In this document: piece by piece, positions 1 to 64,000 of the stretch
Layout: the number at the start of each line of letters is the position of its first letter
How positions within the stretch are numbered: the first letter of the stretch is position 1
Source of the DNA: Saprospiraceae bacterium
GTDB taxonomy: Bacteria > Bacteroidota > Bacteroidia > Chitinophagales > Saprospiraceae
DNA length: 64,000 nucleotides
Assembly: GCA_016787525.1 (NCBI GenBank)
Contig: JAEUUP010000092.1
Location: 102,062-166,061 of the forward strand
Direction of reading: 5' to 3'
Translations under genes and position numbers: made by a program
Notes under the pieces: generated by a model
Database searches by the model: none
What the model saw: the letters and a program-made list of their open reading frames with translations, nothing else
What the model was told of the DNA's origin: nothing

Positions 1-409
1 CTGGTATATCCGAGCGGAACTCTTTGGCTTGTTCGTAGCGTTCAAAAAATGGCTGCATCGCTCTAAAGTCATGCGCACTTGGTAAAATTGGGATAATAAG
101 CATGTCGCTTGATAGAATAATACGTGTTGTCATCTCGGACAGCGAGGGCGTTCCATCAATGATGACGACTTCGTAGTCGCGGTGCAAGTTTTCTACGGTT
201 TTGCCCAAAGCTTTCGCATCGGTTGCTCCTACAACGGTAATATTTGCGAGACCTTCATCTCGAACGCCGCTCCAAGCTAATGAGTTTTGATTGGTATCGG
301 TGTCTACAATGCACGTTTTGAAACCCATACTTGCGAAGCATACAGCCAAATTCTGTGAAATAGTTGTTTTGCCAACACCGCCTTTGAGGTTTGTGATGCC
401 TATTTTCAT
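1..409 (-). CDS. ParA/MinD-family partition ATPase, 3' end outside the window
   Basis: An open frame runs from an ATG at 407-409 to the left edge, giving about 136 N-terminal residues with no stop. It begins MKIGITNLKGGVGKTT, a deviant Walker A (KGGVGKT, signature Lys 9, catalytic Lys 14). An IVDTDTNQNS stretch (Walker A') and VVIIDGTPSL (Walker B) follow in family order. ParA ATPases move plasmid or chromosome copies on the nucleoid; the family also includes cargo-positioning proteins, and no parB partner is visible here. With the Rep-like gene at 24.1 kb it raises the possibility of a plasmid or chromid, but one ParA alone does not prove that. Confidence 0.85.
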   Translation of the reverse strand, partial: MKIGITNLKGGVGKTTISQNLAVCFASMGFKTCIVDTDTNQNSLAWSGVRDEGLANITVVGATDAKALGKTVENLHRDYEVVIIDGTPSLSEMTTRIILSSDMLIIPILPSAHDFRAMQPFFERYEQAKEFRSDIP

Positions 410-605
410 TTTCTAGTACAAAAGTGTAAATGTTAAAATAAAAGATTTTCAAGTGCAATAATAAATAATCTTTCTATAAAAAAACATTTATGTAAATAAT
501 ATTTCTATAAAAACATAAAAATATCATAGATGTGTCATAATATTTATAGGAATAATACAAAACCTTACAACTTAAGCTCCCCTCAGTATTTAGTGAAAAA
601 ATATT

Positions 606-647
606 GTGTCAAAAAGACACGAAAACATAAAGTGATTTTTACCTTTG
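606..647 (+). promoter_or_regulatory. Promoter region of the arabinofuranosidase gene: inverted repeat and -7 box
   Basis: TACCTTTG at 640-647 matches the Bacteroidota -7 element TAnnTTTG, 41 bases before the ATG. Upstream, GTGTC-AAAAA-GACAC (606-620) is a perfect 5-bp inverted repeat that could bind a regulator. No good -33 TTG is present at the usual spacing, so the promoter may need an activator. Confidence 0.45.
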
Positions 648-688
648 TTGCTATCAACTAAATTTTAAAAAATAAAAATAGTGAATCA

Positions 689-2230
689 ATGAAAAAAAGA
701 CTTATTCTATTTTGTGTTTTAGCCACTTTTCAAACTTTTATTGTAGCTCAGAATAAGGTCATCGTCAATGCTGATATGGGCAAAGACGTGATTAGCAAAC
801 ATATTTATGGACATTTTGCCGAACATTTGGGTCGTTGCATCTATGACGGCTTCTATGTTGGTGAAAAGAACACAACAATTCCAAACAAAGATGGTATTCG
901 GACAGACATCGTCCAAGCACTTAAAAAACTGAAAATTCCAAATTTACGTTGGCCGGGTGGTTGTTTTGCCGATACCTATCACTGGAAAGATGGTATTGGC
1001 CCGAAAGACAAACGCCCCTCAATGCTCAATGTCTGGTGGGGTGGGGTAACAGAAGACAATAGTTTCGGTACACACGATTTTTTAAATATGTGTGAGGAAA
1101 TCGGCACAGAACCCTATTTGGCAGCAAATGTCGGTAGCGGCACAGTGCAAGAGCTGATTGACTGGACACGCTATGTCAATTTTGAAAAAGGTAACCCAAT
1201 GGCTGACTTGCGCAAACAAAATGGTCGCGAGAAGGCATGGAACGTCAAATTATGGGGTGTTGGCAATGAAGTGTGGGGTTGCGGTGGCAATATGAAACCC
1301 GAATATTACGCCAATGTGTATCGCCAATATGCGACTTTTATGACAGGTTGGGACAATAACAATAAGTTGTTCCGCATCGCTTCGGGTGCAAGCGATGATG
1401 ATTACAATTGGACAGAAGTTTTGATGCGTGATATTCCCCACAATATGCTGGAAGGTGTCGCAGTGCACCACTATTCGGTCATTGATTGGCGCAAAAAAGG
1501 CTCAGATAGAGCCTTTTCGGAGCAAGAATATTTCACAACGATGCAAAAGGCATTGTTTATGGACGAAATCGTACGCCGACACTCAATTGTGATGGATAAA
1601 TATGACCCTAAAAAGAAAGTGGCCATGGTGGTTGATGAATGGGGCGGCTGGTATGAGGTCGAACAGGGAACGAATGGTGCGTTTTTGTATCAACAAAACA
1701 CCATGCGCGACGCGATGATAGCAGGCACAACATTGAATATTTTCCACAAATACTGCGACCGTGTGCGTATTGCAAACTTAGCACAAGCTATCAATGTCTT
1801 GCAAGCTGTGATTCTGACGAAAGGTGAAAAGATGATTTTGACACCAACGTATCATGTGATGGAGATGTACAACGTGCATCAAGATGCGACGAATCTACCC
1901 CTCAGTATCCAAACCGAAAACTATAAAGTAGGGAAGGACAGTTTGCCAGCCGTTTCAGTATCAGCTTCGAGAGATAAAGAGGGCGTGGTGCATATTTCGC
2001 TGGTCAATATCAATCCGAACAAAGCACAAGATGTATCAGTCAGTTTGCGTGGCATGTTGGCAAAAGCGGTGAGCGGTCGTATTTTGACCTCGGATAAAGT
2101 CCAAGACCATAACACATTTGAATCACCTGATAAAGTATCGCCCAAAGAATTTAAAGGAGCGAGCTTGAAAGGGGAGGAGTTGAAGGTCAGTTTGCCGCCT
2201 GTTTCAGTGGTGGTTTTGACCTTAAAATAG
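689..2230 (+). CDS. abfA: Secreted alpha-L-arabinofuranosidase, GH51
   Basis: This 513-residue protein has a signal peptide (about 1-20, ending at VAQ) followed by the GH51 (beta/alpha)8 barrel and a C-terminal beta domain. The acid/base is Glu194 in WGVGNEVWG; the nucleophile is Glu317 in VVDEWGGW. GH51 enzymes release terminal L-arabinose from arabinan and arabinoxylan, here probably in the periplasm or at the surface. The gene is monocistronic and ends in a hairpin made of two inverted TACTGAGGGG copies (2247-2276), convergent with an AraC-type regulator. One more copy lies inside the gene at 1898, read as Pro-Leu-Ser. The family call is strong; substrate preference is inferred from the family. 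Confidence 0.93.
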   Translation: MKKRLILFCVLATFQTFIVAQNKVIVNADMGKDVISKHIYGHFAEHLGRCIYDGFYVGEKNTTIPNKDGIRTDIVQALKKLKIPNLRWPGGCFADTYHWKDGIGPKDKRPSMLNVWWGGVTEDNSFGTHDFLNMCEEIGTEPYLAANVGSGTVQELIDWTRYVNFEKGNPMADLRKQNGREKAWNVKLWGVGNEVWGCGGNMKPEYYANVYRQYATFMTGWDNNNKLFRIASGASDDDYNWTEVLMRDIPHNMLEGVAVHHYSVIDWRKKGSDRAFSEQEYFTTMQKALFMDEIVRRHSIVMDKYDPKKKVAMVVDEWGGWYEVEQGTNGAFLYQQNTMRDAMIAGTTLNIFHKYCDRVRIANLAQAINVLQAVILTKGEKMILTPTYHVMEMYNVHQDATNLPLSIQTENYKVGKDSLPAVSVSASRDKEGVVHISLVNINPNKAQDVSVSLRGMLAKAVSGRILTSDKVQDHNTFESPDKVSPKEFKGASLKGEELKVSLPPVSVVVLTLK

Positions 2231-2245
2231 AGAAAACAAGGGGAA

Positions 2246-2277
2246 ATACTGAGGGGTATCAAAAGACCCCTCAGTAT
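2246..2277. terminator. Bidirectional hairpin made of two inverted TACTGAGGGG copies
   Basis: TACTGAGGGG at 2247-2256 and its reverse complement at 2267-2276 face each other across about ten bases, pairing over roughly 12 bp. The hairpin sits between the convergent genes ending at 2230 and 2281 and probably terminates both. Confidence 0.7.
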
Positions 2278-2280
2278 CAG

Positions 2281-3177
2281 CTATTTTTCAATGCCTTTTC
2301 GATAGTCCGAGGGTTTTATGTTCATTTTCTTTTTGAAAATGCGTGAAAAATAAAATTCTGACTCAAAACCAGCTTTGGCAGCGACTTCCGACACTAAAAG
2401 AGTCGTCTCTTTGAGCATTTGAGCCGCTTTTTCGATTTTTAAATTCAAATGATATTGCCCCGGCGAAATGCCCATTATCTCTTTAAATGCTTTGCGAAAC
2501 CAGACATAACTAACGTTTTGTTCAGAGGCTAATTTCTCCAAATCCAATTCATCTGCCCAGTTTTGATGTATTTTGTAGCGGATGGCTCTTATGATATGCT
2601 CTTGTCGGCTGCGCGATTTTTCAGTCATCAAGGCCGAAGCATATACTAAGCCAAGCAACTGAATAACCAGACACGATGACATCTGCGTGTAAGCGATGCC
2701 CTCGTACTTGACCGTATCAATCAGGCGAATGAACACATTGAGAAACTCCGTATTGAAACCCATGTTCAAAACTGGGTTTTGAGGACTGAAACAGTCTTGG
2801 CGCATCAAATATTCGGCATAGTGACCGTCGAAACCGACCCAAAACTCTTCCCAACCTGTATCTTTTAGGGGTTTATAACGATGCCAAGTGTCAGGAAAAA
2901 GTAAAAACAAAGTACCCCCTTCTACAACAACAGGTTCGGCATTACTATACTCAAAAATACCTTTACCATTTGAAATATAAACCATTTGATATTCTTTGAG
3001 CCGTCGTCCCCGTTCCCAATTGAAATAGTGTGAAGCTGGGTGTTTAGGATCAGGATAAGCCTTGTTCGGTTCATGCACATAGTGACCGACGGTTTTGACA
3101 TTGACCCCCCAGCTTGGTTCAGATTCTGCTAACTGGCGCAATTCGTCGTCGTTAAAATATTTTCTATAAGCATTCAT
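2281..3177 (-). CDS. AraC-family transcriptional regulator
   Basis: The 298-residue protein has an N-terminal cupin-like sugar-sensing domain (about 20-170) and a C-terminal double helix-turn-helix of the AraC type (about 195-296). The second helix-turn-helix reads AAKAGFESEFYFSRIFKK, close to the family consensus, and is followed by PSDYR. It is divergent from the rhamnose aldolase/dehydrogenase gene and convergent with the arabinofuranosidase gene. It may control rhamnose or arabinoside use; position favours the rhamnose genes across a 355-bp divergent region. The ligand cannot be read from sequence. Confidence 0.85.
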   Translation of the reverse strand: MNAYRKYFNDDELRQLAESEPSWGVNVKTVGHYVHEPNKAYPDPKHPASHYFNWERGRRLKEYQMVYISNGKGIFEYSNAEPVVVEGGTLFLLFPDTWHRYKPLKDTGWEEFWVGFDGHYAEYLMRQDCFSPQNPVLNMGFNTEFLNVFIRLIDTVKYEGIAYTQMSSCLVIQLLGLVYASALMTEKSRSRQEHIIRAIRYKIHQNWADELDLEKLASEQNVSYVWFRKAFKEIMGISPGQYHLNLKIEKAAQMLKETTLLVSEVAAKAGFESEFYFSRIFKKKMNIKPSDYRKGIEK

Positions 3178-3532
3178 ATCAGAAAGTATAAGATAATGAA
3201 CAAAAGCGATAAAGGCTGGTTGCCGTAGTTTTACTTATTTTGTGAAATATTTGGCGAATATAATTGTGTTTTTTGATGATTTTTGAAAAAAAAGATAATT
3301 ATTTATTTGTGACAGCTGATTGAAAAAATGGCGAACCTCTACTTTTTGATATTTTCTCGCACTGTTTGAAAAAATACTGAGGGGGCTTGGAAAGGAATGG
3401 CTAACAGTTTTTATCAATCGGCATTTAGGTTAGTTTTTCATACATTCTATATTTTTGTCGTCACGACAATGTCTGGGCGACATTTTTTGATAAAGTCGAA
3501 AAATTGTAAAATCATAAAATCCAAAATTTAAA
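3178..3532 (+). promoter_or_regulatory. Divergent regulatory region before the rhamnose genes
   Basis: This 355-bp gap holds no convincing gene; a 60-codon frame on the minus strand has no recognisable content. TATTTTTG at 3450-3457 is a -7 box for the rightward gene. TTGTCGT-C-ACGACAA (3455-3469), a perfect 7-bp inverted repeat, overlaps the box and expected start site, and TGTC-tgggc-GACA (3471-3483) follows; both are operator candidates. One TACTGAGGGGG copy lies at 3375. Confidence 0.45.
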
Positions 3533-5650
3533 ATGGCATCACTCGGCACAATCCAACAATTCAAACACGTCAGTTACCTTTGGGATGAAGCAAAAGCCGC
3601 AGAATTAGCAGGCGATGAAGTCGCTTTGTTCATCTATCGCTCCAATATATTGGGTGCAGATTTGCGTTTGACGAACTATGGCGGTGGCAATACATCGGTC
3701 AAAATCACCGACAAAGACCCTTTGACCCAACAAGAAACCAATGTGATGTGGATCAAAGGCTCGGGTGGCGATATTGGTACTTTGACAAAATCGGGTTGTG
3801 CTGCATTGTACCTCGACCGTTTGCGCAGCCTCGAAAATGTGTATCGTGGCGTTGAGTTTGAAGATGAAATGGTCGAATTGTTTAATCATTGTATTTTCGA
3901 TTTAGCGTCAAAAGCACCTTCTATTGATACGCCTTTGCATGGTTTTTTACCCTTCAAACACATTGACCACTTGCATCCTGATGCAGCCATTGCGATTTGT
4001 GCGGCAAAAGATGGTAAAAAAATAACCGAAGAACTGTTCGGAGGTGAAGTCGGTTGGGTGGAGTGGAAACGCCCAGGGTTTGAGTTGGGCTTAGAATTGC
4101 GCCGATGTTTGGAGGCAAATGCGGCAAAAGGAATTGCCTTGAAAGGCATTATACTTGGTTCGCATGGCTTGTTCACGTGGGGCGATACGTCCTACGAAAG
4201 CTATATGAACACTTTGGAAGTAATTGAAAAATGTGCGCAGTACCTTGAAGATAATTATGGAAAAACGCGTCCCATCTTTGGTGGCACAAAAATAAATAGC
4301 CTCGAAACGGCAGAACGCCACAAAACGGCAGCAAAACTTGCACCTATACTGAGGGGGTATTGTTCGTCTGAGCGCAAGATGGTTGGTCATTTTTCGGATA
4401 CTGAAACGGTTCTGCAATTTGTCAATGCCAATGATTTGGCAAAATTAGCACCGATGGGAACGTCTTGTCCCGACCATTTTTTGCGGACAAAAATTGCGCC
4501 TTTGGTGCTTGACCCATCGAAACTGGATGAAAAAGGTTATCTGGATGGTGTTTTCGCAGCATATAGAGCAGGTTATCGTGAATATTACGAAGCGTGCAAA
4601 CACCCTAACTCACCTGCCATGCGCGACCCGAATCCAGTGGTGATTCTCGTGCCAAGCGTTGGTATGTTCACTTTTGCAAAGGACAAAACAATGGCACGTT
4701 TGGCCTCTGAATACTATATCAACGCCATAAACGTTATGCGTGGTGCAGAAGCTATTTCGGAGTACACCTCGCTGCCACATCAAGAAGCCTTCGACATCGA
4801 ATATTGGTTGCTCGAAGAAGCCAAATTGCAGCGTTTGCCCAAACCCAAACCCCTCAGTGGTCGTGTCGCTTTGGTGACAGGTAGCGCAGGGGGAATTGGC
4901 AAAGCGATTGCGAAAAAATTAGCTTCTGAAGGGGCTTGTGTTATTTTAAATGACATCAATCAAGAGCGTTTAGACGGTGCAAAAGCCGAATTTTTGACAA
5001 CTTTTGGCAAAGATGCAGTCGCTACCACGCTTTTAGATGTCACCAATTCGGATTCCATAGAGGCAGCATTGGCAGCAACATGTTTGGCATTTGGGGGTGT
5101 GGACATTGTGGTAAACAACGCTGGTATCAGTTTGTCGAAGCCGATTCAAGACCATACCATCGCCGACTGGGATAAGGTTTATGATATATTGGTAAAAGGT
5201 CAATTCTTAGTGAGTCGCGAAGCCGTTGCGGTGATGCGCAAACAAGGTTTTGGAGGTGATATTGTGAATATTGTTTCAAAAAATGCAGTGGTTGCTGGAC
5301 CTAATAACTTAGCGTATGGTTCTGCAAAATCGGCTCAGGCACATGGTACACGTTTGTTAGCAGCTGAATTGGGGGCAGACAAAATTCGTGTCAATATGGT
5401 CAATCCCGATGCTGTCATCGCTGACTCGAATATTTGGGCAGGTGGTTGGGCAGAAGGTCGTGCTAAGGCTTATGGCATCACAGTTGAAGAATTGCCAGCT
5501 TACTATGCCAAACGCACGCTTCTGAATGAAATCATTTTGCCAGAAGATATTGCTAATGCAACGTTCGCTTTGGTAGGTGGTTTGCTCAATAAATCAACTG
5601 GCAATGCTTTGAATGTAGATGGAGGTGTAGCAATGGGTTTTCTACGTTGA
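3533..5650 (+). CDS. Bifunctional rhamnulose-1-phosphate aldolase / short-chain dehydrogenase
   Basis: The 705-residue fusion has a class II aldolase domain (about 1-420; GSHGLFTWG and the His cluster near LHGFLPFKHIDHLHPD fit a zinc aldolase) joined to a short-chain dehydrogenase (about 440-705; TGSAGGIG near 448, Tyr596 and Lys600 of YxxxK). Known fusions of this type split L-rhamnulose-1-phosphate to dihydroxyacetone phosphate and L-lactaldehyde and then oxidise the aldehyde. The rhamnose isomerase lies 957 bp downstream on the same strand, with an opposite-strand gene between. No rhamnulokinase is visible in the window. Copies of the iterated decamer lie inside at 4347 (Leu-Arg-Gly frame) and 4850 (Pro-Leu-Ser frame, last base changed). 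Confidence 0.9.
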   Translation: MASLGTIQQFKHVSYLWDEAKAAELAGDEVALFIYRSNILGADLRLTNYGGGNTSVKITDKDPLTQQETNVMWIKGSGGDIGTLTKSGCAALYLDRLRSLENVYRGVEFEDEMVELFNHCIFDLASKAPSIDTPLHGFLPFKHIDHLHPDAAIAICAAKDGKKITEELFGGEVGWVEWKRPGFELGLELRRCLEANAAKGIALKGIILGSHGLFTWGDTSYESYMNTLEVIEKCAQYLEDNYGKTRPIFGGTKINSLETAERHKTAAKLAPILRGYCSSERKMVGHFSDTETVLQFVNANDLAKLAPMGTSCPDHFLRTKIAPLVLDPSKLDEKGYLDGVFAAYRAGYREYYEACKHPNSPAMRDPNPVVILVPSVGMFTFAKDKTMARLASEYYINAINVMRGAEAISEYTSLPHQEAFDIEYWLLEEAKLQRLPKPKPLSGRVALVTGSAGGIGKAIAKKLASEGACVILNDINQERLDGAKAEFLTTFGKDAVATTLLDVTNSDSIEAALAATCLAFGGVDIVVNNAGISLSKPIQDHTIADWDKVYDILVKGQFLVSREAVAVMRKQGFGGDIVNIVSKNAVVAGPNNLAYGSAKSAQAHGTRLLAAELGADKIRVNMVNPDAVIADSNIWAGGWAEGRAKAYGITVEELPAYYAKRTLLNEIILPEDIANATFALVGGLLNKSTGNALNVDGGVAMGFLR

Positions 5651-5663
5651 AAACCCATAAACT

Positions 5664-6491
5664 TTACTGAGGGGGTAGCTCGTCTGTTTCACTTTTTTTT
5701 TGTAATAGATGTAAATAGTTTTCGGGCGAAACAACTTGTGTATTTTGGACAGATTCAAAGCGTTTACGGGCTTCGCCTGCAGCATTGCCTCCTTTCAAAG
5801 CCGCCTCGTGATTTTCTGTAAACCCTTGAGCATCAAGACTTATGGCATTCAAACGAGTTGCCTCTTCACCCAAAGCGGTGAAAATCAATTCAAGCGGAGT
5901 CATGTGGTCGCGGAGGTTTTCTTTTTCCAAACTTTTCAACTGAGCGTGTTGCGAAGGCGTTAAACCAAAAGTGGCTTTAGCAATTTCGGCGGTCAAGATA
6001 GCGTATTCTTGTCCTTCTTTTACGCCTCGTTTTTGCCATTCGGTGGTCAGGCGTTTGCGGGCTTCGATACTTTGTTGGCGGCGTTCAATCCATTCGTCAG
6101 AGTAACCTTTGGCGCGGTAGTAGTCAATACTGCGTTGAGCAGCCAGTTCAGGGTCAGCCATTTCGTCGAGGCGTTCTTTGCCGATTTGCGCCAACCACTG
6201 TTTGAATGGCTCTGCTTTGGGCGATGGAACGGACATGATGAGCCGAAACACCCCCTCAGTATTGGCGGCATCACTTTTATATTTTTTGCCATCAGATGCT
6301 GTAATTTTCAGTTGACTACATATTGTAGCCAACTGCGGCTCTCGATTTTTTAAAACACTCCAATATTTACGAGGATTGACACTATCTGTCAGTGCCTCAA
6401 TAACATCAATAACAGAAAAATACCATTCTTCAGCGTGCCAAACCCGACGAATTTCTTTTTCTTGAAAAAGGATAATTTTGTTATTTTCCAT
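5664..6491 (-). CDS. BRO-N domain (prophage antirepressor-like) protein
   Basis: The 275-residue protein starts with a BRO-N domain (about 1-110: IRRVWHAEEWYFSVIDVIEAL, PRKYW, GVFRLIMSVPSPKAEPFKQWLAQIG), a DNA-binding fold known from phage antirepressors and viral BRO proteins. A charged helical region follows (about 115-275), as in chromosomal Bacteroidota members of unknown role. It lies antisense between two rhamnose genes, so it was probably inserted into a former operon. Its end is unusual: the last residues and stop (PPQ-TAA) are spelled by a reversed copy of the iterated decamer at 5665-5675, and another copy lies inside at 6251 as Thr-Glu-Gly. Confidence 0.85.
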   Translation of the reverse strand: MENNKIILFQEKEIRRVWHAEEWYFSVIDVIEALTDSVNPRKYWSVLKNREPQLATICSQLKITASDGKKYKSDAANTEGVFRLIMSVPSPKAEPFKQWLAQIGKERLDEMADPELAAQRSIDYYRAKGYSDEWIERRQQSIEARKRLTTEWQKRGVKEGQEYAILTAEIAKATFGLTPSQHAQLKSLEKENLRDHMTPLELIFTALGEEATRLNAISLDAQGFTENHEAALKGGNAAGEARKRFESVQNTQVVSPENYLHLLQKKSETDELPPQ

Positions 6492-6607
6492 ATTTTAACC
6501 CAAAACCTCTTATTGACAATACATTTTTAACAAAGATAAAGGCTAAAAAGCATATTCAAATACTTTAAAACAAAATTTTTAATTGTTTATAAAACAAAAA
6601 ATAGAAG

Positions 6608-7882
6608 ATGCAAATCGAAAAATACCAACTTGACGCTCACAATGAGCAAGGCTATGCCAAGCATAAAAAACGCCTCGATTTTCTGACCTCAGAAATCGAA
6701 GGCGAACGTGCCATTTTACAAAAACTGATTGACTTCCAAATTGCCATACCTTCATGGGCATTGGGGACAGGCGGCACGCGTTTTGGTCGCTTTTCGGGTG
6801 GTGGTGAGCCGCGCTCTTTGGAGGAAAAAATAGAAGATGTCGGTCTTTTGCACGCCTTAAATCGTTCAAGTGGGGCAATTTCGTTGCATATTCCATGGGA
6901 TATTCCTGAAAATCCAGCAGCCATTCGGGCTTTGGCAGCGCAACATGGCTTGGCATTTGATGCAGTCAATTCCAATACTTTTCAAGACCAAAAAGACCAA
7001 AAACTGAGCTACAAATTTGGCTCTTTGCAACACACCGACCCCTCAGTACGTCAGCAAGCGATTGAGCATAATATTGAGGTGATTCGGCATGGTATCGAAT
7101 TAGGCTCAAAATCCATAACTGTTTGGTTATCAGACGGTTCTTGCTTTCCAGGACAATTGAATTTCAGAAAAGCATTTCAAAATACTTTGGAAAGTTTGCA
7201 AGAAATCTATGCTGCTATGCCATCGGATTGGAAAATGTTCATCGAATACAAAGCTTTTGAACCCAATTTTTACTCCATGACCGTTGGCGATTGGGGACAA
7301 TCGTTGCTCTATGCGAGCAAATTGGGCGAACGGGCTTACACATTGGTTGATTTGGGGCATCATTTGCCCAATGCGAATATTGAGCAAATCGTGGCATTAT
7401 TGCTCATGGAGGGCAAATTGGCAGGTTTCCACTTCAATGATTCAAAATATGGCGACGACGATTTGACCGTTGGTAGCATCAATCCGTATCAATTGTTCTT
7501 GATTTTCAATGAGTTAATTGAGGGTATGGATGCGCGCGGCATGAATCATGCGACAGACTTAGGTTGGATGATTGACGCATCGCACAATGTGAAAGACCCT
7601 CTCGAAGACCTTTTACAATCAGTGGAAGCCATCATGCAAGCTTATGCAAAATCATTGTTAATTGACAGAAAGGCTTTGAATAAAGCACAAGCGGCAAACG
7701 ATGTCGTGCGGTGTCAAGAGATTTTGCAAACAGCGTATTTGACTGATGTGCGTGCATTGGTAGCTGAGGCGCGCTTGAAATCGGGCGGTGCATTAGACCC
7801 CCTCAGTATCTACCGCGATTTGAAGGTGCGCGAGCAGTTGATACAAGAACGCGGCGCGGTTACGGTGGCAACGGGACTGTAA
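6608..7882 (+). CDS. rhaI: L-rhamnose isomerase (xylose-isomerase-like TIM barrel)
   Basis: The 424-residue protein matches the sugar isomerases of the Pseudomonas stutzeri L-rhamnose isomerase type rather than E. coli RhaA. Likely metal ligands are Glu213 (FIEYKAFEP), Asp248 (TLVDLGHHLP) and His275 with nearby Asp278 (GFHFNDSKYGDDD). It converts L-rhamnose to L-rhamnulose in the cytoplasm, feeding the aldolase/dehydrogenase upstream. The start ATG follows an A-rich leader without a clear Shine-Dalgarno. A strong terminator follows at 7903. Two decamer copies lie inside (7039 Pro-Ser-Val frame, 7798 Pro-Leu-Ser frame). Confidence 0.9.
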   Translation: MQIEKYQLDAHNEQGYAKHKKRLDFLTSEIEGERAILQKLIDFQIAIPSWALGTGGTRFGRFSGGGEPRSLEEKIEDVGLLHALNRSSGAISLHIPWDIPENPAAIRALAAQHGLAFDAVNSNTFQDQKDQKLSYKFGSLQHTDPSVRQQAIEHNIEVIRHGIELGSKSITVWLSDGSCFPGQLNFRKAFQNTLESLQEIYAAMPSDWKMFIEYKAFEPNFYSMTVGDWGQSLLYASKLGERAYTLVDLGHHLPNANIEQIVALLLMEGKLAGFHFNDSKYGDDDLTVGSINPYQLFLIFNELIEGMDARGMNHATDLGWMIDASHNVKDPLEDLLQSVEAIMQAYAKSLLIDRKALNKAQAANDVVRCQEILQTAYLTDVRALVAEARLKSGGALDPLSIYRDLKVREQLIQERGAVTVATGL

Positions 7883-7902
7883 AAAATACTTGTTCAAATC
7901 AG

Positions 7903-7940
7903 AAATCTGCGTTGAGTTCAGTAACTTAACGCAGATTTTT
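7903..7940 (+). terminator. Intrinsic terminator after the rhamnose isomerase
   Basis: AAATCTGCGTTGAGTT (7903-7918), a CAGT loop and AACTTAACGCAGATTT (7923-7938) form a 16-bp stem with one G-T pair, followed by more T residues. Confidence 0.85.
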
Positions 7941-7959
7941 TATATCAAAACCTTATGTC

Positions 7960-8451
7960 ATGGAAAAACCTTTAGTCAACCAAACCTTTCAACTCGAAAA
8001 ATTTGCAGGCAAAGGCGGATGGACATACGCCGCAATTCCCGAAATCCAACAAAACAAAAATGCACCATTCGGTTGGGTACAAGTCAAAGGCTCAATAGAT
8101 GGGTATGAAATCAAGCAATATAAATTGATGCCAATGGGCAATGGCAATTTGTTTTTGCCCGTAAAAGCCGAAATTCGGAAAAAAATTGGTAAAAAAGAAG
8201 GCGACTGGATACATGTGATTTTATATGCAGACAATTCCCCCATTGTCGTTCCAGACGAATTGATGCTTTGTCTTTTAGATGCTCCCCAAGCGCATCAGTT
8301 TTTTATGACTTTGACCGAAAGCAATAAAAAATACTATATAGATTGGATTTTTGAGTCCAAACGTTTAGAAACAAAAGTAAACCGCATGGCAAAAGCGATT
8401 GAGCGTTTGGAAAAAGGTTTAAAAATGTACGAGAAAGAAGACGATATGTGA
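7960..8451 (+). CDS. DUF1905 / YdeI-OmdA-like protein
   Basis: The 163-residue cytoplasmic protein has a DUF1905 beta domain (about 5-95, with PFGWVQVKGSIDGYEIK and KAEIRKKIGKKEGDWIHVIL) and a C-terminal YdeI/OmpD-associated helical part (about 105-160, with YYIDWIFESKRLETKVNRMAKAIERL). Such proteins are widespread; one relative was linked to bacteriocin resistance, but the biochemical role is unknown. It follows the rhamnose terminator and ends just before a paired-decamer hairpin, so it is probably transcribed alone. Confidence 0.8.
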   Translation: MEKPLVNQTFQLEKFAGKGGWTYAAIPEIQQNKNAPFGWVQVKGSIDGYEIKQYKLMPMGNGNLFLPVKAEIRKKIGKKEGDWIHVILYADNSPIVVPDELMLCLLDAPQAHQFFMTLTESNKKYYIDWIFESKRLETKVNRMAKAIERLEKGLKMYEKEDDM

Positions 8452-8455
8452 GACC

Positions 8456-8498
8456 CTACTGAGGGGGGCTTTTCGAGGAAAGCACCCCCTCAGTATTT
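8456..8498 (+). terminator. Hairpin terminator built from an inverted pair of the decamer
   Basis: TACTGAGGGGGG (8457-8468) and the reversed CCCCCTCAGTATT (8485-8497) pair, and the stem continues through GCTTT/AAAGC around a six-base loop with one bulge. It starts six bases after the stop of the YdeI-like gene. Confidence 0.7.
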
Positions 8499-8602
8499 AA
8501 GCAAAATAAAACAGCGTTTTGTATCTATTTTGACCAAAAAATGAAAGAAATAAGTATTTTTAGCCGCTATTAATTTCAACAACATGCACAATTTTTTTGA
8601 TA

Positions 8603-9970
8603 ATGAAAAATAAAATGACACGCCGAAGTTTTCTGGAAACTTCAGCAAAAGCGAGTATCGCTATGAGCCTACCAACCATCGTTCCCGCCTCTGTTTTTGG
8701 TAAAAATGCACCAAGCAATCGTATCAACATCGGTTGTATAGGTGCAGGACGGATTGCACGCACGCACGATATACCGGGTGTTTGGCAATATGACCACGCC
8801 CAAATTGTCGCCGTGTGCGATTTGGATAGCAGGCGAACAGAAGATGGTAAAAAACTGATAAATGATTATTACACCAAAAAAACAGGCAAGCCTTTCGATG
8901 GCATAAGAGGCTATGAGGACTATCGTGAAATGCTGCTCAACAAGGATATTGATGCCGTCACCATCAGTACGCCCGACCACTGGCATGCCAAATGTGCCAT
9001 TGACGCAGCTCGTGCGGGTAAACATGTTTATTTGCAAAAACCGACTTCTTTGACGATTTCAGAAGGACGCATTATGAGCGATATTATTCAAAAATCGGGT
9101 ATAACATTCCAATTGGGTAGTCAACAACGTTCTTGGGCGCAATTCAGAATTGCGGCAGAATTGGTACGCAATGGTCGTATCGGGCAACTGAAAACAGTGT
9201 ATGTTGGTTTGCCCGGCGACCCAGCAGGCGATGATGAACCTGAAATGCCGACTCCGAAAAACCTGAATTACGATATGTGGCTCGGCTCGACCCCCTCAGT
9301 ATATTACACCGAAAAACGGGTGCATCCACAAAAAGATTACGATCGCCCAGGCTGGTTGCGCTGTGAACAGTTCGGTGCAGGTATGATTACAGGTTGGGGA
9401 ACGCACCACATTGATTCCGCACATTGGGGCATGGATACCGAATTGACAGGACCTATTGAAGTTTGGGGACAGGCAGAATTTCCGAAAAAAGGGCTTTGGG
9501 ATGTGCATGGTATTTTTAAAACCGAAGCGATTTACGCCAATGGTGTCAGAATGGTTGTGAGCAATGAAATTCCAAACGGTATTAAATTCGAAGGTACTGA
9601 GGGGTGGATTTTTGTAACACGTGGTGCTTATCGAGCGACATCGAGCGACCCTGTTGATCCAAAAGCACCCAAAGCCTTGGATGCCAGCGACCCGAAAATC
9701 TTGACTTCGGTGATTGGACCGAACGAAATTCACCTGCCCGTGAGCGAAGAACATCATGGCAACTGGCTCGATGCTATCAAAAACAAAACACCAACAATTT
9801 CGCCCGTAGAAGTAGCGCATCGCGGTTGTTCGGCTTGTTTGGTGCATCATATTGCTATGAAATTGAAGCGAAAAGTGTATTGGGATCCAACAAAAGAGCA
9901 GTTCAAAAACGATGCTGAGGCAAATGCAATGTTGTCACGTCCACAGAGAAAAGGATATGAAGTGAAGTAA
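8603..9970 (+). CDS. Gfo/Idh/MocA-family oxidoreductase with twin-arginine signal
   Basis: The preferred start is ATG 8603 (455 residues); an in-frame TTG lies two codons upstream. The N-terminus MKNKMTRRSFLETSAKASIAM carries a twin-arginine motif, so the protein is probably exported folded. A Rossmann nucleotide-binding domain follows (NIGCIGAGRIARTHD, about 40-165; TPDHWHAKCAIDAARAGKHVYLQKPTS, where many relatives have EKP), then the C-terminal dehydrogenase domain. Secreted members are common in Bacteroidota polysaccharide loci and some act on glycosides with bound NAD; the substrate here is unknown. Decamer copies at 9291 and 9595. Confidence 0.85.
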   Translation: MKNKMTRRSFLETSAKASIAMSLPTIVPASVFGKNAPSNRINIGCIGAGRIARTHDIPGVWQYDHAQIVAVCDLDSRRTEDGKKLINDYYTKKTGKPFDGIRGYEDYREMLLNKDIDAVTISTPDHWHAKCAIDAARAGKHVYLQKPTSLTISEGRIMSDIIQKSGITFQLGSQQRSWAQFRIAAELVRNGRIGQLKTVYVGLPGDPAGDDEPEMPTPKNLNYDMWLGSTPSVYYTEKRVHPQKDYDRPGWLRCEQFGAGMITGWGTHHIDSAHWGMDTELTGPIEVWGQAEFPKKGLWDVHGIFKTEAIYANGVRMVVSNEIPNGIKFEGTEGWIFVTRGAYRATSSDPVDPKAPKALDASDPKILTSVIGPNEIHLPVSEEHHGNWLDAIKNKTPTISPVEVAHRGCSACLVHHIAMKLKRKVYWDPTKEQFKNDAEANAMLSRPQRKGYEVK

Positions 9971-9980
9971 ATTAACGAGT

Positions 9981-10034
9981 GATTGTTGCCGATTTGGTGG
10001 ATTTTCAAGGAAAAACATCAAATCGGCAGCAATC
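9981..10034. terminator. Bidirectional hairpin between convergent genes
   Basis: GATTGTTGCCGATTTG (9981-9996) pairs with CAAATCGGCAGCAATC (10019-10034) over 16 bp with one mismatch, around a 22-base loop. It separates genes ending at 9970 and 10043. Confidence 0.65.
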
Positions 10035-10042
10035 TAAATCCA

Positions 10043-11128
10043 TCAAATATCGGCGTGTTCAAAGAAATCGGGTGGTAAACCATTCTTTTTTAGAAAATAA
10101 AAATGCGAAATGACGGACTCTCGAATAGTCGGAAAACAACGGTAGTGGATGCCAAATTCATCAGCTGTTTGCTGAGTCAGCTTGGTCAATGCGGGATAAT
10201 GAATATGTGATACATTCGGAAAAAGATGATGCACAACATGATGATTAAAACCACCAAAAAGATGTGTTACAAAAGTATTTTCAGGCGCGAAATCTGTTGT
10301 TGTGATGAGTTGATGCTCTGACCACGTGTGCGCTAACCTCCCCTCAGTATCAGGCACTGGAAAAATCGCACTTTCGCCTACATGAGCTGAAACCAGCACT
10401 AAAAAAGTCGTCGCACTCATCGTAAATTGCATAGCCATAAAACCCATCCAAACAGTACTATGCTCTCCTTTCAATACCAGTAATGGTAGAATAAGTATAT
10501 ACGAAAAATAGAAAACCTTACTCAGCAAAAGCACAATAAATTGCCATACTCGTCTTGGAGAATGACTAAATAGCAAGCGAAAATCTTTGAAATCGCGATA
10601 AATCAACCAATTCAACGTATAAATTAGGTACAGAAATGGCATGTACACATGTTGAAAACGATGCGCTCGCAGATAACGCGCAGTAGGTGCGATGCGTGCC
10701 AAATCATTTTGTGCAATGTCCATATCCATGCCAGCGATATTTGGGAAAACATGGTGCGATTGTGTGTGTTTGTATTGCCAAATCGTGCCTTCTGCACCCA
10801 AAATATTGAAAATTCTGACCAAAATAGTATTCAAAATAGGTGAACTTGAAAATGTATTGTGAGCTGCTTCATGACCGATATTCAAAATCAAAGGCACTGC
10901 CAAAAAGCCCATACCGATATAGGCTAAAATGCTCACTAATCCACCTTTGAAAATAAGTGTGTATAAGTTTATATACAACACAATGAGTATTAAAGCTTTG
11001 ATAAACAATAGCTTATCGCCTTTTTTACTTAGTTTTTGTTGATTGAAATAAAGGTCGGCACGTTTGCGAAGTGTGGCGTAAAAACCATCGAGGTTTTCAC
11101 TTTTGAATTTGACAGTTTGGCTGTTCAT
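10043..11128 (-). CDS. Membrane fatty acid desaturase (acyl-CoA/acyl-lipid type)
   Basis: Start chosen at ATG 11128 (MNSQTVKF; 361 residues); a TTG lies two codons upstream. The three histidine boxes are present in order: HEAAHNTF (about 89), HTQSHH (about 124) and HHVVHH (about 294). Hydrophobic segments flank them (KALILIVLYINLYTLIF, GFLAVPLILNIG, FIVLLLSKVFYFSYILILPLLVL, FTMSATTFLVLVS). Such di-iron enzymes introduce double bonds into membrane acyl chains; the third box favours a front-end or linoleoyl-CoA desaturase-like group. One decamer copy at 10340 is read Thr-Glu-Gly. Confidence 0.88.
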   Translation of the reverse strand: MNSQTVKFKSENLDGFYATLRKRADLYFNQQKLSKKGDKLLFIKALILIVLYINLYTLIFKGGLVSILAYIGMGFLAVPLILNIGHEAAHNTFSSSPILNTILVRIFNILGAEGTIWQYKHTQSHHVFPNIAGMDMDIAQNDLARIAPTARYLRAHRFQHVYMPFLYLIYTLNWLIYRDFKDFRLLFSHSPRRVWQFIVLLLSKVFYFSYILILPLLVLKGEHSTVWMGFMAMQFTMSATTFLVLVSAHVGESAIFPVPDTEGRLAHTWSEHQLITTTDFAPENTFVTHLFGGFNHHVVHHLFPNVSHIHYPALTKLTQQTADEFGIHYRCFPTIRESVISHFYFLKKNGLPPDFFEHADI

Positions 11129-11166
11129 CGTCAATTATTTTATGGTTTGAAAATGGGAATGCGTGA

Positions 11167-11772
11167 TTAAAAAGTTAGACCAAAAGTTGATGGTTCGCGT
11201 TTGAGAAACCATGTTGTCAGATGATTACTCAGATTATTCCATTCATGGAAAACTTTGAATCCGTAGCGGACATAAGCCAATCGAGCTTTGGGAACGGTGG
11301 TTTCGATATAAATAGGTAGGTTTTCTTCGACAGATTTTTTGAAAATGCTGTTTTTCAAATCCACGATTGTTGCATTTTGTTCATGTGCGACAGCACCAAT
11401 GAACCAAACGTAGATAAATTGTTTGTTACTCTGTCTGATGGTTTTACAATATTTTTCGCGCTTTATCAAATCAGGTAATTTGCGAAAACCTGCAACTTGA
11501 AGAATAAATCTGAGGTTCAACCACACTGTTTTGAGGCTAATGGAACGTTTAGGTTCTTGGAAATAAAGAATAACGCCTTTGTGATTGTCGGCAATACCTA
11601 TTTCACCTTGTAAAAAGGTTAACTCAACGGCAAACTCAAAAAATCGTTTGAGTTTTGCCTCTCTATTTTTCGGGGTTGAACCGACAATCCATTGAATATT
11701 CGGATTGTCGCCAAATGCTTCAATCAAAATACTGACCACAAGGTCTTTGTCGCTATACTTGGCTTTTTTCAT
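11167..11772 (-). CDS. GNAT-family N-acetyltransferase
   Basis: The 201-residue protein shows a GNAT fold by pattern: an N-terminal DLVVSILIEAFGDNPNIQWI, a central beta strand and helix near QFIYVWFIGAVAHEQ, and a C-terminal PIYIETTVPKARLAYVRYGFKVFHEW typical of the last GNAT strand and helix. The acetyl-CoA loop (Q/RxxGxG/A) is poorly conserved. The substrate is unknown. It lies 33 bp upstream of the desaturase gene on the same strand and may share its transcript. Confidence 0.7.
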   Translation of the reverse strand: MKKAKYSDKDLVVSILIEAFGDNPNIQWIVGSTPKNREAKLKRFFEFAVELTFLQGEIGIADNHKGVILYFQEPKRSISLKTVWLNLRFILQVAGFRKLPDLIKREKYCKTIRQSNKQFIYVWFIGAVAHEQNATIVDLKNSIFKKSVEENLPIYIETTVPKARLAYVRYGFKVFHEWNNLSNHLTTWFLKREPSTFGLTF

Positions 11773-11923
11773 CTGAAAATTGTAGATTTTAAGCGTTTTA
11801 AAATTTTTTCTACAAATTTCAATGAAAAATAAAGGGCTTTTTCAGCGAATTTCGATAATAATAAATTTGTTTTTCTCTAATTTTAATAAATAGTCAAACG
11901 CTGTATCGGGTGTCTGTTTTAGC

Positions 11924-14344
11924 TTATTGCACGACAAAACGCCCTAAAAATTGCTGTTTGCCACAGTTCATGCGCAACATATAATAACCTTTGGGCAAAT
12001 TCGTCGTTTCGATTTCCAAATCTTGCCCTCCAAAAAACAATTTTTCATTTTTTAGAACTTGCCCATTGAGGTGATATATCTGTAAAATATATTCGCCATG
12101 CACCCCCTCAGTATTTGGACTTATTTTCAAAATATCGCCCTGTCGTATGGGATTGGGGTAAATCTTTACATTCTGAGTGGCTATTTCTGTTGTTTTTGTT
12201 ACAATTGGACTGGCTCTAAATGCCAAATCCCAATTTATAGGTGGTACTGTGAACGTGAGTTTATTGTCCAAAACATCGGCTCGAATAGACATTCCCAGTT
12301 TTTCAGCAGTCGAGCAATCGTAAAATGAGACTTCGTAAAGGCCATTGTTCATACCTTCAACAGAAACCTGCACGTCTGAAACCATTGCTGGCACGCCCGA
12401 AGTGCCGACATCTTTCCAGTTGTACTTCCGATTGTGAATCCAACCCACAGCTTTTTCATTACCTATTGACTTGAGAGCGTAAACGTTGAAAGGTGCGGCT
12501 GCGATACCCGTAAATTCATAAGCAGAAATGTAAATCCAGTCTTTGCCCAGATTATCAATTTTTATCTTGTGTTGACCCGTAGGAATATTGATTGTATAGG
12601 TTTGATTGACACTGGCTGAGGAAATATTGAGTGCCACATTGCCATCGAGATAGATGGCCAAACTCGGACTTTGGCCCATCGAACCGCCTGTTTTGACTTT
12701 AAAAGTGCCTGCTGAGGTATAGTTGACATTGAAAGTTGGTGGATTTCGATACTGTGTATTGAATTGATTGCCATATAGATAAACGCTCAATTGCGTCACA
12801 CTTGGCGAGATACTACCTGTCGCATCAATTGTGAAAGTGTTGGATGTCGGTTGTCCCCAACCACTTCCGGGTGTTAGAGAGAGTTGTCCGATTTGGTTGC
12901 CGTCCATCGAGACAGCTTTGGTTGATTTAAAATTGTCAGCTTTTAAAGACTGTTTTGACAGAAAATTACTGAGGGGGGTAAAATGACGATACAAATTGCT
13001 CAGCTCAACGTAACTGTCCCACCACCAAGTACCACCAGCACCCATTGCACCCGAAAAAGTGGTTCCCCACAAAGCATTGTGGATGTGAATACCATTCGGG
13101 TCAATAGTTGAAAGTGAAATATTACTCGGATTCAAGCCAAATTCTGTATTTAAAGTCGGTTTTCCAAACGTATTGATGTTATTTCGGCTGATTTCTGCTA
13201 AGATAGATTCCAAATTTGCGGCATCAACGTAGGAGTGATTTTGGGTAAAATCTATTTCTGAACGTTGCCAAAGCACAGGGTCTTCTTCTCCACTAAAACT
13301 TGTGGTCACGAGATGTTTGTGTGGGTCTTTTTGTCGGATGAACTGCGCCATTTCGATGTGCCAATTGCGAACAGCTGTTTTTACTGAGGGGGTCAAAAAA
13401 CCATCGGTATAACTCACTTCGTTGAACAATTCCCAAGCCATGATTTGAGTTGAGTAGCCCCAACGTGCAATGACGTAGCGCAATCGATTTTTATGGAGTT
13501 TTTTAGCTGTTTCATTATCAAAAAAATTCACTGTTTGGGCGCAGGGTCCACCATTGGCAGCGTTGTAAGGGTTGTCATTCCATGCAGGATTGACAGTTGT
13601 GGACACTTGACCGTGGTGATTTTGACAAAACATGATGTAAATGCCCTGTTCGCGGCATTTTTCTACGATATAGTCAATGTACCACGCATTGTTTTGTTTG
13701 TATTTTTTCAAACCTTCAAAACCTGCTCCTGTTCCTATCTTTCCTTCCAAACCAACGCCCCATTCGCTGAGCCAAAGACGCATGAAGTTGGCTTTTGCCG
13801 CACCCATTTTTTCTAACCATTTTTTATAGTCCAAATAAGGATTGGTATTGTGCCAAGCCAAATTTTGACCTACGGGAACATATTGTTCGCCCATATCAAA
13901 ACCCAAGTAGTTTGTGCCATTTTTGCGAATAAAACCTTTTGAGTTGTTGTTTTGAACACTAAAATTGCCCGTAAAGGCTTGTCCAGTGGCAAGGGAAAAA
14001 CTGTATTGCCAAGTACCTATTTCGTTGGGGGAGAAACGAATGCGGAAATTAGATGCACTTGTCGTTAGAGAGCCAGTTGACGTATTGAGGTCAAAATCTT
14101 GCATAAAAAAGCCTTCAATAGTATCTTTTCGCCCGCTTGGTGCAGTGAAGATACCCCTCAGTAAAACCTCGTCGTAGTCGTAAGGATTATTGATTGTGCC
14201 ATTGATGGTGATAGCGGCTTCAAATTTTTCAAAACGCCCAATATTGGGTGTCATAACATTGACATTGCCAATATTGGGCGTTTGAGCTTGCAAGACGGAA
14301 AGCGACATGAAGCTAAAAAGGAGGTTTGCGAGTTGTTTTTTCAT
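11924..14344 (-). CDS. Secreted DUF5060/GH5-like glycoside hydrolase with carbohydrate-binding region and T9SS sorting domain
   Basis: Start chosen at ATG 14344 (806 residues; a GTG lies three codons upstream). A signal peptide (about 1-20) is followed by a DUF5060 beta-sandwich (about 30-135), a GH5-like TIM barrel (about 145-470) with WELFNEVSY as likely acid/base and TLNTEFGLNP as likely nucleophile, a carbohydrate-binding-like beta region (about 500-620) and a type A type IX sorting domain beginning near KIYPNPIRQGD and ending GRFVVQ. It is probably exported by the Por/type IX pathway and anchored or released at the surface. Four decamer copies lie inside: 12103 (Thr-Glu-Gly), 12967 (Pro-Leu-Ser), 13382 (Pro-Ser-Val) and 14154 (Leu-Arg-Gly), four frames in one gene. 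Confidence 0.85.
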   Translation of the reverse strand: MKKQLANLLFSFMSLSVLQAQTPNIGNVNVMTPNIGRFEKFEAAITINGTINNPYDYDEVLLRGIFTAPSGRKDTIEGFFMQDFDLNTSTGSLTTSASNFRIRFSPNEIGTWQYSFSLATGQAFTGNFSVQNNNSKGFIRKNGTNYLGFDMGEQYVPVGQNLAWHNTNPYLDYKKWLEKMGAAKANFMRLWLSEWGVGLEGKIGTGAGFEGLKKYKQNNAWYIDYIVEKCREQGIYIMFCQNHHGQVSTTVNPAWNDNPYNAANGGPCAQTVNFFDNETAKKLHKNRLRYVIARWGYSTQIMAWELFNEVSYTDGFLTPSVKTAVRNWHIEMAQFIRQKDPHKHLVTTSFSGEEDPVLWQRSEIDFTQNHSYVDAANLESILAEISRNNINTFGKPTLNTEFGLNPSNISLSTIDPNGIHIHNALWGTTFSGAMGAGGTWWWDSYVELSNLYRHFTPLSNFLSKQSLKADNFKSTKAVSMDGNQIGQLSLTPGSGWGQPTSNTFTIDATGSISPSVTQLSVYLYGNQFNTQYRNPPTFNVNYTSAGTFKVKTGGSMGQSPSLAIYLDGNVALNISSASVNQTYTINIPTGQHKIKIDNLGKDWIYISAYEFTGIAAAPFNVYALKSIGNEKAVGWIHNRKYNWKDVGTSGVPAMVSDVQVSVEGMNNGLYEVSFYDCSTAEKLGMSIRADVLDNKLTFTVPPINWDLAFRASPIVTKTTEIATQNVKIYPNPIRQGDILKISPNTEGVHGEYILQIYHLNGQVLKNEKLFFGGQDLEIETTNLPKGYYMLRMNCGKQQFLGRFVVQ

Positions 14345-14400
14345 AAAAATCACATTTTCAAATCCGTTTACCTAATGGACAGCGGGCTGAGTTATAAAGC

Positions 14401-14408
14401 CAAAAATA
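14401..14408 (-). promoter_or_regulatory. -7 box upstream of the DUF5060 glycosidase gene
   Basis: Read on the minus strand this is TATTTTTG, matching TAnnTTTG, 57 bases before the ATG at 14344. The rest of the roughly 340-bp gap to 14684 is AT-rich; I see no gene or clear repeat in it. Confidence 0.4.
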
Positions 14409-14684
14409 AATAAAAGTCTAACCCAATATTCTGTTTTTCTATGACAATTGAGTTTTTATGTGAAAAATAGCGATTAAAAAGGCTTGGAATCACCTTTACA
14501 TAGGGTTAAAAACTCTCTTTTTTTTACAAAATACGATAAAGTGTAATTTATTTTTGTTTTTTCAGAAAAAAGCCCAAAGAAAATTTCAAGTTGGTACACA
14601 TTTTGTAGAATTTTATTATAAATAAACAGCTAAAAGCCAATTCATTATTTTTCTCTCATGTTCATAATTTTAAAATCAATCGCC

Positions 14685-14942
14685 ATGTCAACTCAAAGTA
14701 GATACAAATCGCAGATTCAGAAAGCAGAGGACTTACCTAACGTCCTACAAACTCAAACTGACTGGAATTCCATCAAAGATTGCGAACGCTCTGTCTTCCG
14801 TTCACTCGATATTACGCTTGTCGCAGAACGCAAAGTGACGCTTCTTGATGCGATGGATTCGGAAGTAAAAACCATCATTGCCGATGCCCTCGAAAAAGGC
14901 ATTTTAGTTCGTCGAGAGGATGGGAAGATTAGCTTAATTTGA
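14685..14942 (+). CDS. Small hypothetical protein
   Basis: I do not recognise this protein. ATG 14685 (MSTQSRYKS, 85 residues) is preferred to ATG 14658 because the nine extra residues look like untranslated leader. It is soluble and mixed in charge, with a predicted helical C-terminal part (VTLLDAMDSEVKTIIADALEKGILVRRED) that could be a short DNA- or protein-binding fold. It is alone on its strand between leftward genes and is followed by a good terminator at 15055, which supports expression as its own unit. Confidence 0.55.
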   Translation: MSTQSRYKSQIQKAEDLPNVLQTQTDWNSIKDCERSVFRSLDITLVAERKVTLLDAMDSEVKTIIADALEKGILVRREDGKISLI

Positions 14943-15054
14943 AGATTGATTATTATATATTTGATTATTTTTGTAAGTCGTTAATAATCAATTTTTAACA
15001 GGCGAAATCGGTCAACATTCATTGTTGTTTTTGTTTTGATTTATCATGTAGCTG

Positions 15055-15093
15055 AACCTTGTCTCGACTAAAAATCGAGACGAGGTTTTTTTT
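15055..15093 (+). terminator. Intrinsic terminator
   Basis: AACCTTGTCTCGA (15055-15067) pairs with TCGAGACGAGGTT (15075-15087) around a seven-base loop, followed by a run of eight T. It ends the small rightward gene; the leftward gene stops at 15092. Confidence 0.8.
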
Positions 15094-16531
15094 ATCTCAA
15101 AATAGATACATCCCCTGATAGTTCGCGTACCTGCCATTTGCCATTGAGTAATAATTTGACGCGAATCGTCCAAATATAGACACCAGACTCTACTTGTTGA
15201 CCTTTGAAACGCCCGTCCCACGATTCATTAAGGTCTTTTGTTGTGAAAACAAGGCTGCCCCAACGATTGAAAATACGCATGTCGTAAGATTCAATCTTGA
15301 TAAAATCGGTTTTGAAGAAAGGTTTGAAGTCATCATTCGCCCCGTCGTTATTGGGCGAGAAAGTGTTTGGCACAAATACTTCTAAGCCACAACTTTGTAA
15401 ACGCAAGCGAAAAGTATCTGTCCACGAGGCACAATTGTTTTTTATTTTAGCAAAATAGACCCCCTCAGTACGAGACTCAAATTGGCGGCTTTTTGAGCCA
15501 TTTTGCCATTCAATTGTCTCATTTTCAAGATTTGTTCCTGCGGTGAAGATGACTTTTTCACCTTGGCAGGCGACCGTATCGAAGGCGATTGGTTTGTAGT
15601 TGTCACCTAAAACTTTAAAGTTCATATCACCATAAGCCACACAATTTTCAGTGGGATAAATGACTTTGGCTGAAATTCGTTCAGTTTTTGAAGCCTTATA
15701 CTGAGGGGTCGTCGAATTGTCGTGCCATTGATAACGCAAGGAGTCAATCAGCGTATTGCCGACATCGAACGATACCGTTTGCCCTTGACAAACGACCGTA
15801 TCTTTTAGATTGACCGTCACGGGTACAAGAACGATATTGTCCACAACATGTGTACTGCTGGTGTACTGAGTGGGGCTTGTCTTGCCTGTTGGGACGCGGG
15901 TTGTTTCTGCATTAGACCTAAAATTGCCTATAATGAGGTATTTTTCGCCACCTCTTGCCGTGAAACATCCTTTGAGTTTGTGCCAATTATAGTCTTTTAC
16001 GAGAGGGTGACTGAGTATGGGTTTTAGTGAAATATAATTGTTAGGAATACTCCAATCATAAAGAGGGAAATCGTTTGTGAAAGCAATGGCGTGCGAATCT
16101 GTGAAGTCAGTTGTCACCCGAACCAAGTTTGGCACTGTATCGAGCGTCCGAAACGACATCTCGAAGTAGTAGTTTTGATTGGCAACGAGTGGCTCTTTGA
16201 GGACATGCGCCAAATAAGCCCGATGATGCGACACATTCTGAATGATGATGAAAAAACCATAGGTCTCAAATGAACAACTTTTAGACTTGTTGATACCAAA
16301 AGTGTCCACATTGCCAGCCCAATAGATGCCGTATTGGCAAGGGTCGGAGAGGTTAATGGGCGTATTTTGAGGCGTAAACCAACCCGTAGGTACATGAAAA
16401 GTCGTCAAACCAGAAATACAATCCTTCGTTTCTTCAAAATCGCCGTTGGGGACGAGATTGGTTTGTGCTGTATTTTTTAAGTAAAAAAACAGCAATATAA
16501 GAACGAATAAGCCGTGTTTGTTCCATTTCAT
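15092..16531 (-). CDS. Surface protein with gliding-motility-associated C-terminal (T9SS type B) domain
   Basis: The start at ATG 16531 (479 residues) is chosen because it precedes a signal peptide (MKWNKHGLFVLILLFFYL) and overlaps the upstream stop as ATGA; the open frame continues 44 codons further without signal features. After TNLVPNGDFEE, a carbohydrate-binding-like module (about 20-215) and two Ig/PKD-like repeats with paired Cys follow. The C-terminus (VFVPNTFSPNNDGANDDF to SGVYIWTIRV) is the conserved type B sorting domain of T9SS cargo. Probably a surface-exposed adhesin or binding protein. Decamer copies at 15460 and 15699. Confidence 0.85.
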   Translation of the reverse strand: MKWNKHGLFVLILLFFYLKNTAQTNLVPNGDFEETKDCISGLTTFHVPTGWFTPQNTPINLSDPCQYGIYWAGNVDTFGINKSKSCSFETYGFFIIIQNVSHHRAYLAHVLKEPLVANQNYYFEMSFRTLDTVPNLVRVTTDFTDSHAIAFTNDFPLYDWSIPNNYISLKPILSHPLVKDYNWHKLKGCFTARGGEKYLIIGNFRSNAETTRVPTGKTSPTQYTSSTHVVDNIVLVPVTVNLKDTVVCQGQTVSFDVGNTLIDSLRYQWHDNSTTPQYKASKTERISAKVIYPTENCVAYGDMNFKVLGDNYKPIAFDTVACQGEKVIFTAGTNLENETIEWQNGSKSRQFESRTEGVYFAKIKNNCASWTDTFRLRLQSCGLEVFVPNTFSPNNDGANDDFKPFFKTDFIKIESYDMRIFNRWGSLVFTTKDLNESWDGRFKGQQVESGVYIWTIRVKLLLNGKWQVRELSGDVSILR

Positions 16532-17145
16532 GTTGTCAAAGTTAATACAGCCGCCGCAATTAACATTAAAGTCGCAACGATTAAATGTGGCGCAATGATT
16601 TTCCAATTCACCAACATGCCGTTGCGCCGATTGAGTCCTTCGTATGCACCCATCAAAAAGCAAGAAGCCAATACACCCAACGAGCCAATGAACAGAAGTT
16701 GGATGACAGAAGATTGCTTTTCGTGTATATAATTGTAAAAAACTGTGAAAAAAGTAGCTAAGAAACTAAAACCAACCCCAATACCTGTTATCAGAAAACC
16801 ATAGTAGAGTGTGTCTGAAATGGCATTTTTAGGCATATTCATCAGTAATTTACTATCTAAAAAGTTCATCAAGCTGCTTTCAGGCGATTTCAGTTCCAAT
16901 TCTTCGATAACTTCGAGTAAGGACAAATTGATTTTGTTCAATTCTTGTATTTCCATCTCAAAAGTTATCAAATCTCTTTGTTTTGAGTTTTTTAGAACAC
17001 TGTAACGACTGCCGAGTAATATCAAGTCTTCTACAATTTTGTTGCTTTCCAATTTGATATTGCCGAGATACTCCCTCAGTAAAGTGATGGCACGTTCGGG
17101 TTCGCCCTCTTGTATGGCTGATTTTGCAGAATCAAGGTATTTCAT
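16528..17145 (-). CDS. Membrane protein with EAD11-like N-terminal domain
   Basis: The 205-residue protein has two parts. The N-terminus (about 5-90: ITLLREYL, IVEDLILLGSRYSVLKNSKQRDLITFEMEIQELNKINLSLLEVIEEL) resembles effector-associated domain 11, an adaptor found in bacterial conflict and signalling systems of multicellular bacteria. The C-terminus has three or four membrane helices (about 115-205). EAD11 adaptors usually recruit effectors through a second EAD11 copy; none is seen here. The gene overlaps the next gene by four bases and lies 18 bp after trehalase. A degenerate decamer, CTCCCTCAGTA at 17071, is read Leu-Leu-Arg-Glu-Tyr. EAD assignment is by pattern memory and should be tested by profile search. 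Confidence 0.6.
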   Translation of the reverse strand: MKYLDSAKSAIQEGEPERAITLLREYLGNIKLESNKIVEDLILLGSRYSVLKNSKQRDLITFEMEIQELNKINLSLLEVIEELELKSPESSLMNFLDSKLLMNMPKNAISDTLYYGFLITGIGVGFSFLATFFTVFYNYIHEKQSSVIQLLFIGSLGVLASCFLMGAYEGLNRRNGMLVNWKIIAPHLIVATLMLIAAAVLTLTT

Positions 17146-17163
17146 CTGAAACTTTTACTTAGT

Positions 17164-18645
17164 TTATGAATAACTATCCAATGCCAAATAGACACCGTTT
17201 GTCCAACCAAAACCATCTTGAAGTGGGTATTCGCCGCCACCTGCTTCGAGATCTTGTTCATAGACATTGTATTTTTCTGTCATTTTGCCTGTTTTTTCAT
17301 AGATGACTTTATTGGCTCTTAACCAATGTGCTTTGATTCGATTAGCCAAGTTTGAAAAACCATAATTGTGTAAGCCTTTGAAAACAATCCATTGCAAAGG
17401 TGCCCAACCATTGGGGGCATCCCATTGCTGACCTGTGACGTTGAGCGTTGTCGTTACGCCGCCTATCTGTAGGAATTGGTTTTCAATGATTTGTGCAACC
17501 TTTTGCGCTTGCTCCTGATTGGCTAAATTAAAAAACAAAGGAAAGACCGCCGCCAATGTAAAATGAGGTGTTTGACTATTGGTCACAAAATCATAATCGA
17601 AATAGAAACCTTTTTCAGCGTTCCAACAATAATCATTGATAGCTTTTTTTCTGACAAGAGCCTTGTCTATATAATCTTGTGCTTTATCGGCATTGTCAGC
17701 CAGTTGATGTGCTTCTGCCAAAGTCATTTCTAAATGCCACATCAAACAGTTCAAATCCACGGGAATGATGTCCGTTGTGTGAATGGTTGCCAAAGACTGA
17801 CCATCTTTGAACCAACGACTACTAAAATCCCAACCCGACTCTGCCGCCGCCCGAAGATGACGATAAATTACTGAGGGGTCTTGCGAAGACTCGTGAGCTG
17901 TTTCGACATCTTCTTTATATGATTCTGGACGAGGTGTATTGTTTTCATCCCAATAGCGGTTCATAACTGTCTCATTAGGCATCAAGACAGAATGATTTTC
18001 AGACCTATGTCCCCCCCTCAGTATATCACTGCCTTTCATCCAAAATGAATACTCTTTTTCCAATCCAGGCAGATACTCAACAAGCGTACTTTGTCCTTTC
18101 TCTTCGCTCAATAGTCGAATCATAAGCGCATAGAAGGGTGGTTGCGAACGTCCGATATAATAAGTTCGATTGCCATTGGGAATATGACCAACCGTATTGA
18201 GCAAATGAGAGAAGTTTTTGACCATGTTTTCAATCATATCCACCCGACCAGAGACTTGAAGTCCAAGCATAGTGAAATAACTGTCCCAATAGTAAATCTC
18301 TCGAAACCGTCCGCCTGGCACAATAAAAGAGTAGGGGAGAGGAATCAAACTACTTTGCGTCTTATCGGGCTGACGTGTCAACACGTGCCATAGTGAAGTG
18401 ATGTGTGCCGTAATACTTTTCGTTGTATCACTCGTAAAATCATCCCCATTATTGGTTGGCAACTCGAAATGTGCTTCTATAAATGCACCTAAATCGAACC
18501 CCTCAGTATTTCGTTCCTGTTCATAGCTCGCTTTGATGGTTTCAAGAGGGTATTTTGGCAAACAATCAGGAAAAGTTTTGCCATCAGATAGAATATTATT
18601 CATTTGGACAGCTTCGAAAAGGTGTCCGAGTTCAAAAATTTGCAT
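17164..18645 (-). CDS. treF: Alpha,alpha-trehalase, GH37
   Basis: The 493-residue protein carries both GH37 signatures: PGGRFREIYYWDSY from Pro110 and QWDAPNGWAPLQW near residue 401. It lacks a signal peptide, so it is likely cytoplasmic, matching TreF more than TreA. It hydrolyses trehalose to two glucoses. It lies 31 bp downstream of an MFS permease that probably brings in the substrate. Three decamer copies lie inside (17869, 18011, 18499) in three frames. Confidence 0.93.
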   Translation of the reverse strand: MQIFELGHLFEAVQMNNILSDGKTFPDCLPKYPLETIKASYEQERNTEGFDLGAFIEAHFELPTNNGDDFTSDTTKSITAHITSLWHVLTRQPDKTQSSLIPLPYSFIVPGGRFREIYYWDSYFTMLGLQVSGRVDMIENMVKNFSHLLNTVGHIPNGNRTYYIGRSQPPFYALMIRLLSEEKGQSTLVEYLPGLEKEYSFWMKGSDILRGGHRSENHSVLMPNETVMNRYWDENNTPRPESYKEDVETAHESSQDPSVIYRHLRAAAESGWDFSSRWFKDGQSLATIHTTDIIPVDLNCLMWHLEMTLAEAHQLADNADKAQDYIDKALVRKKAINDYCWNAEKGFYFDYDFVTNSQTPHFTLAAVFPLFFNLANQEQAQKVAQIIENQFLQIGGVTTTLNVTGQQWDAPNGWAPLQWIVFKGLHNYGFSNLANRIKAHWLRANKVIYEKTGKMTEKYNVYEQDLEAGGGEYPLQDGFGWTNGVYLALDSYS

Positions 18646-18676
18646 TCTGCTTTAAAGTTTTAAAATAAAAACAATA

Positions 18677-19969
18677 TTAATGTCCTCCCGAAACACTATT
18701 TATCTGTGCTGATTGACCTGTTTTCTGTTGTTGTTTATTGAAAAAGAATAAACATATCAACAGAAGTGTGATAGGAATAAGTGAGAAATAAAAAGCAGAC
18801 TGACCACCATAAGCCTCAAATATATGTCCTGTAATTAGCGAACCTGTTGTCCCACCCAATGCTGAAAACACAACAATTAGACCCGACATCGTTGCATGTT
18901 TGTTGGTGGGTAAACTACTTAGAATCAATGAGTTGATAGCAGGATAGATAGGTGCAAGTAATAAACCAATCATTGGAAAGACAAAAGCACCAAGTGGTGC
19001 ATTAGACCAACTTGTTATTTCTGATGTGCCAACATTTTGAGCTAAGGGAATAGCAACCAAAACCAAACCAGCTGCTGCCAATAAACAAACGGTCAGAACC
19101 AAATACCAATGAAATTGTCTTAACACAACGCCTGCCAAAAAACGACCTGCGGCTGTTGAGAACGCTAAAATACTTGACATCTGAATACTTAAAGTCGTCG
19201 AAAGATGCAAAACTTTATTATTGAAGGTCGGTAACCAACTCATAATGCTTTGTTCAATCAGGACATACAAAAATGCGCTGGCAATGAACACCATGACAAT
19301 CGGCAAAACAGCCAATTTGAACATATCCGCAAAATCTTCCAAGAGTGGTTTCGCTTCGGCGGCTTGTACGGAAGACTCGTCCAAAGGTGAGATGAACAAT
19401 AGGAAAAATGCCGCAGCAGACAAACCTGCCAACAAATAATAGACATTGAGCCAAGCTGTTGATTGAGGATTACCATTTTCGACAAAGGAGGCGAATACAA
19501 AGTACCCCGTCAGTATCCCAATCATAAAAAACGATTCGATAAAGTTCATGAAGCTCGCATGGTCTTTTTCGTTTTCCGTCACTAAGCCAATGGTGGCATA
19601 AACAGAGACTTTAATGAGCGCGAAACTGGTGCCAACCATTGCAAACAATAACTTAGTTGTTGCGAAACTGGGGAACACAGTCATCAATAAACAACCCGCA
19701 GTCACGATGGCTAAAGCGATGAGCATGGCACGTTTGTAACCAATGCGCACCATATAAGAAGCGACCAAAAACGATACGATGGCAATACTCAAATCTTTAA
19801 AGGCTTCCAACACACTCGCGTCACCTTCTGCCACACCATAATTGCCTTGAACCTGTAGGATAACTGTGCCGACGCTGTTGAGCAGAATCGCAAACACAAA
19901 ATAGTTGATAAAAAGGGAGAGTTTGATTTTCCAATTTGACATAGTTTGGTTGTTGTTAAGTTTATACAT
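18677..19969 (-). CDS. MFS sugar permease, probably for trehalose
   Basis: The 430-residue (or 421, from the second ATG at 19942) protein has about 12 hydrophobic segments and MFS loop signatures (VRIGYKRAMLIALA after helix 2; FLAGVVLRQF after helix 8). The ESFFMIGILTGYF stretch resembles the FucP/TsgA branch. It heads a leftward operon with trehalase. A -7 box (TAGTTTTG on the minus strand) lies at 19986-19993. A degenerate decamer (CCCCGTCAGTA, 19504) sits inside. The substrate is inferred from its neighbour. Confidence 0.85.
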   Translation of the reverse strand: MYKLNNNQTMSNWKIKLSLFINYFVFAILLNSVGTVILQVQGNYGVAEGDASVLEAFKDLSIAIVSFLVASYMVRIGYKRAMLIALAIVTAGCLLMTVFPSFATTKLLFAMVGTSFALIKVSVYATIGLVTENEKDHASFMNFIESFFMIGILTGYFVFASFVENGNPQSTAWLNVYYLLAGLSAAAFFLLFISPLDESSVQAAEAKPLLEDFADMFKLAVLPIVMVFIASAFLYVLIEQSIMSWLPTFNNKVLHLSTTLSIQMSSILAFSTAAGRFLAGVVLRQFHWYLVLTVCLLAAAGLVLVAIPLAQNVGTSEITSWSNAPLGAFVFPMIGLLLAPIYPAINSLILSSLPTNKHATMSGLIVVFSALGGTTGSLITGHIFEAYGGQSAFYFSLIPITLLLICLFFFNKQQQKTGQSAQINSVSGGH

Positions 19970-19985
19970 TCTTGTTATAATCGCT

Positions 19986-19993
19986 CAAAACTA
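19986..19993 (-). promoter_or_regulatory. -7 box of the trehalose operon
   Basis: Minus-strand TAGTTTTG matches TAnnTTTG and lies 17-24 bases before the first ATG (19969), implying a short leader if that start is used, or about 40 bases if the ATG at 19942 is used. Confidence 0.45.
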
Positions 19994-20222
19994 TCTTTTT
20001 TTGATTAAAAACGTATGGTTGTTTAGGTATAAATTTGGCGAAGCTTGTTAAAGGTTAGTATGAATCAATGGATTCAAGATTTCAAACAGTTCCATACTTT
20101 GAAAACTGTTTTTTCTTAGTCTTGGACACAGATAGATAGTAGTCAAGTTCCCAATTTACTGAGGGGGACTCGACACGTTCTTAAACGCCCCCAAATCATG
20201 AAGACTTTTTGTTCCCTATCTT

Positions 20223-21629
20223 TTACCAAACATAAGTTGCTACGCTGCCACTTGGCAAAGTTACAAGAGCTGATTTTCCATTGTATCGAATATTGAAAGT
20301 TTCATCTTTGGCACTGTTGTTTTCGGCTATTAAAACAATCTTGCCCGCAGGCGTTTTAAACGCGACATTCTGCACTTGACCTACAAAGTTGCTGCTGATA
20401 CGCACCGAATTAGGCGGTACAAATCGAGACGCATGACCGATGATGTAGTAAGCAACGTTGCGCTCTACTTTCTCACCGATTGTCAAAGCTCCTTTGCAAG
20501 TTGTACACCCCCCCTCAGTATGCGGCTCGAATTTTGGGTCATTTGCCAAATTCCATTCAAAAGCGGTGCGACTCCAGTTGCGTATTGTGCCAATGACCAC
20601 ATTTTGAATGTGCCAATGCAAATCACCACCAAATTGCCCATCAATGCCTGTGTATTGTTCCGTAAAATAAAGATGTTTGTCGGGATGCGCTTCATGCACC
20701 TTCGACAAGGCACTGGCATCGCCTGCATAAAGATGAAAAGCGGAACCCCAAACATAAGGTTTTACTGAGGGGTCGTTCAAAATCGCCAATGGATAGTCGG
20801 GACGGTCGCAATTGTGGTCGTAAACGATGATTTTGGTTTTGATATTCGCTTTCTGAAACGCTGGAGCTAAGTGGTTTTTAATAAAATCCGCCTGTTGCGT
20901 TGCCAACATCAAAAGACTTGGGTTATTCCCTGGGTGCAAAGGCTCGTTTTGAGGTGTAATGGCTTCAATGTCAATACCTTCTGTCCGCATTTGTTGAATG
21001 TATTTGACAAAATATTGGGCATAAACACCATAATATTGAGGTTGCAAACTGCCACCTATAAAGCTAAACGTGTCTTTCATCCACAAAGGCGGCGACCATG
21101 GTGTCGCTAAAATTTTAATTTTAGGATTGATTGTCAAGATCTCTTTCAATAGTGCAATCACTCCTTTTCTGTCTTTATCCAAACTAAAATACTTTAATGC
21201 TGTATCCGTCTCGCCTTTTGGTACATCGTCATAAGTGAAAGACGTGGCGTGCAAATCCGATGCGCCAATACTGATACGTAAATAGCTGATAGCCATTTGA
21301 TTTGGCGAAAACAATTCTTGTAACAAAGCGGCTTTATCTGCCGATTTCATGCGATTGATAACATCCGCACTGCCACCTGTCAAAGTATAGCCAAAGCCAT
21401 CCATGGTTTGGAAACGTGTCGTTTCGTCAACCTTAATAGTTGGAAAGCTATTTGTTTCTGGTCCAAAAACAAGGGGTGTATTTTGCTTTTGCAATAAAGC
21501 CGTTTGGTCGCTTTTGGTGAGCCAAACGGTTATTTGGGACGCTGTTTGCCTATTTTTATTAACTTTTTTAGAACAATTGAGTGTCAAAAAACAAAGAGCT
21601 GCCAATAAAGAATACTTGAATAGAGACAT
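20223..21629 (-). CDS. GH30 glucosylceramidase-like lipoprotein
   Basis: The 468-residue protein has a lipoprotein signal (FLTLNC, acylated Cys19) and a GH30 barrel. Acid/base is Glu229 in AITPQNEPLHPG and nucleophile Glu324 in YFTEQYTG; the C-terminal beta domain (about 400-468) is typical. GH30 enzymes in Bacteroidota cleave beta-1,6-glucans or related beta-glucosides. It is the last gene of a leftward operon with the EEP-family and SnoaL-like genes (gaps of 6 and 11 bp). Decamer copies at 20508 and 20763; another lies just after the gene at 20157. Confidence 0.9.
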   Translation of the reverse strand: MSLFKYSLLAALCFLTLNCSKKVNKNRQTASQITVWLTKSDQTALLQKQNTPLVFGPETNSFPTIKVDETTRFQTMDGFGYTLTGGSADVINRMKSADKAALLQELFSPNQMAISYLRISIGASDLHATSFTYDDVPKGETDTALKYFSLDKDRKGVIALLKEILTINPKIKILATPWSPPLWMKDTFSFIGGSLQPQYYGVYAQYFVKYIQQMRTEGIDIEAITPQNEPLHPGNNPSLLMLATQQADFIKNHLAPAFQKANIKTKIIVYDHNCDRPDYPLAILNDPSVKPYVWGSAFHLYAGDASALSKVHEAHPDKHLYFTEQYTGIDGQFGGDLHWHIQNVVIGTIRNWSRTAFEWNLANDPKFEPHTEGGCTTCKGALTIGEKVERNVAYYIIGHASRFVPPNSVRISSNFVGQVQNVAFKTPAGKIVLIAENNSAKDETFNIRYNGKSALVTLPSGSVATYVW

Positions 21630-21640
21630 AATGATTGCTT

Positions 21641-22105
21641 TTATTTTTTTTGATACTTAGCCAAAAGCGAGTTTGTCCGCTGTTGAATCTTATTTTTCAT
21701 AAAACCCGACCAACCCAACAACCAACCGCTGAGACCCAAGGCTTGACGCGACCATCGCCACATATCAAAATAGTCGGTGTGCTGGATGATTTGCCCGTTT
21801 TTAAACACAAAAGAGGCGTGGATTTTATTCACAACAAACCGACCTGTTTGACTGAATGTGTATTCTGCTTGCCAGTTGGCAGAGCCAGTTGTGTCGTTGG
21901 CTTGCACATTGCCATAGGTGATTTTGATGCCATCTCTGTTGTTATTAATCAGCATACGCCACATATCTTTAGCGTCTTTCCCTTGCAATCTGCCAAAAGC
22001 GGGGTCTTCAAACGTGATATTATCCGCATAATGACTGACCATGCTTTCGGCATCGCCTTTGGCAAAGGATTGATAAAAATGCTCGATGATTGCTTTGTTG
22101 TCCAT
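21641..22105 (-). CDS. SnoaL-like (NTF2 fold) protein
   Basis: The 154-residue protein begins MDNKAIIEHFYQSFAKGDAESMVSHYADNITFEDPAFGRLQG, the usual start of SnoaL-like NTF2-fold proteins, with later strands at IKITYGNVQANDTTGSANWQAEYTF and KIHASFVFKNGQIIQHTDYFDMWRW. The C-terminal GLSGWLLGWSGFMKNKIQQRTNSLL tail matches a common bacterial subgroup. Such proteins bind or isomerise small molecules or are non-catalytic; function is unknown. It is the middle gene of a three-gene operon. Confidence 0.8.
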   Translation of the reverse strand: MDNKAIIEHFYQSFAKGDAESMVSHYADNITFEDPAFGRLQGKDAKDMWRMLINNNRDGIKITYGNVQANDTTGSANWQAEYTFSQTGRFVVNKIHASFVFKNGQIIQHTDYFDMWRWSRQALGLSGWLLGWSGFMKNKIQQRTNSLLAKYQKK

Positions 22106-22111
22106 TCTATT

Positions 22112-22954
22112 TTATTTAAAAGTTAATTCGACATAAACAGGAAGATGGTCGGATGGGTAGTGCAAATCTTTAGAATCACTCAGTACAGCGTGCTTTTTGA
22201 CAGTTATTTTGGGCGACTTTGAGACAAAAATATAGTCAATCAGCAATTTTACAGGCTCGTGAAACTTAAATCCATTGAACGTGCCGCTTGGACCAAACGG
22301 CTTTTCAAGTGAAATGTCGCGGGTATCCACCATTTCTTTTTTCAAATTGATGACACGCTCTGTCGTGGGTTCAGAGTTGAAATCCCCCATGAATACGACA
22401 GGATAGTTTTTGGTATTCACGGCTTTTATGCGCGACACAATCAGTTCAAGGCTCTTTGTGCGTGCCACTTCGCCCATGTGGTCAAGGTGTGTATTGAAAA
22501 CCCAAAAGGTTTTTTTCGACTTTTTATCTTTGAACAAAGCATAGGTACAGACACGATTGAGCGCAGCGTCCCAGCCTTTCGAGACTTTGTCGGGCGTTTC
22601 AGATAGCCACATCGTGTGGTCTTCTTTGAGTCGAAAACGCTCTTTATCGTAGTAAATATTCGACGATTCGCCTTTGCCATTCTCGTCGCGCCCGACACCT
22701 ACGTAAGCATATTGGGGCAAAGCCTTGGCAATATCAACGACCTGATGCGGCAAACCTTCTTGGATACCAAAAATATCAGGCGCATAGAACTGAATTTGCG
22801 CCGTGAAATAGTCCTTGCGAAGCGGCCACGCATTGTCTTTGTCGGAAGCCACATCGAGGCGAATGTTGTAAGACATAAATTTCAAAGATTGACTTTGAAT
22901 AGATGTACACCACAAAAGCAGGAAAAGTGCAGCTAAAAGTGTTGGTTTTTTCAT
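22112..22954 (-). CDS. Secreted endonuclease/exonuclease/phosphatase-family hydrolase
   Basis: The 280-residue protein has a signal peptide (about 1-21) and an EEP fold: MSYNIRLD, FGIQEGLPHQV with catalytic metal Glu, VFNTHLDHMGEVAR, VFMGDFNSEPTTE and the final SDHLPVYVEL. Secreted relatives hydrolyse phosphodiesters such as sphingomyelin, nucleic acids or inositol phosphates; the substrate is not clear. It heads the operon with SnoaL-like and GH30 genes. A GH30 plus EEP pair could act on glycosylated lipids, but this is only inference. Confidence 0.87.
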   Translation of the reverse strand: MKKPTLLAALFLLLWCTSIQSQSLKFMSYNIRLDVASDKDNAWPLRKDYFTAQIQFYAPDIFGIQEGLPHQVVDIAKALPQYAYVGVGRDENGKGESSNIYYDKERFRLKEDHTMWLSETPDKVSKGWDAALNRVCTYALFKDKKSKKTFWVFNTHLDHMGEVARTKSLELIVSRIKAVNTKNYPVVFMGDFNSEPTTERVINLKKEMVDTRDISLEKPFGPSGTFNGFKFHEPVKLLIDYIFVSKSPKITVKKHAVLSDSKDLHYPSDHLPVYVELTFK

Positions 22955-23035
22955 ATTATACGCGAATTAAGAGTTAAAAAAGCCCTATCGGGTTCAAGGC
23001 GAAATATTGGTAGCCCTTTTGAATAGTATTTTCAC

Positions 23036-23043
23036 CAAAGATA
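23036..23043 (-). promoter_or_regulatory. -7 box of the EEP/SnoaL/GH30 operon
   Basis: Minus-strand TATCTTTG matches TAnnTTTG about 82 bases before the ATG at 22954. A 12-bp palindrome AAGGCGCGCCTT lies just upstream at 23047-23058. Confidence 0.45.
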
Positions 23044-23095
23044 GAAAAGGCGCGCCTTATTTATGCACGCCTCTTGCGTTTTATATCGAAACATC

Positions 23096-23935
23096 TCAAA
23101 ATACGGTGATTGGGTCGCCCACTTTCACTTCAGGTTGCCAAGCCCATTGCCATTTTTGATTATTCCAAATCACATTTTGACCAAAGAGAATCTTTTTCCC
23201 ACGTTCACGGAAGGTCATTAAAGTGTCCAAAGGTTCTTTGCCTTTTTCGCCTGTATCGGGGTCTTGTGTCGTCATAACACACCGTCCGCAAGGTTTAACG
23301 CCTTTGAAATCCACTTCGCCAATCCGAAAATCCCCAAAATAATCCTCCGCAAAAGGAGTACCGCCTGAGAAAACAAAATTGGTACGGAAGCGGCGCATAC
23401 TGAGGGGGGCATTCGACGGTTTTCTTTCGGCTATTTTTTCGTTCAATTGCACCATCGAGGCTTCGCCAATGATTAAAAACGGAAAACCATCGGCATAGCT
23501 CACAATATCGTCGCCCGTGTTGAAATCTTCATCCACCCGCCTTTGGCTGTGCGGTGGCATCGTGACGAGTTGGCACTTTTTACCTAAGAAATCGCTCAAA
23601 AACGCATTGGCTTCTGGACTTACCAGTACCGAAACCACGCGGTCGTCCCAGATTTCCGTATCCATCACCCCCTCAGTAATTTGGTCGAAAATGCTTAGTT
23701 TTACGCCATTTTGAGGGTTTTCTTTTTCAAAAATCAACAACTGATTGTCTTCGACGACGGCTTTGAGCAAAGCCATGCGTTTATTATTTCGCAGGGTCAT
23801 AAACAGACCTTTTTCGTCAGTTATCATCCAACGGCGATCGTATTGCAAGCCTTGTTTTTCGACCACAGCCGATTGCGGCGAGTACCCATCGAGCGATTTG
23901 ACGGGAAAAACATTGATTTGAGTGAGTGTCAGCAT
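23096..23935 (-). CDS. MOSC-domain protein with MOSC N-terminal beta barrel
   Basis: The start at ATG 23935 (279 residues, MLTLTQINVFPVKSLDGYSPQ) is chosen because it begins the conserved MOSC_N domain; the open frame extends 26 codons further with no conserved content. MOSC_N covers about 1-120 and MOSC about 125-275, with the molybdenum-ligating Cys probably in KPCGRCVMTTQDPDTGE. Relatives (YcbX, mARC) reduce N-hydroxylated compounds with a molybdenum cofactor. Decamer copies at 23398 and 23668. Confidence 0.88.
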   Translation of the reverse strand: MLTLTQINVFPVKSLDGYSPQSAVVEKQGLQYDRRWMITDEKGLFMTLRNNKRMALLKAVVEDNQLLIFEKENPQNGVKLSIFDQITEGVMDTEIWDDRVVSVLVSPEANAFLSDFLGKKCQLVTMPPHSQRRVDEDFNTGDDIVSYADGFPFLIIGEASMVQLNEKIAERKPSNAPLSMRRFRTNFVFSGGTPFAEDYFGDFRIGEVDFKGVKPCGRCVMTTQDPDTGEKGKEPLDTLMTFRERGKKILFGQNVIWNNQKWQWAWQPEVKVGDPITVF

Positions 23936-23979
23936 ACCTAAATTTACAATGATTAAAAAACTATGAACTTCGCAAATGA

Positions 23980-24097
23980 ACGGATTTAAAGCGTTGTAAA
24001 ACAATCCCAACATTCGTAAAATCCGTTAACTTGAGCCATTCGTTGCTCATTTTTAATAAGTCAATGGCTCAAAATTATCTAATTCGTTCTATTTTTG
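23980..24097 (+). promoter_or_regulatory. Nested inverted repeats and -7 box before the Rep-like gene
   Basis: AACGGATTT (23980-23988) faces AAATCCGTT (24019-24027), and TTGAGCCATT (24031-24040) faces AATGGCTCAA (24063-24072), both perfect. TATTTTTG at 24090-24097 matches the -7 box and lies directly before the ATG at 24101, implying a leaderless message or a start at ATG 24128. The repeats could be autoregulatory sites; no iteron array is visible. Confidence 0.45.
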
Positions 24098-24100
24098 AGC

Positions 24101-25369
24101 ATGGAAAAACAAAATCAAGACAAAAAGATGCGCATCGAAGCCGCCTATTCAGGAAATTTGAGTTTCGAGGAACTTATGATATTGGGCAAACTCTATGCGA
24201 TTGTCAAACCCACTGACCTTGATTTTTGCGACTACGTTCTCTCTTTTAATTCCTTAACCTTCCCTTTCTCATCGCTTTCAGAGGCGGCTATCAGCTTGTT
24301 GAATCGTCCGATTCGTTGGTTCGATGACCAAGAGGATTTGAATCAAAATAATGTTTTGGCTTCAGTAAAAATTTCACAAAAAGCTGATAGTCAAATAATT
24401 GCCAAAATACCCCCCTCAGTAAAAAATGCTTTTTTGAATGTAAAATCCCAACGCAATCCCTTTGCTTTTTTGAATCTACCGTTTTTGCAACTCAACACGA
24501 GTATGCGATTGTACACACTCATTTTACAAAACACATTGCAAGATTGGGGCAGTTGTGTCATCAGTCTCGACAAGTTAAAAACGGAACTGAACGTATCGGA
24601 CAAATATGCGCTTTATGCCAATTTTAAAATCAAAATTTTGGAAGAAGCGCAAAAACGTATAGCCTCCGAATTAAACCAAAAGTTCGATTTCAGCGAGGTT
24701 AAAACAGGGCATAAAGTCACAGCAGTTCGTTTTCGCATCGAAAAACACCCTTTTTTAGAACTCTTGGACAACGACGAGATGCCCGATAATCTTCAAACTT
24801 ATTTGTCACAGCCAGAGCCTGAAATACCATTCGCTATCCCCATCGAAAAACCTCAAAAAGCGACTGTTAATGGTCATTTGGCTCAAAAAATAGCAGAAAG
24901 GCTCGGTGTTGTCCCTCGTATGGTCAAAAAATTGGCAGAAGATTATTCGGAAGATGTTTTAGAAAAAGCCTTGTTGATTACAGAAAAAGCCATCGAAAAG
25001 AAAACCATCAAAGGCAGTGCCGCAGGTTTTTTTGTAGAAGCCGTTCGCCAAAACTATCAACTATCAGAAGAAGACGAACAAGCCAAACGCCAAGCAGAAG
25101 CCCGTCAAAAAGCCGAGCAATTGGCAAAAATCGAAGCCGAGGAACGCCAAAGACGCGACAATCAGAAGAAGCAAGAGTTTGAACAAGAGCGCAACGCTAT
25201 TTTGGAGGAAGTGATACGCGATGCGACCCTGCGTCAGACCATAACAGAGCGCATTCGATACAGTATTTTCCACGCTTGCTACGATTTGAGCAAAACGTTC
25301 ACCGAAAACTTAGAAAATCCCTCTTTTTTAGCGGCTGTTTTGAATTATTATAAGATTGTAAAAAAATGA
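24101..25369 (+). CDS. Rep_3-like replication initiator
   Basis: The start is ATG 24101 (422 residues; a TTG lies two codons before and an ATG nine codons after). The N-terminal half resembles plasmid RepB/Rep_3 initiators: a first winged helix (about 100-200, with RLYTLILQ, LDKLKTELNVSDKYALYANFKIKILEEAQKRI) and strands ending GHKVTAVRFRIEK. The C-terminus (about 325-390) is a charged coiled coil (KRQAEARQKAEQLAKIEAEERQRRDNQKK). Such initiators bind iterons to start plasmid replication. Here it sits between metabolic genes, 8 bp before an esterase gene, so it may be from an integrated plasmid or mark a secondary replicon. Decamer copy at 24410. Confidence 0.65.
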   Translation: MEKQNQDKKMRIEAAYSGNLSFEELMILGKLYAIVKPTDLDFCDYVLSFNSLTFPFSSLSEAAISLLNRPIRWFDDQEDLNQNNVLASVKISQKADSQIIAKIPPSVKNAFLNVKSQRNPFAFLNLPFLQLNTSMRLYTLILQNTLQDWGSCVISLDKLKTELNVSDKYALYANFKIKILEEAQKRIASELNQKFDFSEVKTGHKVTAVRFRIEKHPFLELLDNDEMPDNLQTYLSQPEPEIPFAIPIEKPQKATVNGHLAQKIAERLGVVPRMVKKLAEDYSEDVLEKALLITEKAIEKKTIKGSAAGFFVEAVRQNYQLSEEDEQAKRQAEARQKAEQLAKIEAEERQRRDNQKKQEFEQERNAILEEVIRDATLRQTITERIRYSIFHACYDLSKTFTENLENPSFLAAVLNYYKIVKK

Positions 25370-25377
25370 ATTATTAG

Positions 25378-27333
25378 ATGAAAAACCTACTTTTTATTAC
25401 CTTTTTGTGTGCAGCCCAAGCACTGTCTGCACAAATCAAACTCTGTCGTTTGTTTTCCGACCATGCCATTTTGCAACGTCAAAAACCGCTGCCCGTTTGG
25501 GGTTCAGCAAAACCCAACGAAACGCTAACGGTCAATCTGGCAGGACAAACGCAAAAAATACAAGCCGATACTGAGGGGTCGTGGCGTGTGACGTTTCCAC
25601 CTTTTGAGGCAGGTGGCCCGCATAAATTGGTCGTCGAATCTGCTTCTGAAACAGTCACAGTAGAAGATATTTTATTCGGTGATGTATGGTTGTGTTCGGG
25701 ACAATCGAATATGGAATGGACGGTGGCGCAATCCAATGATTTTCTGAAAGAACGCAAAAACGCTGACTTTCCACAAATTCGGCACTTCAAAGTTGAACAT
25801 GAAGTGACCATCGAACCACAAAAAGAACTCAAATCAGGCAGTTGGAAAGTAAGCCAAGCCGAAACGGTGGGCGGCTTTACGGCAGTCGGCTTCTTTTTTG
25901 CCCGCGAAGTGTATCAAAAAACAGGCGTGCCGATAGGTTTGCTTCATTCGTCGTGGGGCGGTTCGCAAGTCGAAGGATGGATAAGTAAAGAAGCGATGGA
26001 GAACTCCGAAGAATTGAAAAATTACGCCAAAAATTTCCCCAAAACATGGGAAGAAGCCGATTTTCGACACGAAAGTGGTCTGAAACAACGCCTTTTGGGT
26101 AACGCCATTGCCCCAGTCAGCGTGGAAGACGAAGCCAAATACACAAAAGCGGACTATGATTTTTCAAAATGGCACACCGCAGATGCCATTGGTCAATGGG
26201 ATTGGAAAGGCATTTGGGCGTGGCGAGGCAATGGTTTTATGGCGAAAATGGTCGAGATTCCTTCTGAAATGGTGGACAAAGCAACGACGCTCGGTTTAGC
26301 TGAAAATTTCAGTTACAACGAAATTTATATCAATGGCAAGCTCATTTCGGCTGGTGTACTGAGGGGTGCGCGCAAAATATTCGTTCCCGCCCGTACATGG
26401 AAAGCGGGCATGAATAAATTGATGATAAAAATGAACAAAGCTATTGAGCCTGAATGGTTTGGATTAGGTTTAAGCGGTTCGCCCGATGATTTGTATGTGA
26501 GCAATGAAGTGCAGAAAATCAGTCTGGCAGGCAGCGATTGGAAACTCATGCCCTCGTTTGCAGAGCCACACACGTTTGTTCATTCGAGTAATAATGTCGG
26601 TGCAACGATTTACAACGCCATGATTGCGCCACTTATCCCCTTCGCACTGAGGGGGGCATTGTGGTATCAAGGCGAATCGAATGCGGGGCGCGCCTACGAA
26701 TATCGCAAAACCTTCCCTTTGATGATTGAAGATTGGCGCAAGCGATGGAACGATGAATTTCCGTTCTATTTTGTGCAATTAGCGACTTATGGCAAGACAC
26801 AAAACAGCAACGAAGGCAGCAATTGGGCAGAGTTGCGCGAAGCACAGACTTTGACTTTGAAATTGCCCAAAACAGGTATGGCGGTCACAACTGATATTGG
26901 CAATCCGAACGACATCCATCCGACGAACAAACAAGATGTGGGCAAACGGTTGGCTGTTTTAGCTCTGCAACAGGTTTATAATCAAACAATTATTGCCAGA
27001 AGCCCGATGTATAAATCCGTTGTGTTTGAAAAAGGAAAAGCGACGCTGAGTTTTGATTTCGCCAACAACGGTTTAGTTGCCAAAGACAAATACGGCTATC
27101 TGAAAGGGTTTGAAATCGCAGGAGAAGACCGCATTTTTCACTATGCCAAAGCCGAAATTGTCGGCGATAAAGTCATCGTTTTTCATCCAAAAGGCATGAA
27201 ACCTGTTGCCGTCCGTTATGCGTGGGCCGATGCACCCGAAGACGGTAATTTGTTCAATACTGAGGGGTATCCCGCCTCCCCTTTTCGCACCGACGATTGG
27301 AAAGGTGTGACCGAGGGTAAGCGGTTTGATTGA
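25378..27333 (+). CDS. Secreted sialate O-acetylesterase-type SGNH esterase
   Basis: The 651-residue protein has a signal peptide (about 1-18) and a split SASA/DUF303 SGNH domain: GQSNMEW with Ser110 nucleophile and DIHPTNKQDVGKRLA with the Asp/His pair near 513. A jelly-roll sugar-binding insert lies between (about 240-370). Such enzymes deacetylate sialic acid or plant xylan and pectin; with GH51 and fucosidase nearby, plant or algal glycans are likelier. Decamer copies at 25569, 26357, 26646 (CACTGAGGGG) and 27258. It is followed by a 21-bp tandem repeat. Confidence 0.87.
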   Translation: MKNLLFITFLCAAQALSAQIKLCRLFSDHAILQRQKPLPVWGSAKPNETLTVNLAGQTQKIQADTEGSWRVTFPPFEAGGPHKLVVESASETVTVEDILFGDVWLCSGQSNMEWTVAQSNDFLKERKNADFPQIRHFKVEHEVTIEPQKELKSGSWKVSQAETVGGFTAVGFFFAREVYQKTGVPIGLLHSSWGGSQVEGWISKEAMENSEELKNYAKNFPKTWEEADFRHESGLKQRLLGNAIAPVSVEDEAKYTKADYDFSKWHTADAIGQWDWKGIWAWRGNGFMAKMVEIPSEMVDKATTLGLAENFSYNEIYINGKLISAGVLRGARKIFVPARTWKAGMNKLMIKMNKAIEPEWFGLGLSGSPDDLYVSNEVQKISLAGSDWKLMPSFAEPHTFVHSSNNVGATIYNAMIAPLIPFALRGALWYQGESNAGRAYEYRKTFPLMIEDWRKRWNDEFPFYFVQLATYGKTQNSNEGSNWAELREAQTLTLKLPKTGMAVTTDIGNPNDIHPTNKQDVGKRLAVLALQQVYNQTIIARSPMYKSVVFEKGKATLSFDFANNGLVAKDKYGYLKGFEIAGEDRIFHYAKAEIVGDKVIVFHPKGMKPVAVRYAWADAPEDGNLFNTEGYPASPFRTDDWKGVTEGKRFD

Positions 27334-27343
27334 TTTTTTTAAA

Positions 27344-27484
27344 ATACAGCCGTGCGGAAAAAAAATATAGCCGTGCGGAAAAAAAATACAGCCGTGCGGA
27401 AAAAAAATATAAGCAATTGCGCCGAAAATATAGCCGTGCGGAAAAAAAATATAGGCAATTGCGCCGAAAATATAGCCGCGCGGA
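27344..27484 (+). repeat. 21-bp tandem repeat of two alternating unit types
   Basis: Seven units follow each other at exact 21-bp steps (27344, 27365, 27386, 27407, 27428, 27449, 27470). Type A reads ATAYAGCCGTGCGG plus seven A; type B reads ATATARGCAATTGCGCC plus AAA. Order is A-A-A-B-A-B-A', the last truncated. It begins 10 bases after the esterase stop and marks the left edge of the accessory island. An open frame on the opposite strand is a by-product of the repeat. Confidence 0.9.
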
Positions 27485-27515
27485 GTCAGAAAATCATCAG
27501 TGAAAAGACTGAACT

Positions 27516-27547
27516 CAGCAGTGTCGGGTGTTTGTTGTAGCTTTGTG
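27516..27547 (+). repeat. Island repeat, copy 1 (promoter-like module only)
   Basis: CAGTGTCGGGTGTTTGTTG and the following TAGCTTTGTGG match the right-hand module of the island repeat. TAGCTTTG (27538-27545) fits the -7 box and could drive the pentapeptide gene. Confidence 0.7.
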
Positions 27548-27608
27548 GGTTGTTTTTGAAGAGTTTGTGCCAACAGACAATAGAAGTTAATACAAATTAA
27601 TTTTAAAT

Positions 27609-28109
27609 ATGAAAGCGTTAAACAATCAAGATTTAAAAGAAAAATTAAATTTGAATAATAAGTTTAATGACAATGATCTTGAAGGCGAAAAAATAGACCC
27701 TTATTATTTACAAAATAAAAAGATAGCAGGATTTTATTTTGAGTACTCAAAATTAGGCTCTGAATACTTATTAGAAAACGTCTTTGAAATGTGTACTATG
27801 GATAGTTGCGACTTTCATGGGGCATCATTTAATGGATCTATTTTTAATAATTGCCAATTTATTAATTGCTTTTTAAGAAAGACAGAATTAATATCAATAC
27901 GATTTGATAATTGTAGTTTCGTAAATTGTGATTTAAGTAGGTCGCAGATACTGTGTTCTAAAATATTTAATACTAAATTTTTTAATTGTAATTTCAGCGG
28001 GCTTCAACTGTGTGATTCTATTGTTGAAGATACTATTCTATCAGTATGGAGCGATCAAATGATAATTTCAAATAATAATATTGAAAGAAATGTAATAAGA
28101 ATAATGTAG
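27609..28109 (+). CDS. Pentapeptide-repeat protein, possible immunity protein
   Basis: The 166-residue protein has degenerate pentapeptide repeats over about 55-155 (CDFHGASFNGSIFNNCQFINCFL, CSFVNCDLSRSQIL, FNCNFSGLQL), predicting a right-handed quadrilateral beta helix. No signal peptide. Pentapeptide proteins often protect targets by mimicking DNA or binding proteins, and some act as immunity proteins. Base composition is much more AT-rich than the flanking metabolic genes, and the gene is framed by island repeats, so transfer is likely. The immunity role is inferred from the neighbours. Confidence 0.75.
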   Translation: MKALNNQDLKEKLNLNNKFNDNDLEGEKIDPYYLQNKKIAGFYFEYSKLGSEYLLENVFEMCTMDSCDFHGASFNGSIFNNCQFINCFLRKTELISIRFDNCSFVNCDLSRSQILCSKIFNTKFFNCNFSGLQLCDSIVEDTILSVWSDQMIISNNNIERNVIRIM

Positions 28110-28111
28110 CC

Positions 28112-28159
28112 CTGCTGGGCATGGTTATTAACTTAAGTCTTGGAACTGGACGACAGCGG
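28112..28159 (+). repeat. Island repeat, copy 2 (internally deleted)
   Basis: Retains the left edge (GCTGGGCATG) and right edge (CTTGGAACTGGACGACAGCGG) of the island repeat in 48 bp, lacking the middle. Confidence 0.65.
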
Positions 28160-28171
28160 AACTAATTAGTT

Positions 28172-29272
28172 ATGGTGAAATTTATAAAAAATATTTCAAA
28201 TATTGGTTTAGTTAAAATTATTGATAACTCAATTTTTTTATGCTACCGAAATGGCAAACTTTTTTTTAATGAAAATTTATTGGTTACCAATGTAGAGTCA
28301 CAATCATTTTGGAAGAAAAATGACATCCTTTACTATCATAATATGGAAGGAGAACATTGTTTTTATGATTTCAATACATCAAAAACTATAAAAGGGAAAA
28401 ATGGTATTGCTTGGTTTACGATTGAAAATAATCTTGCTTTTTGTAGTTATGATTTAAATCGAGGTAATGATAGATGGCATTGGAAATCGGGAATATTAGA
28501 TTTAAACAGCCAAATAATAACGAAAGAGTATCCCTCTGCAAAGGATATGTCTTTATGTGCAATGTCTAATAATAGTTACATCCTATTTCAAAATATACAA
28601 ACTTTATGCAGTATTTCAAAAACCGATGGCAAAGCTATTTGGCAGTCCCAAATTCCAAAACTTGGTTATTGGGAAGATCCACTGACCAAGCTCCATTATG
28701 ATTATAAAATCGGGCATATTATAGGCGTAATATCAAATATATTGTGGGTAGATATAAAACAGGGTACGTTGTTAGGTATAGATATAGAAACAGGAGAAGC
28801 GAAGCATACTCTAAAAATGCCTTCGCCGCCATCACCACAATACGAAGAAGGTCTTTATTGTGCGCTGTTCCATCGAGATAATACAACAGTTTATGACCCC
28901 AAAATCAACAAATTAGTCTGTCTCAATACATATCATTACTACGAAGTGGATTTGAATAAAGATGAGCCGACACTTGAATTTCGGTTACTAAAAAATGAAT
29001 TTATGACTCATCAAGTATTAGCGACCCATTCTTCTCGTCGGTGTATGGATGATGACTCTATTTATTTCTTGGATACTGACAACACAGCAATTGTTGCCTT
29101 GAATAGAGTAACATTTAAAATAGACTGGGTCTATCATTTCACGGGTGCAGAAGCCGAAGAAGTGGGTGTACTTATGACAATTGAAGTGATGAGTGATAAG
29201 CTCTATGTTTTAGACCACTTAGGTCATCTCTTTATTTTTGAAAAAGATGAGGATAAAAAATTGAATAACTAA
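28172..29272 (+). CDS. PQQ-like beta-propeller protein
   Basis: The 366-residue protein shows repeated beta-propeller blades of the PQQ/WD type (TDGKAIWQSQIPKLG; GTLLGIDIETGEAKHTLKMP; IVALNRVTFKIDWVYHFTG). No signal peptide or membrane helix is clear. It is AT-rich and lies between two island repeats, like the immunity-type genes around it. Propeller proteins occur as putative immunity proteins in polymorphic toxin loci, but this assignment is by context only. Confidence 0.65.
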   Translation: MVKFIKNISNIGLVKIIDNSIFLCYRNGKLFFNENLLVTNVESQSFWKKNDILYYHNMEGEHCFYDFNTSKTIKGKNGIAWFTIENNLAFCSYDLNRGNDRWHWKSGILDLNSQIITKEYPSAKDMSLCAMSNNSYILFQNIQTLCSISKTDGKAIWQSQIPKLGYWEDPLTKLHYDYKIGHIIGVISNILWVDIKQGTLLGIDIETGEAKHTLKMPSPPSPQYEEGLYCALFHRDNTTVYDPKINKLVCLNTYHYYEVDLNKDEPTLEFRLLKNEFMTHQVLATHSSRRCMDDDSIYFLDTDNTAIVALNRVTFKIDWVYHFTGAEAEEVGVLMTIEVMSDKLYVLDHLGHLFIFEKDEDKKLNN

Positions 29273-29313
29273 TTGTAAAACTAAATCAAAAGATGAAAAA
29301 CCTATTATTTGTA

Positions 29314-29424
29314 GCCGCTGGACATGAGTAATAGTTAAATCAAGCTTAATAGTTAAATCAAGCTCTATCAATAAGCTAAAAACGGATACGCTATTTGGTG
29401 TATTAGAAAACTGGGCGACAGCGG
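29314..29424 (+). repeat. Island repeat, copy 3 (full left module, with internal duplication)
   Basis: Runs from GCCGCTGGACATGAG through AAGCTAAAAACGGATACGCT to CTGGGCGACAGCGG. A TAATAGTTAAATCAAGCT segment is duplicated in tandem near 29329-29362. Confidence 0.85.
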
Positions 29425-29516
29425 AGATATAAAAGCAGCTTGCCAAAGTTGTAATCCTTTTTTAAGAGATTTTGGTATAACAGAAATACAATCAAGAATA
29501 AATATAAAATAAAAAA

Positions 29517-30128
29517 ATGAGCAAAGTAAATTATTCAAAATTATTTAATAAACTAAAAGCAGCAGGTTGGTTTGAGGGGAGGTATATCCATAGTGAAAAG
29601 GAATCAACATCTTTAAAAGAATATTTTCCTACAAAAATTTTAGACTTTTTTAGAGAGTTTGGCGATTTAGCATTGAAAAGTGATTTGTCATATATTAGTC
29701 ATGGTACTGAATGCTTCTATATGGATATGAATATTTATGGAATTTCTATGTTAAATAGTATCAATGATAACTCTATAAATGAGGAAGATGATAGGTTCAA
29801 TATAAATGATCCAATCAATTTTGGTGAAGATGCACAATATTATTATTACTCGTCTCTAATTGGAACTAATCTTTTTGCTGTTGCTGGCACTAAAAACAGT
29901 TTAGGTATCTATATGGATGAGTTTGGTAATTTTTACGAAATTACAGATATTACACAATTAATCTGGATAGCCAACAATCCAATAGATGCTTTAGAACAAC
30001 TTTTGTATGGCACAAGTGATGCTTTGGAGTTAAATGAAGAAAGGTTAGAGTGGATGGGAAGAATTAATGAACCATTAAAATATAATCCACCTATCAATAA
30101 GAATTTAACAGAAAATCCTTGGAGATAA
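29517..30128 (+). CDS. SUKH-3 type immunity protein
   Basis: The 203-residue protein fits the SUKH-3 family: LFNKLKAAGWFEGR, an acidic region, FPTKILDFFREFGDL, then IGTNLFAVAGTKNSLGIYMDEFGNFYEIT and a C-terminal helix ANNPIDALEQLLYG. SUKH proteins neutralise diverse secreted nuclease and other toxins. No toxin gene is adjacent, so it would be an orphan immunity gene. It is AT-rich and framed by island repeats copies 3 and 4. Confidence 0.75.
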   Translation: MSKVNYSKLFNKLKAAGWFEGRYIHSEKESTSLKEYFPTKILDFFREFGDLALKSDLSYISHGTECFYMDMNIYGISMLNSINDNSINEEDDRFNINDPINFGEDAQYYYYSSLIGTNLFAVAGTKNSLGIYMDEFGNFYEITDITQLIWIANNPIDALEQLLYGTSDALELNEERLEWMGRINEPLKYNPPINKNLTENPWR

Positions 30129-30145
30129 CCACTCGACAGGGTTCT

Positions 30146-30238
30146 TCTGGACATGATTACTATTTAAATTAAGCTCTATCACTAAGCTAAAAACGGATAC
30201 GCTAATTTTGGTGTATTAGAAGACTGAGCGACAGCGGG
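30146..30238 (+). repeat. Island repeat, copy 4
   Basis: TCTGGACATGATTACTATTT, AAGCTAAAAACGGATACGCT, GTGTATTAGAAGACTGAGCG and ACAGCGGG match copy 3 in order. Confidence 0.85.
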
Positions 30239-30327
30239 GCAATATATACGTACAGCAAAATGGTTATATGTACATGAATACAGGAGAATTAAAATTAATC
30301 AATACTCATCAATAAAATTAAGAAGTT

Positions 30328-30663
30328 ATGGAAACATTTCAATCAATTGGTTTCTGGAGAGAATTTCACAATAATGCTCTTTTTCCTTCTATTTTTGATT
30401 CAATCAAAAATACCTCAATTCTTGAAGAAAAAAAGCAGATTTTGTCTTTCCTTAAATCAGGTAAGTATGTATTAGGGCGATATAATGAATTTGACTGTCC
30501 CATTTTTGGTGGTCCAATGTATCCTGTGCGTTCAGGTCTTGTCGAAAAAGCACATCACTACCTTTACAGCAGTGCTGGCGATTACGATTTAAATAAAAAA
30601 GGCTTATTAGAAATAGAATTTGCCGAGCCTATCGGACCGATAAAACCGACTGGCTATTATTGA
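30328..30663 (+). CDS. Hypothetical protein in the immunity-gene array
   Basis: I do not recognise this 111-residue soluble protein (WREFHNNALFPSIFDSIKNTS; KSGKYVLGRYNEFDCPIFGG; EIEFAEPIGPIKPTGYY). It has no signal peptide. It begins about 90 bp after one island repeat and is followed by another, exactly like its neighbours, so an immunity role is plausible but unproved. A decamer copy at 30689, just after the stop, is the only exact one in the island. Confidence 0.6.
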   Translation: METFQSIGFWREFHNNALFPSIFDSIKNTSILEEKKQILSFLKSGKYVLGRYNEFDCPIFGGPMYPVRSGLVEKAHHYLYSSAGDYDLNKKGLLEIEFAEPIGPIKPTGYY

Positions 30664-30754
30664 ACAGAGGAAACACAGAGGTCAGAGACCCCTCAGTATA
30701 GAAGAGTTTGGTGAATACACCAAACCCAGCTCCAAAGGAGTCCTTCGGATCGGA

Positions 30755-30809
30755 CAGTGTCGTGCGTTTGTTGTAGCTTTGTGGCGCTTGGAAGACTGGG
30801 TGACAGCGG
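30755..30809 (+). repeat. Island repeat, copy 5 (right module)
   Basis: CAGTGTCGTGCGTTTGTTG, TAGCTTTGTGG, then TTGGAAGACTGGGTGACAGCGG. TAGCTTTG (30774-30781) fits the -7 box. The next genes run leftward, so this copy has no rightward gene after it. Confidence 0.85.
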
Positions 30810-30882
30810 TAGTAACCAACTTTACGACTTTTTTTTTGTAATTCATATTTTGTCCGTAAAAAATGCACGGGCTATTCTATTG

Positions 30883-31281
30883 TTAATGAGAATTACAATA
30901 AGTACAAAAATCTACTTGAGTTTTCATAGGTTTAAAACGCTCGTCATTCATTTTGTCCCAAATAATTTTTCGATTTGGGTCTATATCACGAGAGCGTGTA
31001 TAATAATTATAAGCTGTACAAATATAGCATTTGTTTCTTGATGCCGCATTTAGGTAAATATCTCCTATCAACATATAGACTTCAGGGCTTCCCTCTCTGT
31101 ATGGTTTCGCTTTTGATACTCTGATTGCTTGGTCAAAGGTTTTTAAAGCTTCTTTTTCATTGCCGCTCATTAATATGTTTTTACCGCTGTCCAATAAACG
31201 TTTTGCTTCATCGGTGACTTGTGCATTTACTAAACTAATGAACAAGTTAAAAACTGCTATCGCATAAATTTTCTTCATCAT
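30883..31281 (-). CDS. Small secreted TPR-like protein
   Basis: Start chosen at 31281 (MMKKIYAIAVFNLFISLVNAQ, a signal peptide; 132 residues), overlapping the upstream stop as ATGA; the open frame extends upstream without signal features. After the signal, EAKRLLDSGKNILMSGNEKEALKTFDQAIRVS and VYMLIGDIYLNAA look like TPR-type helix pairs. Four Cys in the second half (CYICTAYNYY; DFCTYC) may form disulfides. Role unknown; cotranscribed with the TonB-like gene. Confidence 0.6.
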   Translation of the reverse strand: MMKKIYAIAVFNLFISLVNAQVTDEAKRLLDSGKNILMSGNEKEALKTFDQAIRVSKAKPYREGSPEVYMLIGDIYLNAASRNKCYICTAYNYYTRSRDIDPNRKIIWDKMNDERFKPMKTQVDFCTYCNSH

Positions 31282-32072
31282 TTTAATTTGAATTTTATAG
31301 GTAAAATTAATGTAAATCTCATTGAAACGTGTGGATATAAACCCGCTCTCCACCTCTTCATTAGCTTAACGACCCTTTCGGCTTCTTCATCTAAATGTTT
31401 TTCTACACCTTTTATTACTGTTATATCATTTAGAGAACCATCTGCTAATACAACGAATTGGACATAAACAGTGCCTTCAATTTTGTTTTTGCGGGCGAAT
31501 TTGGGATATTTTAACTCTCTACTAATAAATTGAGAAAAGTACGAAAAAATATCTAAAGGTTCATAAGTCAGAAGGACATTGTAACAATAAAGTGAATCTG
31601 GATTGTCAAAAAAATTGCGCGTTGACACAGACATATTATCGCCATTTTTCCATTCCTCAACTTTGCAAAGATCACCGTTTTGATAAAAAGTTTTAAATGT
31701 CCCGTCTCTTTTACCATTTCTATAGAAACCAGATACTTTTTGAGTGCCATTAGAAAATCTTTCAATATACCAACCATGCCTTACTGAAAATACAGGCATC
31801 GCTACTGCATCAATATTGGCATAAGTCGTATCATAACACTCAAATTCTATCATCGGTGTATGAGTCCCTATATACATGATTTTTTCTGTATGAATATTTC
31901 GATTGAAAGAGTCAACTAATCTATATCCCTTTGCCCAATCTTGTTCGGAAGGAACTAAAAAACCGCCTTCACTCCTGAAAAAGAGCGTATCCTTATAAAC
32001 TAAGGGCAATCTAGGTTGGGCTGAAAGATTTACAATCCAATTAAAAATTATTATAATTATCAAGTATTTCAT
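31278..32072 (-). CDS. TonB C-terminal domain protein with MORN-like repeats
   Basis: The 264-residue protein has a signal peptide (about 1-18), MORN-like antitoxin-style repeats (IERFSNGTQKVSGFYRNGKRDGTFKTFYQNGD, about 105-145) and a TonB C-terminal-like domain (YPKFARKNKIEGTVYVQFVVLADGSLNDI to RWRAGLYP, about 190-250). It lacks the Pro-rich linker of energy-transducing TonB. Such secreted proteins are frequent in Bacteroidota and of unknown role. It is the only leftward pair inside the accessory island. Confidence 0.7.
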   Translation of the reverse strand: MKYLIIIIIFNWIVNLSAQPRLPLVYKDTLFFRSEGGFLVPSEQDWAKGYRLVDSFNRNIHTEKIMYIGTHTPMIEFECYDTTYANIDAVAMPVFSVRHGWYIERFSNGTQKVSGFYRNGKRDGTFKTFYQNGDLCKVEEWKNGDNMSVSTRNFFDNPDSLYCYNVLLTYEPLDIFSYFSQFISRELKYPKFARKNKIEGTVYVQFVVLADGSLNDITVIKGVEKHLDEEAERVVKLMKRWRAGLYPHVSMRFTLILPIKFKLK

Positions 32073-32138
32073 GGACAGAAATGAATGATTTGATTAACAA
32101 GTTACTCAGCTCAAGACTCCACAAATATACATAAATCA

Positions 32139-32288
32139 CCGCTGAACATGAGTATTAGTTAAATCAAGCTCTATCAATAAGCTAAAAACGAATACGCTGG
32201 GTTCGGCGTTTCCGACACTTGTGCGAACCCAGCAGTGTCGTGCGTTTGTTGTAGCTTTGTGGAGCTTGGAAGACTGGGCGACAGCGGG
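32139..32288 (+). repeat. Island repeat, copy 6 (both modules, longest copy)
   Basis: Joins the left module (CCGCTGAACATGAGTATTAG to AAAAACGAATACGCT) to the right module (GCAGTGTCGTGCGTTTGTTG, TAGCTTTGTGG, CTGGGCGACAGCGGG) with a GGGTTCGGCG / GTGCGAACCC imperfect inverted repeat between. It shows the probable complete unit, about 150 bp. TAGCTTTG at 32252-32259 is 57 bp before the next start codon. Confidence 0.88.
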
Positions 32289-32315
32289 TTATTTAATTCA
32301 CCAAAATTTTAAGAT

Positions 32316-32870
32316 ATGAAAAAAGGATTTGAACTATTAACAACTAGGACCTTAGAAAATAAAATTGATATTGAGGAGTTAGAAAATAAATATAATATTA
32401 AACTACCCCCATGCTATAGGCTATTTGTTGAAAGCTTCATATTGGGGGAAAATAATATTAAAGAAGAGAGAGCTTTTGACTCATGTAATCCATATGGATA
32501 CCAAATACAAGGCTGTACTTATCTTCCCAATAACGACGCAAGTATAACACATTTTAATGAAATAGAAAAGGTGTTAACATTAAGTCAAAAAGGGGAAATA
32601 GAACTATGGCGTGAATATTTACCTATTGCTGCTCCTGGTTTTAATGGAGCTATTGTAGTTGCTATTAATGGAAATGATAAAGATAAAATCTTTTTACATG
32701 ATTGGGAGAGGACTCCTGAATTAACATTACTGGCATCAAATATTTTTGAATATGTAAGGGGCATGTTTTTGATAGATAACTTATTTAATATTGGTAAAAA
32801 AGTTCCTATTGAGAAACTCTATAAAAACTGGGAAGAAGATTTTTGGCGCATACGCGAAGATAAGGCATAA
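32316..32870 (+). CDS. SMI1/KNR4 (SUKH-1) family protein, probable immunity protein
   Basis: The 184-residue protein carries the SUKH-1 pattern: IEELENKYNIKLPPCYRLFVESF near the N-terminus, then EYLPIAAPGFNGAIVVAINGNDKDKIFLHDW and FEYVRGMF. SUKH proteins give immunity to contact-dependent and polymorphic toxins. No toxin is adjacent. AT-rich composition and the island repeat directly upstream tie it to the same array. It is the last gene of the array. Confidence 0.8.
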   Translation: MKKGFELLTTRTLENKIDIEELENKYNIKLPPCYRLFVESFILGENNIKEERAFDSCNPYGYQIQGCTYLPNNDASITHFNEIEKVLTLSQKGEIELWREYLPIAAPGFNGAIVVAINGNDKDKIFLHDWERTPELTLLASNIFEYVRGMFLIDNLFNIGKKVPIEKLYKNWEEDFWRIREDKA

Positions 32871-32934
32871 ACTCCTTTCATACTGAGAGGTCTATCCAAT
32901 CAGCAACAACAACACACCACAAAATAAAAAACGT

Positions 32935-33057
32935 ATGAAAAACCAACACCCATTACTAAAAATGGGGCTTGTGAGCCTACTACTTGTGCGTCTCGGAAAT
33001 TTTCAAAACTTCCCTAACTTGATTCCTAATCCACCATCATCTAAAGATACATGTTGA
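32935..33057 (+). CDS. Short open frame of 40 codons, possible gene remnant
   Basis: It encodes MKNQHPLLKMGLVSLLLV followed by RLGNFQNFPNLIPNPPSSKDTC and a stop. The start resembles a signal peptide but nothing mature follows, so it may be a decayed gene start or chance. A degenerate decamer (TACTGAGAGG) lies upstream at 32881. Confidence 0.25.
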   Translation: MKNQHPLLKMGLVSLLLVRLGNFQNFPNLIPNPPSSKDTC

Positions 33058-33065
33058 AAATAAAA

Positions 33066-33107
33066 ACTAACGACCGTTAGTTAGTTCTTGGAAAACCCTT
33101 ATTTTTG
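33066..33107 (+). promoter_or_regulatory. Palindromic TetR-type operator and -7 box of the phenylacetate operon
   Basis: ACTAACG-AC-CGTTAGT (33066-33081) is a perfect 16-bp palindrome of the kind TetR repressors bind, followed by another TTAGT half. TATTTTTG (33100-33107) matches the -7 box. The palindrome covers the -33 region, so a bound repressor would block the promoter. The TetR gene is second in this operon. Confidence 0.65.
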
Positions 33108-33141
33108 TGACTCATTTAAAACAATCAAATGCTGTCGCAAG

Positions 33142-34449
33142 ATGTTGTTCAACGCACCCATAGAAACGCTCCCCCTCAGTAAATTGAGGCAATTGCAAAA
33201 CAAGAGACTGCGCCACCAAGTCGCCAAAGTCTATGAAAAAGTGCCGTTTTATCGTCAGAAATTTGATGAAATCGGCTTGAAACCGTCCGACATCAAAGGT
33301 GTAAAGGATTTGCACAAACTACCCTTTACAAAAAAATCAGATTTGCGCGACCATTATCCATTCGGGCTTTTTGCCATGCCGAAAGAAGAAATCATTCGCA
33401 TTCATGCGTCGAGTGGGACAACAGGCAAGCCGACTATCGTGGGTTATAGCCGCAACGATATTGCGATTTTTACGGAAGTCGTCGCGCGCTCATTGGCAGC
33501 CGCAGGGGGTGAAAAAGGCATGACGCTGCAAAATGCTTACGGCTACGGTTTGTTTACAGGCGGTTTGGGACTGCACTATGGGGCTGAAAAATTGGGCATG
33601 ACCGTTGTGCCTGTTTCGGGTGGCATGACAGATAGACAATTTTTGTTGATGCAGGATTTGCAATCGGATATGATTTGTTGCACACCTTCTTATGCGCAAA
33701 CTTTGGCGGAAGAATTGGGCAAACGCGGCATTTCAAAAGACTTTTTACACTTAAAATACGCCGTTTTAGGTGCAGAGCCGTGGGCAGAAACGATTCGTCA
33801 GTGCGTCGAGACAGGCTTGGGCGTGTCTGCAACGAATATTTATGGTCTGAGCGAAATCATCGGACCCGGCGTGTCGCAAGAAGATGTTGAAGAAAAAGGC
33901 ACAGGTAGTTACGTATGGGAAGACCATTTTTTCCCCGAAATCGTGGACAAAGACACAGGCGAACCCCTGCCCGAAGGCGAATTCGGCGTTTTGGTGTTCA
34001 CCACTTTGACAAAAGAAGCGATGCCGCTTTTGCGCTATTGGACAAACGACATCACAAATATCTACTATGACCACTCCGAAAAACGGACGCATATCAAAAT
34101 GGGTGCTATCAGAGGTCGCTCCGACGATATGCTCATCATCAGAGGCGTGAATTTATTTCACACACAAATAGAAGACATTTTAAAAGACATCGAGGCATTA
34201 AGTGCTAATTATCAGCTCATTGTATCGAGAACGAGTGCAATGGATGATGTAGAAGTAAAAGTAGAAATAGCCGACACGCACAAACATCTATCCGAAGATG
34301 GACAACAAGAAGTGCAAGGGTTTTTCTCAAAAAAAATAAAAGAAAACATAGGTCTTTCGATGAAAATCAACATTCTGAAAACAGGTGACATTCCGCGCAG
34401 CGAAGGCGGAAAACTGTCTCGAATCGTTGATTTGAGGAAAATAAAGTGA
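33142..34449 (+). CDS. paaK: Phenylacetate-CoA ligase
   Basis: Start chosen at ATG 33142 (MLFNAPIETL; 435 residues), the normal PaaK length; the open frame extends 18 codons into the leader. The AMP-binding loop is ASSGTTGKPT (about 91-100), with later EPW, YGLSEIIGPG and the C-terminal GRSDDMLIIRGVNLFHTQIE. It activates phenylacetate with ATP and CoA, the first step of the aerobic hybrid pathway. First gene of the operon behind the operator at 33066. Decamer copy at 33171 read Pro-Leu-Ser. Confidence 0.95.
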   Translation: MLFNAPIETLPLSKLRQLQNKRLRHQVAKVYEKVPFYRQKFDEIGLKPSDIKGVKDLHKLPFTKKSDLRDHYPFGLFAMPKEEIIRIHASSGTTGKPTIVGYSRNDIAIFTEVVARSLAAAGGEKGMTLQNAYGYGLFTGGLGLHYGAEKLGMTVVPVSGGMTDRQFLLMQDLQSDMICCTPSYAQTLAEELGKRGISKDFLHLKYAVLGAEPWAETIRQCVETGLGVSATNIYGLSEIIGPGVSQEDVEEKGTGSYVWEDHFFPEIVDKDTGEPLPEGEFGVLVFTTLTKEAMPLLRYWTNDITNIYYDHSEKRTHIKMGAIRGRSDDMLIIRGVNLFHTQIEDILKDIEALSANYQLIVSRTSAMDDVEVKVEIADTHKHLSEDGQQEVQGFFSKKIKENIGLSMKINILKTGDIPRSEGGKLSRIVDLRKIK

Positions 34450-34452
34450 GTT

Positions 34453-35034
34453 ATGGCAAAAAAAACAAGCTCTACACGGCGAGAAGACATTGTAGAAACG
34501 GCTGCCAAACTGTTCAAACAAAAGGGTTATGCAGCGACAACCATGCGCGAAATCGCTGAACAAGTGGGCATCGAAGCAGCGAGTATCTACAACCACATCA
34601 AAGGCAAAGACGAACTGTTGGCGGAGATTTGTTTTCGGGTCTCAAACGCCTATATCGCTCAATTGACAGCGATTGAGATGGATGACAGTTCGCCAATTGA
34701 GAAAATAAAAGCCCTAATTCGGCTGCATATTCGCATCGTATTTGAGGATGTTGACGGTATTTCGGTCGCAAATAATGAGTGGAAACACCTGCCTGAATCG
34801 GCTTTGACCTCATTCAAAGCAGCTCGACGCGACTATGAATCTCGCTTCGCAAAAATCATCGAGCAAGGCATCGAACAAGGTGATATTCAGAAAGTGAACG
34901 CTTCAGTGGCTCTTTTTACCATTTTGTCGGCTGTGCGTTGGGTCGAATTGTGGTACAAATCGGACAGACAAATTGCGCCTCAAGTATTGGAAGATGATAT
35001 TGTTTCGTTGTTGTTAAATGGTTTACAAAAATAG
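34453..35034 (+). CDS. paaR: TetR/AcrR-family regulator of phenylacetate genes
   Basis: The 193-residue protein has an N-terminal helix-turn-helix (TRREDIVETAAKLFKQKGYAATTMREIAEQVGIEAASIYNHIKGKDELL, about 7-55) and a C-terminal ligand domain similar to PaaR/FadR-type TetR proteins that sense acyl-CoA. It lies 3 bp after paaK, and the palindrome before paaK is a fitting operator, so it probably represses the operon until phenylacetyl-CoA appears. The ligand is inferred from PaaR proteins elsewhere. Confidence 0.85.
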   Translation: MAKKTSSTRREDIVETAAKLFKQKGYAATTMREIAEQVGIEAASIYNHIKGKDELLAEICFRVSNAYIAQLTAIEMDDSSPIEKIKALIRLHIRIVFEDVDGISVANNEWKHLPESALTSFKAARRDYESRFAKIIEQGIEQGDIQKVNASVALFTILSAVRWVELWYKSDRQIAPQVLEDDIVSLLLNGLQK

Positions 35035-35081
35035 AAAAGGAAAAAATCTATAAATCTGTATAATCCGAGATAAATAAATCA

Positions 35082-36137
35082 ATGAAGTTTTATCCACTAA
35101 AAGTCAAAGATATACGCATTGAAACGAGCGACTGTGTTTCAATTGCTTTCGACATACCCCCTCAGTATAAAGAAGTTTTTGCCTTTCAACAAGGACAATA
35201 TTTGACTTTGAAAACGGTCATAAACGGTGAAGAAATACGACGTTCGTATTCCCTTTGCACAGCACCCGCCGAGGGCGATGTGCGTGTCGCCATCAAACAA
35301 GTGACAGATGGCAAATTCTCAACTTTTGCCAACCAAAAACTGCGTAAAGGCGATACACTGGATGTCATGCCGCCCATGGGTCATTTTTTTACACCCCTCA
35401 GTCAAACGCATCAAAAAAGCTATGTGTTTTTCGCTGCGGGCAGTGGGATAACGCCTATTATTTCTAATATCAAAGCCATTCTCACAACCGAGCCTCAGAG
35501 TATTTGTACCTTAATTTATGGTAATCAACGTGTTTCGACCATTATTTTTAAGGAAGAAATCGAGGCTTTGAAGAATAAACATTTAGGGCGTTTTCAAGTT
35601 TTCAATGTATTGAGTCGCGAAAAAACAGAGTCCGACCTTTTGCATGGGCGTTTAGATAAAAACAAAATCGCGCATTTTTTAGACAAAATACCTTCTATAC
35701 TGAGGGGGGATGAATTTTTCGCTTGTGGCCCTGTTGACATGATAGAAGCCGTTAAAGAGACGTTATTCGCAAAAGAAATTGATGAAAAACGCTTACATTT
35801 TGAATTGTTCAACGCACCTAAAACATCTCCTAAAAAAGAAGTTTTGGCAAAAACGGTGAACAGCCATGCGCAAATCAAACTTGATGGCTTGACCATAGAT
35901 GTCCCGATTGACAAAGGGCAAAATATACTCGATGCGGCTCAAATGGTCGGTGCAGATTTGCCTTTTGCTTGCAAAGGTGGCGTGTGCTGCACGTGTCGTG
36001 CTAAACTGATAGCGGGTGAGGTTGAGATGCAGGCTAATTATGCTTTGACAAAAGAAGAAGTCGCACAAGGCTTTATTTTGACTTGTCAAGCTCTTCCAAA
36101 AACAGAAAAAATTGTCGTAGATTTCGATATAAAATAG
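35082..36137 (+). CDS. paaE: Phenylacetyl-CoA epoxidase reductase subunit
   Basis: The 351-residue protein has an FAD-binding domain (RRSYSLCTAP near 50), an NAD(P)-binding domain (FFAAGSGITPIISNIKAIL near 118; FFACGPVDMIEAV near 210) and a C-terminal plant-type [2Fe-2S] domain with Cys in CKGGVCCTC and LTCQA. PaaE passes electrons from NADPH to the PaaAC di-iron epoxidase. Decamer copies at 35157 (Pro-Pro-Gln-Tyr), 35394 (last base changed) and 35698 (Leu-Arg-Gly). Confidence 0.95.
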   Translation: MKFYPLKVKDIRIETSDCVSIAFDIPPQYKEVFAFQQGQYLTLKTVINGEEIRRSYSLCTAPAEGDVRVAIKQVTDGKFSTFANQKLRKGDTLDVMPPMGHFFTPLSQTHQKSYVFFAAGSGITPIISNIKAILTTEPQSICTLIYGNQRVSTIIFKEEIEALKNKHLGRFQVFNVLSREKTESDLLHGRLDKNKIAHFLDKIPSILRGDEFFACGPVDMIEAVKETLFAKEIDEKRLHFELFNAPKTSPKKEVLAKTVNSHAQIKLDGLTIDVPIDKGQNILDAAQMVGADLPFACKGGVCCTCRAKLIAGEVEMQANYALTKEEVAQGFILTCQALPKTEKIVVDFDIK

Positions 36138-36143
36138 TGAAAA

Positions 36144-37088
36144 ATGAGCCAAAACATAGATTTTCAAACGAGATTTCAAGCCAAAATAGATGCTGAAATC
36201 AAAATTGAACCAAAAGATTGGATGCCCGAAGCCTATCGTAAGACTTTGATTAGGCAGATTTCACAACATGCGCACAGCGAAATCGTCGGTATGTTGCCCG
36301 AAGGGAATTGGATAACCCGTGCGCCAAGTTTGAGGCGCAAAGTGGCTCTTTTGGCAAAGGTTCAAGACGAGGCAGGGCATGGTCTGTACCTCTATTCGGC
36401 TGCTGAAACCTTAGGAGTCAGTCGGGAACAATTGTTGGACGATTTGCACAGTGGCAAAGCCAAATACAGTTCGATTTTCAATTATCCGACTCTGACTTGG
36501 GCAGACATTGGCACAATCGGCTGGCTGGTGGACGGTGCGGCAATTATGAACCAAGTGATGCTGTGTCGCGCGAGTTATGGGCCTTATGCGCGAGCAATGG
36601 TGCGTATTTGTAAAGAAGAAAGTTTTCACCATCGGCAAGGTTTTGAGATACTTTTGACACTGTCAAAAGGCAGTGAAGCGCAACGTAAAATGGCGCAAGA
36701 ATCCATCAATCGTTGGTGGAAACCTGCTCTGATGATGTTCGGTCCGCCCGATTCAGAGTCCACAAACTCTGAAATGAGTACAAAGTGGAAAATCAAACGC
36801 GAATCAAACGACGAATTGCGTCAGCGTTTTGTTGATGTAGCCGCCGAGCAAGTGACTTTCTTGAATATGACTTTGCCTGATGTGGTCTGGAACGAAGAAC
36901 GCGGTCATTTCGATTTTGGCGAATTGGATTGGGAACATTTTTGGTCAGTTGTCAAAGGAAATGGCCCATGCAACAAGCAGCGTTTGGCGGCACGAGTGAA
37001 AGCACACGAAGAAGGTGCTTGGGTTCGTGAAGCAGCTTTGGCTTATGCTGAAAAAAGAAAAAATCGGACGGAAGCACCCCCTCAGTAA
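36144..37088 (+). CDS. paaA: Phenylacetyl-CoA epoxidase catalytic subunit A
   Basis: The 314-residue protein matches Paa[41 protein letters not shown] at the start, and di-iron ligands in [13 protein letters not shown] and [17 protein letters not shown]. With PaaC it forms the oxygenase that epoxidises the ring of phenylacetyl-CoA. The end is set by the iterated motif: the reversed decamer at 37077-37087 spells Pro-Pro-Gln and the TAA stop, so the last residues APPQ may not be part of the ancestral protein. Confidence 0.96.
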
Positions 37089-37089
37089 A

Positions 37090-37563
37090 TTAGTGTTCAA
37101 TAATGGGGAAATCGTTGAAATTGTTAAGATATGGTGTAAAATCGGTTTTAGAACAAGTGATTTTGTTGTTTTGTATAGAACAGTATAGCACAATATTATT
37201 CCCAGATAAAGCACCTATTTTATCAATGTGTATCATGTCATATAACTTTAATTGTGGCATTAGAATGATGTCTGACCACTGGTTTTTTCGTCGAATTAAA
37301 AATACGTAATAAATAGCGGTATTGTATTCTTCAAGTTGATACAAAGGAATGTTGAACTGTACACTGTAACCATTTTGACGGTCAATAGCTTGGGCCGTTT
37401 TAACTTGAATACGAAAAAAAGTGTCGTTCTCGTCTTCAACAACAAAAATATCATCGCCTGTATCAACTTCAGGCATGGCAACATTCCAACCACGCATTAA
37501 AAATTCAGACATAACATAAAGCTGTCCAGCTTTACCCACAAATAGGTTGAATTTCTTGCTCAT
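37090..37563 (-). CDS. PD-(D/E)XK nuclease-fold protein, antisense within the paa operon
   Basis: The 157-residue protein has a PD-(D/E)XK-like core: GKAGQLYVMSEFLMRGWNVAMPEVDTGDDIFVVEDENDTFFRIQVKTAQ, with Asp in DTGDDI and Lys in QVKTA. Such small proteins are related to DUF4365-like and intron-associated nucleases. It and the next gene form an antisense pair between paaA and paaB, one base after the paaA stop. No decamer copy lies inside. Actual cleavage activity is unproved. Confidence 0.7.
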   Translation of the reverse strand: MSKKFNLFVGKAGQLYVMSEFLMRGWNVAMPEVDTGDDIFVVEDENDTFFRIQVKTAQAIDRQNGYSVQFNIPLYQLEEYNTAIYYVFLIRRKNQWSDIILMPQLKLYDMIHIDKIGALSGNNIVLYCSIQNNKITCSKTDFTPYLNNFNDFPIIEH

Positions 37564-37858
37564 AAATGTTGTTTTTTATCGTGTATGTTACTGTTCTGCC
37601 AGGAGTCATCATGAACTCGATGACTTTAATTTTTTTTAAATCTTCCGAAACAGGAAAACCTGCAATTGCAGGGAAAATATAGTTTTCTAATTGAGCATGA
37701 TAGTTTTTAAAATCGCTTTGCCTATCATATTCTACAAAAATACTTTTTGCAGGTTGTGCATTAGGAAAAAGCTTTTTTAAAGATTCATAGTCATAGGAAG
37801 TCGGACCAAAAAGTATCCCATTCCCTTTAAAACTATAATAAATCGTTAATTTATCCAT
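37532..37858 (-). CDS. Hypothetical protein paired with the nuclease-fold gene
   Basis: I do not recognise this 108-residue soluble protein (MDKLTIYYSFKGNGILFGPTSYDYESLKKLFPNAQ; IKVIEFMMTPGRTVTYTIKNNIYEQEIQ). It overlaps the start of the nuclease-fold gene by 32 bp in another frame, implying tight coupling; a regulator, partner or antitoxin-like role is possible. It lies antisense within the paa operon. Confidence 0.6.
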   Translation of the reverse strand: MDKLTIYYSFKGNGILFGPTSYDYESLKKLFPNAQPAKSIFVEYDRQSDFKNYHAQLENYIFPAIAGFPVSEDLKKIKVIEFMMTPGRTVTYTIKNNIYEQEIQPICG

Positions 37859-37978
37859 TAGTATAAAAATTTTAACCCAAAATTAAACACTATTAATGCT
37901 CGTTTGTGTTTACGTGAGAAATATTTTTTTGACATATTCAAGTTTAGAATTCTACTTTTTGACAAATATAAAAGAAAA

Positions 37979-38263
37979 ATGGAAAAAAACACACCGCTTT
38001 GGGAAATATTCATTCGCTCTCGGCAAGGACTTGACCACAAACACGTGGGTTCTCTTCATGCTGCTGATGCACAAATGGCCATCGAAAATGCACGAGATGT
38101 TTATACCCGCCGACAAGAAGGTGTGAGTATTTGGGTGGTTGAATCTAAATACATCACCGCTTCCGACCCTGATGACAGCGACCCTTTGTTCGAGCCAGCC
38201 AAAGACAAGGTGTATCGTCACCCCACTTTTTATGATTTGCCTGAGGGGATAAAACATATTTGA
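37979..38263 (+). CDS. paaB: Phenylacetyl-CoA epoxidase subunit B
   Basis: Start chosen at ATG 37979 (MEKNTPLWEIFIRSRQGLDHKHVGSLHA; 94 residues), the family's normal start and length; the open frame extends 25 codons upstream. PaaB holds two PaaAC heterodimers together in the epoxidase. Separated from paaA by an 890-bp segment with two opposite-strand genes. Confidence 0.95.
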   Translation: MEKNTPLWEIFIRSRQGLDHKHVGSLHAADAQMAIENARDVYTRRQEGVSIWVVESKYITASDPDDSDPLFEPAKDKVYRHPTFYDLPEGIKHI

Positions 38264-38300
38264 AGCCAATCTATTTTTAGGGTTTAAGAACAGAAAAAAC

Positions 38301-39080
38301 ATGAATCTATACAATTATATACTTCGTATGGCTGACAATAGCCTCATTTTAGGGCATCGGCTGTCAGAATGGTGCGGACATGGGCCTGTTTTGGAACAAG
38401 ATATTGCCATGACCAATATGGCTCTTGACCTCATCGGGCAAGCACGCAGTTTATTTGCTTTGGCGGCGGAGGTGCAGAATGAAGGTCGAACGGAGGACGA
38501 TTTGGCTTATTTGCGCGATGTTATGGATTTCCAAAACTTGCTTTTGGTTGAACAACCGAATGGCGATTTTGCGCACACGGTTGTACGTCAATTCTTTTTT
38601 TCGGCTTTTCAATTACCGTTTTATCAAAATTTAGATACCATTTTAACAAATCCAAAATCCAAAATCCAAAATCCGAAATTGGACATACTGAGGGGTATCG
38701 CTGAAAAAGCCATTAAAGAATTGACTTATCATGTGCGGTGGTCGAGTGAGTGGGTGATTCGATTGGGTGATGGCACAGATGAAAGTCATAAACGAATGCA
38801 ATTGGCTATCAATAGTTTGTACGAATATACGGTCGAGGCTTTTATGTCCGATGACGTTGATAAACAAGCTATTACTGAGGGGTATGGTGTTGTTTTGGAA
38901 AATATAAAACCTGTTTTTGAAGAAACACTAAAAACGGTTTTGACAGAAGCCACTTTAACATGGCCACAAAATGTGTATATGCAAAAAGGCGGCAAATCGG
39001 GCTACCATACCGAGCATTTGGGCTATTTATTGGCCGAAATGCAGTATTTACAAAGAGTTTATCCTCATTCAGTTTGGTAA
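38301..39080 (+). CDS. paaC: Phenylacetyl-CoA epoxidase subunit C
   Basis: The 259-residue protein matches PaaC (LRMADNSLILGHRLSEWCGHGPVLEQDIAMTNMALDLIGQAR; KELTYHVRWSSEWVIRLGDGT), the structural di-iron-like partner of PaaA. A short insert NPKSKIQNPK near 115-125 is encoded by an AAATCC-type tandem repeat (38649-38678) followed directly by a decamer copy (38686). A second copy lies at 38873. Confidence 0.94.
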   Translation: MNLYNYILRMADNSLILGHRLSEWCGHGPVLEQDIAMTNMALDLIGQARSLFALAAEVQNEGRTEDDLAYLRDVMDFQNLLLVEQPNGDFAHTVVRQFFFSAFQLPFYQNLDTILTNPKSKIQNPKLDILRGIAEKAIKELTYHVRWSSEWVIRLGDGTDESHKRMQLAINSLYEYTVEAFMSDDVDKQAITEGYGVVLENIKPVFEETLKTVLTEATLTWPQNVYMQKGGKSGYHTEHLGYLLAEMQYLQRVYPHSVW

Positions 39081-39081
39081 A

Positions 39082-39690
39082 TCATGCCGTTTGCTCATTG
39101 ATGATGTGTTGTAAAACGCCTAAGAGTAGAGGTAAATCAGAGATAAAATACCTATTTTCATCAATAATAATCGTATTGTTCTCTAATTTCAAAAACAGCC
39201 ATTCATAGCCTGTTGTACAAGCACCGTAAAGAATTTCAACAGGTGTATGATGTTTTTGATTGAATATTTTGGCTCCTAAAAGTTGTGCAGCTGCTTGAGC
39301 CAAAGAACGGGGGTTGTTTACATCACCTCGTTTTGCTTCTGTGATAGCGATAATTGGCGAAGTCAATTCAATAGCTGAAGGGTCTTTAACAAAAACAAAA
39401 TCACATTCGCCTGTCAAGCCATTGTTGCGGTCTGCTACAATGTTTTCGCCCGAAAAAAGTTCTACTTTGTCTTGATTTAGAAATTTAAGCTCGGTCAATA
39501 TAGGAAAGACCACAGCTTCAGATACAGCTTTTTCGGTGGTCAAACGTACTTTTTTTGTTCGTTCAAGAGTTTCAGATAGCAATGAAGTCGGCTGACAAAG
39601 AGTGATAGGAGATGTGAAGAGAGTTTTTTTGACTCTACTCAATCCAAATTTTTGCTCTAACTCCGTAAAATTAAAATTTCTGTAAGCCAT
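39082..39690 (-). CDS. PD-(D/E)XK nuclease-fold protein, antisense within the paa operon
   Basis: The 202-residue protein has a core fitting a PD-(D/E)XK or restriction-subunit-like fold: LTTEKAVSEAVVFPIL with a possible helix Glu, LTGECDFVFVKDPSAIELTSPIIAITEAKRGD with Asp and the E-x-K pair. No partner methylase is present. It lies antisense between paaC and paaD, one base after the paaC stop, the second such insertion in this operon. It has no decamer copy. Confidence 0.65.
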   Translation of the reverse strand: MAYRNFNFTELEQKFGLSRVKKTLFTSPITLCQPTSLLSETLERTKKVRLTTEKAVSEAVVFPILTELKFLNQDKVELFSGENIVADRNNGLTGECDFVFVKDPSAIELTSPIIAITEAKRGDVNNPRSLAQAAAQLLGAKIFNQKHHTPVEILYGACTTGYEWLFLKLENNTIIIDENRYFISDLPLLLGVLQHIINEQTA

Positions 39691-39727
39691 TTTAAGTCAT
39701 TTTTGTACGCAAAATTACATATTTTTA

Positions 39728-40210
39728 GTGAAAGAGAAAGTTTATAAAATACTCGAAAACGTGACCGATCCTGAAATCCCAGTGTTGACGATACAGGATT
39801 TGGGCATCGTCAGAGATGTGAGAATAGAGGGTGAAGAGGCGATCGAAATTGTTATCACGCCTACTTATTCGGGTTGTCCTGCGATGTCGGTGATTGCGGC
39901 TCATATTAAGATGGAATTGATGGCAAATGGCTTCAAAAATGTCAAGGTTACGGAAGTTTTTAGCCCTGCTTGGACGACGGATTGGCTTTCGGAGTCGGGA
40001 AAAAAGAAATTGAAAGAATATGGCATTGCGCCGCCAGTGGCGCAAGCGCGATTAGAAAAATTACTTTTCCAAGTACCCCCCTCAGTAAATTGTCCGCGTT
40101 GTGGGTCTGACAAGACGAATTTAATAAGTGAATTTGGTTCAACGTCTTGCAAATCTTTGATGCGCTGCGACGATTGTTTAGAACCATTTGATTATTTTAA
40201 ATGCCATTAA
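39728..40210 (+). CDS. paaD: Phenylacetate pathway MIP18-like protein D
   Basis: The 160-residue protein starts at GTG 39728. It has a MIP18/DUF59 domain (VTDPEIPVLTIQDLGIVRDV, TPTYSGCPAM) and a C-terminal zinc-ribbon with CPRCGSDKT and CDDCLEP. PaaD is needed for epoxidase maturation, probably iron-sulfur cluster assembly in PaaE. Copy of the decamer at 40076 read Pro-Pro-Ser-Val in the linker before the zinc ribbon. Confidence 0.94.
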   Translation: MKEKVYKILENVTDPEIPVLTIQDLGIVRDVRIEGEEAIEIVITPTYSGCPAMSVIAAHIKMELMANGFKNVKVTEVFSPAWTTDWLSESGKKKLKEYGIAPPVAQARLEKLLFQVPPSVNCPRCGSDKTNLISEFGSTSCKSLMRCDDCLEPFDYFKCH

Positions 40211-40222
40211 CTCGTTGAAATC

Positions 40223-41356
40223 ATGCAAATAGGAATCGTTGGAAGTGGTGCAATGGGCAGCGGTATTGCACAAGTGGCAGCACAAAACGGTTGCCAAGTT
40301 ATTTTATTTGATACACAACAGATTGCTTTGGACAAAGCCCTTGGGTCTATCGAAAAAAACTTAGATAAAGCCGTCGAAAAAGGTAAAATGACTGAGGGGG
40401 GTAAAAAGGCTTGCATGGCGAACCTCAAAACGGCAGCAAATATCAACGAATTAGCGAATTGCGATTGGGTGATTGAGGCTATTATTGAAGATTTGACAAT
40501 CAAAAAGCAATTGTTCCGCGATTTAGAAGATGTCGTTTCTGACAACTGTATTTTGGCGACCAATACGTCCTCTTTGTCGGTTACGGCTTTGGCTTCGGCT
40601 TGTCGAAAACCTGAACGTGTCTTGGGGATTCACTTTTTTAATCCGCCGCCTTTGATGGCTTTGGTCGAAGTCATTCCTGCTTTGCAAACCGATGCTGATT
40701 GGCCACATCGGGTTTGTGAAATATTAAAAACGTGGAAAAAAACGCCTGTTTTGGCAAAAGATACGCCCGGGTTTATCGTCAATCGCATTGCTCGTCCTTT
40801 TTACAGCGAGGCTTTGCGAATTTATGATGAAGGTATCGCAGATATGGCGACGATTGATTGGGCGATGACTTATTTTGGTGGTTTCAAAATGGGACCTTTT
40901 GCGCTGATGGATTTTATTGGACACGATATTAATTATCGTGTTACTGAGGGGATGTTTTTTAGTTTTTTTGGAGAACCACGTTATAAACCTTCGTTCACAC
41001 AGAAACGCTTATTCGATGCGGGTTTTTATGGGAGAAAGGTTGGCAAAGGTTTTTTTGATTACAATCAATCTTTGCCCGAACCTATAAAAGATGTGGTTTT
41101 AGGTCAAAAAATTTTTAATAGAATCTTATCTATGCTCATCAATGAAGCGGCGGATGCTTTGTTTTGGAATATCGCATCGGCTGATGATATTGATTTGGCG
41201 ATGACAAAAGGGGTGAATTATCCGAAAGGTTTGTTGGCTTGGGGGGCGGAAATGGGCTATGAAACAATTGTTGAGCAGTTGGATGATTTATATGATTTTT
41301 ATCACGAAGAACGCTATCGGTGTTCTCCTTATTTGCGACAAAAAATTAAGAAATGA
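40223..41356 (+). CDS. paaH: 3-hydroxyacyl-CoA dehydrogenase
   Basis: The 377-residue protein has the NAD-binding GSGAMGSGIAQVAA (about 7-20), the HFFNPPPLMALVEVI signature with catalytic His, and two C-terminal dehydrogenase domains. In the phenylacetate route PaaH oxidises 3-hydroxyadipyl-CoA. It overlaps the next gene by four bases (ATGA). Decamer copies at 40389 (GACTGAGGGG) and 40942. Confidence 0.93.
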   Translation: MQIGIVGSGAMGSGIAQVAAQNGCQVILFDTQQIALDKALGSIEKNLDKAVEKGKMTEGGKKACMANLKTAANINELANCDWVIEAIIEDLTIKKQLFRDLEDVVSDNCILATNTSSLSVTALASACRKPERVLGIHFFNPPPLMALVEVIPALQTDADWPHRVCEILKTWKKTPVLAKDTPGFIVNRIARPFYSEALRIYDEGIADMATIDWAMTYFGGFKMGPFALMDFIGHDINYRVTEGMFFSFFGEPRYKPSFTQKRLFDAGFYGRKVGKGFFDYNQSLPEPIKDVVLGQKIFNRILSMLINEAADALFWNIASADDIDLAMTKGVNYPKGLLAWGAEMGYETIVEQLDDLYDFYHEERYRCSPYLRQKIKK

Positions 41357-41937
41357 TATACGAATTTGATGGTTTTCGTCCTGTTGTTCACGAAACAGCT
41401 TTTATACATCCTCAAGCCGTCGTGGTTGGGAATGTTGTCATAGGTGCAAGGGTTTATGTTGGGCCTTGCGCTGTACTGAGGGGGGATTGGGGCGAAATCA
41501 TCATCGAAGATGGTTGCAATGTGCAGGAAAATTGCACAATTCATATGTTCCCAGGCGTAACTGTTTGGCTTAAAGAAGGCGCGCACATAGGACATGGGGC
41601 TGTTATTCATGGCGCAACGATTGGATGCAATAGTTTGATTGGCATGAATTCAGTTATTATGGATAATGTTGATATTGGCGACGAGTGCATCGTTGGGGCT
41701 TTGTGTTTTGTGAAAGCGGAGGAGAAAATTCCTGCACGGAGTTTGGTTGTTGGCAATCCAGCTAAAATCGTGAAACAAGTGTCGGATGACATGATTGCTT
41801 GGAAAACAGAAGGCACACGGCTCTATCAACGACTACCTAATATGAATTTTGAAACTATGAAACCCTGTGAGCCGCTTCGAGAAAGACCCGCAGAACAGAA
41901 AAAACAAGAAGCAATCTATCAAACTTGGCAGGAATAG
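41353..41937 (+). CDS. paaY: PaaY-like hexapeptide-repeat thioesterase (gamma carbonic anhydrase fold)
   Basis: The 194-residue protein has left-handed beta-helix hexapeptide repeats (about 15-140; VVGNVVIGARVYVGPCAVLRGDWGEI, HIGHGAVIHGATIGCNSLIGMNSVIMDN) with metal-binding His. PaaY thioesterases remove dead-end CoA thioesters formed by the epoxidase pathway. Last gene of the operon. Decamer copy at 41474, read Leu-Arg-Gly in the conserved LRGDWG. Confidence 0.92.
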   Translation: MIYEFDGFRPVVHETAFIHPQAVVVGNVVIGARVYVGPCAVLRGDWGEIIIEDGCNVQENCTIHMFPGVTVWLKEGAHIGHGAVIHGATIGCNSLIGMNSVIMDNVDIGDECIVGALCFVKAEEKIPARSLVVGNPAKIVKQVSDDMIAWKTEGTRLYQRLPNMNFETMKPCEPLRERPAEQKKQEAIYQTWQE

Positions 41938-41941
41938 GAGT

Positions 41942-41983
41942 AGAAGCTGTTTTAGAACAGCTTCTAAATATACTGAGGGGGGG
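41942..41983. terminator. Hairpin between convergent genes followed by a decamer copy
   Basis: AGAAGCTGTT-TTAG-AACAGCTTCT (41942-41965) is a perfect 10-bp stem. TACTGAGGGGGGG follows at 41971-41983. There is no T-run, but the position between convergent stops supports termination. Confidence 0.7.
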
Positions 41984-41984
41984 T

Positions 41985-43388
41985 TCACTTATTGTTCTCC
42001 GCAAACCATTGAATGATCTGAGGATACAAATCCGCTACAACTTTGCCATGTGATCGTTTAGTATAAATATCAATTAAAAATCGGTTAAATTCTTTGAATT
42101 TTGTAAAGCCCCGTCTCTCGACCATGAATTTTTCACGCATCTGTAGTAAGGCTTCCAAATCCTCCTTGGGTGCATAATCTACATAGCGCAAACACACTAA
42201 AGCCCAATTCATATACTCCTCAACGCAACTCAAAGGTGAGGTGTATCCATTAGCGGCAGCTGTGCCTTTTATTTCAAATACTTCTAATTTGAAAGGAATA
42301 TTGTTAAAAAGGGCTGCATTTTGTTCATTTGTTTCAAATTCAGGATTTTCGTAAGGGTGATTCATTTCAGTAAAAAGTATATCTCCGCGTGTAATGTTGA
42401 CTGCTTCGAGAGAATACTTATGCTTCGTAGGATTGTACCAAAAACTTGGATAATCTACATGAGCTTGCATTTCTTTGAAACCATTATCTTCAAAATCACT
42501 CGCGGATTGATTGCCACCTACAAGTGGTGAGAAAATAATTTTTGTACAATTATAATGGGCAGAAGGAAAGTTCTTTTTAAGCCAATTTTGCATTTCGGTA
42601 ATATTCAACGTGTCCTTAAATGTCCGTATCAAAGAGGTATAAAAGGGTGCATTTTGTTTGAAAAATGCTTCAAAATTTGATTTTTTAGCAAAATCTTGAA
42701 TGATAGGAATATGAGCATCAATCATATTATCTTTCCCCCAAGCGATACGATTATAGCTACTTTTTTTCTTTAAAATCCCTTTTTCAAAACCATAGCAATA
42801 GCTATCCATTTTTATATCAAAGTATTGATTGGCTTTTAGAAGCGAATCAATAAGTATGACCGCTTTATGGTTTTTAAATGGTGCAAAATAGGTTTGTACT
42901 TTTTGATAATAAGGTATGTCATGTTCAATTAAATTGCTATCACGAATACCCGTTGGCGTTATAGCCATGATGATATTCACCAATTCGTAGGCAGTGGGCA
43001 ATTCAACGAGTGTTTTACCATTATTTGCCTTTTTATAGGTTTTATCAAAATTAGCTTTTGGAAACGTCCCTTTGGCAACAGCCCAAACAGTGTCTTTTTC
43101 ATTAATAATGATTTTAAAAACCCGACTTTCCCCTTGCTTCATCATAAAACCAAGAGAATCTTTATCGGTGATGAACGCCATTAAACTGCCCTCTTTGGCT
43201 ATTTCCGAACCTATTTCTTCAGGGTCATTTTGCGGTTTAGGCGTTGCTATCCATGCTTGGGGGTAATACTGCTTACCAATACGTACAGAGACTTTATTAC
43301 TGTTTGCTTTTAGGATTGGTGCTGTATTTTGGCAATATACCAGCATACAATTTAAGAAAATCAAATACAGAAGCGTTGTTATCTTCAT
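41985..43388 (-). CDS. Secreted protein of unknown function, DUF4932-like
   Basis: The 467-residue protein has a signal peptide (about 1-19). The mature part looks like Bacteroidota proteins with a DUF4932 domain (YSLIRTFKDTLN-type region, FSPLVGGNQSASDF, ITRGDILFTEMNHPYENP, SPLSCVEEYMNWALVCLRYVD). FTEMNH followed by a distal Glu could be a metal-site remnant, but no HExxH motif is seen. Family call is from memory and uncertain. No decamer copy lies inside this 1.4-kb gene. Confidence 0.55.
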   Translation of the reverse strand: MKITTLLYLIFLNCMLVYCQNTAPILKANSNKVSVRIGKQYYPQAWIATPKPQNDPEEIGSEIAKEGSLMAFITDKDSLGFMMKQGESRVFKIIINEKDTVWAVAKGTFPKANFDKTYKKANNGKTLVELPTAYELVNIIMAITPTGIRDSNLIEHDIPYYQKVQTYFAPFKNHKAVILIDSLLKANQYFDIKMDSYCYGFEKGILKKKSSYNRIAWGKDNMIDAHIPIIQDFAKKSNFEAFFKQNAPFYTSLIRTFKDTLNITEMQNWLKKNFPSAHYNCTKIIFSPLVGGNQSASDFEDNGFKEMQAHVDYPSFWYNPTKHKYSLEAVNITRGDILFTEMNHPYENPEFETNEQNAALFNNIPFKLEVFEIKGTAAANGYTSPLSCVEEYMNWALVCLRYVDYAPKEDLEALLQMREKFMVERRGFTKFKEFNRFLIDIYTKRSHGKVVADLYPQIIQWFAENNK

Positions 43389-43442
43389 AATTTTTGGCTT
43401 TGATGTGAAATATACTGAGGGGTGTTTTTTGCAAGCATTTTT

Positions 43443-44813
43443 CTATTTTTCTTTTTCAAAAAAGAAAGGAATTTTGACTATCTTCTGCACACTGTCTTTC
43501 GAAAAGTAATTTTTCCTAATTTCCAATATGTTTTTACCAATCTTACAGCTATCAGTTGGGATATACACCAAAAGTCCTTTATCATCGGCTTGAGGATGCC
43601 AGTGGTATTGGAAGTCGAGATTGGGATATTCGACACCATTTAGGAATATGCGATTAAATTGCTTATAGGCTTGCAGATTGTCTATTTCTATCGCTTCCAA
43701 CTGGGCGTTTTTCAGTTTAAATAGTTCTGAAATGCTATAAATATCTCTTTTTGATTTTAGATTGATATGCTCTTTTTCTCGGGCGATAGTGGGTATAAAA
43801 ACTTTTAGAAACTCATCGGTCACAACATCAGATGGTATAAAAGGGGTATAAATAAGAGCCTCTTTTCCCATCAGATTTTCGTAATTTAAATCTAATATCT
43901 GATGCGGTCTATTATTGAAAGTGAAGTATTTTTCAGTTTCAAAATAATTGAATGTATCAATTTTCCCGATCTGTTTACCACCAAAAAATCCCATTACAAC
44001 ACAGACAATGCCGTAAATAATCCAGCCATATTTAGATTTATTATTTGACATGGATATTGCAGTAATATAGCCAATAGGTTTGCGAAAGACATAGAGTGAA
44101 AACAACGCACTCATCGCAATACCATATTGCATAACCATTTTTGCAATCTTCGGGTTGTCAGGATATTTTTTTCCCAAATATTGCATCAACGTAGCCAAAA
44201 TCATAAATAGAAGATAAACCCCAATGCCAATAGGGATAATATTGTCAGCTATAACTGGGAAAACAGAAACTAAATAGCGAATACATTGATAAAACACCAA
44301 GATGCAAATTGACAACGAACTAACCATGATAATAATCATCGTTGCCAACGAAAAAATGGTGCTACAATTGGCATCCAATTCTGCATTGTATTGCATCAAA
44401 TTGGGGTATTCTTCTTTCGACTTTTCCCAATATTTGGGACCCATACCATTTTTAGACGTTACATCAATGCCTTGTGGATATACCGAATGGAGACCCAATA
44501 AAGCTATCCAAATGCCTCGCAAAAGTAAATGAATGCCAAACAAGATAACCACGCTGTAGATACCCATAAGAAAAAGCATACTAGCAAATTTCAGAAAAGT
44601 GGCTTCAATCTCACCCGATTGAATAATCGAAGGCTCGACCCAATGAATGAACATATCGGGCAATTGGAACAGTATGGTAATAACCAGCCCCGACAAGACC
44701 AATTCTGCTTGCCAGCTTTGCACGCCCAATTCTAAAAGCCAACTCGTGTTTTGTGGCTTTGTTATTTCTGCATTTTCTTCTTGGTTTGGCGTGTTGAAGT
44801 TATTTTCTGACAT
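43443..44813 (-). CDS. Membrane protein of unknown function
   Basis: I do not recognise this 456-residue protein. It has about five membrane segments (near 34-56, 72-97, 150-175, 190-212 and 255-272), a long soluble C-terminal part (about 285-456) and a hydrophilic N-terminus. The soluble part ends KNYFSKDSVQKIVKIPFFFEKEK. No decamer copy inside; one at 43413, just after its stop. Confidence 0.6.
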   Translation of the reverse strand: MSENNFNTPNQEENAEITKPQNTSWLLELGVQSWQAELVLSGLVITILFQLPDMFIHWVEPSIIQSGEIEATFLKFASMLFLMGIYSVVILFGIHLLLRGIWIALLGLHSVYPQGIDVTSKNGMGPKYWEKSKEEYPNLMQYNAELDANCSTIFSLATMIIIMVSSLSICILVFYQCIRYLVSVFPVIADNIIPIGIGVYLLFMILATLMQYLGKKYPDNPKIAKMVMQYGIAMSALFSLYVFRKPIGYITAISMSNNKSKYGWIIYGIVCVVMGFFGGKQIGKIDTFNYFETEKYFTFNNRPHQILDLNYENLMGKEALIYTPFIPSDVVTDEFLKVFIPTIAREKEHINLKSKRDIYSISELFKLKNAQLEAIEIDNLQAYKQFNRIFLNGVEYPNLDFQYHWHPQADDKGLLVYIPTDSCKIGKNILEIRKNYFSKDSVQKIVKIPFFFEKEK

Positions 44814-44879
44814 ATCATTTAACCTTTTTTTGAAACTGAAATTTTAAGCACATGACCCTTGAATACAGATAGGATGCTA

Positions 44880-45131
44880 TCATTTTCTTGTTTCTATTTC
44901 TTTTTTAACATCGTTTAGCTGCTTTTTGCTGGTAAATACAATTATTGACGATGAAAAAAGTACCACTAAAAGAGGTAGGGCAATGGTATATTGTTTTTGC
45001 ACAAATAAAAGTATTATCATAACTGCTAAAACGGATAAAATACCGATATACGCACCTAAAACGGTTTTCATAGTCTTTTCTTTACCATTTAATTCAGTTA
45101 GACTTAATTCGGAAAGGTTTTTATTTCTCAT
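44880..45131 (-). CDS. Small two-helix membrane protein
   Basis: Start chosen at ATG 45131 (MRNKNLSELSLTELNGKEKT; 83 residues). A short N-terminal helix precedes two membrane segments (about 24-45 and 50-68) and a charged tail. It resembles the protein encoded at 45277 in order and motif (NLxxLSxxELNxK), so the two are paralogues, of a type sometimes labelled redox-active disulfide protein 2 although no Cys pair is present. Confidence 0.6.
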   Translation of the reverse strand: MRNKNLSELSLTELNGKEKTMKTVLGAYIGILSVLAVMIILLFVQKQYTIALPLLVVLFSSSIIVFTSKKQLNDVKKEIETRK

Positions 45132-45170
45132 ATTCCAATAAAATGTTAAATTAATACATGTAAGTATGCG

Positions 45171-45244
45171 GAACAAATAAATTGCAATTACTCACTGTTT
45201 TTTTGCAGGCAAAAAAACAGTGAGTAATTGCAATTTATTTGTTC
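45171..45244. repeat. Perfect palindrome with 36-bp arms and a two-base loop
   Basis: Left arm 45171-45206 (GAACAAATAAATTGCAATTA, then CTCACTG, seven T and GC) is exactly complementary to 45209-45244. After two mismatches, pairing continues for about eight more bases on each side (TAAGTATG). It lies between two leftward small-membrane-protein genes and may terminate or process their transcript. Confidence 0.95.
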
Positions 45245-45276
45245 TCCATACTTATATTAAGTTTATTGCCATTTTG

Positions 45277-45489
45277 TTAGATACCCTCTCGTGACTTCAA
45301 CTCTTTTTGAATTTCCTGTAAATTAGCCCAAAGAAGTACAAGAAAAATCAGAGCAAAAAACCAAATACCTTTAAAAAATATAAAACCAAACATGATAACT
45401 ATGAAAACGAAAAATTTTGTATCGTTTTTCTTCTTATTCAGTTCCTCAACACTTAAATCTTTTAAATTTTTATTTATTATCGTTTTCAT
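45277..45489 (-). CDS. Small two-helix membrane protein, paralogue of the next gene
   Basis: The 70-residue protein has a short soluble start (NKNLKDLSVEELNKKKND), two membrane segments (about 25-42 and 45-58) and a charged tail. It is shorter than its paralogue at 44880 but shares layout and the NLxxLSxxELN motif. Role unknown. The large palindrome lies just downstream. Confidence 0.6.
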   Translation of the reverse strand: MKTIINKNLKDLSVEELNKKKNDTKFFVFIVIMFGFIFFKGIWFFALIFLVLLWANLQEIQKELKSREGI

Positions 45490-45582
45490 CTCCGAGGATT
45501 TTGATGTTACTAATATTAGTTTATTTCAGCACAGGCTTAGAGCAGTTTCTTATACAGGGCAATTTTATGAAATACTGAGGGG

Positions 45583-46464
45583 TCAATCTCTTGGCTTGTA
45601 AATGATACTTTTGAGCGCAGGCTCGACAGCTAGAGCGTGTCCATGACCAAAAGTAACCATGATTCTATCATATTGATTGAAAGCCTTATCAATTTTACTC
45701 AAAAGTACACTGTCTCGTACCATTTTTGACGTTCGTCCAATGGCACAGAAGTGACAATTGTCATTGACATAATCAAATGCTTCGATGTCGAAATTGTTGA
45801 TGTCAAAAGGCTTTTTTAGGTATTTTTCATAAACTTTTTTAAAATGCTCAAACGAATACTGCTCGGGTGTCATCTTAAAGCCATGTTTTGCGAAATAGCC
45901 TCTGGTTGTTTTTGAAAACACCGAATCTATACTTGCTTTTCTGCCCGTTTCATAGTGATAAGGTATCACAATGCGCTCAATCATATAGTAGAGATACCAT
46001 TCTTCTTGTGTATGATAGCGACTTGTGAGGGCAAATTCTTCTTTTTCGGTCATATCGCCATTCATCATTTTTATGCCAATACTGTCTGACAGATATTTCA
46101 AAAAAGCGGCTTCACCACCCCTCAGTATAGCCGCCTTTTTTGAGGCAAATTTTATAGAATCTGCCCATTGTCCACCCTCATTGAACGTTATTTGAGGGTT
46201 CAATTCGTTGAAATATTGTTCTATTATTTTGAATTGGCGGTGTGTATCGGGCAATTGGTGTTCACACCCCACGAAGACGAGGCGTTTGTTCCCGTTTGTT
46301 AAATCAATAATATAAGGGGGCGTTATGCTGTCGAACAAACGCCCCACTTCTACATAAGTTTTTGTGACATAATGAGTTGTGGTATTATCATTTGTTGTTT
46401 TTACTGTTTGTTGGCAACCTATTATCAGAAAGAGTAGGAATATAATAACTGGGTTTTTAAGCAT
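45583..46464 (-). CDS. Lipoprotein of the TraB/EreA-like superfamily
   Basis: The 293-residue protein has a lipobox (FLIIGC, Cys17). The body has VFVGCEHQLPDTHRQF, NPQITFNEGGQWAD, and RIMVTFGHGHALAVEPAL, matching the His/Glu spacing of TraB/TIKI/erythromycin-esterase-type hydrolases. Likely an outer-membrane or periplasmic hydrolase or a degenerate relative; the substrate is unknown. Decamer copies inside at 46118 and after the stop at 45573. Confidence 0.55.
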   Translation of the reverse strand: MLKNPVIIFLLFLIIGCQQTVKTTNDNTTTHYVTKTYVEVGRLFDSITPPYIIDLTNGNKRLVFVGCEHQLPDTHRQFKIIEQYFNELNPQITFNEGGQWADSIKFASKKAAILRGGEAAFLKYLSDSIGIKMMNGDMTEKEEFALTSRYHTQEEWYLYYMIERIVIPYHYETGRKASIDSVFSKTTRGYFAKHGFKMTPEQYSFEHFKKVYEKYLKKPFDINNFDIEAFDYVNDNCHFCAIGRTSKMVRDSVLLSKIDKAFNQYDRIMVTFGHGHALAVEPALKSIIYKPRD

Positions 46465-46494
46465 ACTTATTGGTACTTTTCATCAATAAAGTAA

Positions 46495-46635
46495 TCAAAG
46501 AATACTGAGGGGGTGCAGTTTGGACAATTGTTCTACAAATCGAACCATCCAGTCGAGTATTTGTGAGGAAAAACTAAAAAACCAAGCAAAGTTCAAGGCA
46601 TAAAGCGGAAGACAACGTGTGACAATAGTGTTCAT
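46495..46635 (-). CDS. Small open frame of 46 codons
   Basis: It starts MNTIVTRCLPLYALNFAWFF with one hydrophobic segment and ends KLHPLSIL, where Pro-Leu-Ser comes from the decamer at 46503. It could be a small membrane protein or chance; Bacteroidota carry such proteins near regulators. The rest of the 46465-46842 gap holds another decamer copy (46739) and the promoter below. Confidence 0.3.
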   Translation of the reverse strand: MNTIVTRCLPLYALNFAWFFSFSSQILDWMVRFVEQLSKLHPLSIL

Positions 46636-46816
46636 AATCCTTAGGTTGAGCGGCTTTCGTTATATAATTTAGGTTATATAGAGTAAATGAGACTAAAATG
46701 TTGATGGTCTCTTATTTTTCTACAAGGATAGTGCAAAATACTGAGGGGTGGTAGTACGAATCGGTGAATGGTCGCTTTGGGTCGGTTTTCGGTGAATGTC
46801 AAGAATATTAAAAACC

Positions 46817-46824
46817 TATTTTTG
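46817..46824 (+). promoter_or_regulatory. -7 box of the two-component operon
   Basis: TATTTTTG matches TAnnTTTG, 19 bases before the ATG at 46843, implying a short leader. No clear -33 TTG. Confidence 0.45.
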
Positions 46825-46842
46825 CACATAATTTTGCAACTT

Positions 46843-47568
46843 ATGGAATTTTTAAAAGCTGTTATCATTGATGACGAAGAATTGAGTCGTAAAAATGTAG
46901 AGAAACTACTCGACACTTTTTGCCCTGATGTGCAGGTAAAAGCACAATTTGACTCCTCCCTCAGTGCGGTCGAATTTTTGCGTGTGACGGATATTGACGT
47001 TTTATTTTTAGATATTAGTATGCCTATCGTCAATGGGTTTGAGTTTTTAGAAGCTCTGCCTTTTGAGCGCACTTTTGAGGTCATTTTTGTCACGGCTTAT
47101 GATGAATATGTGCTAAAAGCCTTGCGGGCGGGTGCGGTGGATTATATTTTGAAACCCATCAGTGTCAAAGAATTGCAGGAGGCTGTGAGTAAAGTGAAAG
47201 TGAAAAGGCGGACTAAAAATGACAGTGTTCTGTCGCGCAAACTGTCGGTTTCACACTCAAAAGGCGTTTCTATTGTTGATTATGACAATATTTTGTATTT
47301 TGAAGTGAATGATGATTTGACAACCATTCACCTAATCAATAGTCAAAAAGTGTATGTCTCCAAGAGTTTGAAGGATTTTCAATCGGTTTTGGATGGTTCT
47401 TTTTATCGGATTCATAAATCGTATTTGATTAATTTGGCACATATTCAAGGCTATACGCAACAGGAAGGCGGTCAAGCTATTTTAAAAAACAATGTCAAAT
47501 TGCCCATTTCGAGGCGTACGATGGGAGAATTTGTGGAAACTTTGAAAAATTTTGTGAAAACAGTATAA
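46843..47568 (+). CDS. LytTR-family response regulator
   Basis: Start chosen at ATG 46843 (MEFLKAVIIDDEELSR; 241 residues); the open frame extends 25 codons into the leader. The receiver has acidic Asp10/Asp11, phosphoacceptor Asp57 (LFLDIS) and Lys in YILKP; the C-terminal LytTR DNA-binding domain (about 145-238) includes FYRIHKSYLINLAHI. It is cotranscribed with the histidine kinase one base later. A degenerate decamer (CTCCCTCAGTG) lies at 46957. Confidence 0.92.
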   Translation: MEFLKAVIIDDEELSRKNVEKLLDTFCPDVQVKAQFDSSLSAVEFLRVTDIDVLFLDISMPIVNGFEFLEALPFERTFEVIFVTAYDEYVLKALRAGAVDYILKPISVKELQEAVSKVKVKRRTKNDSVLSRKLSVSHSKGVSIVDYDNILYFEVNDDLTTIHLINSQKVYVSKSLKDFQSVLDGSFYRIHKSYLINLAHIQGYTQQEGGQAILKNNVKLPISRRTMGEFVETLKNFVKTV

Positions 47569-47569
47569 T

Positions 47570-50485
47570 ATGAAAAAAGTCACTCTGCAACAACGAATAG
47601 GGCGATGGACTGGTTTTTTTGTACAAATTCTGTCCATCGTCTTATTTTTTGTTATCACTCAGTTTACCCATGCTCAAACCTTGACACTGCCTTATCGTCG
47701 CTACGATGTGGAGCAAGGCATGGCAAGTTCTGATGTGTTTGCGATGACTAAAAATAGGGAAGAGGTGCTTTGGTTTGCGACTGACAACGGTCTGAGCCGT
47801 TTTGATGGGCTGCGTTTTAGGAATTATTTTACAGAAAATGGTTTGGTGGACAATATGACCGTGGCAATTGAAAGTCTCAATGATACTGTTTTCATCAGCT
47901 GTTATCGAAAAGGGATTCAAAAGTTTTATAAAAATCATTTTGATACAATGGTTTATAAAACAAGAATGAATTATATCCAAAACAATAACAATGAATTAAT
48001 TTTTGCTTTTGCCAGTACTTTGGATAGCAGTCTTGCTTCTTTTCAGTATCAAAAAGGAGCTTATATAAAAAATACCTCGCCCTTGCTTTTTTCACCGCCG
48101 CGCTCGAATCCGACGGCTTACTATAAAGTCAAAGGCAGATTCATTTATAAAAACCAAACCGTTTTGAGAGAAATTCCGAAGGATTTGGAAGCTAAAAATG
48201 TCGTTTGTGTGGATGAAGATACTGAGGGGGGCGTTTTAATCGGTAGTGTGGGTGCTTATTATATTTTGACGAGAGACAATCAGACCATAAAACGGGTTAT
48301 TCCTGAACTGAAAGGCACACGAATCTTTAAAATTGTGAAAGATAAATACAGTCGAGTTTGGTGCAAAACCAATACAGGTGAGGCTTTTGTGGATATGAAT
48401 GGTCAGATAAAAGACATCAAAAGCCTATTGGATTTGGATAAAACAGTCAAAATTCGCCATATTTTTTACGATGAAGACACTGATAATTTGTGGGTTTTGA
48501 CCAATACCAACGGCGCATATTGCGTGTATAACCCTTTTATTTTGAACTATAATATCAGCAATCTGACAAATAATACCATTTCTATACTACAATTTGATAC
48601 GCAAAATAGGTTGTGGATAGGCACTTCTGGAGCTTTGGTGGTGCATGAAAAAGGTGTATTCGAGAAAGTACCTTTTCCGTTTGAAGCGAATACTATTTCG
48701 CGTATGCAGTTTCAAGACAATGCCGTATATATTCAAACTTCTTTAAAACAATCGTCGCTTCTGGAAAACGGTGCTTTTTTGTGGTTTTATAAAAATATGC
48801 CTATTTATGCGCATCTGCATTTGCCCTTTTCGTTTATTGATGCTAAAAATATATTGACTGCCTACGGCGATACACTTAAAAGGGAGTCTAATCAGCAACT
48901 CAGAAGATTCAGTATCAGCAGACTGCAAGACAGCCTTTTACGGGGCTTTTTTAATACGTCTGCCAATCGCATCAATGGTTTTTTGATGCGTCCTAATGAC
49001 ACGCTTTGGGCAGGCGGATACAATGGTCTGAACTGGCAAAAAGGAGATAAATGGGGTAAAGTATCGCCCAATTCTACTATTTTAAATGGCATTATCAACG
49101 GTGTTTTTTCGCTTTCTGATGGTCAAATTGTCGTTTTAGCAGAGAAAGGTATTGCCATTTTTAAAAATAACGTTTGGTTTGAAAGTGAATCATACAAAGG
49201 ACGCGATGTTAGAAAAAGTCGCACGCTCGTCATAGATGGCAAAGGCAGATGGTGGCTGGCGACGGCGAATGGGGTTCTGGTTTTTGAAGGCGAAAAATCC
49301 TATTTTTTTGATAAATCGAATGGTTTAGTCAATTCAAAAGTTAATACACTGGCTTATGATGCACAAAATAATGCCATGTGGGTTGGGACAAATAATGGCA
49401 TTTCGAGAATAGATATTACACTTTTTGAAAAGTATATTTTTCAAAAACCCACTATTTTTATTGATAAAATCAGTGGTTTTGATGGGAAAATCTACTCCCT
49501 CAGTATGGCGAAGCTACCAACCAATAATCTCATCATTCATCTTATTGCTCAGGATTATTTGAATCCGCAATCGTTGATTTATGAATACCAATTGGACAAC
49601 AATCCGTGGACTCAAACCGACAGTACTTTGACTTTGCCCTCTTTGAGCTATGGCAATCACACAATAATAGCCAGAGCGAAAATTGAAAACTCAGATTGGG
49701 CGACGACCGACCCCCTCAGTATATATGTGCAATATCCCGTTTATATGCGTTGGTGGTTCATCGGTTTGGGACTTATGGCGGCTTCGAGTTTGGTTTATTG
49801 GCGCATTAAGCAACTCAAAAAGCAAAATGAAGAAAAATTAGCCTATCAAACCCAAATCACCGAACTGAAACAACAAGGTTTGGCGGCTATGATGAACCCG
49901 CATTTTATCTTCAATTCTTTAAATTCTATTCAATATTTTGTCAATTCAAACGACTTGCTTCAAGCCAATGAATATTTGGCACAATTTGGCAAACTGATTC
50001 GTTACAATTTGGAGGCCTCGATGCACACCACTATCATGTTGGAGGAAGAGTTGAAACGTTTGGAATTGTATTTATCGCTAGAAAAAATGCGTTTCAACTT
50101 CGACTACACGCTTTCCGTTGATGCCAATCTGGATAAAAATACACTCGAAATTCCCTCAATGCTGATTCAACCTTTTATCGAAAATGCCATTTGGCACGGC
50201 ATTCTGCCATCAAAAAAGCAAGGTGAGATTCAAGTTTTGATTGTAAAAGAAAATGATAACCAATTAGTTATAAGTATAGAAGACAATGGTATTGGTTTAG
50301 AAGAAAGTAAAAAGCTGAAACAATCGAATCACATTGCCCGAAGTTTGCAGATTATCAACGAGCGTATTCATATTCTGAACAAAGCGACAAAAGTCGGCAA
50401 TGCGGTCGTTTTTAAAGAATTGAAAGACGGGGAAAAAGTAGCGGGGACATTGGTACGAATAGAACTGTGGCAAGGAAAGTTTTAG
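47570..50485 (+). CDS. Beta-propeller sensor histidine kinase, LytS/YehU type
   Basis: The 971-residue protein has a signal segment (about 18-36), a periplasmic two-component-regulator propeller (about 37-640; repeats such as NREEVLWFATDNGLSRFDG and AMWVGTNNGISRIDI), a Y_Y_Y-like domain (about 660-715), one membrane helix (YMRWWFIGLGLMAASSLVYW, about 724-743), a coiled coil and a His_kinase domain with phosphoacceptor His778 in MNPHFIFNSLNSIQ and ATPase motifs LIQPFIENAIWHG and ISIEDNGIGL. It senses an extracytoplasmic signal and drives the adjacent LytTR regulator. The target genes are not identified. Decamer copies at 48220 and 49711, degenerate copy at 49495. Confidence 0.92.
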   Translation: MKKVTLQQRIGRWTGFFVQILSIVLFFVITQFTHAQTLTLPYRRYDVEQGMASSDVFAMTKNREEVLWFATDNGLSRFDGLRFRNYFTENGLVDNMTVAIESLNDTVFISCYRKGIQKFYKNHFDTMVYKTRMNYIQNNNNELIFAFASTLDSSLASFQYQKGAYIKNTSPLLFSPPRSNPTAYYKVKGRFIYKNQTVLREIPKDLEAKNVVCVDEDTEGGVLIGSVGAYYILTRDNQTIKRVIPELKGTRIFKIVKDKYSRVWCKTNTGEAFVDMNGQIKDIKSLLDLDKTVKIRHIFYDEDTDNLWVLTNTNGAYCVYNPFILNYNISNLTNNTISILQFDTQNRLWIGTSGALVVHEKGVFEKVPFPFEANTISRMQFQDNAVYIQTSLKQSSLLENGAFLWFYKNMPIYAHLHLPFSFIDAKNILTAYGDTLKRESNQQLRRFSISRLQDSLLRGFFNTSANRINGFLMRPNDTLWAGGYNGLNWQKGDKWGKVSPNSTILNGIINGVFSLSDGQIVVLAEKGIAIFKNNVWFESESYKGRDVRKSRTLVIDGKGRWWLATANGVLVFEGEKSYFFDKSNGLVNSKVNTLAYDAQNNAMWVGTNNGISRIDITLFEKYIFQKPTIFIDKISGFDGKIYSLSMAKLPTNNLIIHLIAQDYLNPQSLIYEYQLDNNPWTQTDSTLTLPSLSYGNHTIIARAKIENSDWATTDPLSIYVQYPVYMRWWFIGLGLMAASSLVYWRIKQLKKQNEEKLAYQTQITELKQQGLAAMMNPHFIFNSLNSIQYFVNSNDLLQANEYLAQFGKLIRYNLEASMHTTIMLEEELKRLELYLSLEKMRFNFDYTLSVDANLDKNTLEIPSMLIQPFIENAIWHGILPSKKQGEIQVLIVKENDNQLVISIEDNGIGLEESKKLKQSNHIARSLQIINERIHILNKATKVGNAVVFKELKDGEKVAGTLVRIELWQGKF

Positions 50486-50502
50486 ACAAGTTTTGAATAC
50501 AT

Positions 50503-51372
50503 TTATCCGAAAAAGGTTTTGCGATATGTCAACGGACTTTGTTTTTTCAATAACCGAAAAGACCGATTGAAATTTGAGATGTTCTGAAAACCACAATCCA
50601 AAGCAATCTGCTGAATACTTTTTTTGTTTTCAATCAACAGATGGCACGCAAAACTGATACGCACTTCCGTCAGAAATTGCACATAGGTTTTGCGCGTCCG
50701 ATTCTTAAAAAATTTGCAAAAATTAGAAACAGACATATTGGCAATATCCGCCACATCTTCCATCAATATTTTCTGATTGTAGTGCGAGAGTGTGTATTCA
50801 TACACCTCATTGATTTTTGTAGATTCAAAACGGTGATAAGAATCCAAAAAGTTTTCACTACTCAAATAAACAACTTCTCTTGACTGAGCAATTAAGTCTA
50901 AAAGGCTCAAAAGTAGTGTTATACGTTCGACACCCTTTTCCACTTCCATAAGTTTTGACAAAATCTGAATCGCTTTATTTTTCGTTTCACCTTCGATGCG
51001 CAAACCTCTTTTGGCTTTTTCAAACAAGGCTCGGATGTTTTCCATTTCTTTTAATTTCAAAAAATCACTACCAAAACATTCGGGTAAAAATTGAATAACC
51101 TGTGCATAGGTACACAAGTTTGAATCTGGCTCAAGATATACAGCATCATTTTTCCAGACATGTGGCAAATTTGCACCAACCAGCACCAAGTCCCCCTCAG
51201 TAAAAGGTTCAATACTATCGCCGACAAAACGTAATCCTGTGCTTTCGATGATGTGTGACAACTCCAATTCAGGGTGAAAATGCCATTTAGTATAAAAATA
51301 AGGTTGCTTATCAATACGTGAAATATAGGCATTATCTGTTGCAGAATCAAGTTTACGAAGAATAGCTTGCAT
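50503..51372 (-). CDS. AraC-family regulator, probably of the fucose genes
   Basis: The 289-residue protein has a cupin domain (about 20-110: WHFHPELELSHIIESTGLRFVGDSIEPFTEGDLVLVGANLPHVW) and a C-terminal AraC domain (about 190-288: MEDVADIANMSVSNFCKFFKNRTRKTYVQFLTEVRI, ALDCGFQNISNFNRSFRLLKKQSPLTYRK). It is divergent from the fuconate-type dehydratase, with 21-bp-spaced direct repeats between, so it probably activates that operon on a fucose-pathway inducer. Decamer copy at 51192. Confidence 0.87.
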   Translation of the reverse strand: MQAILRKLDSATDNAYISRIDKQPYFYTKWHFHPELELSHIIESTGLRFVGDSIEPFTEGDLVLVGANLPHVWKNDAVYLEPDSNLCTYAQVIQFLPECFGSDFLKLKEMENIRALFEKAKRGLRIEGETKNKAIQILSKLMEVEKGVERITLLLSLLDLIAQSREVVYLSSENFLDSYHRFESTKINEVYEYTLSHYNQKILMEDVADIANMSVSNFCKFFKNRTRKTYVQFLTEVRISFACHLLIENKKSIQQIALDCGFQNISNFNRSFRLLKKQSPLTYRKTFFG

Positions 51373-51434
51373 CGCTTTTATTTAAGAATAGATGTGAAAG
51401 GTGTTAAATGATAATATTTTCATCAAAAATAATT

Positions 51435-51506
51435 AAAATTTGATAAAATTTCATCAAAATTTGATAAAATTTCATTAAAAAAGAAAAATGCCGAGTTGTA
51501 GCTTTG
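51435..51506 (+). promoter_or_regulatory. Direct repeats and -7 box between the AraC gene and the fucose operon
   Basis: AAAATTTGATAAAATTTCAT occurs twice at exact 21-bp spacing (51435-51455, 51456-51476), with a related half-site upstream (ATTTTCATCAAAAAT). AraC proteins bind such direct repeats on one helix face. TAGCTTTG (51499-51506) matches the -7 box. Confidence 0.6.
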
Positions 51507-51617
51507 TACTCAACAAATCAAACGGAGTTAGTTATTAATTTTTTATACATTCTTGTTGTGCGCCCTGTTGCTGGAAAAGCAGCAGGCTGTTTTGAAAAAT
51601 AATATACCGTAAAATAT

Positions 51618-53273
51618 ATGCAACACAAAGTTTTAAAGGTTAACGCAACCGATAACGTCATCGTCGCACTACGCGATTTGGAAGCAGGAGAAAACATCGC
51701 TTTTGAAGGCGAAAATTACATTTTACCCAATGCCATCAAAGCCAAGCACAAATTCGTTACACACGATTTGGCTGTTGGCGACCACGTGACGATGTATGGC
51801 GTTTTGGTCGGTAAAGCCACGCAACCTATCAAAAAAGGCGAACAAATCACGACGGCTAATCTCGTTCACGAGTCAGAAGATTATTCTACAAAAAAAAGAG
51901 CCCCCCTCAGTAGTTGGACTGCGCCAGACATCAAAAAATATGAAAATCGGACCTTCATGGGCTATCACCGTTCCGACGGGCAGGTGGGCATTTCCAATTA
52001 TTGGCTCGTCATTCCTTTGGTTTTTTGTGAAAATCGCAATATTTTGAAGCTAAAAGACGCTTTTGACAAAGCGTTGGGCTATGCTTTCCCCGATACTTAT
52101 TTGAAACAAACAGAGGATTTACTTGCCTTGCACAAAGCGGGCAAATTGGACGAAGTAGCCTCCTACAAAGCCGTCAATTATACAAAAACAACTGAGAAAT
52201 CACCCTATTTTAAAAACTTGGACGGCATCAAATTCCTTACCCACGAAATGGGTTGTGGCGGTTTGAATTCCGATCAAGAACGTTTAGCGGCTTTGTTTGC
52301 GGCTTATGCCAACAATGCGAACGTGGCAGGTGTCACTGTTTTGAGTTTGGGTTGTCAAAAAACGCAATATGCCGATATGATGCGCGAAATCGAGGCAAGA
52401 AATCCGCATTTCGATAAAAAAATCCTCTATTTTGACCAACAAACTTTTGGAACTGAGTTTGAAATGATGTCGGCAGCCATCAAACAAACGTTTTTGGCAT
52501 TAATTGAAGCTGACAAACAAGTGCGTCAACCTGCGCCTTTGTCGAAACTGCACATTGGTCTCAAATGTGGCGGCTCCGATGGCTTTTCGGGCATTTCAGC
52601 CAACCCCGTTTTGGGTCATTTGTCCGATTTGGTCGTGGCTTTGGGTGGCAAAACGAATTTGGCGGAATTTCCAGAACTCTGTGGCGTTGAACAAGAACTC
52701 ATCAATCGCTGTGTGACGGAAGATAAGGCTGAAAAATTTGAATATCTCATGCGTTCTTATTCAGATCAAGCGGCGGCACAAGGCGGCAGCTTCGATATGA
52801 ACCCCTCAGTAGGAAATATCAAAGACGGTTTGATTACCGATGCCATAAAATCCGCAGGCGCAGCCAAAAAAGGCGGAACGGCCCCCATTGTGGATGTTTT
52901 GAAATATACAGAAGTCGCTAAAGAATCAGGTTTGCATTTGGTTTGTACGCCTGGCAACGATGTGTTGGCAACAACGGGACAAGCTGCCGCAGGGGCGACA
53001 ATTATTCTTTTTACGACAGGTTTGGGAACACCTACTGGAAATCCTATCGCAGCAATGGTCAAAGTGTCAACCAATACGAAATTGGCGCAAAAAATGCCCG
53101 ATATTATTGATTTTGACTGCGGCGCAATCATCGAAGGCGAAAAAACAATCGCCGAAACAGCTGAAGATTTGCTGGATTACTGTATAGATTTGGCAAGCGG
53201 CAAATTCCGCACAAAAGCGCAAATCTTGGGTCAAGATGATTTCATTCCATGGCAAACGGGGATTAATTTATAG
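51618..53273 (+). CDS. UxaA/altronate-type dehydratase, probable L-fuconate dehydratase
   Basis: The 551-residue protein has a SAF domain (about 1-85) and the large UxaA/GarD domain (about 100-545) with GCGGLNSDQERLA, SLGCQKTQ, LKCGGSDGFSGISANP and TGLGTPTGNPIAAM. UxaA enzymes dehydrate altronate and related sugar acids. Among fucosidase, lactonase, dehydrogenase and hydrolase genes of the L-fucose pathway, and with no enolase-type fuconate dehydratase seen, it most likely dehydrates L-fuconate to 2-keto-3-deoxy-L-fuconate. This is inference from context. Decamer copies at 51901 and 52802. Confidence 0.8.
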   Translation: MQHKVLKVNATDNVIVALRDLEAGENIAFEGENYILPNAIKAKHKFVTHDLAVGDHVTMYGVLVGKATQPIKKGEQITTANLVHESEDYSTKKRAPLSSWTAPDIKKYENRTFMGYHRSDGQVGISNYWLVIPLVFCENRNILKLKDAFDKALGYAFPDTYLKQTEDLLALHKAGKLDEVASYKAVNYTKTTEKSPYFKNLDGIKFLTHEMGCGGLNSDQERLAALFAAYANNANVAGVTVLSLGCQKTQYADMMREIEARNPHFDKKILYFDQQTFGTEFEMMSAAIKQTFLALIEADKQVRQPAPLSKLHIGLKCGGSDGFSGISANPVLGHLSDLVVALGGKTNLAEFPELCGVEQELINRCVTEDKAEKFEYLMRSYSDQAAAQGGSFDMNPSVGNIKDGLITDAIKSAGAAKKGGTAPIVDVLKYTEVAKESGLHLVCTPGNDVLATTGQAAAGATIILFTTGLGTPTGNPIAAMVKVSTNTKLAQKMPDIIDFDCGAIIEGEKTIAETAEDLLDYCIDLASGKFRTKAQILGQDDFIPWQTGINL

Positions 53274-53340
53274 TTATTTCGCTTCGATTAGGTTTAAAAA
53301 TTCATTTTTTAGGTCTGGAAAATCGTTTTTAGGTTCGTCC

Positions 53341-53372
53341 AAGTTTGGGAAACTTCAAAGTTTCCTAAACTT
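53341..53372 (+). terminator. Hairpin after the dehydratase gene
   Basis: AAGTTTGGGAAACTT (53341-53355) pairs with AAGTTTCCTAAACTT (53358-53372) over 15 bp with one G-T pair. It may attenuate or end transcription before the fucosidase gene. A decamer copy lies at 53430. Confidence 0.6.
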
Positions 53373-53499
53373 TATAGGCTTCAACACACAAACTATTAAA
53401 AGGCAATATTATCAAAACCCCAAAATAGACCCCTCAGTATAAGTTCGTGTAATTTGTGAAAATTCGTGTCTAATAATCAAAACTAAATTCAACAAGACA

Positions 53500-54786
53500 A
53501 TGAAAAAACTACTTTACGCAGCAGCACTTTTATTATGTGTTGTCAAAACCGACGCACAAACTTATACACCTGCCGCTGAAAACCTAAAAGCCCGCGAGTG
53601 GTTTCAAGATGCCAAATTTGGACTTTTTGTTCATTGGGGCGTTTACAGTGTCTTGGGCGATGGCGAATGGGTGATGAACAATCAAAAAATTGATAAAAAA
53701 AACTATCAAAAACTCCCCGCCTTTTTCAATCCGACCGAATTTGACCCAAAAGAATGGGTGTCAATGGTGAAAGCCGCAGGCATGAAGTATATTACCATCA
53801 CCTCCAAACACCACGATGGTTTTGCGATGTTCGATTCCAAACAAACAGATTGGGACATCGTTGACCGCACGCCGTATAAAAAAGATGTCTTGAAAATGCT
53901 CGCAGATGAATGTCAAAAGCAGGGTATCAAACTTTTTTTCTACCATTCGCACCTCGATTGGTATCAAGACGATTATTATCCGCGTGGTGGCACAGGACAA
54001 AGCTCAGGTCGCCCTAATAAAGGAGATTTTAATAAATATCTCGATTTTATGGACGCTCAACTGACAGAACTGTTGACAAATTATGGTCCCATCGCAGGTA
54101 TTTGGTTCGATGGTTGGTGGGATAGAAAAGAAGCGGATTGGCGTTTACAAAAAACATATAGTTTGATTCACAAATTGCAACCGCAATGTCTGATAGGCAA
54201 TAATCACCATCAAGCACCGAAAGATGGCGAAGATTTTCAGATGTTTGAGAAAGATTTGCCGGGTAAAAACACCGCAGGATTCAATGAAGAGTCACAAATT
54301 GGTAAATTGCCCCTCGAAACGTGCGAAACGATGAACAATTCGTGGGGTTTTAATTTGCAAGACTCCAGATATAAATCTACTAAAAACTTGATTCAGTATT
54401 TGGTGAAAGCGGCGGGTAATAATGCCAATTTCCTTCTAAATGTGGGTCCGATGCCCAATGGCAAAATCCAACCCGAATTTGTAAAAACGCTTGGCGAAGT
54501 AGGTAAATGGTTGGAAAAGAATGGCGAAACCATTTACAATACACGTGGTGGCGTTGTGACGCAAAAATCGTGGGGTGTGACGACACAAAAAGGCAATACG
54601 ACGTATGTTCACGTATTACATGCCGAAGATTCAAAACTTTTGTTGACAGAAATCAAGCAAAAAATCAAAAGCGTCAAAGTGTATGGCTCAAATACGGCTT
54701 TAAAATTCAAACAAGACGAATTTGGTGTGGCGATTGAGTTGCCAAAGGTTTTGGATGACATAGATACGATTTTGGTGGTTGAATAA
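53500..54786 (+). CDS. Secreted alpha-L-fucosidase, GH29
   Basis: The 428-residue protein has a signal peptide (about 1-19) and a GH29 barrel: HWGVYSVLGDGEWV, TSKHHDGFAMFDS, and the nucleophile Asp204 in GIWFDGWWD. It releases L-fucose from glycans in the periplasm or at the surface, feeding FucP and the dehydrogenase downstream. The C-terminal beta domain (about 345-428) is short. This gene has no decamer copy, unlike its neighbours. Confidence 0.93.
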   Translation: MKKLLYAAALLLCVVKTDAQTYTPAAENLKAREWFQDAKFGLFVHWGVYSVLGDGEWVMNNQKIDKKNYQKLPAFFNPTEFDPKEWVSMVKAAGMKYITITSKHHDGFAMFDSKQTDWDIVDRTPYKKDVLKMLADECQKQGIKLFFYHSHLDWYQDDYYPRGGTGQSSGRPNKGDFNKYLDFMDAQLTELLTNYGPIAGIWFDGWWDRKEADWRLQKTYSLIHKLQPQCLIGNNHHQAPKDGEDFQMFEKDLPGKNTAGFNEESQIGKLPLETCETMNNSWGFNLQDSRYKSTKNLIQYLVKAAGNNANFLLNVGPMPNGKIQPEFVKTLGEVGKWLEKNGETIYNTRGGVVTQKSWGVTTQKGNTTYVHVLHAEDSKLLLTEIKQKIKSVKVYGSNTALKFKQDEFGVAIELPKVLDDIDTILVVE

Positions 54787-54794
54787 TTTCTCAG

Positions 54795-54824
54795 ATTTAC
54801 GAAATTTTGGGAAGTTTCGTAAAT
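54795..54824 (+). terminator. Hairpin after the fucosidase gene
   Basis: ATTTACGAAA (54795-54804) pairs with TTTCGTAAAT (54815-54824) around a 10-base loop, followed by a T-rich stretch. Confidence 0.55.
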
Positions 54825-54861
54825 TCTTTATCTTAACATCTTTTGTCTTTGTACTAAAAAT

Positions 54862-55626
54862 ATGCTTAGTTTAAAAAACAAAATAGCCATTGTCACAGGT
54901 GGCGGAAGTGGTATCGGCCGAGCCATTGCAACGCTTTTTGCCAAACAAGGCGCAGTCGTTCACATCATCGAACTCAATGAATCGGCAGCAAAAGACGCTG
55001 TGGAACAGATTCATACTGAGGGGGGTCATGCAATGACGCATAGTTGCAATGTGGCGATTCAAAATGAAGTCAAAACTGTGTTTGAACGCATCGGACAATT
55101 CGATATTTTGGTCAATAATGCAGGCATTGCTCACGTGGGCAATGTCGAAAACACCTCAGAAACCGATTTTGAACGCGTTTTCAACGTCAATGTCAAAGGC
55201 GTTTACAATTGTTTGCACTGTGCAGTGCCTCAATTCAAGCAGAATGGCGGCGGTGTTATTCTCAATATGGCTTCTGTGGCCGCATTGGTGGGTTTGAACG
55301 ACCGTTTGGCTTATTCTATGTCGAAAGGAGCCGTTATGGCGATGACAATGGCGACGGCCAAAGATTATGTTCAGAATAATATTCGCTGCAATTCTATTTC
55401 GCCTGCCCGCGTGCATACACCTTTTGTAGATGGCTTTTTAGCCAAAAATTATCCGGGAAAAGAAGCCGAAATGTTTGAAAATTTATCGAAAACACAACCG
55501 ATTGGGCGCATGGGCAAGCCTGAGGAGATAGCAAACTTAGCACTTTTTTTATGTTCCGAAGAAGCGGCCTTCATAACAGGCTGCGATTATCCGATTGACG
55601 GCGGATTTGTAAAACTGAATACATAA
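54862..55626 (+). CDS. Short-chain dehydrogenase, probable 2-keto-3-deoxy-L-fuconate dehydrogenase
   Basis: The 254-residue protein is a classical SDR: TGGGSGIGRAIA (about 11-22), NNAG (about 86), Ser and YSMSK (about 152-156), and PIDGGF at the end. By context it oxidises 2-keto-3-deoxy-L-fuconate to the 2,4-diketo acid used by the next gene product. Decamer copy at 55014 in the Thr-Glu-Gly frame. Confidence 0.83.
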   Translation: MLSLKNKIAIVTGGGSGIGRAIATLFAKQGAVVHIIELNESAAKDAVEQIHTEGGHAMTHSCNVAIQNEVKTVFERIGQFDILVNNAGIAHVGNVENTSETDFERVFNVNVKGVYNCLHCAVPQFKQNGGGVILNMASVAALVGLNDRLAYSMSKGAVMAMTMATAKDYVQNNIRCNSISPARVHTPFVDGFLAKNYPGKEAEMFENLSKTQPIGRMGKPEEIANLALFLCSEEAAFITGCDYPIDGGFVKLNT

Positions 55627-55631
55627 CCAAT

Positions 55632-55664
55632 ACCATCGTCGAAGTTTTGAACTTCGACGACGGT
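55632..55664 (+). terminator. Short hairpin between dehydrogenase and hydrolase genes
   Basis: CCATCGTCGAAGTT and AACTTCGACGACGG pair at 13 of 14 positions around a TTG loop. It may be an mRNA-stability or attenuation element rather than a full terminator, given the 52-bp gap to the next start. Confidence 0.6.
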
Positions 55665-55678
55665 AAAAATCTTAAAAA

Positions 55679-56536
55679 ATGAAACTTTTACGCTTTGGCG
55701 AATTTGAACAAGAAAAACCTGCCGTTGAATTAGCAAATGGCAAACGCATTGATGTTTCGGCTTTTGGCGAAGATTATAACGAAAACTTTTTTGGTACTGA
55801 GGGGGTCGCTCGTTTAGCAACTTGGTTGGAAACAAACGCCGAAAATTGTCCCGAAGTGCCTGCTGAAGCCCGTTTGGGGTCGTGTATTGCGCGACCATCT
55901 AAAATTGTGTGTATCGGATTAAACTATGCCAAACATGCTGCCGAATCGGGCATGGCTGTGCCAACAGAGCCAGTCGTTTTTTTCAAATCAACAACGGCTT
56001 TGTGTGGACCTAATGACAATGTTATCATCCCCAGAAACTCTGAAAAAACAGATTGGGAGGTCGAGTTAGCCGTTATCATAAGTAAAAAAGCCTCTTATGT
56101 TGAAGAAACAGATGCGATGGACTATGTAGCAGGTTATGCTTTGCACAATGATTATTCTGAGCGCGCTTTTCAGTTGGAACGCGGCGGACAATGGGTAAAA
56201 GGCAAAAGTAACGACACTTTCGCGCCCTTAGGCCCTTGGTTGGTGACTAAAGACGAAATTGAAGACCCCGAAAGCCTACGCCTTTGGTTGAGCATTGACG
56301 GAGAAATGTTGCAAGACTCTAATACCAATGATATGATTTTTGGTATCAAACACATCGTCAGTTATCTCAGCCAATTTATGACTTTGCTCCCAGGTGATGT
56401 CATTTCGACGGGTACACCTTTCGGTGTGGGTTTAGGTTTCAAGCCACCGCGTTATTTGAAAGGTGGCGAGGTGATTGAATTGGGTATTGATGGTTTGGGA
56501 ACACAAAGGCAGGTGGCTGTTCGGTATGGCGAATGA
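55679..56536 (+). CDS. Fumarylacetoacetate-hydrolase family, probable 2,4-diketo-3-deoxy-L-fuconate hydrolase
   Basis: The 285-residue protein has the FAH domain (about 70-280): CIGLNYAKHAAESG, EPVVFFKSTTALCGPNDNV, metal ligands in DWEVELAVII and HNDYSERAFQ, and STGTPFGVGLG. In the non-phosphorylative L-fucose pathway this family splits the diketo acid to pyruvate and L-lactate. Final step is inferred from order. Decamer copy at 55795. Confidence 0.85.
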   Translation: MKLLRFGEFEQEKPAVELANGKRIDVSAFGEDYNENFFGTEGVARLATWLETNAENCPEVPAEARLGSCIARPSKIVCIGLNYAKHAAESGMAVPTEPVVFFKSTTALCGPNDNVIIPRNSEKTDWEVELAVIISKKASYVEETDAMDYVAGYALHNDYSERAFQLERGGQWVKGKSNDTFAPLGPWLVTKDEIEDPESLRLWLSIDGEMLQDSNTNDMIFGIKHIVSYLSQFMTLLPGDVISTGTPFGVGLGFKPPRYLKGGEVIELGIDGLGTQRQVAVRYGE

Positions 56537-56541
56537 TATTT

Positions 56542-57150
56542 TTATTTTTGAGTAAAGCTGATGTTCTCATAAATATCAACCAAATTCACCGAAACGCCGA
56601 GCGAACGTAACAAAATAGCGTTGTTTAAATTTGTTTCTTGACTTTTTATCCAAGTCGTGGGCGTTTCTCTAAACCAAGTTTCGACAAGTGGCGAGTCTTG
56701 CTCAACCAAAACGTACTCTTTGAAAGAAGGAATGGTTTCATAGATGAAAAACTTAGCACCTCTGTCGTATTTTGCTGTGCTTTTTGACAAAACTTCAACG
56801 ATGACAAGCGGATTAACGATAAGGTCTTCGCGGTCTTCCCAAAATTCGGGTTGCTCGCAAATAACCAAAGCATCGGGATAAAGAACTTTGTCAGCCGCTT
56901 CGATATAAATTTTTTGGTCACTGTTGATGACCCAAAATTTTTGAGGCAAAGGCTTGACAAGATATTTTAGTGCTGCTACCAAATTTGAAGATATGGCATT
57001 ATGATTAAATTTTCCCCCAGGCATTCGTATGATTTTACCGTTATGAAATTCATGTTTATAGACCGATTTTTCCTCTTTTTCGAGGTATTCTCGAAGCGAG
57101 TAAAGACGTTCAGACTTTTTAACAGCCTTTTTTTCTAATAGAGCGACCAT
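56542..57150 (-). CDS. Uma2-family (DUF820) PD-(D/E)XK nuclease-fold protein, antisense in the fucose genes
   Basis: The 202-residue protein has the Uma2 core: HEFHNGKIIRMPGGKFNHNAISSNL, VLYPDALVICEQPEFW, LIVNPLVIVEVLSKSTAKYDRGAKFFIYETIPSFKEYVLVEQ. The fold is of restriction-endonuclease type; the biological role of Uma2 proteins, abundant in cyanobacteria and Bacteroidota, is unknown. It lies antisense six bases after the hydrolase stop and 63 bp before the lactonase start. No decamer copy inside. Confidence 0.87.
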   Translation of the reverse strand: MVALLEKKAVKKSERLYSLREYLEKEEKSVYKHEFHNGKIIRMPGGKFNHNAISSNLVAALKYLVKPLPQKFWVINSDQKIYIEAADKVLYPDALVICEQPEFWEDREDLIVNPLVIVEVLSKSTAKYDRGAKFFIYETIPSFKEYVLVEQDSPLVETWFRETPTTWIKSQETNLNNAILLRSLGVSVNLVDIYENISFTQK

Positions 57151-57212
57151 TATTTTCTATTTTTTTAGCAAATTTAATTGTTTTTGATGAAAAACCCAAA
57201 ATCAGAATTAAG

Positions 57213-58043
57213 ATGACAATTGACGCACACCAACATTTTTGGCATTTCGATCCCGTCCGCGATGCGTGGATTACTGAGGGGTCTATGTCGGTCATTCGGC
57301 GAGATTTTTTGCCAAGCGATTTATCTCCCATTTTGCAGCAAAATGGTATAGATGGTTGCATCGCCGTTCAAGCCGATCAATCGGAAATGGAGACACATTT
57401 TCTATTGGAATTGGCAGCTCAATATGACTTCATAAAAGGCGTTGTCGGTTGGGTGGATTTAAAAGCGGATAACCTTTCGGAGCGTTTGGATTATTATACA
57501 TTATTTCCAAAACTCAAAGGTTTCCGACATATTTTGCAAGGTGAGAAGCCTGAGTTTATGCTCCAACCACGATTTACTGAGGGGGTGCGTTTATTGGGTC
57601 AAAAAGGTTTTACTTACGATATTTTAGTTTTTCCAAAACATTTAAAAGCTGTAAAAGTATTCTTAAAAAAGTGTGAGAATCAACCGTTTGTGATTGACCA
57701 TTTGGCAAAACCATATATCAAACGTGGCTTAATCAAAGAATGGGCAAAAGACATACGCAGCATTGCCAAACACGAAAATGTGTCGTGCAAAATATCGGGT
57801 ATGGTCACAGAAGCCGATTGGCAAAACTGGAAAGAGAGCGATTTTACACCTTATTTGGATACTATTCTTGAAGCCTTTGGAACGGATAGGGTGATGTATG
57901 GCTCGGATTGGCCTGTTTGTTTGGTAGCTGCGAGTTATGAAAAACAGTTTTCTATTGTCAAAAACTATATAAAAAAACTATCAGATACTGAGGGGGATAA
58001 AATTATGGGTGACAATGCCGCACGTTTTTACAAAACAGCATAA
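57213..58043 (+). CDS. Amidohydrolase-family L-fucono-1,5-lactonase
   Basis: The 276-residue protein begins MTIDAHQHFWHFDPVRDAWIT, the hallmark of COG3618 amidohydrolases that include L-fuconolactonase and L-rhamnono-lactonase. Metal-site His in AHQHFW, the central FVIDHLAKP and the late Asp in YGSDWPV are present. It hydrolyses L-fuconolactone made by the sugar dehydrogenase. Three decamer copies (57272, 57575, 57986), all in the Thr-Glu-Gly frame. Confidence 0.88.
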   Translation: MTIDAHQHFWHFDPVRDAWITEGSMSVIRRDFLPSDLSPILQQNGIDGCIAVQADQSEMETHFLLELAAQYDFIKGVVGWVDLKADNLSERLDYYTLFPKLKGFRHILQGEKPEFMLQPRFTEGVRLLGQKGFTYDILVFPKHLKAVKVFLKKCENQPFVIDHLAKPYIKRGLIKEWAKDIRSIAKHENVSCKISGMVTEADWQNWKESDFTPYLDTILEAFGTDRVMYGSDWPVCLVAASYEKQFSIVKNYIKKLSDTEGDKIMGDNAARFYKTA

Positions 58044-58122
58044 AACCAGCATATTTTGATAGCGACATTTAAAAGTTTTAAACACTCACTGTTTTTCGCT
58101 TCGCTCAAAATGCGTGCTTTGG

Positions 58123-58197
58123 AATAATTTTATTCAGAGCGGAGTCAGTTTTGAGTTTGAAAAACTCAAAACTGACTCCGCTCTGAATAAAATTATT
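58123..58197. terminator. Perfect palindrome with 36-bp arms and a three-base loop
   Basis: Left arm 58123-58158 (AATAATTTTATTCAGAGCGG, then AGTCAG, TTTTGAG, TTT) is fully complementary to 58162-58197 around a GAA loop, followed by TTT. It lies after the lactonase stop and before the permease gene and could act as a very stable terminator. Confidence 0.9.
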
Positions 58198-58297
58198 TTT
58201 GTAACGAGGGAGCTTGCGACCAATGTTGTGTATATTCTCAGTATTTTTCTATGTTGTTATCAAATTCTATAAGTTTTGATTCTGATAATACCTAACT

Positions 58298-59629
58298 ATG
58301 ACTCTTTTAATCACCGTAATAGGAATTCTAATATTGGTATTACTCATTTCCTATTTCAAAATCCATACTTTTTTGGCATTTCTGATTGTATCAATCGGTA
58401 TAGGTCTTTGTTTGGGTATGCACCCCGAGGCGATGATGAAATCCATTCAGAATGGCATAGGTAGTACGTTGGGTTCGATAGTCAGTATCATTGCTTTGGG
58501 TGCTATGTTGGGAAAAATAGTCGCCATCAGCGGTGCAGCGCAACAAATAGCGCAAACCATGGTGAATTTGGTCGGCACAGAACACATTCGTTGGGCATTT
58601 ATGATAACGGGTTTTATCGTCGGTTTGCCTTTGTTTTATTCCGTTGGGTTTATGTTGATTGTGCCTTTAGCCATCACGGTTGCGCATCGGTACAATTTGT
58701 CGGCGATTTACATCGGCTTGCCGCTTTTGGCATCTTTATCGGTCACGCAAGGATATTTGCCGCCGCATCCTGCGCCCTTATTTTTAGTGAAACAATTGAA
58801 TGCGGACATGGGTTTGACCTTATTTTATGGCATCATCATATCCATTCCAGCGATTTTAATATCGGGTGCATTATATGGTTCGACGGTCAAAAACTATATG
58901 CAGCCGCCGAATTTGTCATTCGTCGCACCACAAATAGCGGCTGAAAACTTGCCTTCGGCCCCCCTCAGTATTTTCACTGTTTTATTGCCTATTGTGTTGA
59001 TTGGTGTTGGGTCAATCGTGCCGCCGTATTTGTCGGAGGGTTTATTGAAGCAGTTTTTTCTATTCATTGGCGATGCCACGGTGAGTTTATTGATAGCCGT
59101 GCTGTTCGCGTCTTACGCATTGGGTCTATTTTCTCCAAAGAATGCTTCTAAAAAAAGCCTAAAACAAAGCGAAATCACGCATTTTTTTGGCGATGCTATG
59201 AAAGATGTGGCTTCATTGTTCCTCATTTTTGGCGGTGCGGGTGCGTTGAAACAGATACTCACAGATGGCGGCGTTTCGCAAACCATCGCCGACATCATGA
59301 AAGATTCAAACATGAATCTCTACGTGTCAGGTTGGTTAGTGGCGGCGATTATTCGTGTTTGTGTCGGTTCTTCGACTGTTTCGGGTATCACGACGGCAGG
59401 TTTTATCGCTCCTTTGATGACCACCACCGCCATCAATCCCAATTTGATGGTGTTGAGCATCGGTGCAGGCAGTATGATGTTTTCACACGTCAACGACACG
59501 GGCTTTTGGTTATTCAGAGAATATTTTCAATTGTCTTTTAAAGATACGCTCAAAACATGGTCAGTCATGGACACCTTGGTTTCAATAACGGGGCTATTGG
59601 GTGTGTTAGTGATGCAGTATTTTATATGA
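58298..59629 (+). CDS. GntP-family sugar-acid permease
   Basis: The 443-residue protein has about twelve membrane helices and GntP-family motifs (ISGAAQQIAQTMVNLVG; PLFYSVGFMLIVPL; VTQGYLPPHPAPLFLV; AGSMMFSHVNDTGFWLFREYFQLS). GntP proteins carry gluconate or related sugar acids with protons; here L-fuconate or another pathway acid is likely. Decamer copy at 58959 read Pro-Leu-Ser. Confidence 0.88.
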   Translation: MTLLITVIGILILVLLISYFKIHTFLAFLIVSIGIGLCLGMHPEAMMKSIQNGIGSTLGSIVSIIALGAMLGKIVAISGAAQQIAQTMVNLVGTEHIRWAFMITGFIVGLPLFYSVGFMLIVPLAITVAHRYNLSAIYIGLPLLASLSVTQGYLPPHPAPLFLVKQLNADMGLTLFYGIIISIPAILISGALYGSTVKNYMQPPNLSFVAPQIAAENLPSAPLSIFTVLLPIVLIGVGSIVPPYLSEGLLKQFFLFIGDATVSLLIAVLFASYALGLFSPKNASKKSLKQSEITHFFGDAMKDVASLFLIFGGAGALKQILTDGGVSQTIADIMKDSNMNLYVSGWLVAAIIRVCVGSSTVSGITTAGFIAPLMTTTAINPNLMVLSIGAGSMMFSHVNDTGFWLFREYFQLSFKDTLKTWSVMDTLVSITGLLGVLVMQYFI

Positions 59630-59681
59630 GTCGGCTGTTTATAATCCTATGATTTTGTTATAATCTGAAAATCAGTTCATT

Positions 59682-60692
59682 ATGAAATCAATTTTATTAG
59701 AAAAACCCTATCATTTTACCTATAAAGACATTGAATCGGACGAATCACTCGCACCCGACCAAGTGCTTTTGAAAATCCACAACATTGGCATTTGTGGTAC
59801 AGATTATCATGCCTTTCGAGGCAATCAACCCTTTTTCAGTTATCCACGACGTTTGGGACATGAGTTGGGGGTAGAGATTGTGGCTTTGGGCAGTGGTGTT
59901 GATGCGGAAAAGTACCCCCTCAGTAGTCGGGGGTCTGTTGAGCCATATTTGCATTGTGGCGTGTGCCAAGCTTGTCGGCGAGGTAAGACGAATTGTTGTG
60001 AAAGTTTGCAAGTTTTGGGTGTGCATACTGAGGGGGGGATGACAGAATTTCTGAAAGTGCCTGCGGCAAAAGTTCATCTATCAAAAAAACTGACTTTTGA
60101 GCAATTGGCTTTGGTCGAAACATTGGCTATTGGTTGTCATGCTGTTGATAGAGCGAAAATTGAAGCCCATGACAGTGTTTTAATCATTGGTGCAGGCCCG
60201 ATTGGCTTGTCGGTTGTGGAATTTGCGCGGATGAAAACGGCTTCTGTTTTTGTTTTAGATAGAGACGAAAATCGCTTAACTTTTTGCCGAAATAACTACG
60301 GTGTACAGACTGTTTTAGCTGCGGAGGGTTTCGATTTACTGTCTTTTATGCCCGAAAAACCGACCATCATCTTTGATGCCACAGGCAACGAACAATCTAT
60401 GAACGACACCGTGAAAACCATTGCCCACAGTGGAAAAATCGTTTTTGTCGGCTTGCATCAAGGTTTTATTCAGATAAAAGATTCTGAGTTTCACAGAAAA
60501 GAAGTGACGCTTATGGCTTCTCGGAACGCCTTACCACAAGATTTTGAATTTATCATTCAAAAAATGGAGGAAGGTGTGATTGATACCTCCAAATGGATAA
60601 CGCATCGGGCAGATTTCGACGATATGTTGCAACATTTTGAGACTTGGTTGAAGCCTGAAAGTCGGGTGATAAAGGCGGTTGTACAGTTGTAA
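59682..60692 (+). CDS. Zinc-dependent alcohol dehydrogenase (MDR family)
   Basis: The 336-residue protein has the catalytic zinc motif (GICGTDYH; GHELGVE), the structural zinc Cys cluster (CGVCQACRRGKTNCC) and a Rossmann segment VLIIGAGPIGLSVVEFA. It may oxidise L-fucose, L-galactose or a pathway intermediate such as lactaldehyde. Cluster context favours fucose or an analogue, but the SDR at 61299 is an alternative first enzyme. Decamer copies at 59915 and 60026. Confidence 0.85.
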   Translation: MKSILLEKPYHFTYKDIESDESLAPDQVLLKIHNIGICGTDYHAFRGNQPFFSYPRRLGHELGVEIVALGSGVDAEKYPLSSRGSVEPYLHCGVCQACRRGKTNCCESLQVLGVHTEGGMTEFLKVPAAKVHLSKKLTFEQLALVETLAIGCHAVDRAKIEAHDSVLIIGAGPIGLSVVEFARMKTASVFVLDRDENRLTFCRNNYGVQTVLAAEGFDLLSFMPEKPTIIFDATGNEQSMNDTVKTIAHSGKIVFVGLHQGFIQIKDSEFHRKEVTLMASRNALPQDFEFIIQKMEEGVIDTSKWITHRADFDDMLQHFETWLKPESRVIKAVVQL

Positions 60693-60788
60693 ATAGAAAT
60701 GAACGTAACTGTTTAGGTTAATGTAAATACATAAGTCGAAATATAAATTAAAACATTGAGTTTTTCTATTTGCCCAAAATCTGATAAA

Positions 60789-61217
60789 ATGAGAGAAAAT
60801 CCGTTTATAATCATTTGTTTAACAACCGTTCTTTATGGTTGTTTGCCGCCACAATTACCGCTTTCAAAGGAAGAAAAGGCACTTGAAAAACAACTAAGCA
60901 AAAAGTTTGGATGTGAGGTTGTATTTAAACATGACTATCCGACTATCAAAGAAGGAGGTAGCGATGGTACATTTGGTATTTTCATGTGCGACAATTTGTG
61001 TAATTCTGAATATTCTGAATTGTTAAAAATATGCGGAGATATTTCCAAACAACTTACGCCTATTTTGAGCCATAAAAATTCTTATAAATCAATCAGTATT
61101 GGGTTTTCAAAAGCAATTAAGATTGATGAAAGAATGGAAAGGGAAGATTGTGTGAAAATATTTAAATTTTTAGTTTCAAATCCTGATTCACTTCTTTTAT
61201 TTAAAAAGATATACTGA
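60789..61217 (+). CDS. Hypothetical lipoprotein
   Basis: Start chosen at ATG 60789 (MRENPFIIICLTTVLYGC; 142 residues) because it gives a lipobox (VLYGC); the open frame extends 11 codons upstream. I do not recognise the mature part (LSKEEKALEKQLSKKFGCEVVFKHDY; two more Cys). Its stop codon TGA lies inside a decamer copy (TAC-TGA-GGG at 61212), the only case in the window using this frame. Function unknown. Confidence 0.6.
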   Translation: MRENPFIIICLTTVLYGCLPPQLPLSKEEKALEKQLSKKFGCEVVFKHDYPTIKEGGSDGTFGIFMCDNLCNSEYSELLKICGDISKQLTPILSHKNSYKSISIGFSKAIKIDERMEREDCVKIFKFLVSNPDSLLLFKKIY

Positions 61218-61238
61218 GGGGGATAAATATGATAAAAA

Positions 61239-61271
61239 AACGTCGGCGAGGTTTGAAACCTCGCCGACGTT
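61239..61271. terminator. Strong hairpin between the lipoprotein and dehydrogenase genes
   Basis: AACGTCGGCGAGGTTT (61239-61254) pairs with AAACCTCGCCGACGTT (61256-61271) and is followed by A-rich sequence, so it would also end leftward transcription. Confidence 0.75.
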
Positions 61272-61298
61272 AAAAAAAATCTTAACATCTAAAAAATA

Positions 61299-62093
61299 AT
61301 GAATCTCAACCTAAAAAACAAAGTCATCATCGTCACAGGTGGTGCAAAAGGTATCGGCGAAGGCATCGCCGAAGTCCTCGGTACTGAGGGGGCCATCGTT
61401 GCGATTGTCGGACGCAATGAAGCGGACAACCTATTGACTGTCAATAAAATAAAGGCAGCCAATGGGCAAGCATTTTCAGTCATTGCGGAATTGACTCAGC
61501 CCGACGATTGTAAAAATGCGGTGGCACAAGTCGTTGCACAATGCGGGCGCATTGATGGTTTAGTCAATAATGCAGGAGTCAACGATGGTGTCGGACTTGA
61601 AAATGGCAACTACGAAGGGTTTGTCGCTTCGTTGCACCGCAATTTGATACATTATTATCTGATGGCGCATCATGCTTTGCCATTTTTGAAAGAATCGAAA
61701 GGCGCAATCGTCAATATCGGTTCAAAAACCGCTGAAACTGGGCAAGGTGGCACATCTGCCTATGCTGCGAGCAACGGCGGACGCAACGCCTTGACCCGCG
61801 AATGGGCGGTCGAGTTGTTGAAATATGGCATTCGGGTCAATGCCTTGATTGTGGCAGAATGTTACACGCCTTTGTATGACCGTTGGATCAAAACATTGCC
61901 CAATCCAGAAGAAACTTTGGCAAAAATCACCTCGAAAATTCCTTTGGAAAACCGCATGACAACGGCGACGGAAATTGCCAATATGGTGGCTTTTCTGTTG
62001 TCCGATGTGTCAAGTCATACGACTGGGCAATTAATACACGTGGATGGTGGCTATGTGCATTTGGATAGGTCGTTAATCACAGATTTAGACTGA
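61299..62093 (+). CDS. Short-chain dehydrogenase, probable L-fucose dehydrogenase
   Basis: The 264-residue protein is an SDR with TGGAKGIGEGIA (about 12-23), NNAG (about 91) and a C-terminal HVDGGY. The catalytic YxxxK is YAASN: Tyr is present but the Lys position is Asn (about 156). Sequences like AASNGGRNALTREWAVEL occur in SDRs from fucose loci, so the change may be normal for this subgroup. By position it probably oxidises L-fucose to L-fuconolactone; it lies 152 bp before the fucose transporter. Decamer copy at 61382 read Thr-Glu-Gly. Confidence 0.75.
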   Translation: MNLNLKNKVIIVTGGAKGIGEGIAEVLGTEGAIVAIVGRNEADNLLTVNKIKAANGQAFSVIAELTQPDDCKNAVAQVVAQCGRIDGLVNNAGVNDGVGLENGNYEGFVASLHRNLIHYYLMAHHALPFLKESKGAIVNIGSKTAETGQGGTSAYAASNGGRNALTREWAVELLKYGIRVNALIVAECYTPLYDRWIKTLPNPEETLAKITSKIPLENRMTTATEIANMVAFLLSDVSSHTTGQLIHVDGGYVHLDRSLITDLD

Positions 62094-62208
62094 TTGATTT
62101 GATTGGTATGATTCCTTTATAATCAATTTAATCAAATAAATCCGTCTAAATCAGTAATTCGTATCAAAAAGTACAAAATAAATCGCAACCAATTTAAGCA
62201 GCCCAAAC

Positions 62209-62216
62209 TAATTTTG
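62209..62216 (+). promoter_or_regulatory. -7 box of the fucose transporter gene
   Basis: TAATTTTG matches TAnnTTTG, 30 bases before the ATG at 62246. Confidence 0.45.
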
Positions 62217-62245
62217 TGCTGCATCATTTTTAAACAATAAGAATC

Positions 62246-63499
62246 ATGCAAAAAGAAAAACCAAGCTATTTAGTTCCTTTTATTCTCATCACGAGTTTGT
62301 TTTTTATGTGGGGTATTGCCAATAATTTGAATGGCATTTTGATTCCACATTTGCGTAAGGCTTTAGAATTGAGCAATATGCAATCCACTTTTGTGGACAC
62401 AGCGGTTTATATGGCGTATTTCCTCATGGCGATTCCCGCAGGCATCATTTTGAGGAAATTTGGCTATAAAAAGGGTATTATCATGGGTTTATTGATATTT
62501 GCGGCGGGCGCATTGCTGTTTTTGCCTGCGGCAGATAATCGAGCTTATTCTGTTTTTCTTTTGGGTTTATTCATTCTCGGTTGCGGTTTGACACTTTTAG
62601 AAACGGCTGCCAATCCTTATGCCACACGACTCGGCGATACTGAGGGGGCGACAGCGCGACTCAATTTGGCGCAATCGTTCAATGGTTTAGCGGTTTTCGT
62701 AGGCCCTGTTATTGGGACATTATTTATCCTTTCGGGAACAGAATACAGCAAAGAACAAATGTTGGCAATGCCCGAAGCGGATAAAATTGCGTACCTGACA
62801 GGCGAAGCAGCATCGGTAAAAATGCCTTATTTGATATTAGGTGGTTTCCTTATTTTATTGGCGATTATTTTCTATTTCATTGACTTACCTGAGTTGGAAG
62901 AGAAAAACGAAACCACTCAAAAAGGTGGCATTTTCGATACTTTGAAATACAGTCATGTACGTTGGGCGGTTATTGCACAGTTGTTTTATGTAGGCGCACA
63001 AGTGTGTGTCACGAGTTTTTTCATCCGTATGGCGATGACAGGCGGCGGTGTTGATGAAAAAACAGCGGGCTACTATTTGAGTCTATACGGCTTGTTGTTT
63101 ATGATTGGTCGTTTTGCTGGTACGGCGATTATGCGCTTTGTTGCGCCCGCTAAATTGCTGAGTTTGTACTCTGTTGCGTGCATTTTATTGGGTGCTGCGG
63201 CCATTTTTACTGAGGGGTCGCTTGTGGTTTGGGCTTTAGGCGGTTTAGGCTTTTTTATGTCTATCATGTTTCCGACGATATTTTCTTTGGGCATCGTTGG
63301 CTTGAAAGAGGAGACAAAACCTGCCTCATCCTTGATTGTGATGGCGATTATTGGCGGCGCGATTTTTCCTGTTATCATGGGTAATATCATTGACCGTGCA
63401 GGTGATAATATTCAAGCGGGTTATATTGTGCCGTTGGTTTGTTACATTTTTGTGCTTTACTTTGGTTTGGTGGGGCATAAAGTGAAGACGGCAAATTAG
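62246..63499 (+). CDS. fucP: L-fucose:proton symporter
   Basis: The 417-residue protein is an MFS permease of the FucP branch: SLFFMWGIANNLNGILIPHLRKALEL, YMAYFLMAIPAGIILRKFGYKKGI, LETAANPYATRLGDTEGATARLNLAQSFNGLAVFVGP. It imports L-fucose for the oxidative pathway encoded upstream. Decamer copies at 62638 (in the conserved GDTEGATAR loop) and 63208. Confidence 0.93.
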   Translation: MQKEKPSYLVPFILITSLFFMWGIANNLNGILIPHLRKALELSNMQSTFVDTAVYMAYFLMAIPAGIILRKFGYKKGIIMGLLIFAAGALLFLPAADNRAYSVFLLGLFILGCGLTLLETAANPYATRLGDTEGATARLNLAQSFNGLAVFVGPVIGTLFILSGTEYSKEQMLAMPEADKIAYLTGEAASVKMPYLILGGFLILLAIIFYFIDLPELEEKNETTQKGGIFDTLKYSHVRWAVIAQLFYVGAQVCVTSFFIRMAMTGGGVDEKTAGYYLSLYGLLFMIGRFAGTAIMRFVAPAKLLSLYSVACILLGAAAIFTEGSLVVWALGGLGFFMSIMFPTIFSLGIVGLKEETKPASSLIVMAIIGGAIFPVIMGNIIDRAGDNIQAGYIVPLVCYIFVLYFGLVGHKVKTAN

Positions 63500-63564
63500 A
63501 ATTTTAATAGTAAAGGTAAAAAACAATAAAAATCGGATAAAAAGAAGCGATTTTAAGTTAAAAA

Positions 63565-63843
63565 AAGGCATTTATAAAGTCAGAGAAGGCGTTCAGAAAG
63601 TCAGAGAAGGCGTTCAGAAAGCCTGAGAAGGCGTTCAGAAAGTCTGAGAAGGCGTTCAGAAAGTCTGAGAAGGCATTCAGAAAGTCTGAGAAGGCATTCA
63701 GAAAGTCTGAGAAGGCGTTGGAAAAGCCCGAGAAGGCGTTGGAAAAGTCAGAGAAGGCGTTGGAAAAGTCAGGGAAGGCGTTGGAAAAGTCAGGGAAGGC
63801 GTTAGAAAAATCAGGGAAGGCGTTCAGAAAGTCAGAAAAAGGC
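63565..63843 (+). repeat. 21-bp tandem repeat, about 13 units
   Basis: AAGGCGTTCAGAAAGTCAGA and variants repeat at exact 21-bp steps from 63565 to 63817, then one 22-bp step to 63839. Middle units replace TTCAGAAAG by TTGGAAAAG. Both an opposite-strand open frame (FxDFxNA repeats) and a startless forward frame result from the repeat; I do not consider either a gene without further support. Confidence 0.92.
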
Positions 63844-63861
63844 ATTTGAGAAAGACATGAA

Positions 63862-63907
63862 GAGAGTGTTCACAAAACTGTGTCAATACAAAATCTAATT
63901 ACCTTTG
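63862..63907 (+). promoter_or_regulatory. Probable left end and promoter of an IS256-type element
   Basis: GAGAGTGTTCACAAAACTGT resembles terminal inverted repeats of IS256 elements, and TACCTTTG (63900-63907) matches the -7 box directly before the transposase ATG. The partner end lies outside the window. Confidence 0.4.
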
Positions 63908-63910
63908 TAA

Positions 63911-64000
63911 ATGGAAAAGACATTTAATTTTGAGCACTACAAGAGCGAAGCAGTATCAGGACTGCTGAATGGTCAGCCGTTAACAGGAAAAGACGGAGTA
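63911..64000 (+). CDS. IS256-family transposase, N-terminus only
   Basis: Thirty codons are in the window: MEKTFNFEHYKSEAVSGLLN followed by GQPLTGKDGV. This matches the start of IS256-family transposases of Bacteroidota, where an EGKPLTGxxG motif follows an amphipathic helix. The gene runs off the right edge. It starts about 70 bp after the 21-bp tandem repeat. Confidence 0.65.
   Translation, partial: MEKTFNFEHYKSEAVSGLLNGQPLTGKDGV

What the first reader, a model, noticed from the sequence alone, without database searches (positions are those of the whole stretch)
579..63217. Highly iterated decamer TACTGAGGGG, a candidate DNA-uptake-sequence-like element in Bacteroidota
About 71 near-exact copies of 5'-TACTGAGGGG(G0-3) occur in 64 kb (39 plus, 32 minus), about one per 0.9 kb; a given decamer should occur about 0.1 times here on both strands. 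Known systems with this density are the uptake sequences of Neisseria (10-mer, about one per kb) and Haemophilus (9-mer); they share the balanced orientation, presence in coding DNA and paired use as terminators. I know of no uptake sequence described in Bacteroidota. Alternatives are a recombination hotspot, a nucleoid or segregation site, or a HIP1-like repeat of unknown role.
Basis: partly seen in the sequence, partly recalled or inferred. Interest (0 to 1): 0.95.

Follow-up and report, generated by a model that had tools for sequence, protein, structure and literature searches.

The report
Bacteroidota DNA-uptake signal without pili
A ten-letter DNA word occurs 6,920 times, about once per kilobase, in the genome of one unnamed Bacteroidota bacterium and nearly as densely in three phage fragments; it likely acts as a label by which the cell recognises and takes up DNA of its own kind, and because no type IV pilus genes were found in the genome it would need a different kind of receptor from those of the two known systems.

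Summary
Confirmed and extended. The window has 67 exact TACTGAGGGG (0.04 expected); the genome (7.27 Mb, Saprospiraceae) has 3,457 + 3,463, against 1 + 2 for the reversed word. Among 587 other Bacteroidota genomes none has more than 14. In 1.92 Mb, copies are strand-balanced, 73% in genes, more evenly spaced than chance, sharply conserved (1,899 exact, 250 one-mismatch), and flanked by A/T maxima about every 10.5 bp over some 60 bp. Inverted pairs (29; direct pairs 1) lie mostly at gene ends. Coding copies mostly align ungapped to homologs, so arose by substitution. Three tailed-phage contigs carry the motif at nearly host density, as Pasteurellaceae phages carry USS. In two genes, motif-coded tripeptides are kept in close database homologs and nearly absent below about 69-70% identity, so a clade probably shares the motif. 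ComEC, ComF, a four-HHH protein, DprA and DUF1343 are present; type IV pilin and PilB/PilT-type ATPase were not found. Best reading: an uptake sequence, the first supported in Bacteroidota that my searches found, probably read by a non-pilin receptor. Uptake and receptor are untested; relatives without the motif have the same competence genes.

The parts
579..588 (-). copy of TACTGAGGGG
1898..1907 (-). copy of TACTGAGGGG
2247..2276 (.). inverted pair of TACTGAGGGG (2247-2256 +, 2267-2276 -), 16 bp after an ORF end at 2230; terminator-like
3375..3384 (+). copy of TACTGAGGGG
4347..4356 (+). copy of TACTGAGGGG
5665..5674 (+). copy of TACTGAGGGG
6252..6261 (-). copy of TACTGAGGGG
7039..7048 (-). 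copy of TACTGAGGGG
7799..7808 (-). copy of TACTGAGGGG
8457..8495 (.). inverted pair of TACTGAGGGG (8457-8466 +, 8486-8495 -), 5 bp after an ORF end at 8451; terminator-like
9292..9301 (-). copy of TACTGAGGGG
9595..9604 (+). copy of TACTGAGGGG
10340..10349 (-). copy of TACTGAGGGG
12104..12113 (-). copy of TACTGAGGGG
12967..12976 (+). copy of TACTGAGGGG
13382..13391 (+). copy of TACTGAGGGG
14154..14163 (-). copy of TACTGAGGGG
15461..15470 (-). copy of TACTGAGGGG
15699..15708 (+). copy of TACTGAGGGG
17869..17878 (+). copy of TACTGAGGGG
18014..18023 (-). copy of TACTGAGGGG
18499..18508 (-). copy of TACTGAGGGG
20157..20166 (+). copy of TACTGAGGGG
20511..20520 (-). copy of TACTGAGGGG
20763..20772 (+). 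copy of TACTGAGGGG
23398..23407 (+). copy of TACTGAGGGG
23669..23678 (-). copy of TACTGAGGGG
24412..24421 (-). copy of TACTGAGGGG
25569..25578 (+). copy in sialate O-acetylesterase gene (25378-27333), codes TEG; kept in 23 of the 24 best homologs (69-80% identity), 1 of the next 35, 0 of the last 60
26357..26366 (+). copy in the same gene, codes LRG; kept in 20 of 24, 3 of 35, 0 of 60
27258..27267 (+). copy in the same gene, codes TEG; kept in 11 of 24, 0 of 35, 3 of 60
30689..30698 (-). copy of TACTGAGGGG
33172..33181 (-). copy in phenylacetate-CoA ligase gene; aligns ungapped to PDB homologs
35158..35167 (-). copy of TACTGAGGGG
35698..35707 (+). copy of TACTGAGGGG
37078..37087 (-). copy of TACTGAGGGG
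38686..38695 (+). copy of TACTGAGGGG
38873..38882 (+). copy of TACTGAGGGG
40078..40087 (-). copy of TACTGAGGGG
40942..40951 (+). copy of TACTGAGGGG
41474..41483 (+). copy of TACTGAGGGG
41971..41980 (+). copy of TACTGAGGGG
43413..43422 (+). copy of TACTGAGGGG
45573..45582 (+). copy of TACTGAGGGG
46118..46127 (-). copy of TACTGAGGGG
46503..46512 (+). copy of TACTGAGGGG
46739..46748 (+). copy of TACTGAGGGG
48220..48229 (+). copy of TACTGAGGGG
49712..49721 (-). copy of TACTGAGGGG
51193..51202 (-). copy of TACTGAGGGG
51903..51912 (-). copy in altronate/galactarate dehydratase-like gene; motif residues ungapped against the PDB homolog (weak domain match, gap a few residues upstream)
52802..52811 (-). 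copy in the same gene; ungapped against PDB homolog (PSV against PSP)
53430..53439 (-). copy of TACTGAGGGG
55014..55023 (+). copy of TACTGAGGGG
55795..55804 (+). copy of TACTGAGGGG
57272..57281 (+). copy in L-fuconolactonase-like gene (57213-58043), codes TEG; kept in 20 of 21 homologs at 78-99% identity, 2 of 28 at 66-70%, 0 of 12 at 60-66%
57575..57584 (+). copy in the same gene, codes TEG; kept in 19 of 21, 0 of 28, 0 of 12
57986..57995 (+). copy in the same gene, codes TEG; kept in 18 of 21, 2 of 28, 0 of 12
58961..58970 (-). copy of TACTGAGGGG
59916..59925 (-). copy of TACTGAGGGG
60026..60035 (+). copy of TACTGAGGGG
61212..61221 (+). copy of TACTGAGGGG
61382..61391 (+). copy of TACTGAGGGG
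62638..62647 (+). copy in fucose-permease-like gene, codes TEG; ungapped against PDB FucP
63208..63217 (+). copy in the same gene, codes TEG; ungapped against PDB FucP

Best explanation
TACTGAGGGG, present 6,920 times in this Saprospiraceae genome, is likely the core of a DNA uptake sequence: a short self-label that a surface receptor would recognise on free DNA before it is taken into the cell. The recognised site is probably larger than ten bases: W-TACTGAGGGG-K with A/T-rich segments about every 10.5 bp upstream (-33, -22, -12, -1) and, more weakly, downstream (+15, +26), which suggests a bent or wrapped stretch of about 60 bp (profile shown; binding inferred). Labelled DNA would enter by an outer-membrane route that is not a type IV pilus, pass a ComEA-like helix-hairpin-helix protein and ComEC, and recombine with the help of DprA and RecA (genes found except RecA, which was not searched; route inferred from Riemerella). 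Because labelled fragments would enter more often, a chance substitution that completes a label would be spread by recombination, so that labels build up to about one per kilobase in genes, between genes and in resident phages (inferred, as in Neisseriaceae and Pasteurellaceae). The receptor is unknown.
For: Abundance with strand balance, 3,457/3,463 against control 1/2. Density 0.95/kb, beside 1,892 DUS in 2.18 Mb of N. meningitidis (passages of PMC2397512) and 1,465 USS cores in H. influenzae (passages of PMC7811141). Under-dispersed spacing, CV 0.753 against a uniform control mean of 0.992, minimum 0.930 of 300. Density 0.87/kb in predicted genes, 1.55/kb between them. Inverted pairs under 60 bp: 29 against 1 direct pair; 28 of 29 intergenic, and 1 of the 26 of these with both neighbouring genes known lies between divergent genes. 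Phased A/T flanks: amplitude 0.053 at 10.5 bp, the highest of five periods tried (9.5-11.5), against control mean 0.0032, maximum 0.009 of 100; seen in coding and in intergenic copies. Origin mostly by substitution: 5 of 5 sites ungapped against PDB homologs, 47 of 56 against homologs in relatives. Three tailed-phage contigs at 0.84-0.95 per kb with the same flank pattern; HP1 carries 17 USS in 32,355 bp, and USS density singled out all 12 Pasteurellaceae-lysogenising phages among 2,045 (passages of PMC6776037). Motif-coded tripeptides at six sites in two genes are kept in most of the closest homologs and nearly lost below about 69-70% identity. ComEC, ComF-like and four-HHH proteins, DprA, DUF1343/NamZ.
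Confidence: 0.75

Rival explanations
1. A HIP1-like word that is created and maintained by a DNA methylation or repair process acting on all DNA in the cell, with no role in uptake.
For: HIP1 of cyanobacteria is also very abundant and is lost or replaced in some lineages; a methylation-dependent mismatch repair model has been proposed for it (abstract of PMC4390886). Such a process would also mark resident phage DNA.
Against: HIP words are palindromes tied to methyltransferases; this word is asymmetric and has a 10.5-bp phased flank pattern over about 60 bp, even spacing and inverted pairs at gene ends, which a base-repair process does not predict. Methyltransferases were not surveyed.
Confidence: 0.12
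2. A chromosome-organising site: a sequence-specific nucleoid protein wraps about 60 bp at one site per kilobase.
For: Even spacing, phased flanks and balanced orientation would all suit such a protein.
Against: It offers no means for some 7,000 sites to spread by substitution through genes, each under very weak selection (inference), nor a clear reason why three phage contigs should come near host density. No other genome of the family sample has the word in number.
Confidence: 0.07
3. A Chi-like or other self-mark inside the cell that spares marked DNA from nucleases; phages acquired it to survive.
For: Phage contigs carry it at nearly host density.
Against: Motif strand does not follow GC skew (replication arms were not mapped). 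Known Chi words are 5-8 bp, lie mostly on the leading strand and have no long phased flanks (recalled). Inverted pairs at gene ends have no role in that model.
Confidence: 0.05
4. A mobile mini-element inserted many times.
For: Dispersed near-identical copies; some coding sites are gapped (9 of 56).
Against: 1,380 of 1,899 copies lie inside predicted genes, where a 10-bp insertion would shift the frame; most alignments are ungapped; no longer repeat surrounds the word.
Confidence: 0.01

Closest known systems
DNA uptake sequence (DUS) of Neisseriaceae, read by minor pilin ComP
   Same: 10-mer core; about one per kilobase; inverted pairs in terminators; lineage-specific dialects (passages of PMC3630211, PMC2397512)
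Uptake signal sequence (USS) of Pasteurellaceae
   Same: short core with A/T tracts predicted to be rigid and slightly bent; relatively even distribution (passages of PMC7811141); accumulates in temperate phages (passages of PMC6776037; HP1)
   Different: different sequence; A/T segments mainly upstream over three helical turns; no pilus found here, whereas the predicted USS receptor is a minor pilin (abstract of PMC12616744)
Natural transformation of Riemerella (Bacteroidota)
   Same: needs ComEC, DprA, ComF, RecA, a helix-hairpin-helix protein, DUF1343 and an outer-membrane protein with a carboxypeptidase-regulatory-like domain (passages of PMC8459023); R. columbina prefers its own DNA (passages of PMC7965970)
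   Different: no convincing uptake word reported: the top 10-mers in the passages seen are A/T-rich strings at 196-759 copies
HIP1 of cyanobacteria
   Same: very abundant, lineage-variable word
   Different: palindromic octamer linked to methyltransferases (abstract of PMC4390886)

Membership tests
DNA uptake sequence as a functional kind (DUS/USS-like) | strong genome-wide over-representation, both strands alike | tested here: met
   3,457 + 3,463 against control 1 + 2
DNA uptake sequence as a functional kind (DUS/USS-like) | present in genes and between genes, with inverted pairs at gene ends | tested here: met
   1,380 coding, 507 intergenic, 12 boundary of 1,899; 29 inverted pairs, 28 intergenic; pairs rarer than in the known systems
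DNA uptake sequence as a functional kind (DUS/USS-like) | relatively even spacing | tested here: met
   CV 0.753, uniform control 0.992
DNA uptake sequence as a functional kind (DUS/USS-like) | accumulates in resident temperate phages | tested here: met
   20 in 21,062, 17 in 20,354 and 16 in 19,154 bp; 3 of 19 viral contigs that held an inverted pair; host of the phages not shown independently
DNA uptake sequence as a functional kind (DUS/USS-like) | competence machinery (ComEC, ComEA-like, DprA) | tested here: met
   shared with relatives that lack the motif
DNA uptake sequence as a functional kind (DUS/USS-like) | preferential uptake of DNA with the motif | not testable with these tools
   needs an experiment
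Neisseriaceae DUS (ComP system) | one of the DUS dialects | tested here: not met
   by eye against the canonical DUS as recalled: only CTGA is shared; the 5'-CTG-3' core of all dialects (passages of PMC3630211) does occur inside this word, the rest differs
Neisseriaceae DUS (ComP system) | type IV pilus with minor pilin receptor | tested here: not met
   PF00437: 4 matches in G000, none over cut-off, 13 of 14 control genomes over cut-off; PF07963: 0 matches in G000, 8 of 14 controls positive; draft 98% complete
Pasteurellaceae USS | AAGTGCGGT-type core | tested here: not met
   by eye: sequence differs; the USS core is recalled and was counted in HP1
Pasteurellaceae USS | flanking A/T tracts at helical spacing | tested here: met
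   about 10.5-bp A/T periodicity in the flanks, here mainly upstream; the helical spacing of the USS tracts is recalled
HIP1-like word | palindrome | tested here: not met
   TACTGAGGGG is not its own reverse complement (sequence)
HIP1-like word | cognate methyltransferase | not tested
   no methyltransferase survey was made
Chi or KOPS | strand bias along the replicated arms | tested here: inconclusive
   no relation to GC skew (Spearman 0.13, p 0.23, 86 windows of 20 kb), but skew is weak and origin and terminus were not mapped in this draft
Dispersed mobile mini-element | copies are insertions | tested here: not met
   5 of 5 and 47 of 56 ungapped

The most novel reading that the evidence does not exclude
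A third, independent origin of uptake sequences, in a clade of Saprospiraceae whose phages carry the label too, read as a wrapped DNA stretch of about 60 bp by an outer-membrane receptor that is not a pilin.
Probability: 0.6. Interest if true: 0.95.

Novelty: new variant of a known kind. Interest (0 to 1): 0.9.

Why it matters
As far as I know (recalled, and no other case in my searches), uptake sequences are established only in Neisseriaceae and Pasteurellaceae, both of which use type IV pili. A third case in another phylum without pili would show that the trait can evolve independently of the pilus, give a specific DNA bait for finding the unknown outer-membrane DNA receptor of Bacteroidota, and offer a sequence tag that marks the phages, and possibly other mobile elements, of this clade in metagenomes.

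Tried and rejected
Dialects in relatives: 20 stretches of 20 other genomes were fetched; 17 had 5 kb or more and were scanned for over-represented 8- and 10-mers. Eight top words from 7 of these stretches were looked at in place: most are tandem repeats or repeats within one gene; CGAGCAGG in G001 (17 in 20 kb, 1.45 expected, 64% GC) and CCGGTCAG in G023 (12) are more scattered and were not resolved. G046 over 290 kb: best dispersed 10-mer TTGATTATCA, 36 copies, near-palindromic, not comparable. At 7-20 kb each, words well below 1 per kb would be missed.

Same word elsewhere: 14 stretches in genome contigs with an inverted pair, all 14 with only that pair in the part held; the tool says records of the window's own genome or near it may be left out. 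Viral contigs: 16 of 19 had only the pair in the part held.

Phage-host link: L154 (first 20,000 bases) and L155 have only short DNA matches in G000, and the MuF-like protein of L109 only a weak one (E 9.5e-4).

Receptor: the beta-barrel gene beside the comEC cluster (L114:12773-15319) looked promising but belongs to a widespread paralog family (40 of 40 genomes searched, G000 included, have matches; 59-60% identity in G014 and G023), so it is no specific lead. It is not next to the comEC cluster of G046 in the stretch seen.

Peptide trace in the HHH protein: uninformative, because signature tripeptides are also frequent in homologs below 56% identity (3.46 per 1,000 residues), probably through conserved HHH peptides.

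Motif-free islands: the longest unmasked motif-free stretch in 1.92 Mb is 5.9 kb, mostly in a giant repetitive gene; two small mobile-like contigs (C15, C27) have 1 copy each in 3.1 and 3.7 kb, too few to test depletion.

Literature. One of three strings (the decamer, its complement, or its last nine bases) is in 179 papers, of which 15 were listed; those titles look unrelated.

Full report
What was checked. The window holds 67 exact copies of TACTGAGGGG (37 plus, 30 minus), where shuffles give 0.04. The genome it belongs to (G000; 7,267,541 bases in 169 contigs, 98.08% complete, 1.77% contamination) holds 3,457 forward and 3,463 reverse, against 1 and 2 for the word read backwards. The family is Saprospiraceae, judged by several named protein hits and by the length of one family member's contig, which I recall as the Haliscomenobacter hydrossis chromosome.

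How far it reaches. In a sample of 199 family genomes (G000 included) and 395 phylum genomes (G000 included, 5 others shared with the first sample), all 587 others have 0 to 14 copies. The one other genome of the same genus in the sample, G046, has 3, but it is not close: its ComEC, HHH and 3D-domain proteins are only 38-41% identical. A scan of a collection of 84,980 species genomes for an inverted pair gave 14 stretches, each with only that pair in the part held; the tool may leave out records near the window.

Anatomy. Counts were made in 765,624 bp and then in 1,923,524 bp of G000. In 1.92 Mb there are 1,899 copies, 959 and 940 by strand, 0.987 per kb; 682 sense and 698 antisense in predicted genes, 507 intergenic, 12 at boundaries; 0.87 per kb in genes and 1.55 per kb between them (with a home-made dicodon gene caller). 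One-mismatch copies number 250, most at positions 1, 8, 10 and 7 of the word; position 2 has a single one. The base after the word is G in 1,100, T in 704, A in 73 and C in 22. The base before it is A in 59% and T in 25% of 744 copies. Gaps between copies are more even than chance: CV 0.753 against 0.992 (minimum 0.930) for 300 uniform placements; 6.8% of gaps are under 200 bp against 18.2% for an exponential. Pairs under 60 bp are 15 plus-minus, 14 minus-plus, 1 plus-plus and 0 minus-minus. Of the 29 inverted pairs 28 are intergenic; of the 26 of these with both neighbouring genes known, 1 lies between divergent genes, although divergent spacers make up 86,692 of 305,579 intergenic bases. These are terminator positions. 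Motif strand does not follow GC skew, but the replication arms were not mapped.

A larger site. Around 744 copies the A/T content rises at -33, -22, -12 and -1 and at +15 and +26, and falls between. On the 738 copies not at gene boundaries the Fourier amplitude at 10.5 bp is 0.053 upstream and 0.022 downstream, the highest of five periods tried (9.5 to 11.5, all raised), against a mean of 0.003 and a maximum of 0.009 in 100 frame-matched random samples; the pattern is seen in 556 coding and in 182 intergenic copies. This is what a protein that bends or wraps DNA over about 60 bp would select. The binding is inferred.

How copies arise. In five coding sites with solved homologs the motif residues align without gap (FucP twice, PaaK once, galactarate/altronate dehydratase twice, one of these in a weak domain match). 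In a wider test, 47 of 56 coding sites are ungapped against the best homolog in the relatives' stretches; the 9 gapped (16%) exceed the control rate of 7%, so the sites sit in loose parts of proteins. 557 sites in 300 proteins were offered to that test; only the 56 with a usable alignment were counted.

Phages. Pair scans of viral contigs found 19 contigs, of which 16 hold only the pair in the part held and 3 hold more. The three are 3300037309_000133, with Mu-type portal and MuF proteins and 20 copies in 21,062 bp; 3300046336_000213, with integrase and tape measure and 17 in 20,354 bp; and 3300048691_000223, with integrase, tape measure and a portal match and 16 in 19,154 bp. Their 51 copies with context show the same flank phases. 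The portal of the third is nearest to phages of Flavobacterium, Cellulophaga, Nonlabens and Polaribacter, with two Microcystis phages among the 30 records; all are below 60% identity. G000 itself has no long match to the second and third and a weak one to a protein of the first, so their host is inferred. As a yardstick, Haemophilus phage HP1 has 17 exact USS cores in 32,355 bp, and Szafranski et al. report that USS density singled out all 12 Pasteurellaceae-lysogenising phages among 2,045 (passages of PMC6776037). Phage carriage is thus a known trait of uptake sequences. It does not by itself exclude a process that marks all DNA in the cell, and in Neisseria islands often show drastic drops in DUS density (passages of PMC7371117).

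Trace in relatives. In the sialate O-acetylesterase (25378-27333), the residues coded by its three copies are TEG, LRG and TEG. Of the 119 homologs listed, the best 24 (69-80% identity) keep them in 23, 20 and 11; the next 35 (65-69%) in 1, 3 and 0; the last 60 (63-68%) in 0, 0 and 3, with DASGK the usual form at the first site. In the L-fuconolactonase-like protein (57213-58043), TEG at its three copies is kept in 20, 19 and 18 of 21 homologs at 78-99%, in 26, 22 and 27 of 38 at 74-78%, in 16, 0 and 15 of 20 at 70-74%, in 2, 0 and 2 of 28 at 66-70%, and in 0 of 12 at 60-66%, while the neighbouring residues vary. Average tripeptide retention in these five bins is 0.54, 0.47, 0.40, 0.36 and 0.30. 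The sharp edge suggests that a clade of relatives, seen here only as database proteins, shares the word at the same sites. Their DNA was not seen. A third protein tried this way, the HHH protein, was uninformative.

Machinery. C7 of G000 carries a comF-like gene, comEC, a protein with four HHH_3 stretches, a 3D/MltA-like protein and an outer-membrane beta-barrel with a carboxypeptidase-regulatory-like domain in one stretch. DprA is on C142; DUF1343/NamZ is present twice. In Riemerella anatipestifer a transposon screen found ComEC, DprA, ComF, RecA, an HHH protein, DUF1343 and a carboxypeptidase-regulatory-like outer-membrane protein essential (passages of PMC8459023). The PilB/PilT/GspE ATPase family gives four sub-threshold matches in G000 and none over the cut-off; the prepilin N-terminal motif gives none, while 8 of 14 control genomes are positive. 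So the pilus route of Neisseria and Haemophilus was not found. Family members without the word have the same competence genes (ComEC 18 of 18, DprA 12 of 12, DUF1343 10 of 12), so the specificity determinant is still to be found.

Verdict. The word works like an uptake sequence on most genomic tests that I could run, but it is a member of neither known family. What is shown: abundance, balance, spacing, flank periodicity, mostly substitution origin, phage carriage, peptide trace, competence genes, and no pilus genes found. What is inferred: binding, uptake, spread by transformation, sharing by a clade, and a non-pilin receptor.

Noticed in passing
L109:1110-2429 (IMG/VR 3300037309_000133): The MuF-like head protein of the motif-rich phage ends in a domain matching NAD:arginine ADP-ribosyltransferase (PF01129, E 4.5e-14).
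   Followed up: no
G046, 290 kb fetched (L036, L118-L133): Near-palindromic TTGATTATCA occurs 36 times (2.8 expected) in the same-genus genome; possibly terminators or a regulator site.
   Followed up: no
L036:6445-6625 (G046): A 26-bp tandem array (TCGGCGAGGTTGCAAC...) with further CGGCGAGGT copies near positions 220 and 490 of the same stretch.
   Followed up: no
window 33088-37088: Likely phenylacetate degradation genes (PaaK-like ligase, PaaA/PaaC protein).
   Followed up: no
window 27258-30688: The longest motif-free stretch of the window (3.4 kb), over several ORFs whose function was not looked up.
   Followed up: partly
window 63558-63845: Low-complexity ORF made of repeats like FSNAFSDF on the minus strand.
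   Followed up: no
G000 C161, C24, C25: Bases read as N (4,371, 3,016 and 2,691); they were counted as sequence in the spacing figures and left out of the base total.
   Followed up: partly
G000 C15 and C27 (3.1 and 3.7 kb): Small contigs with a conjugation-like ATPase and a ParA-like protein (read by eye) have only 1 motif copy each, as recently acquired DNA might.
   Followed up: partly
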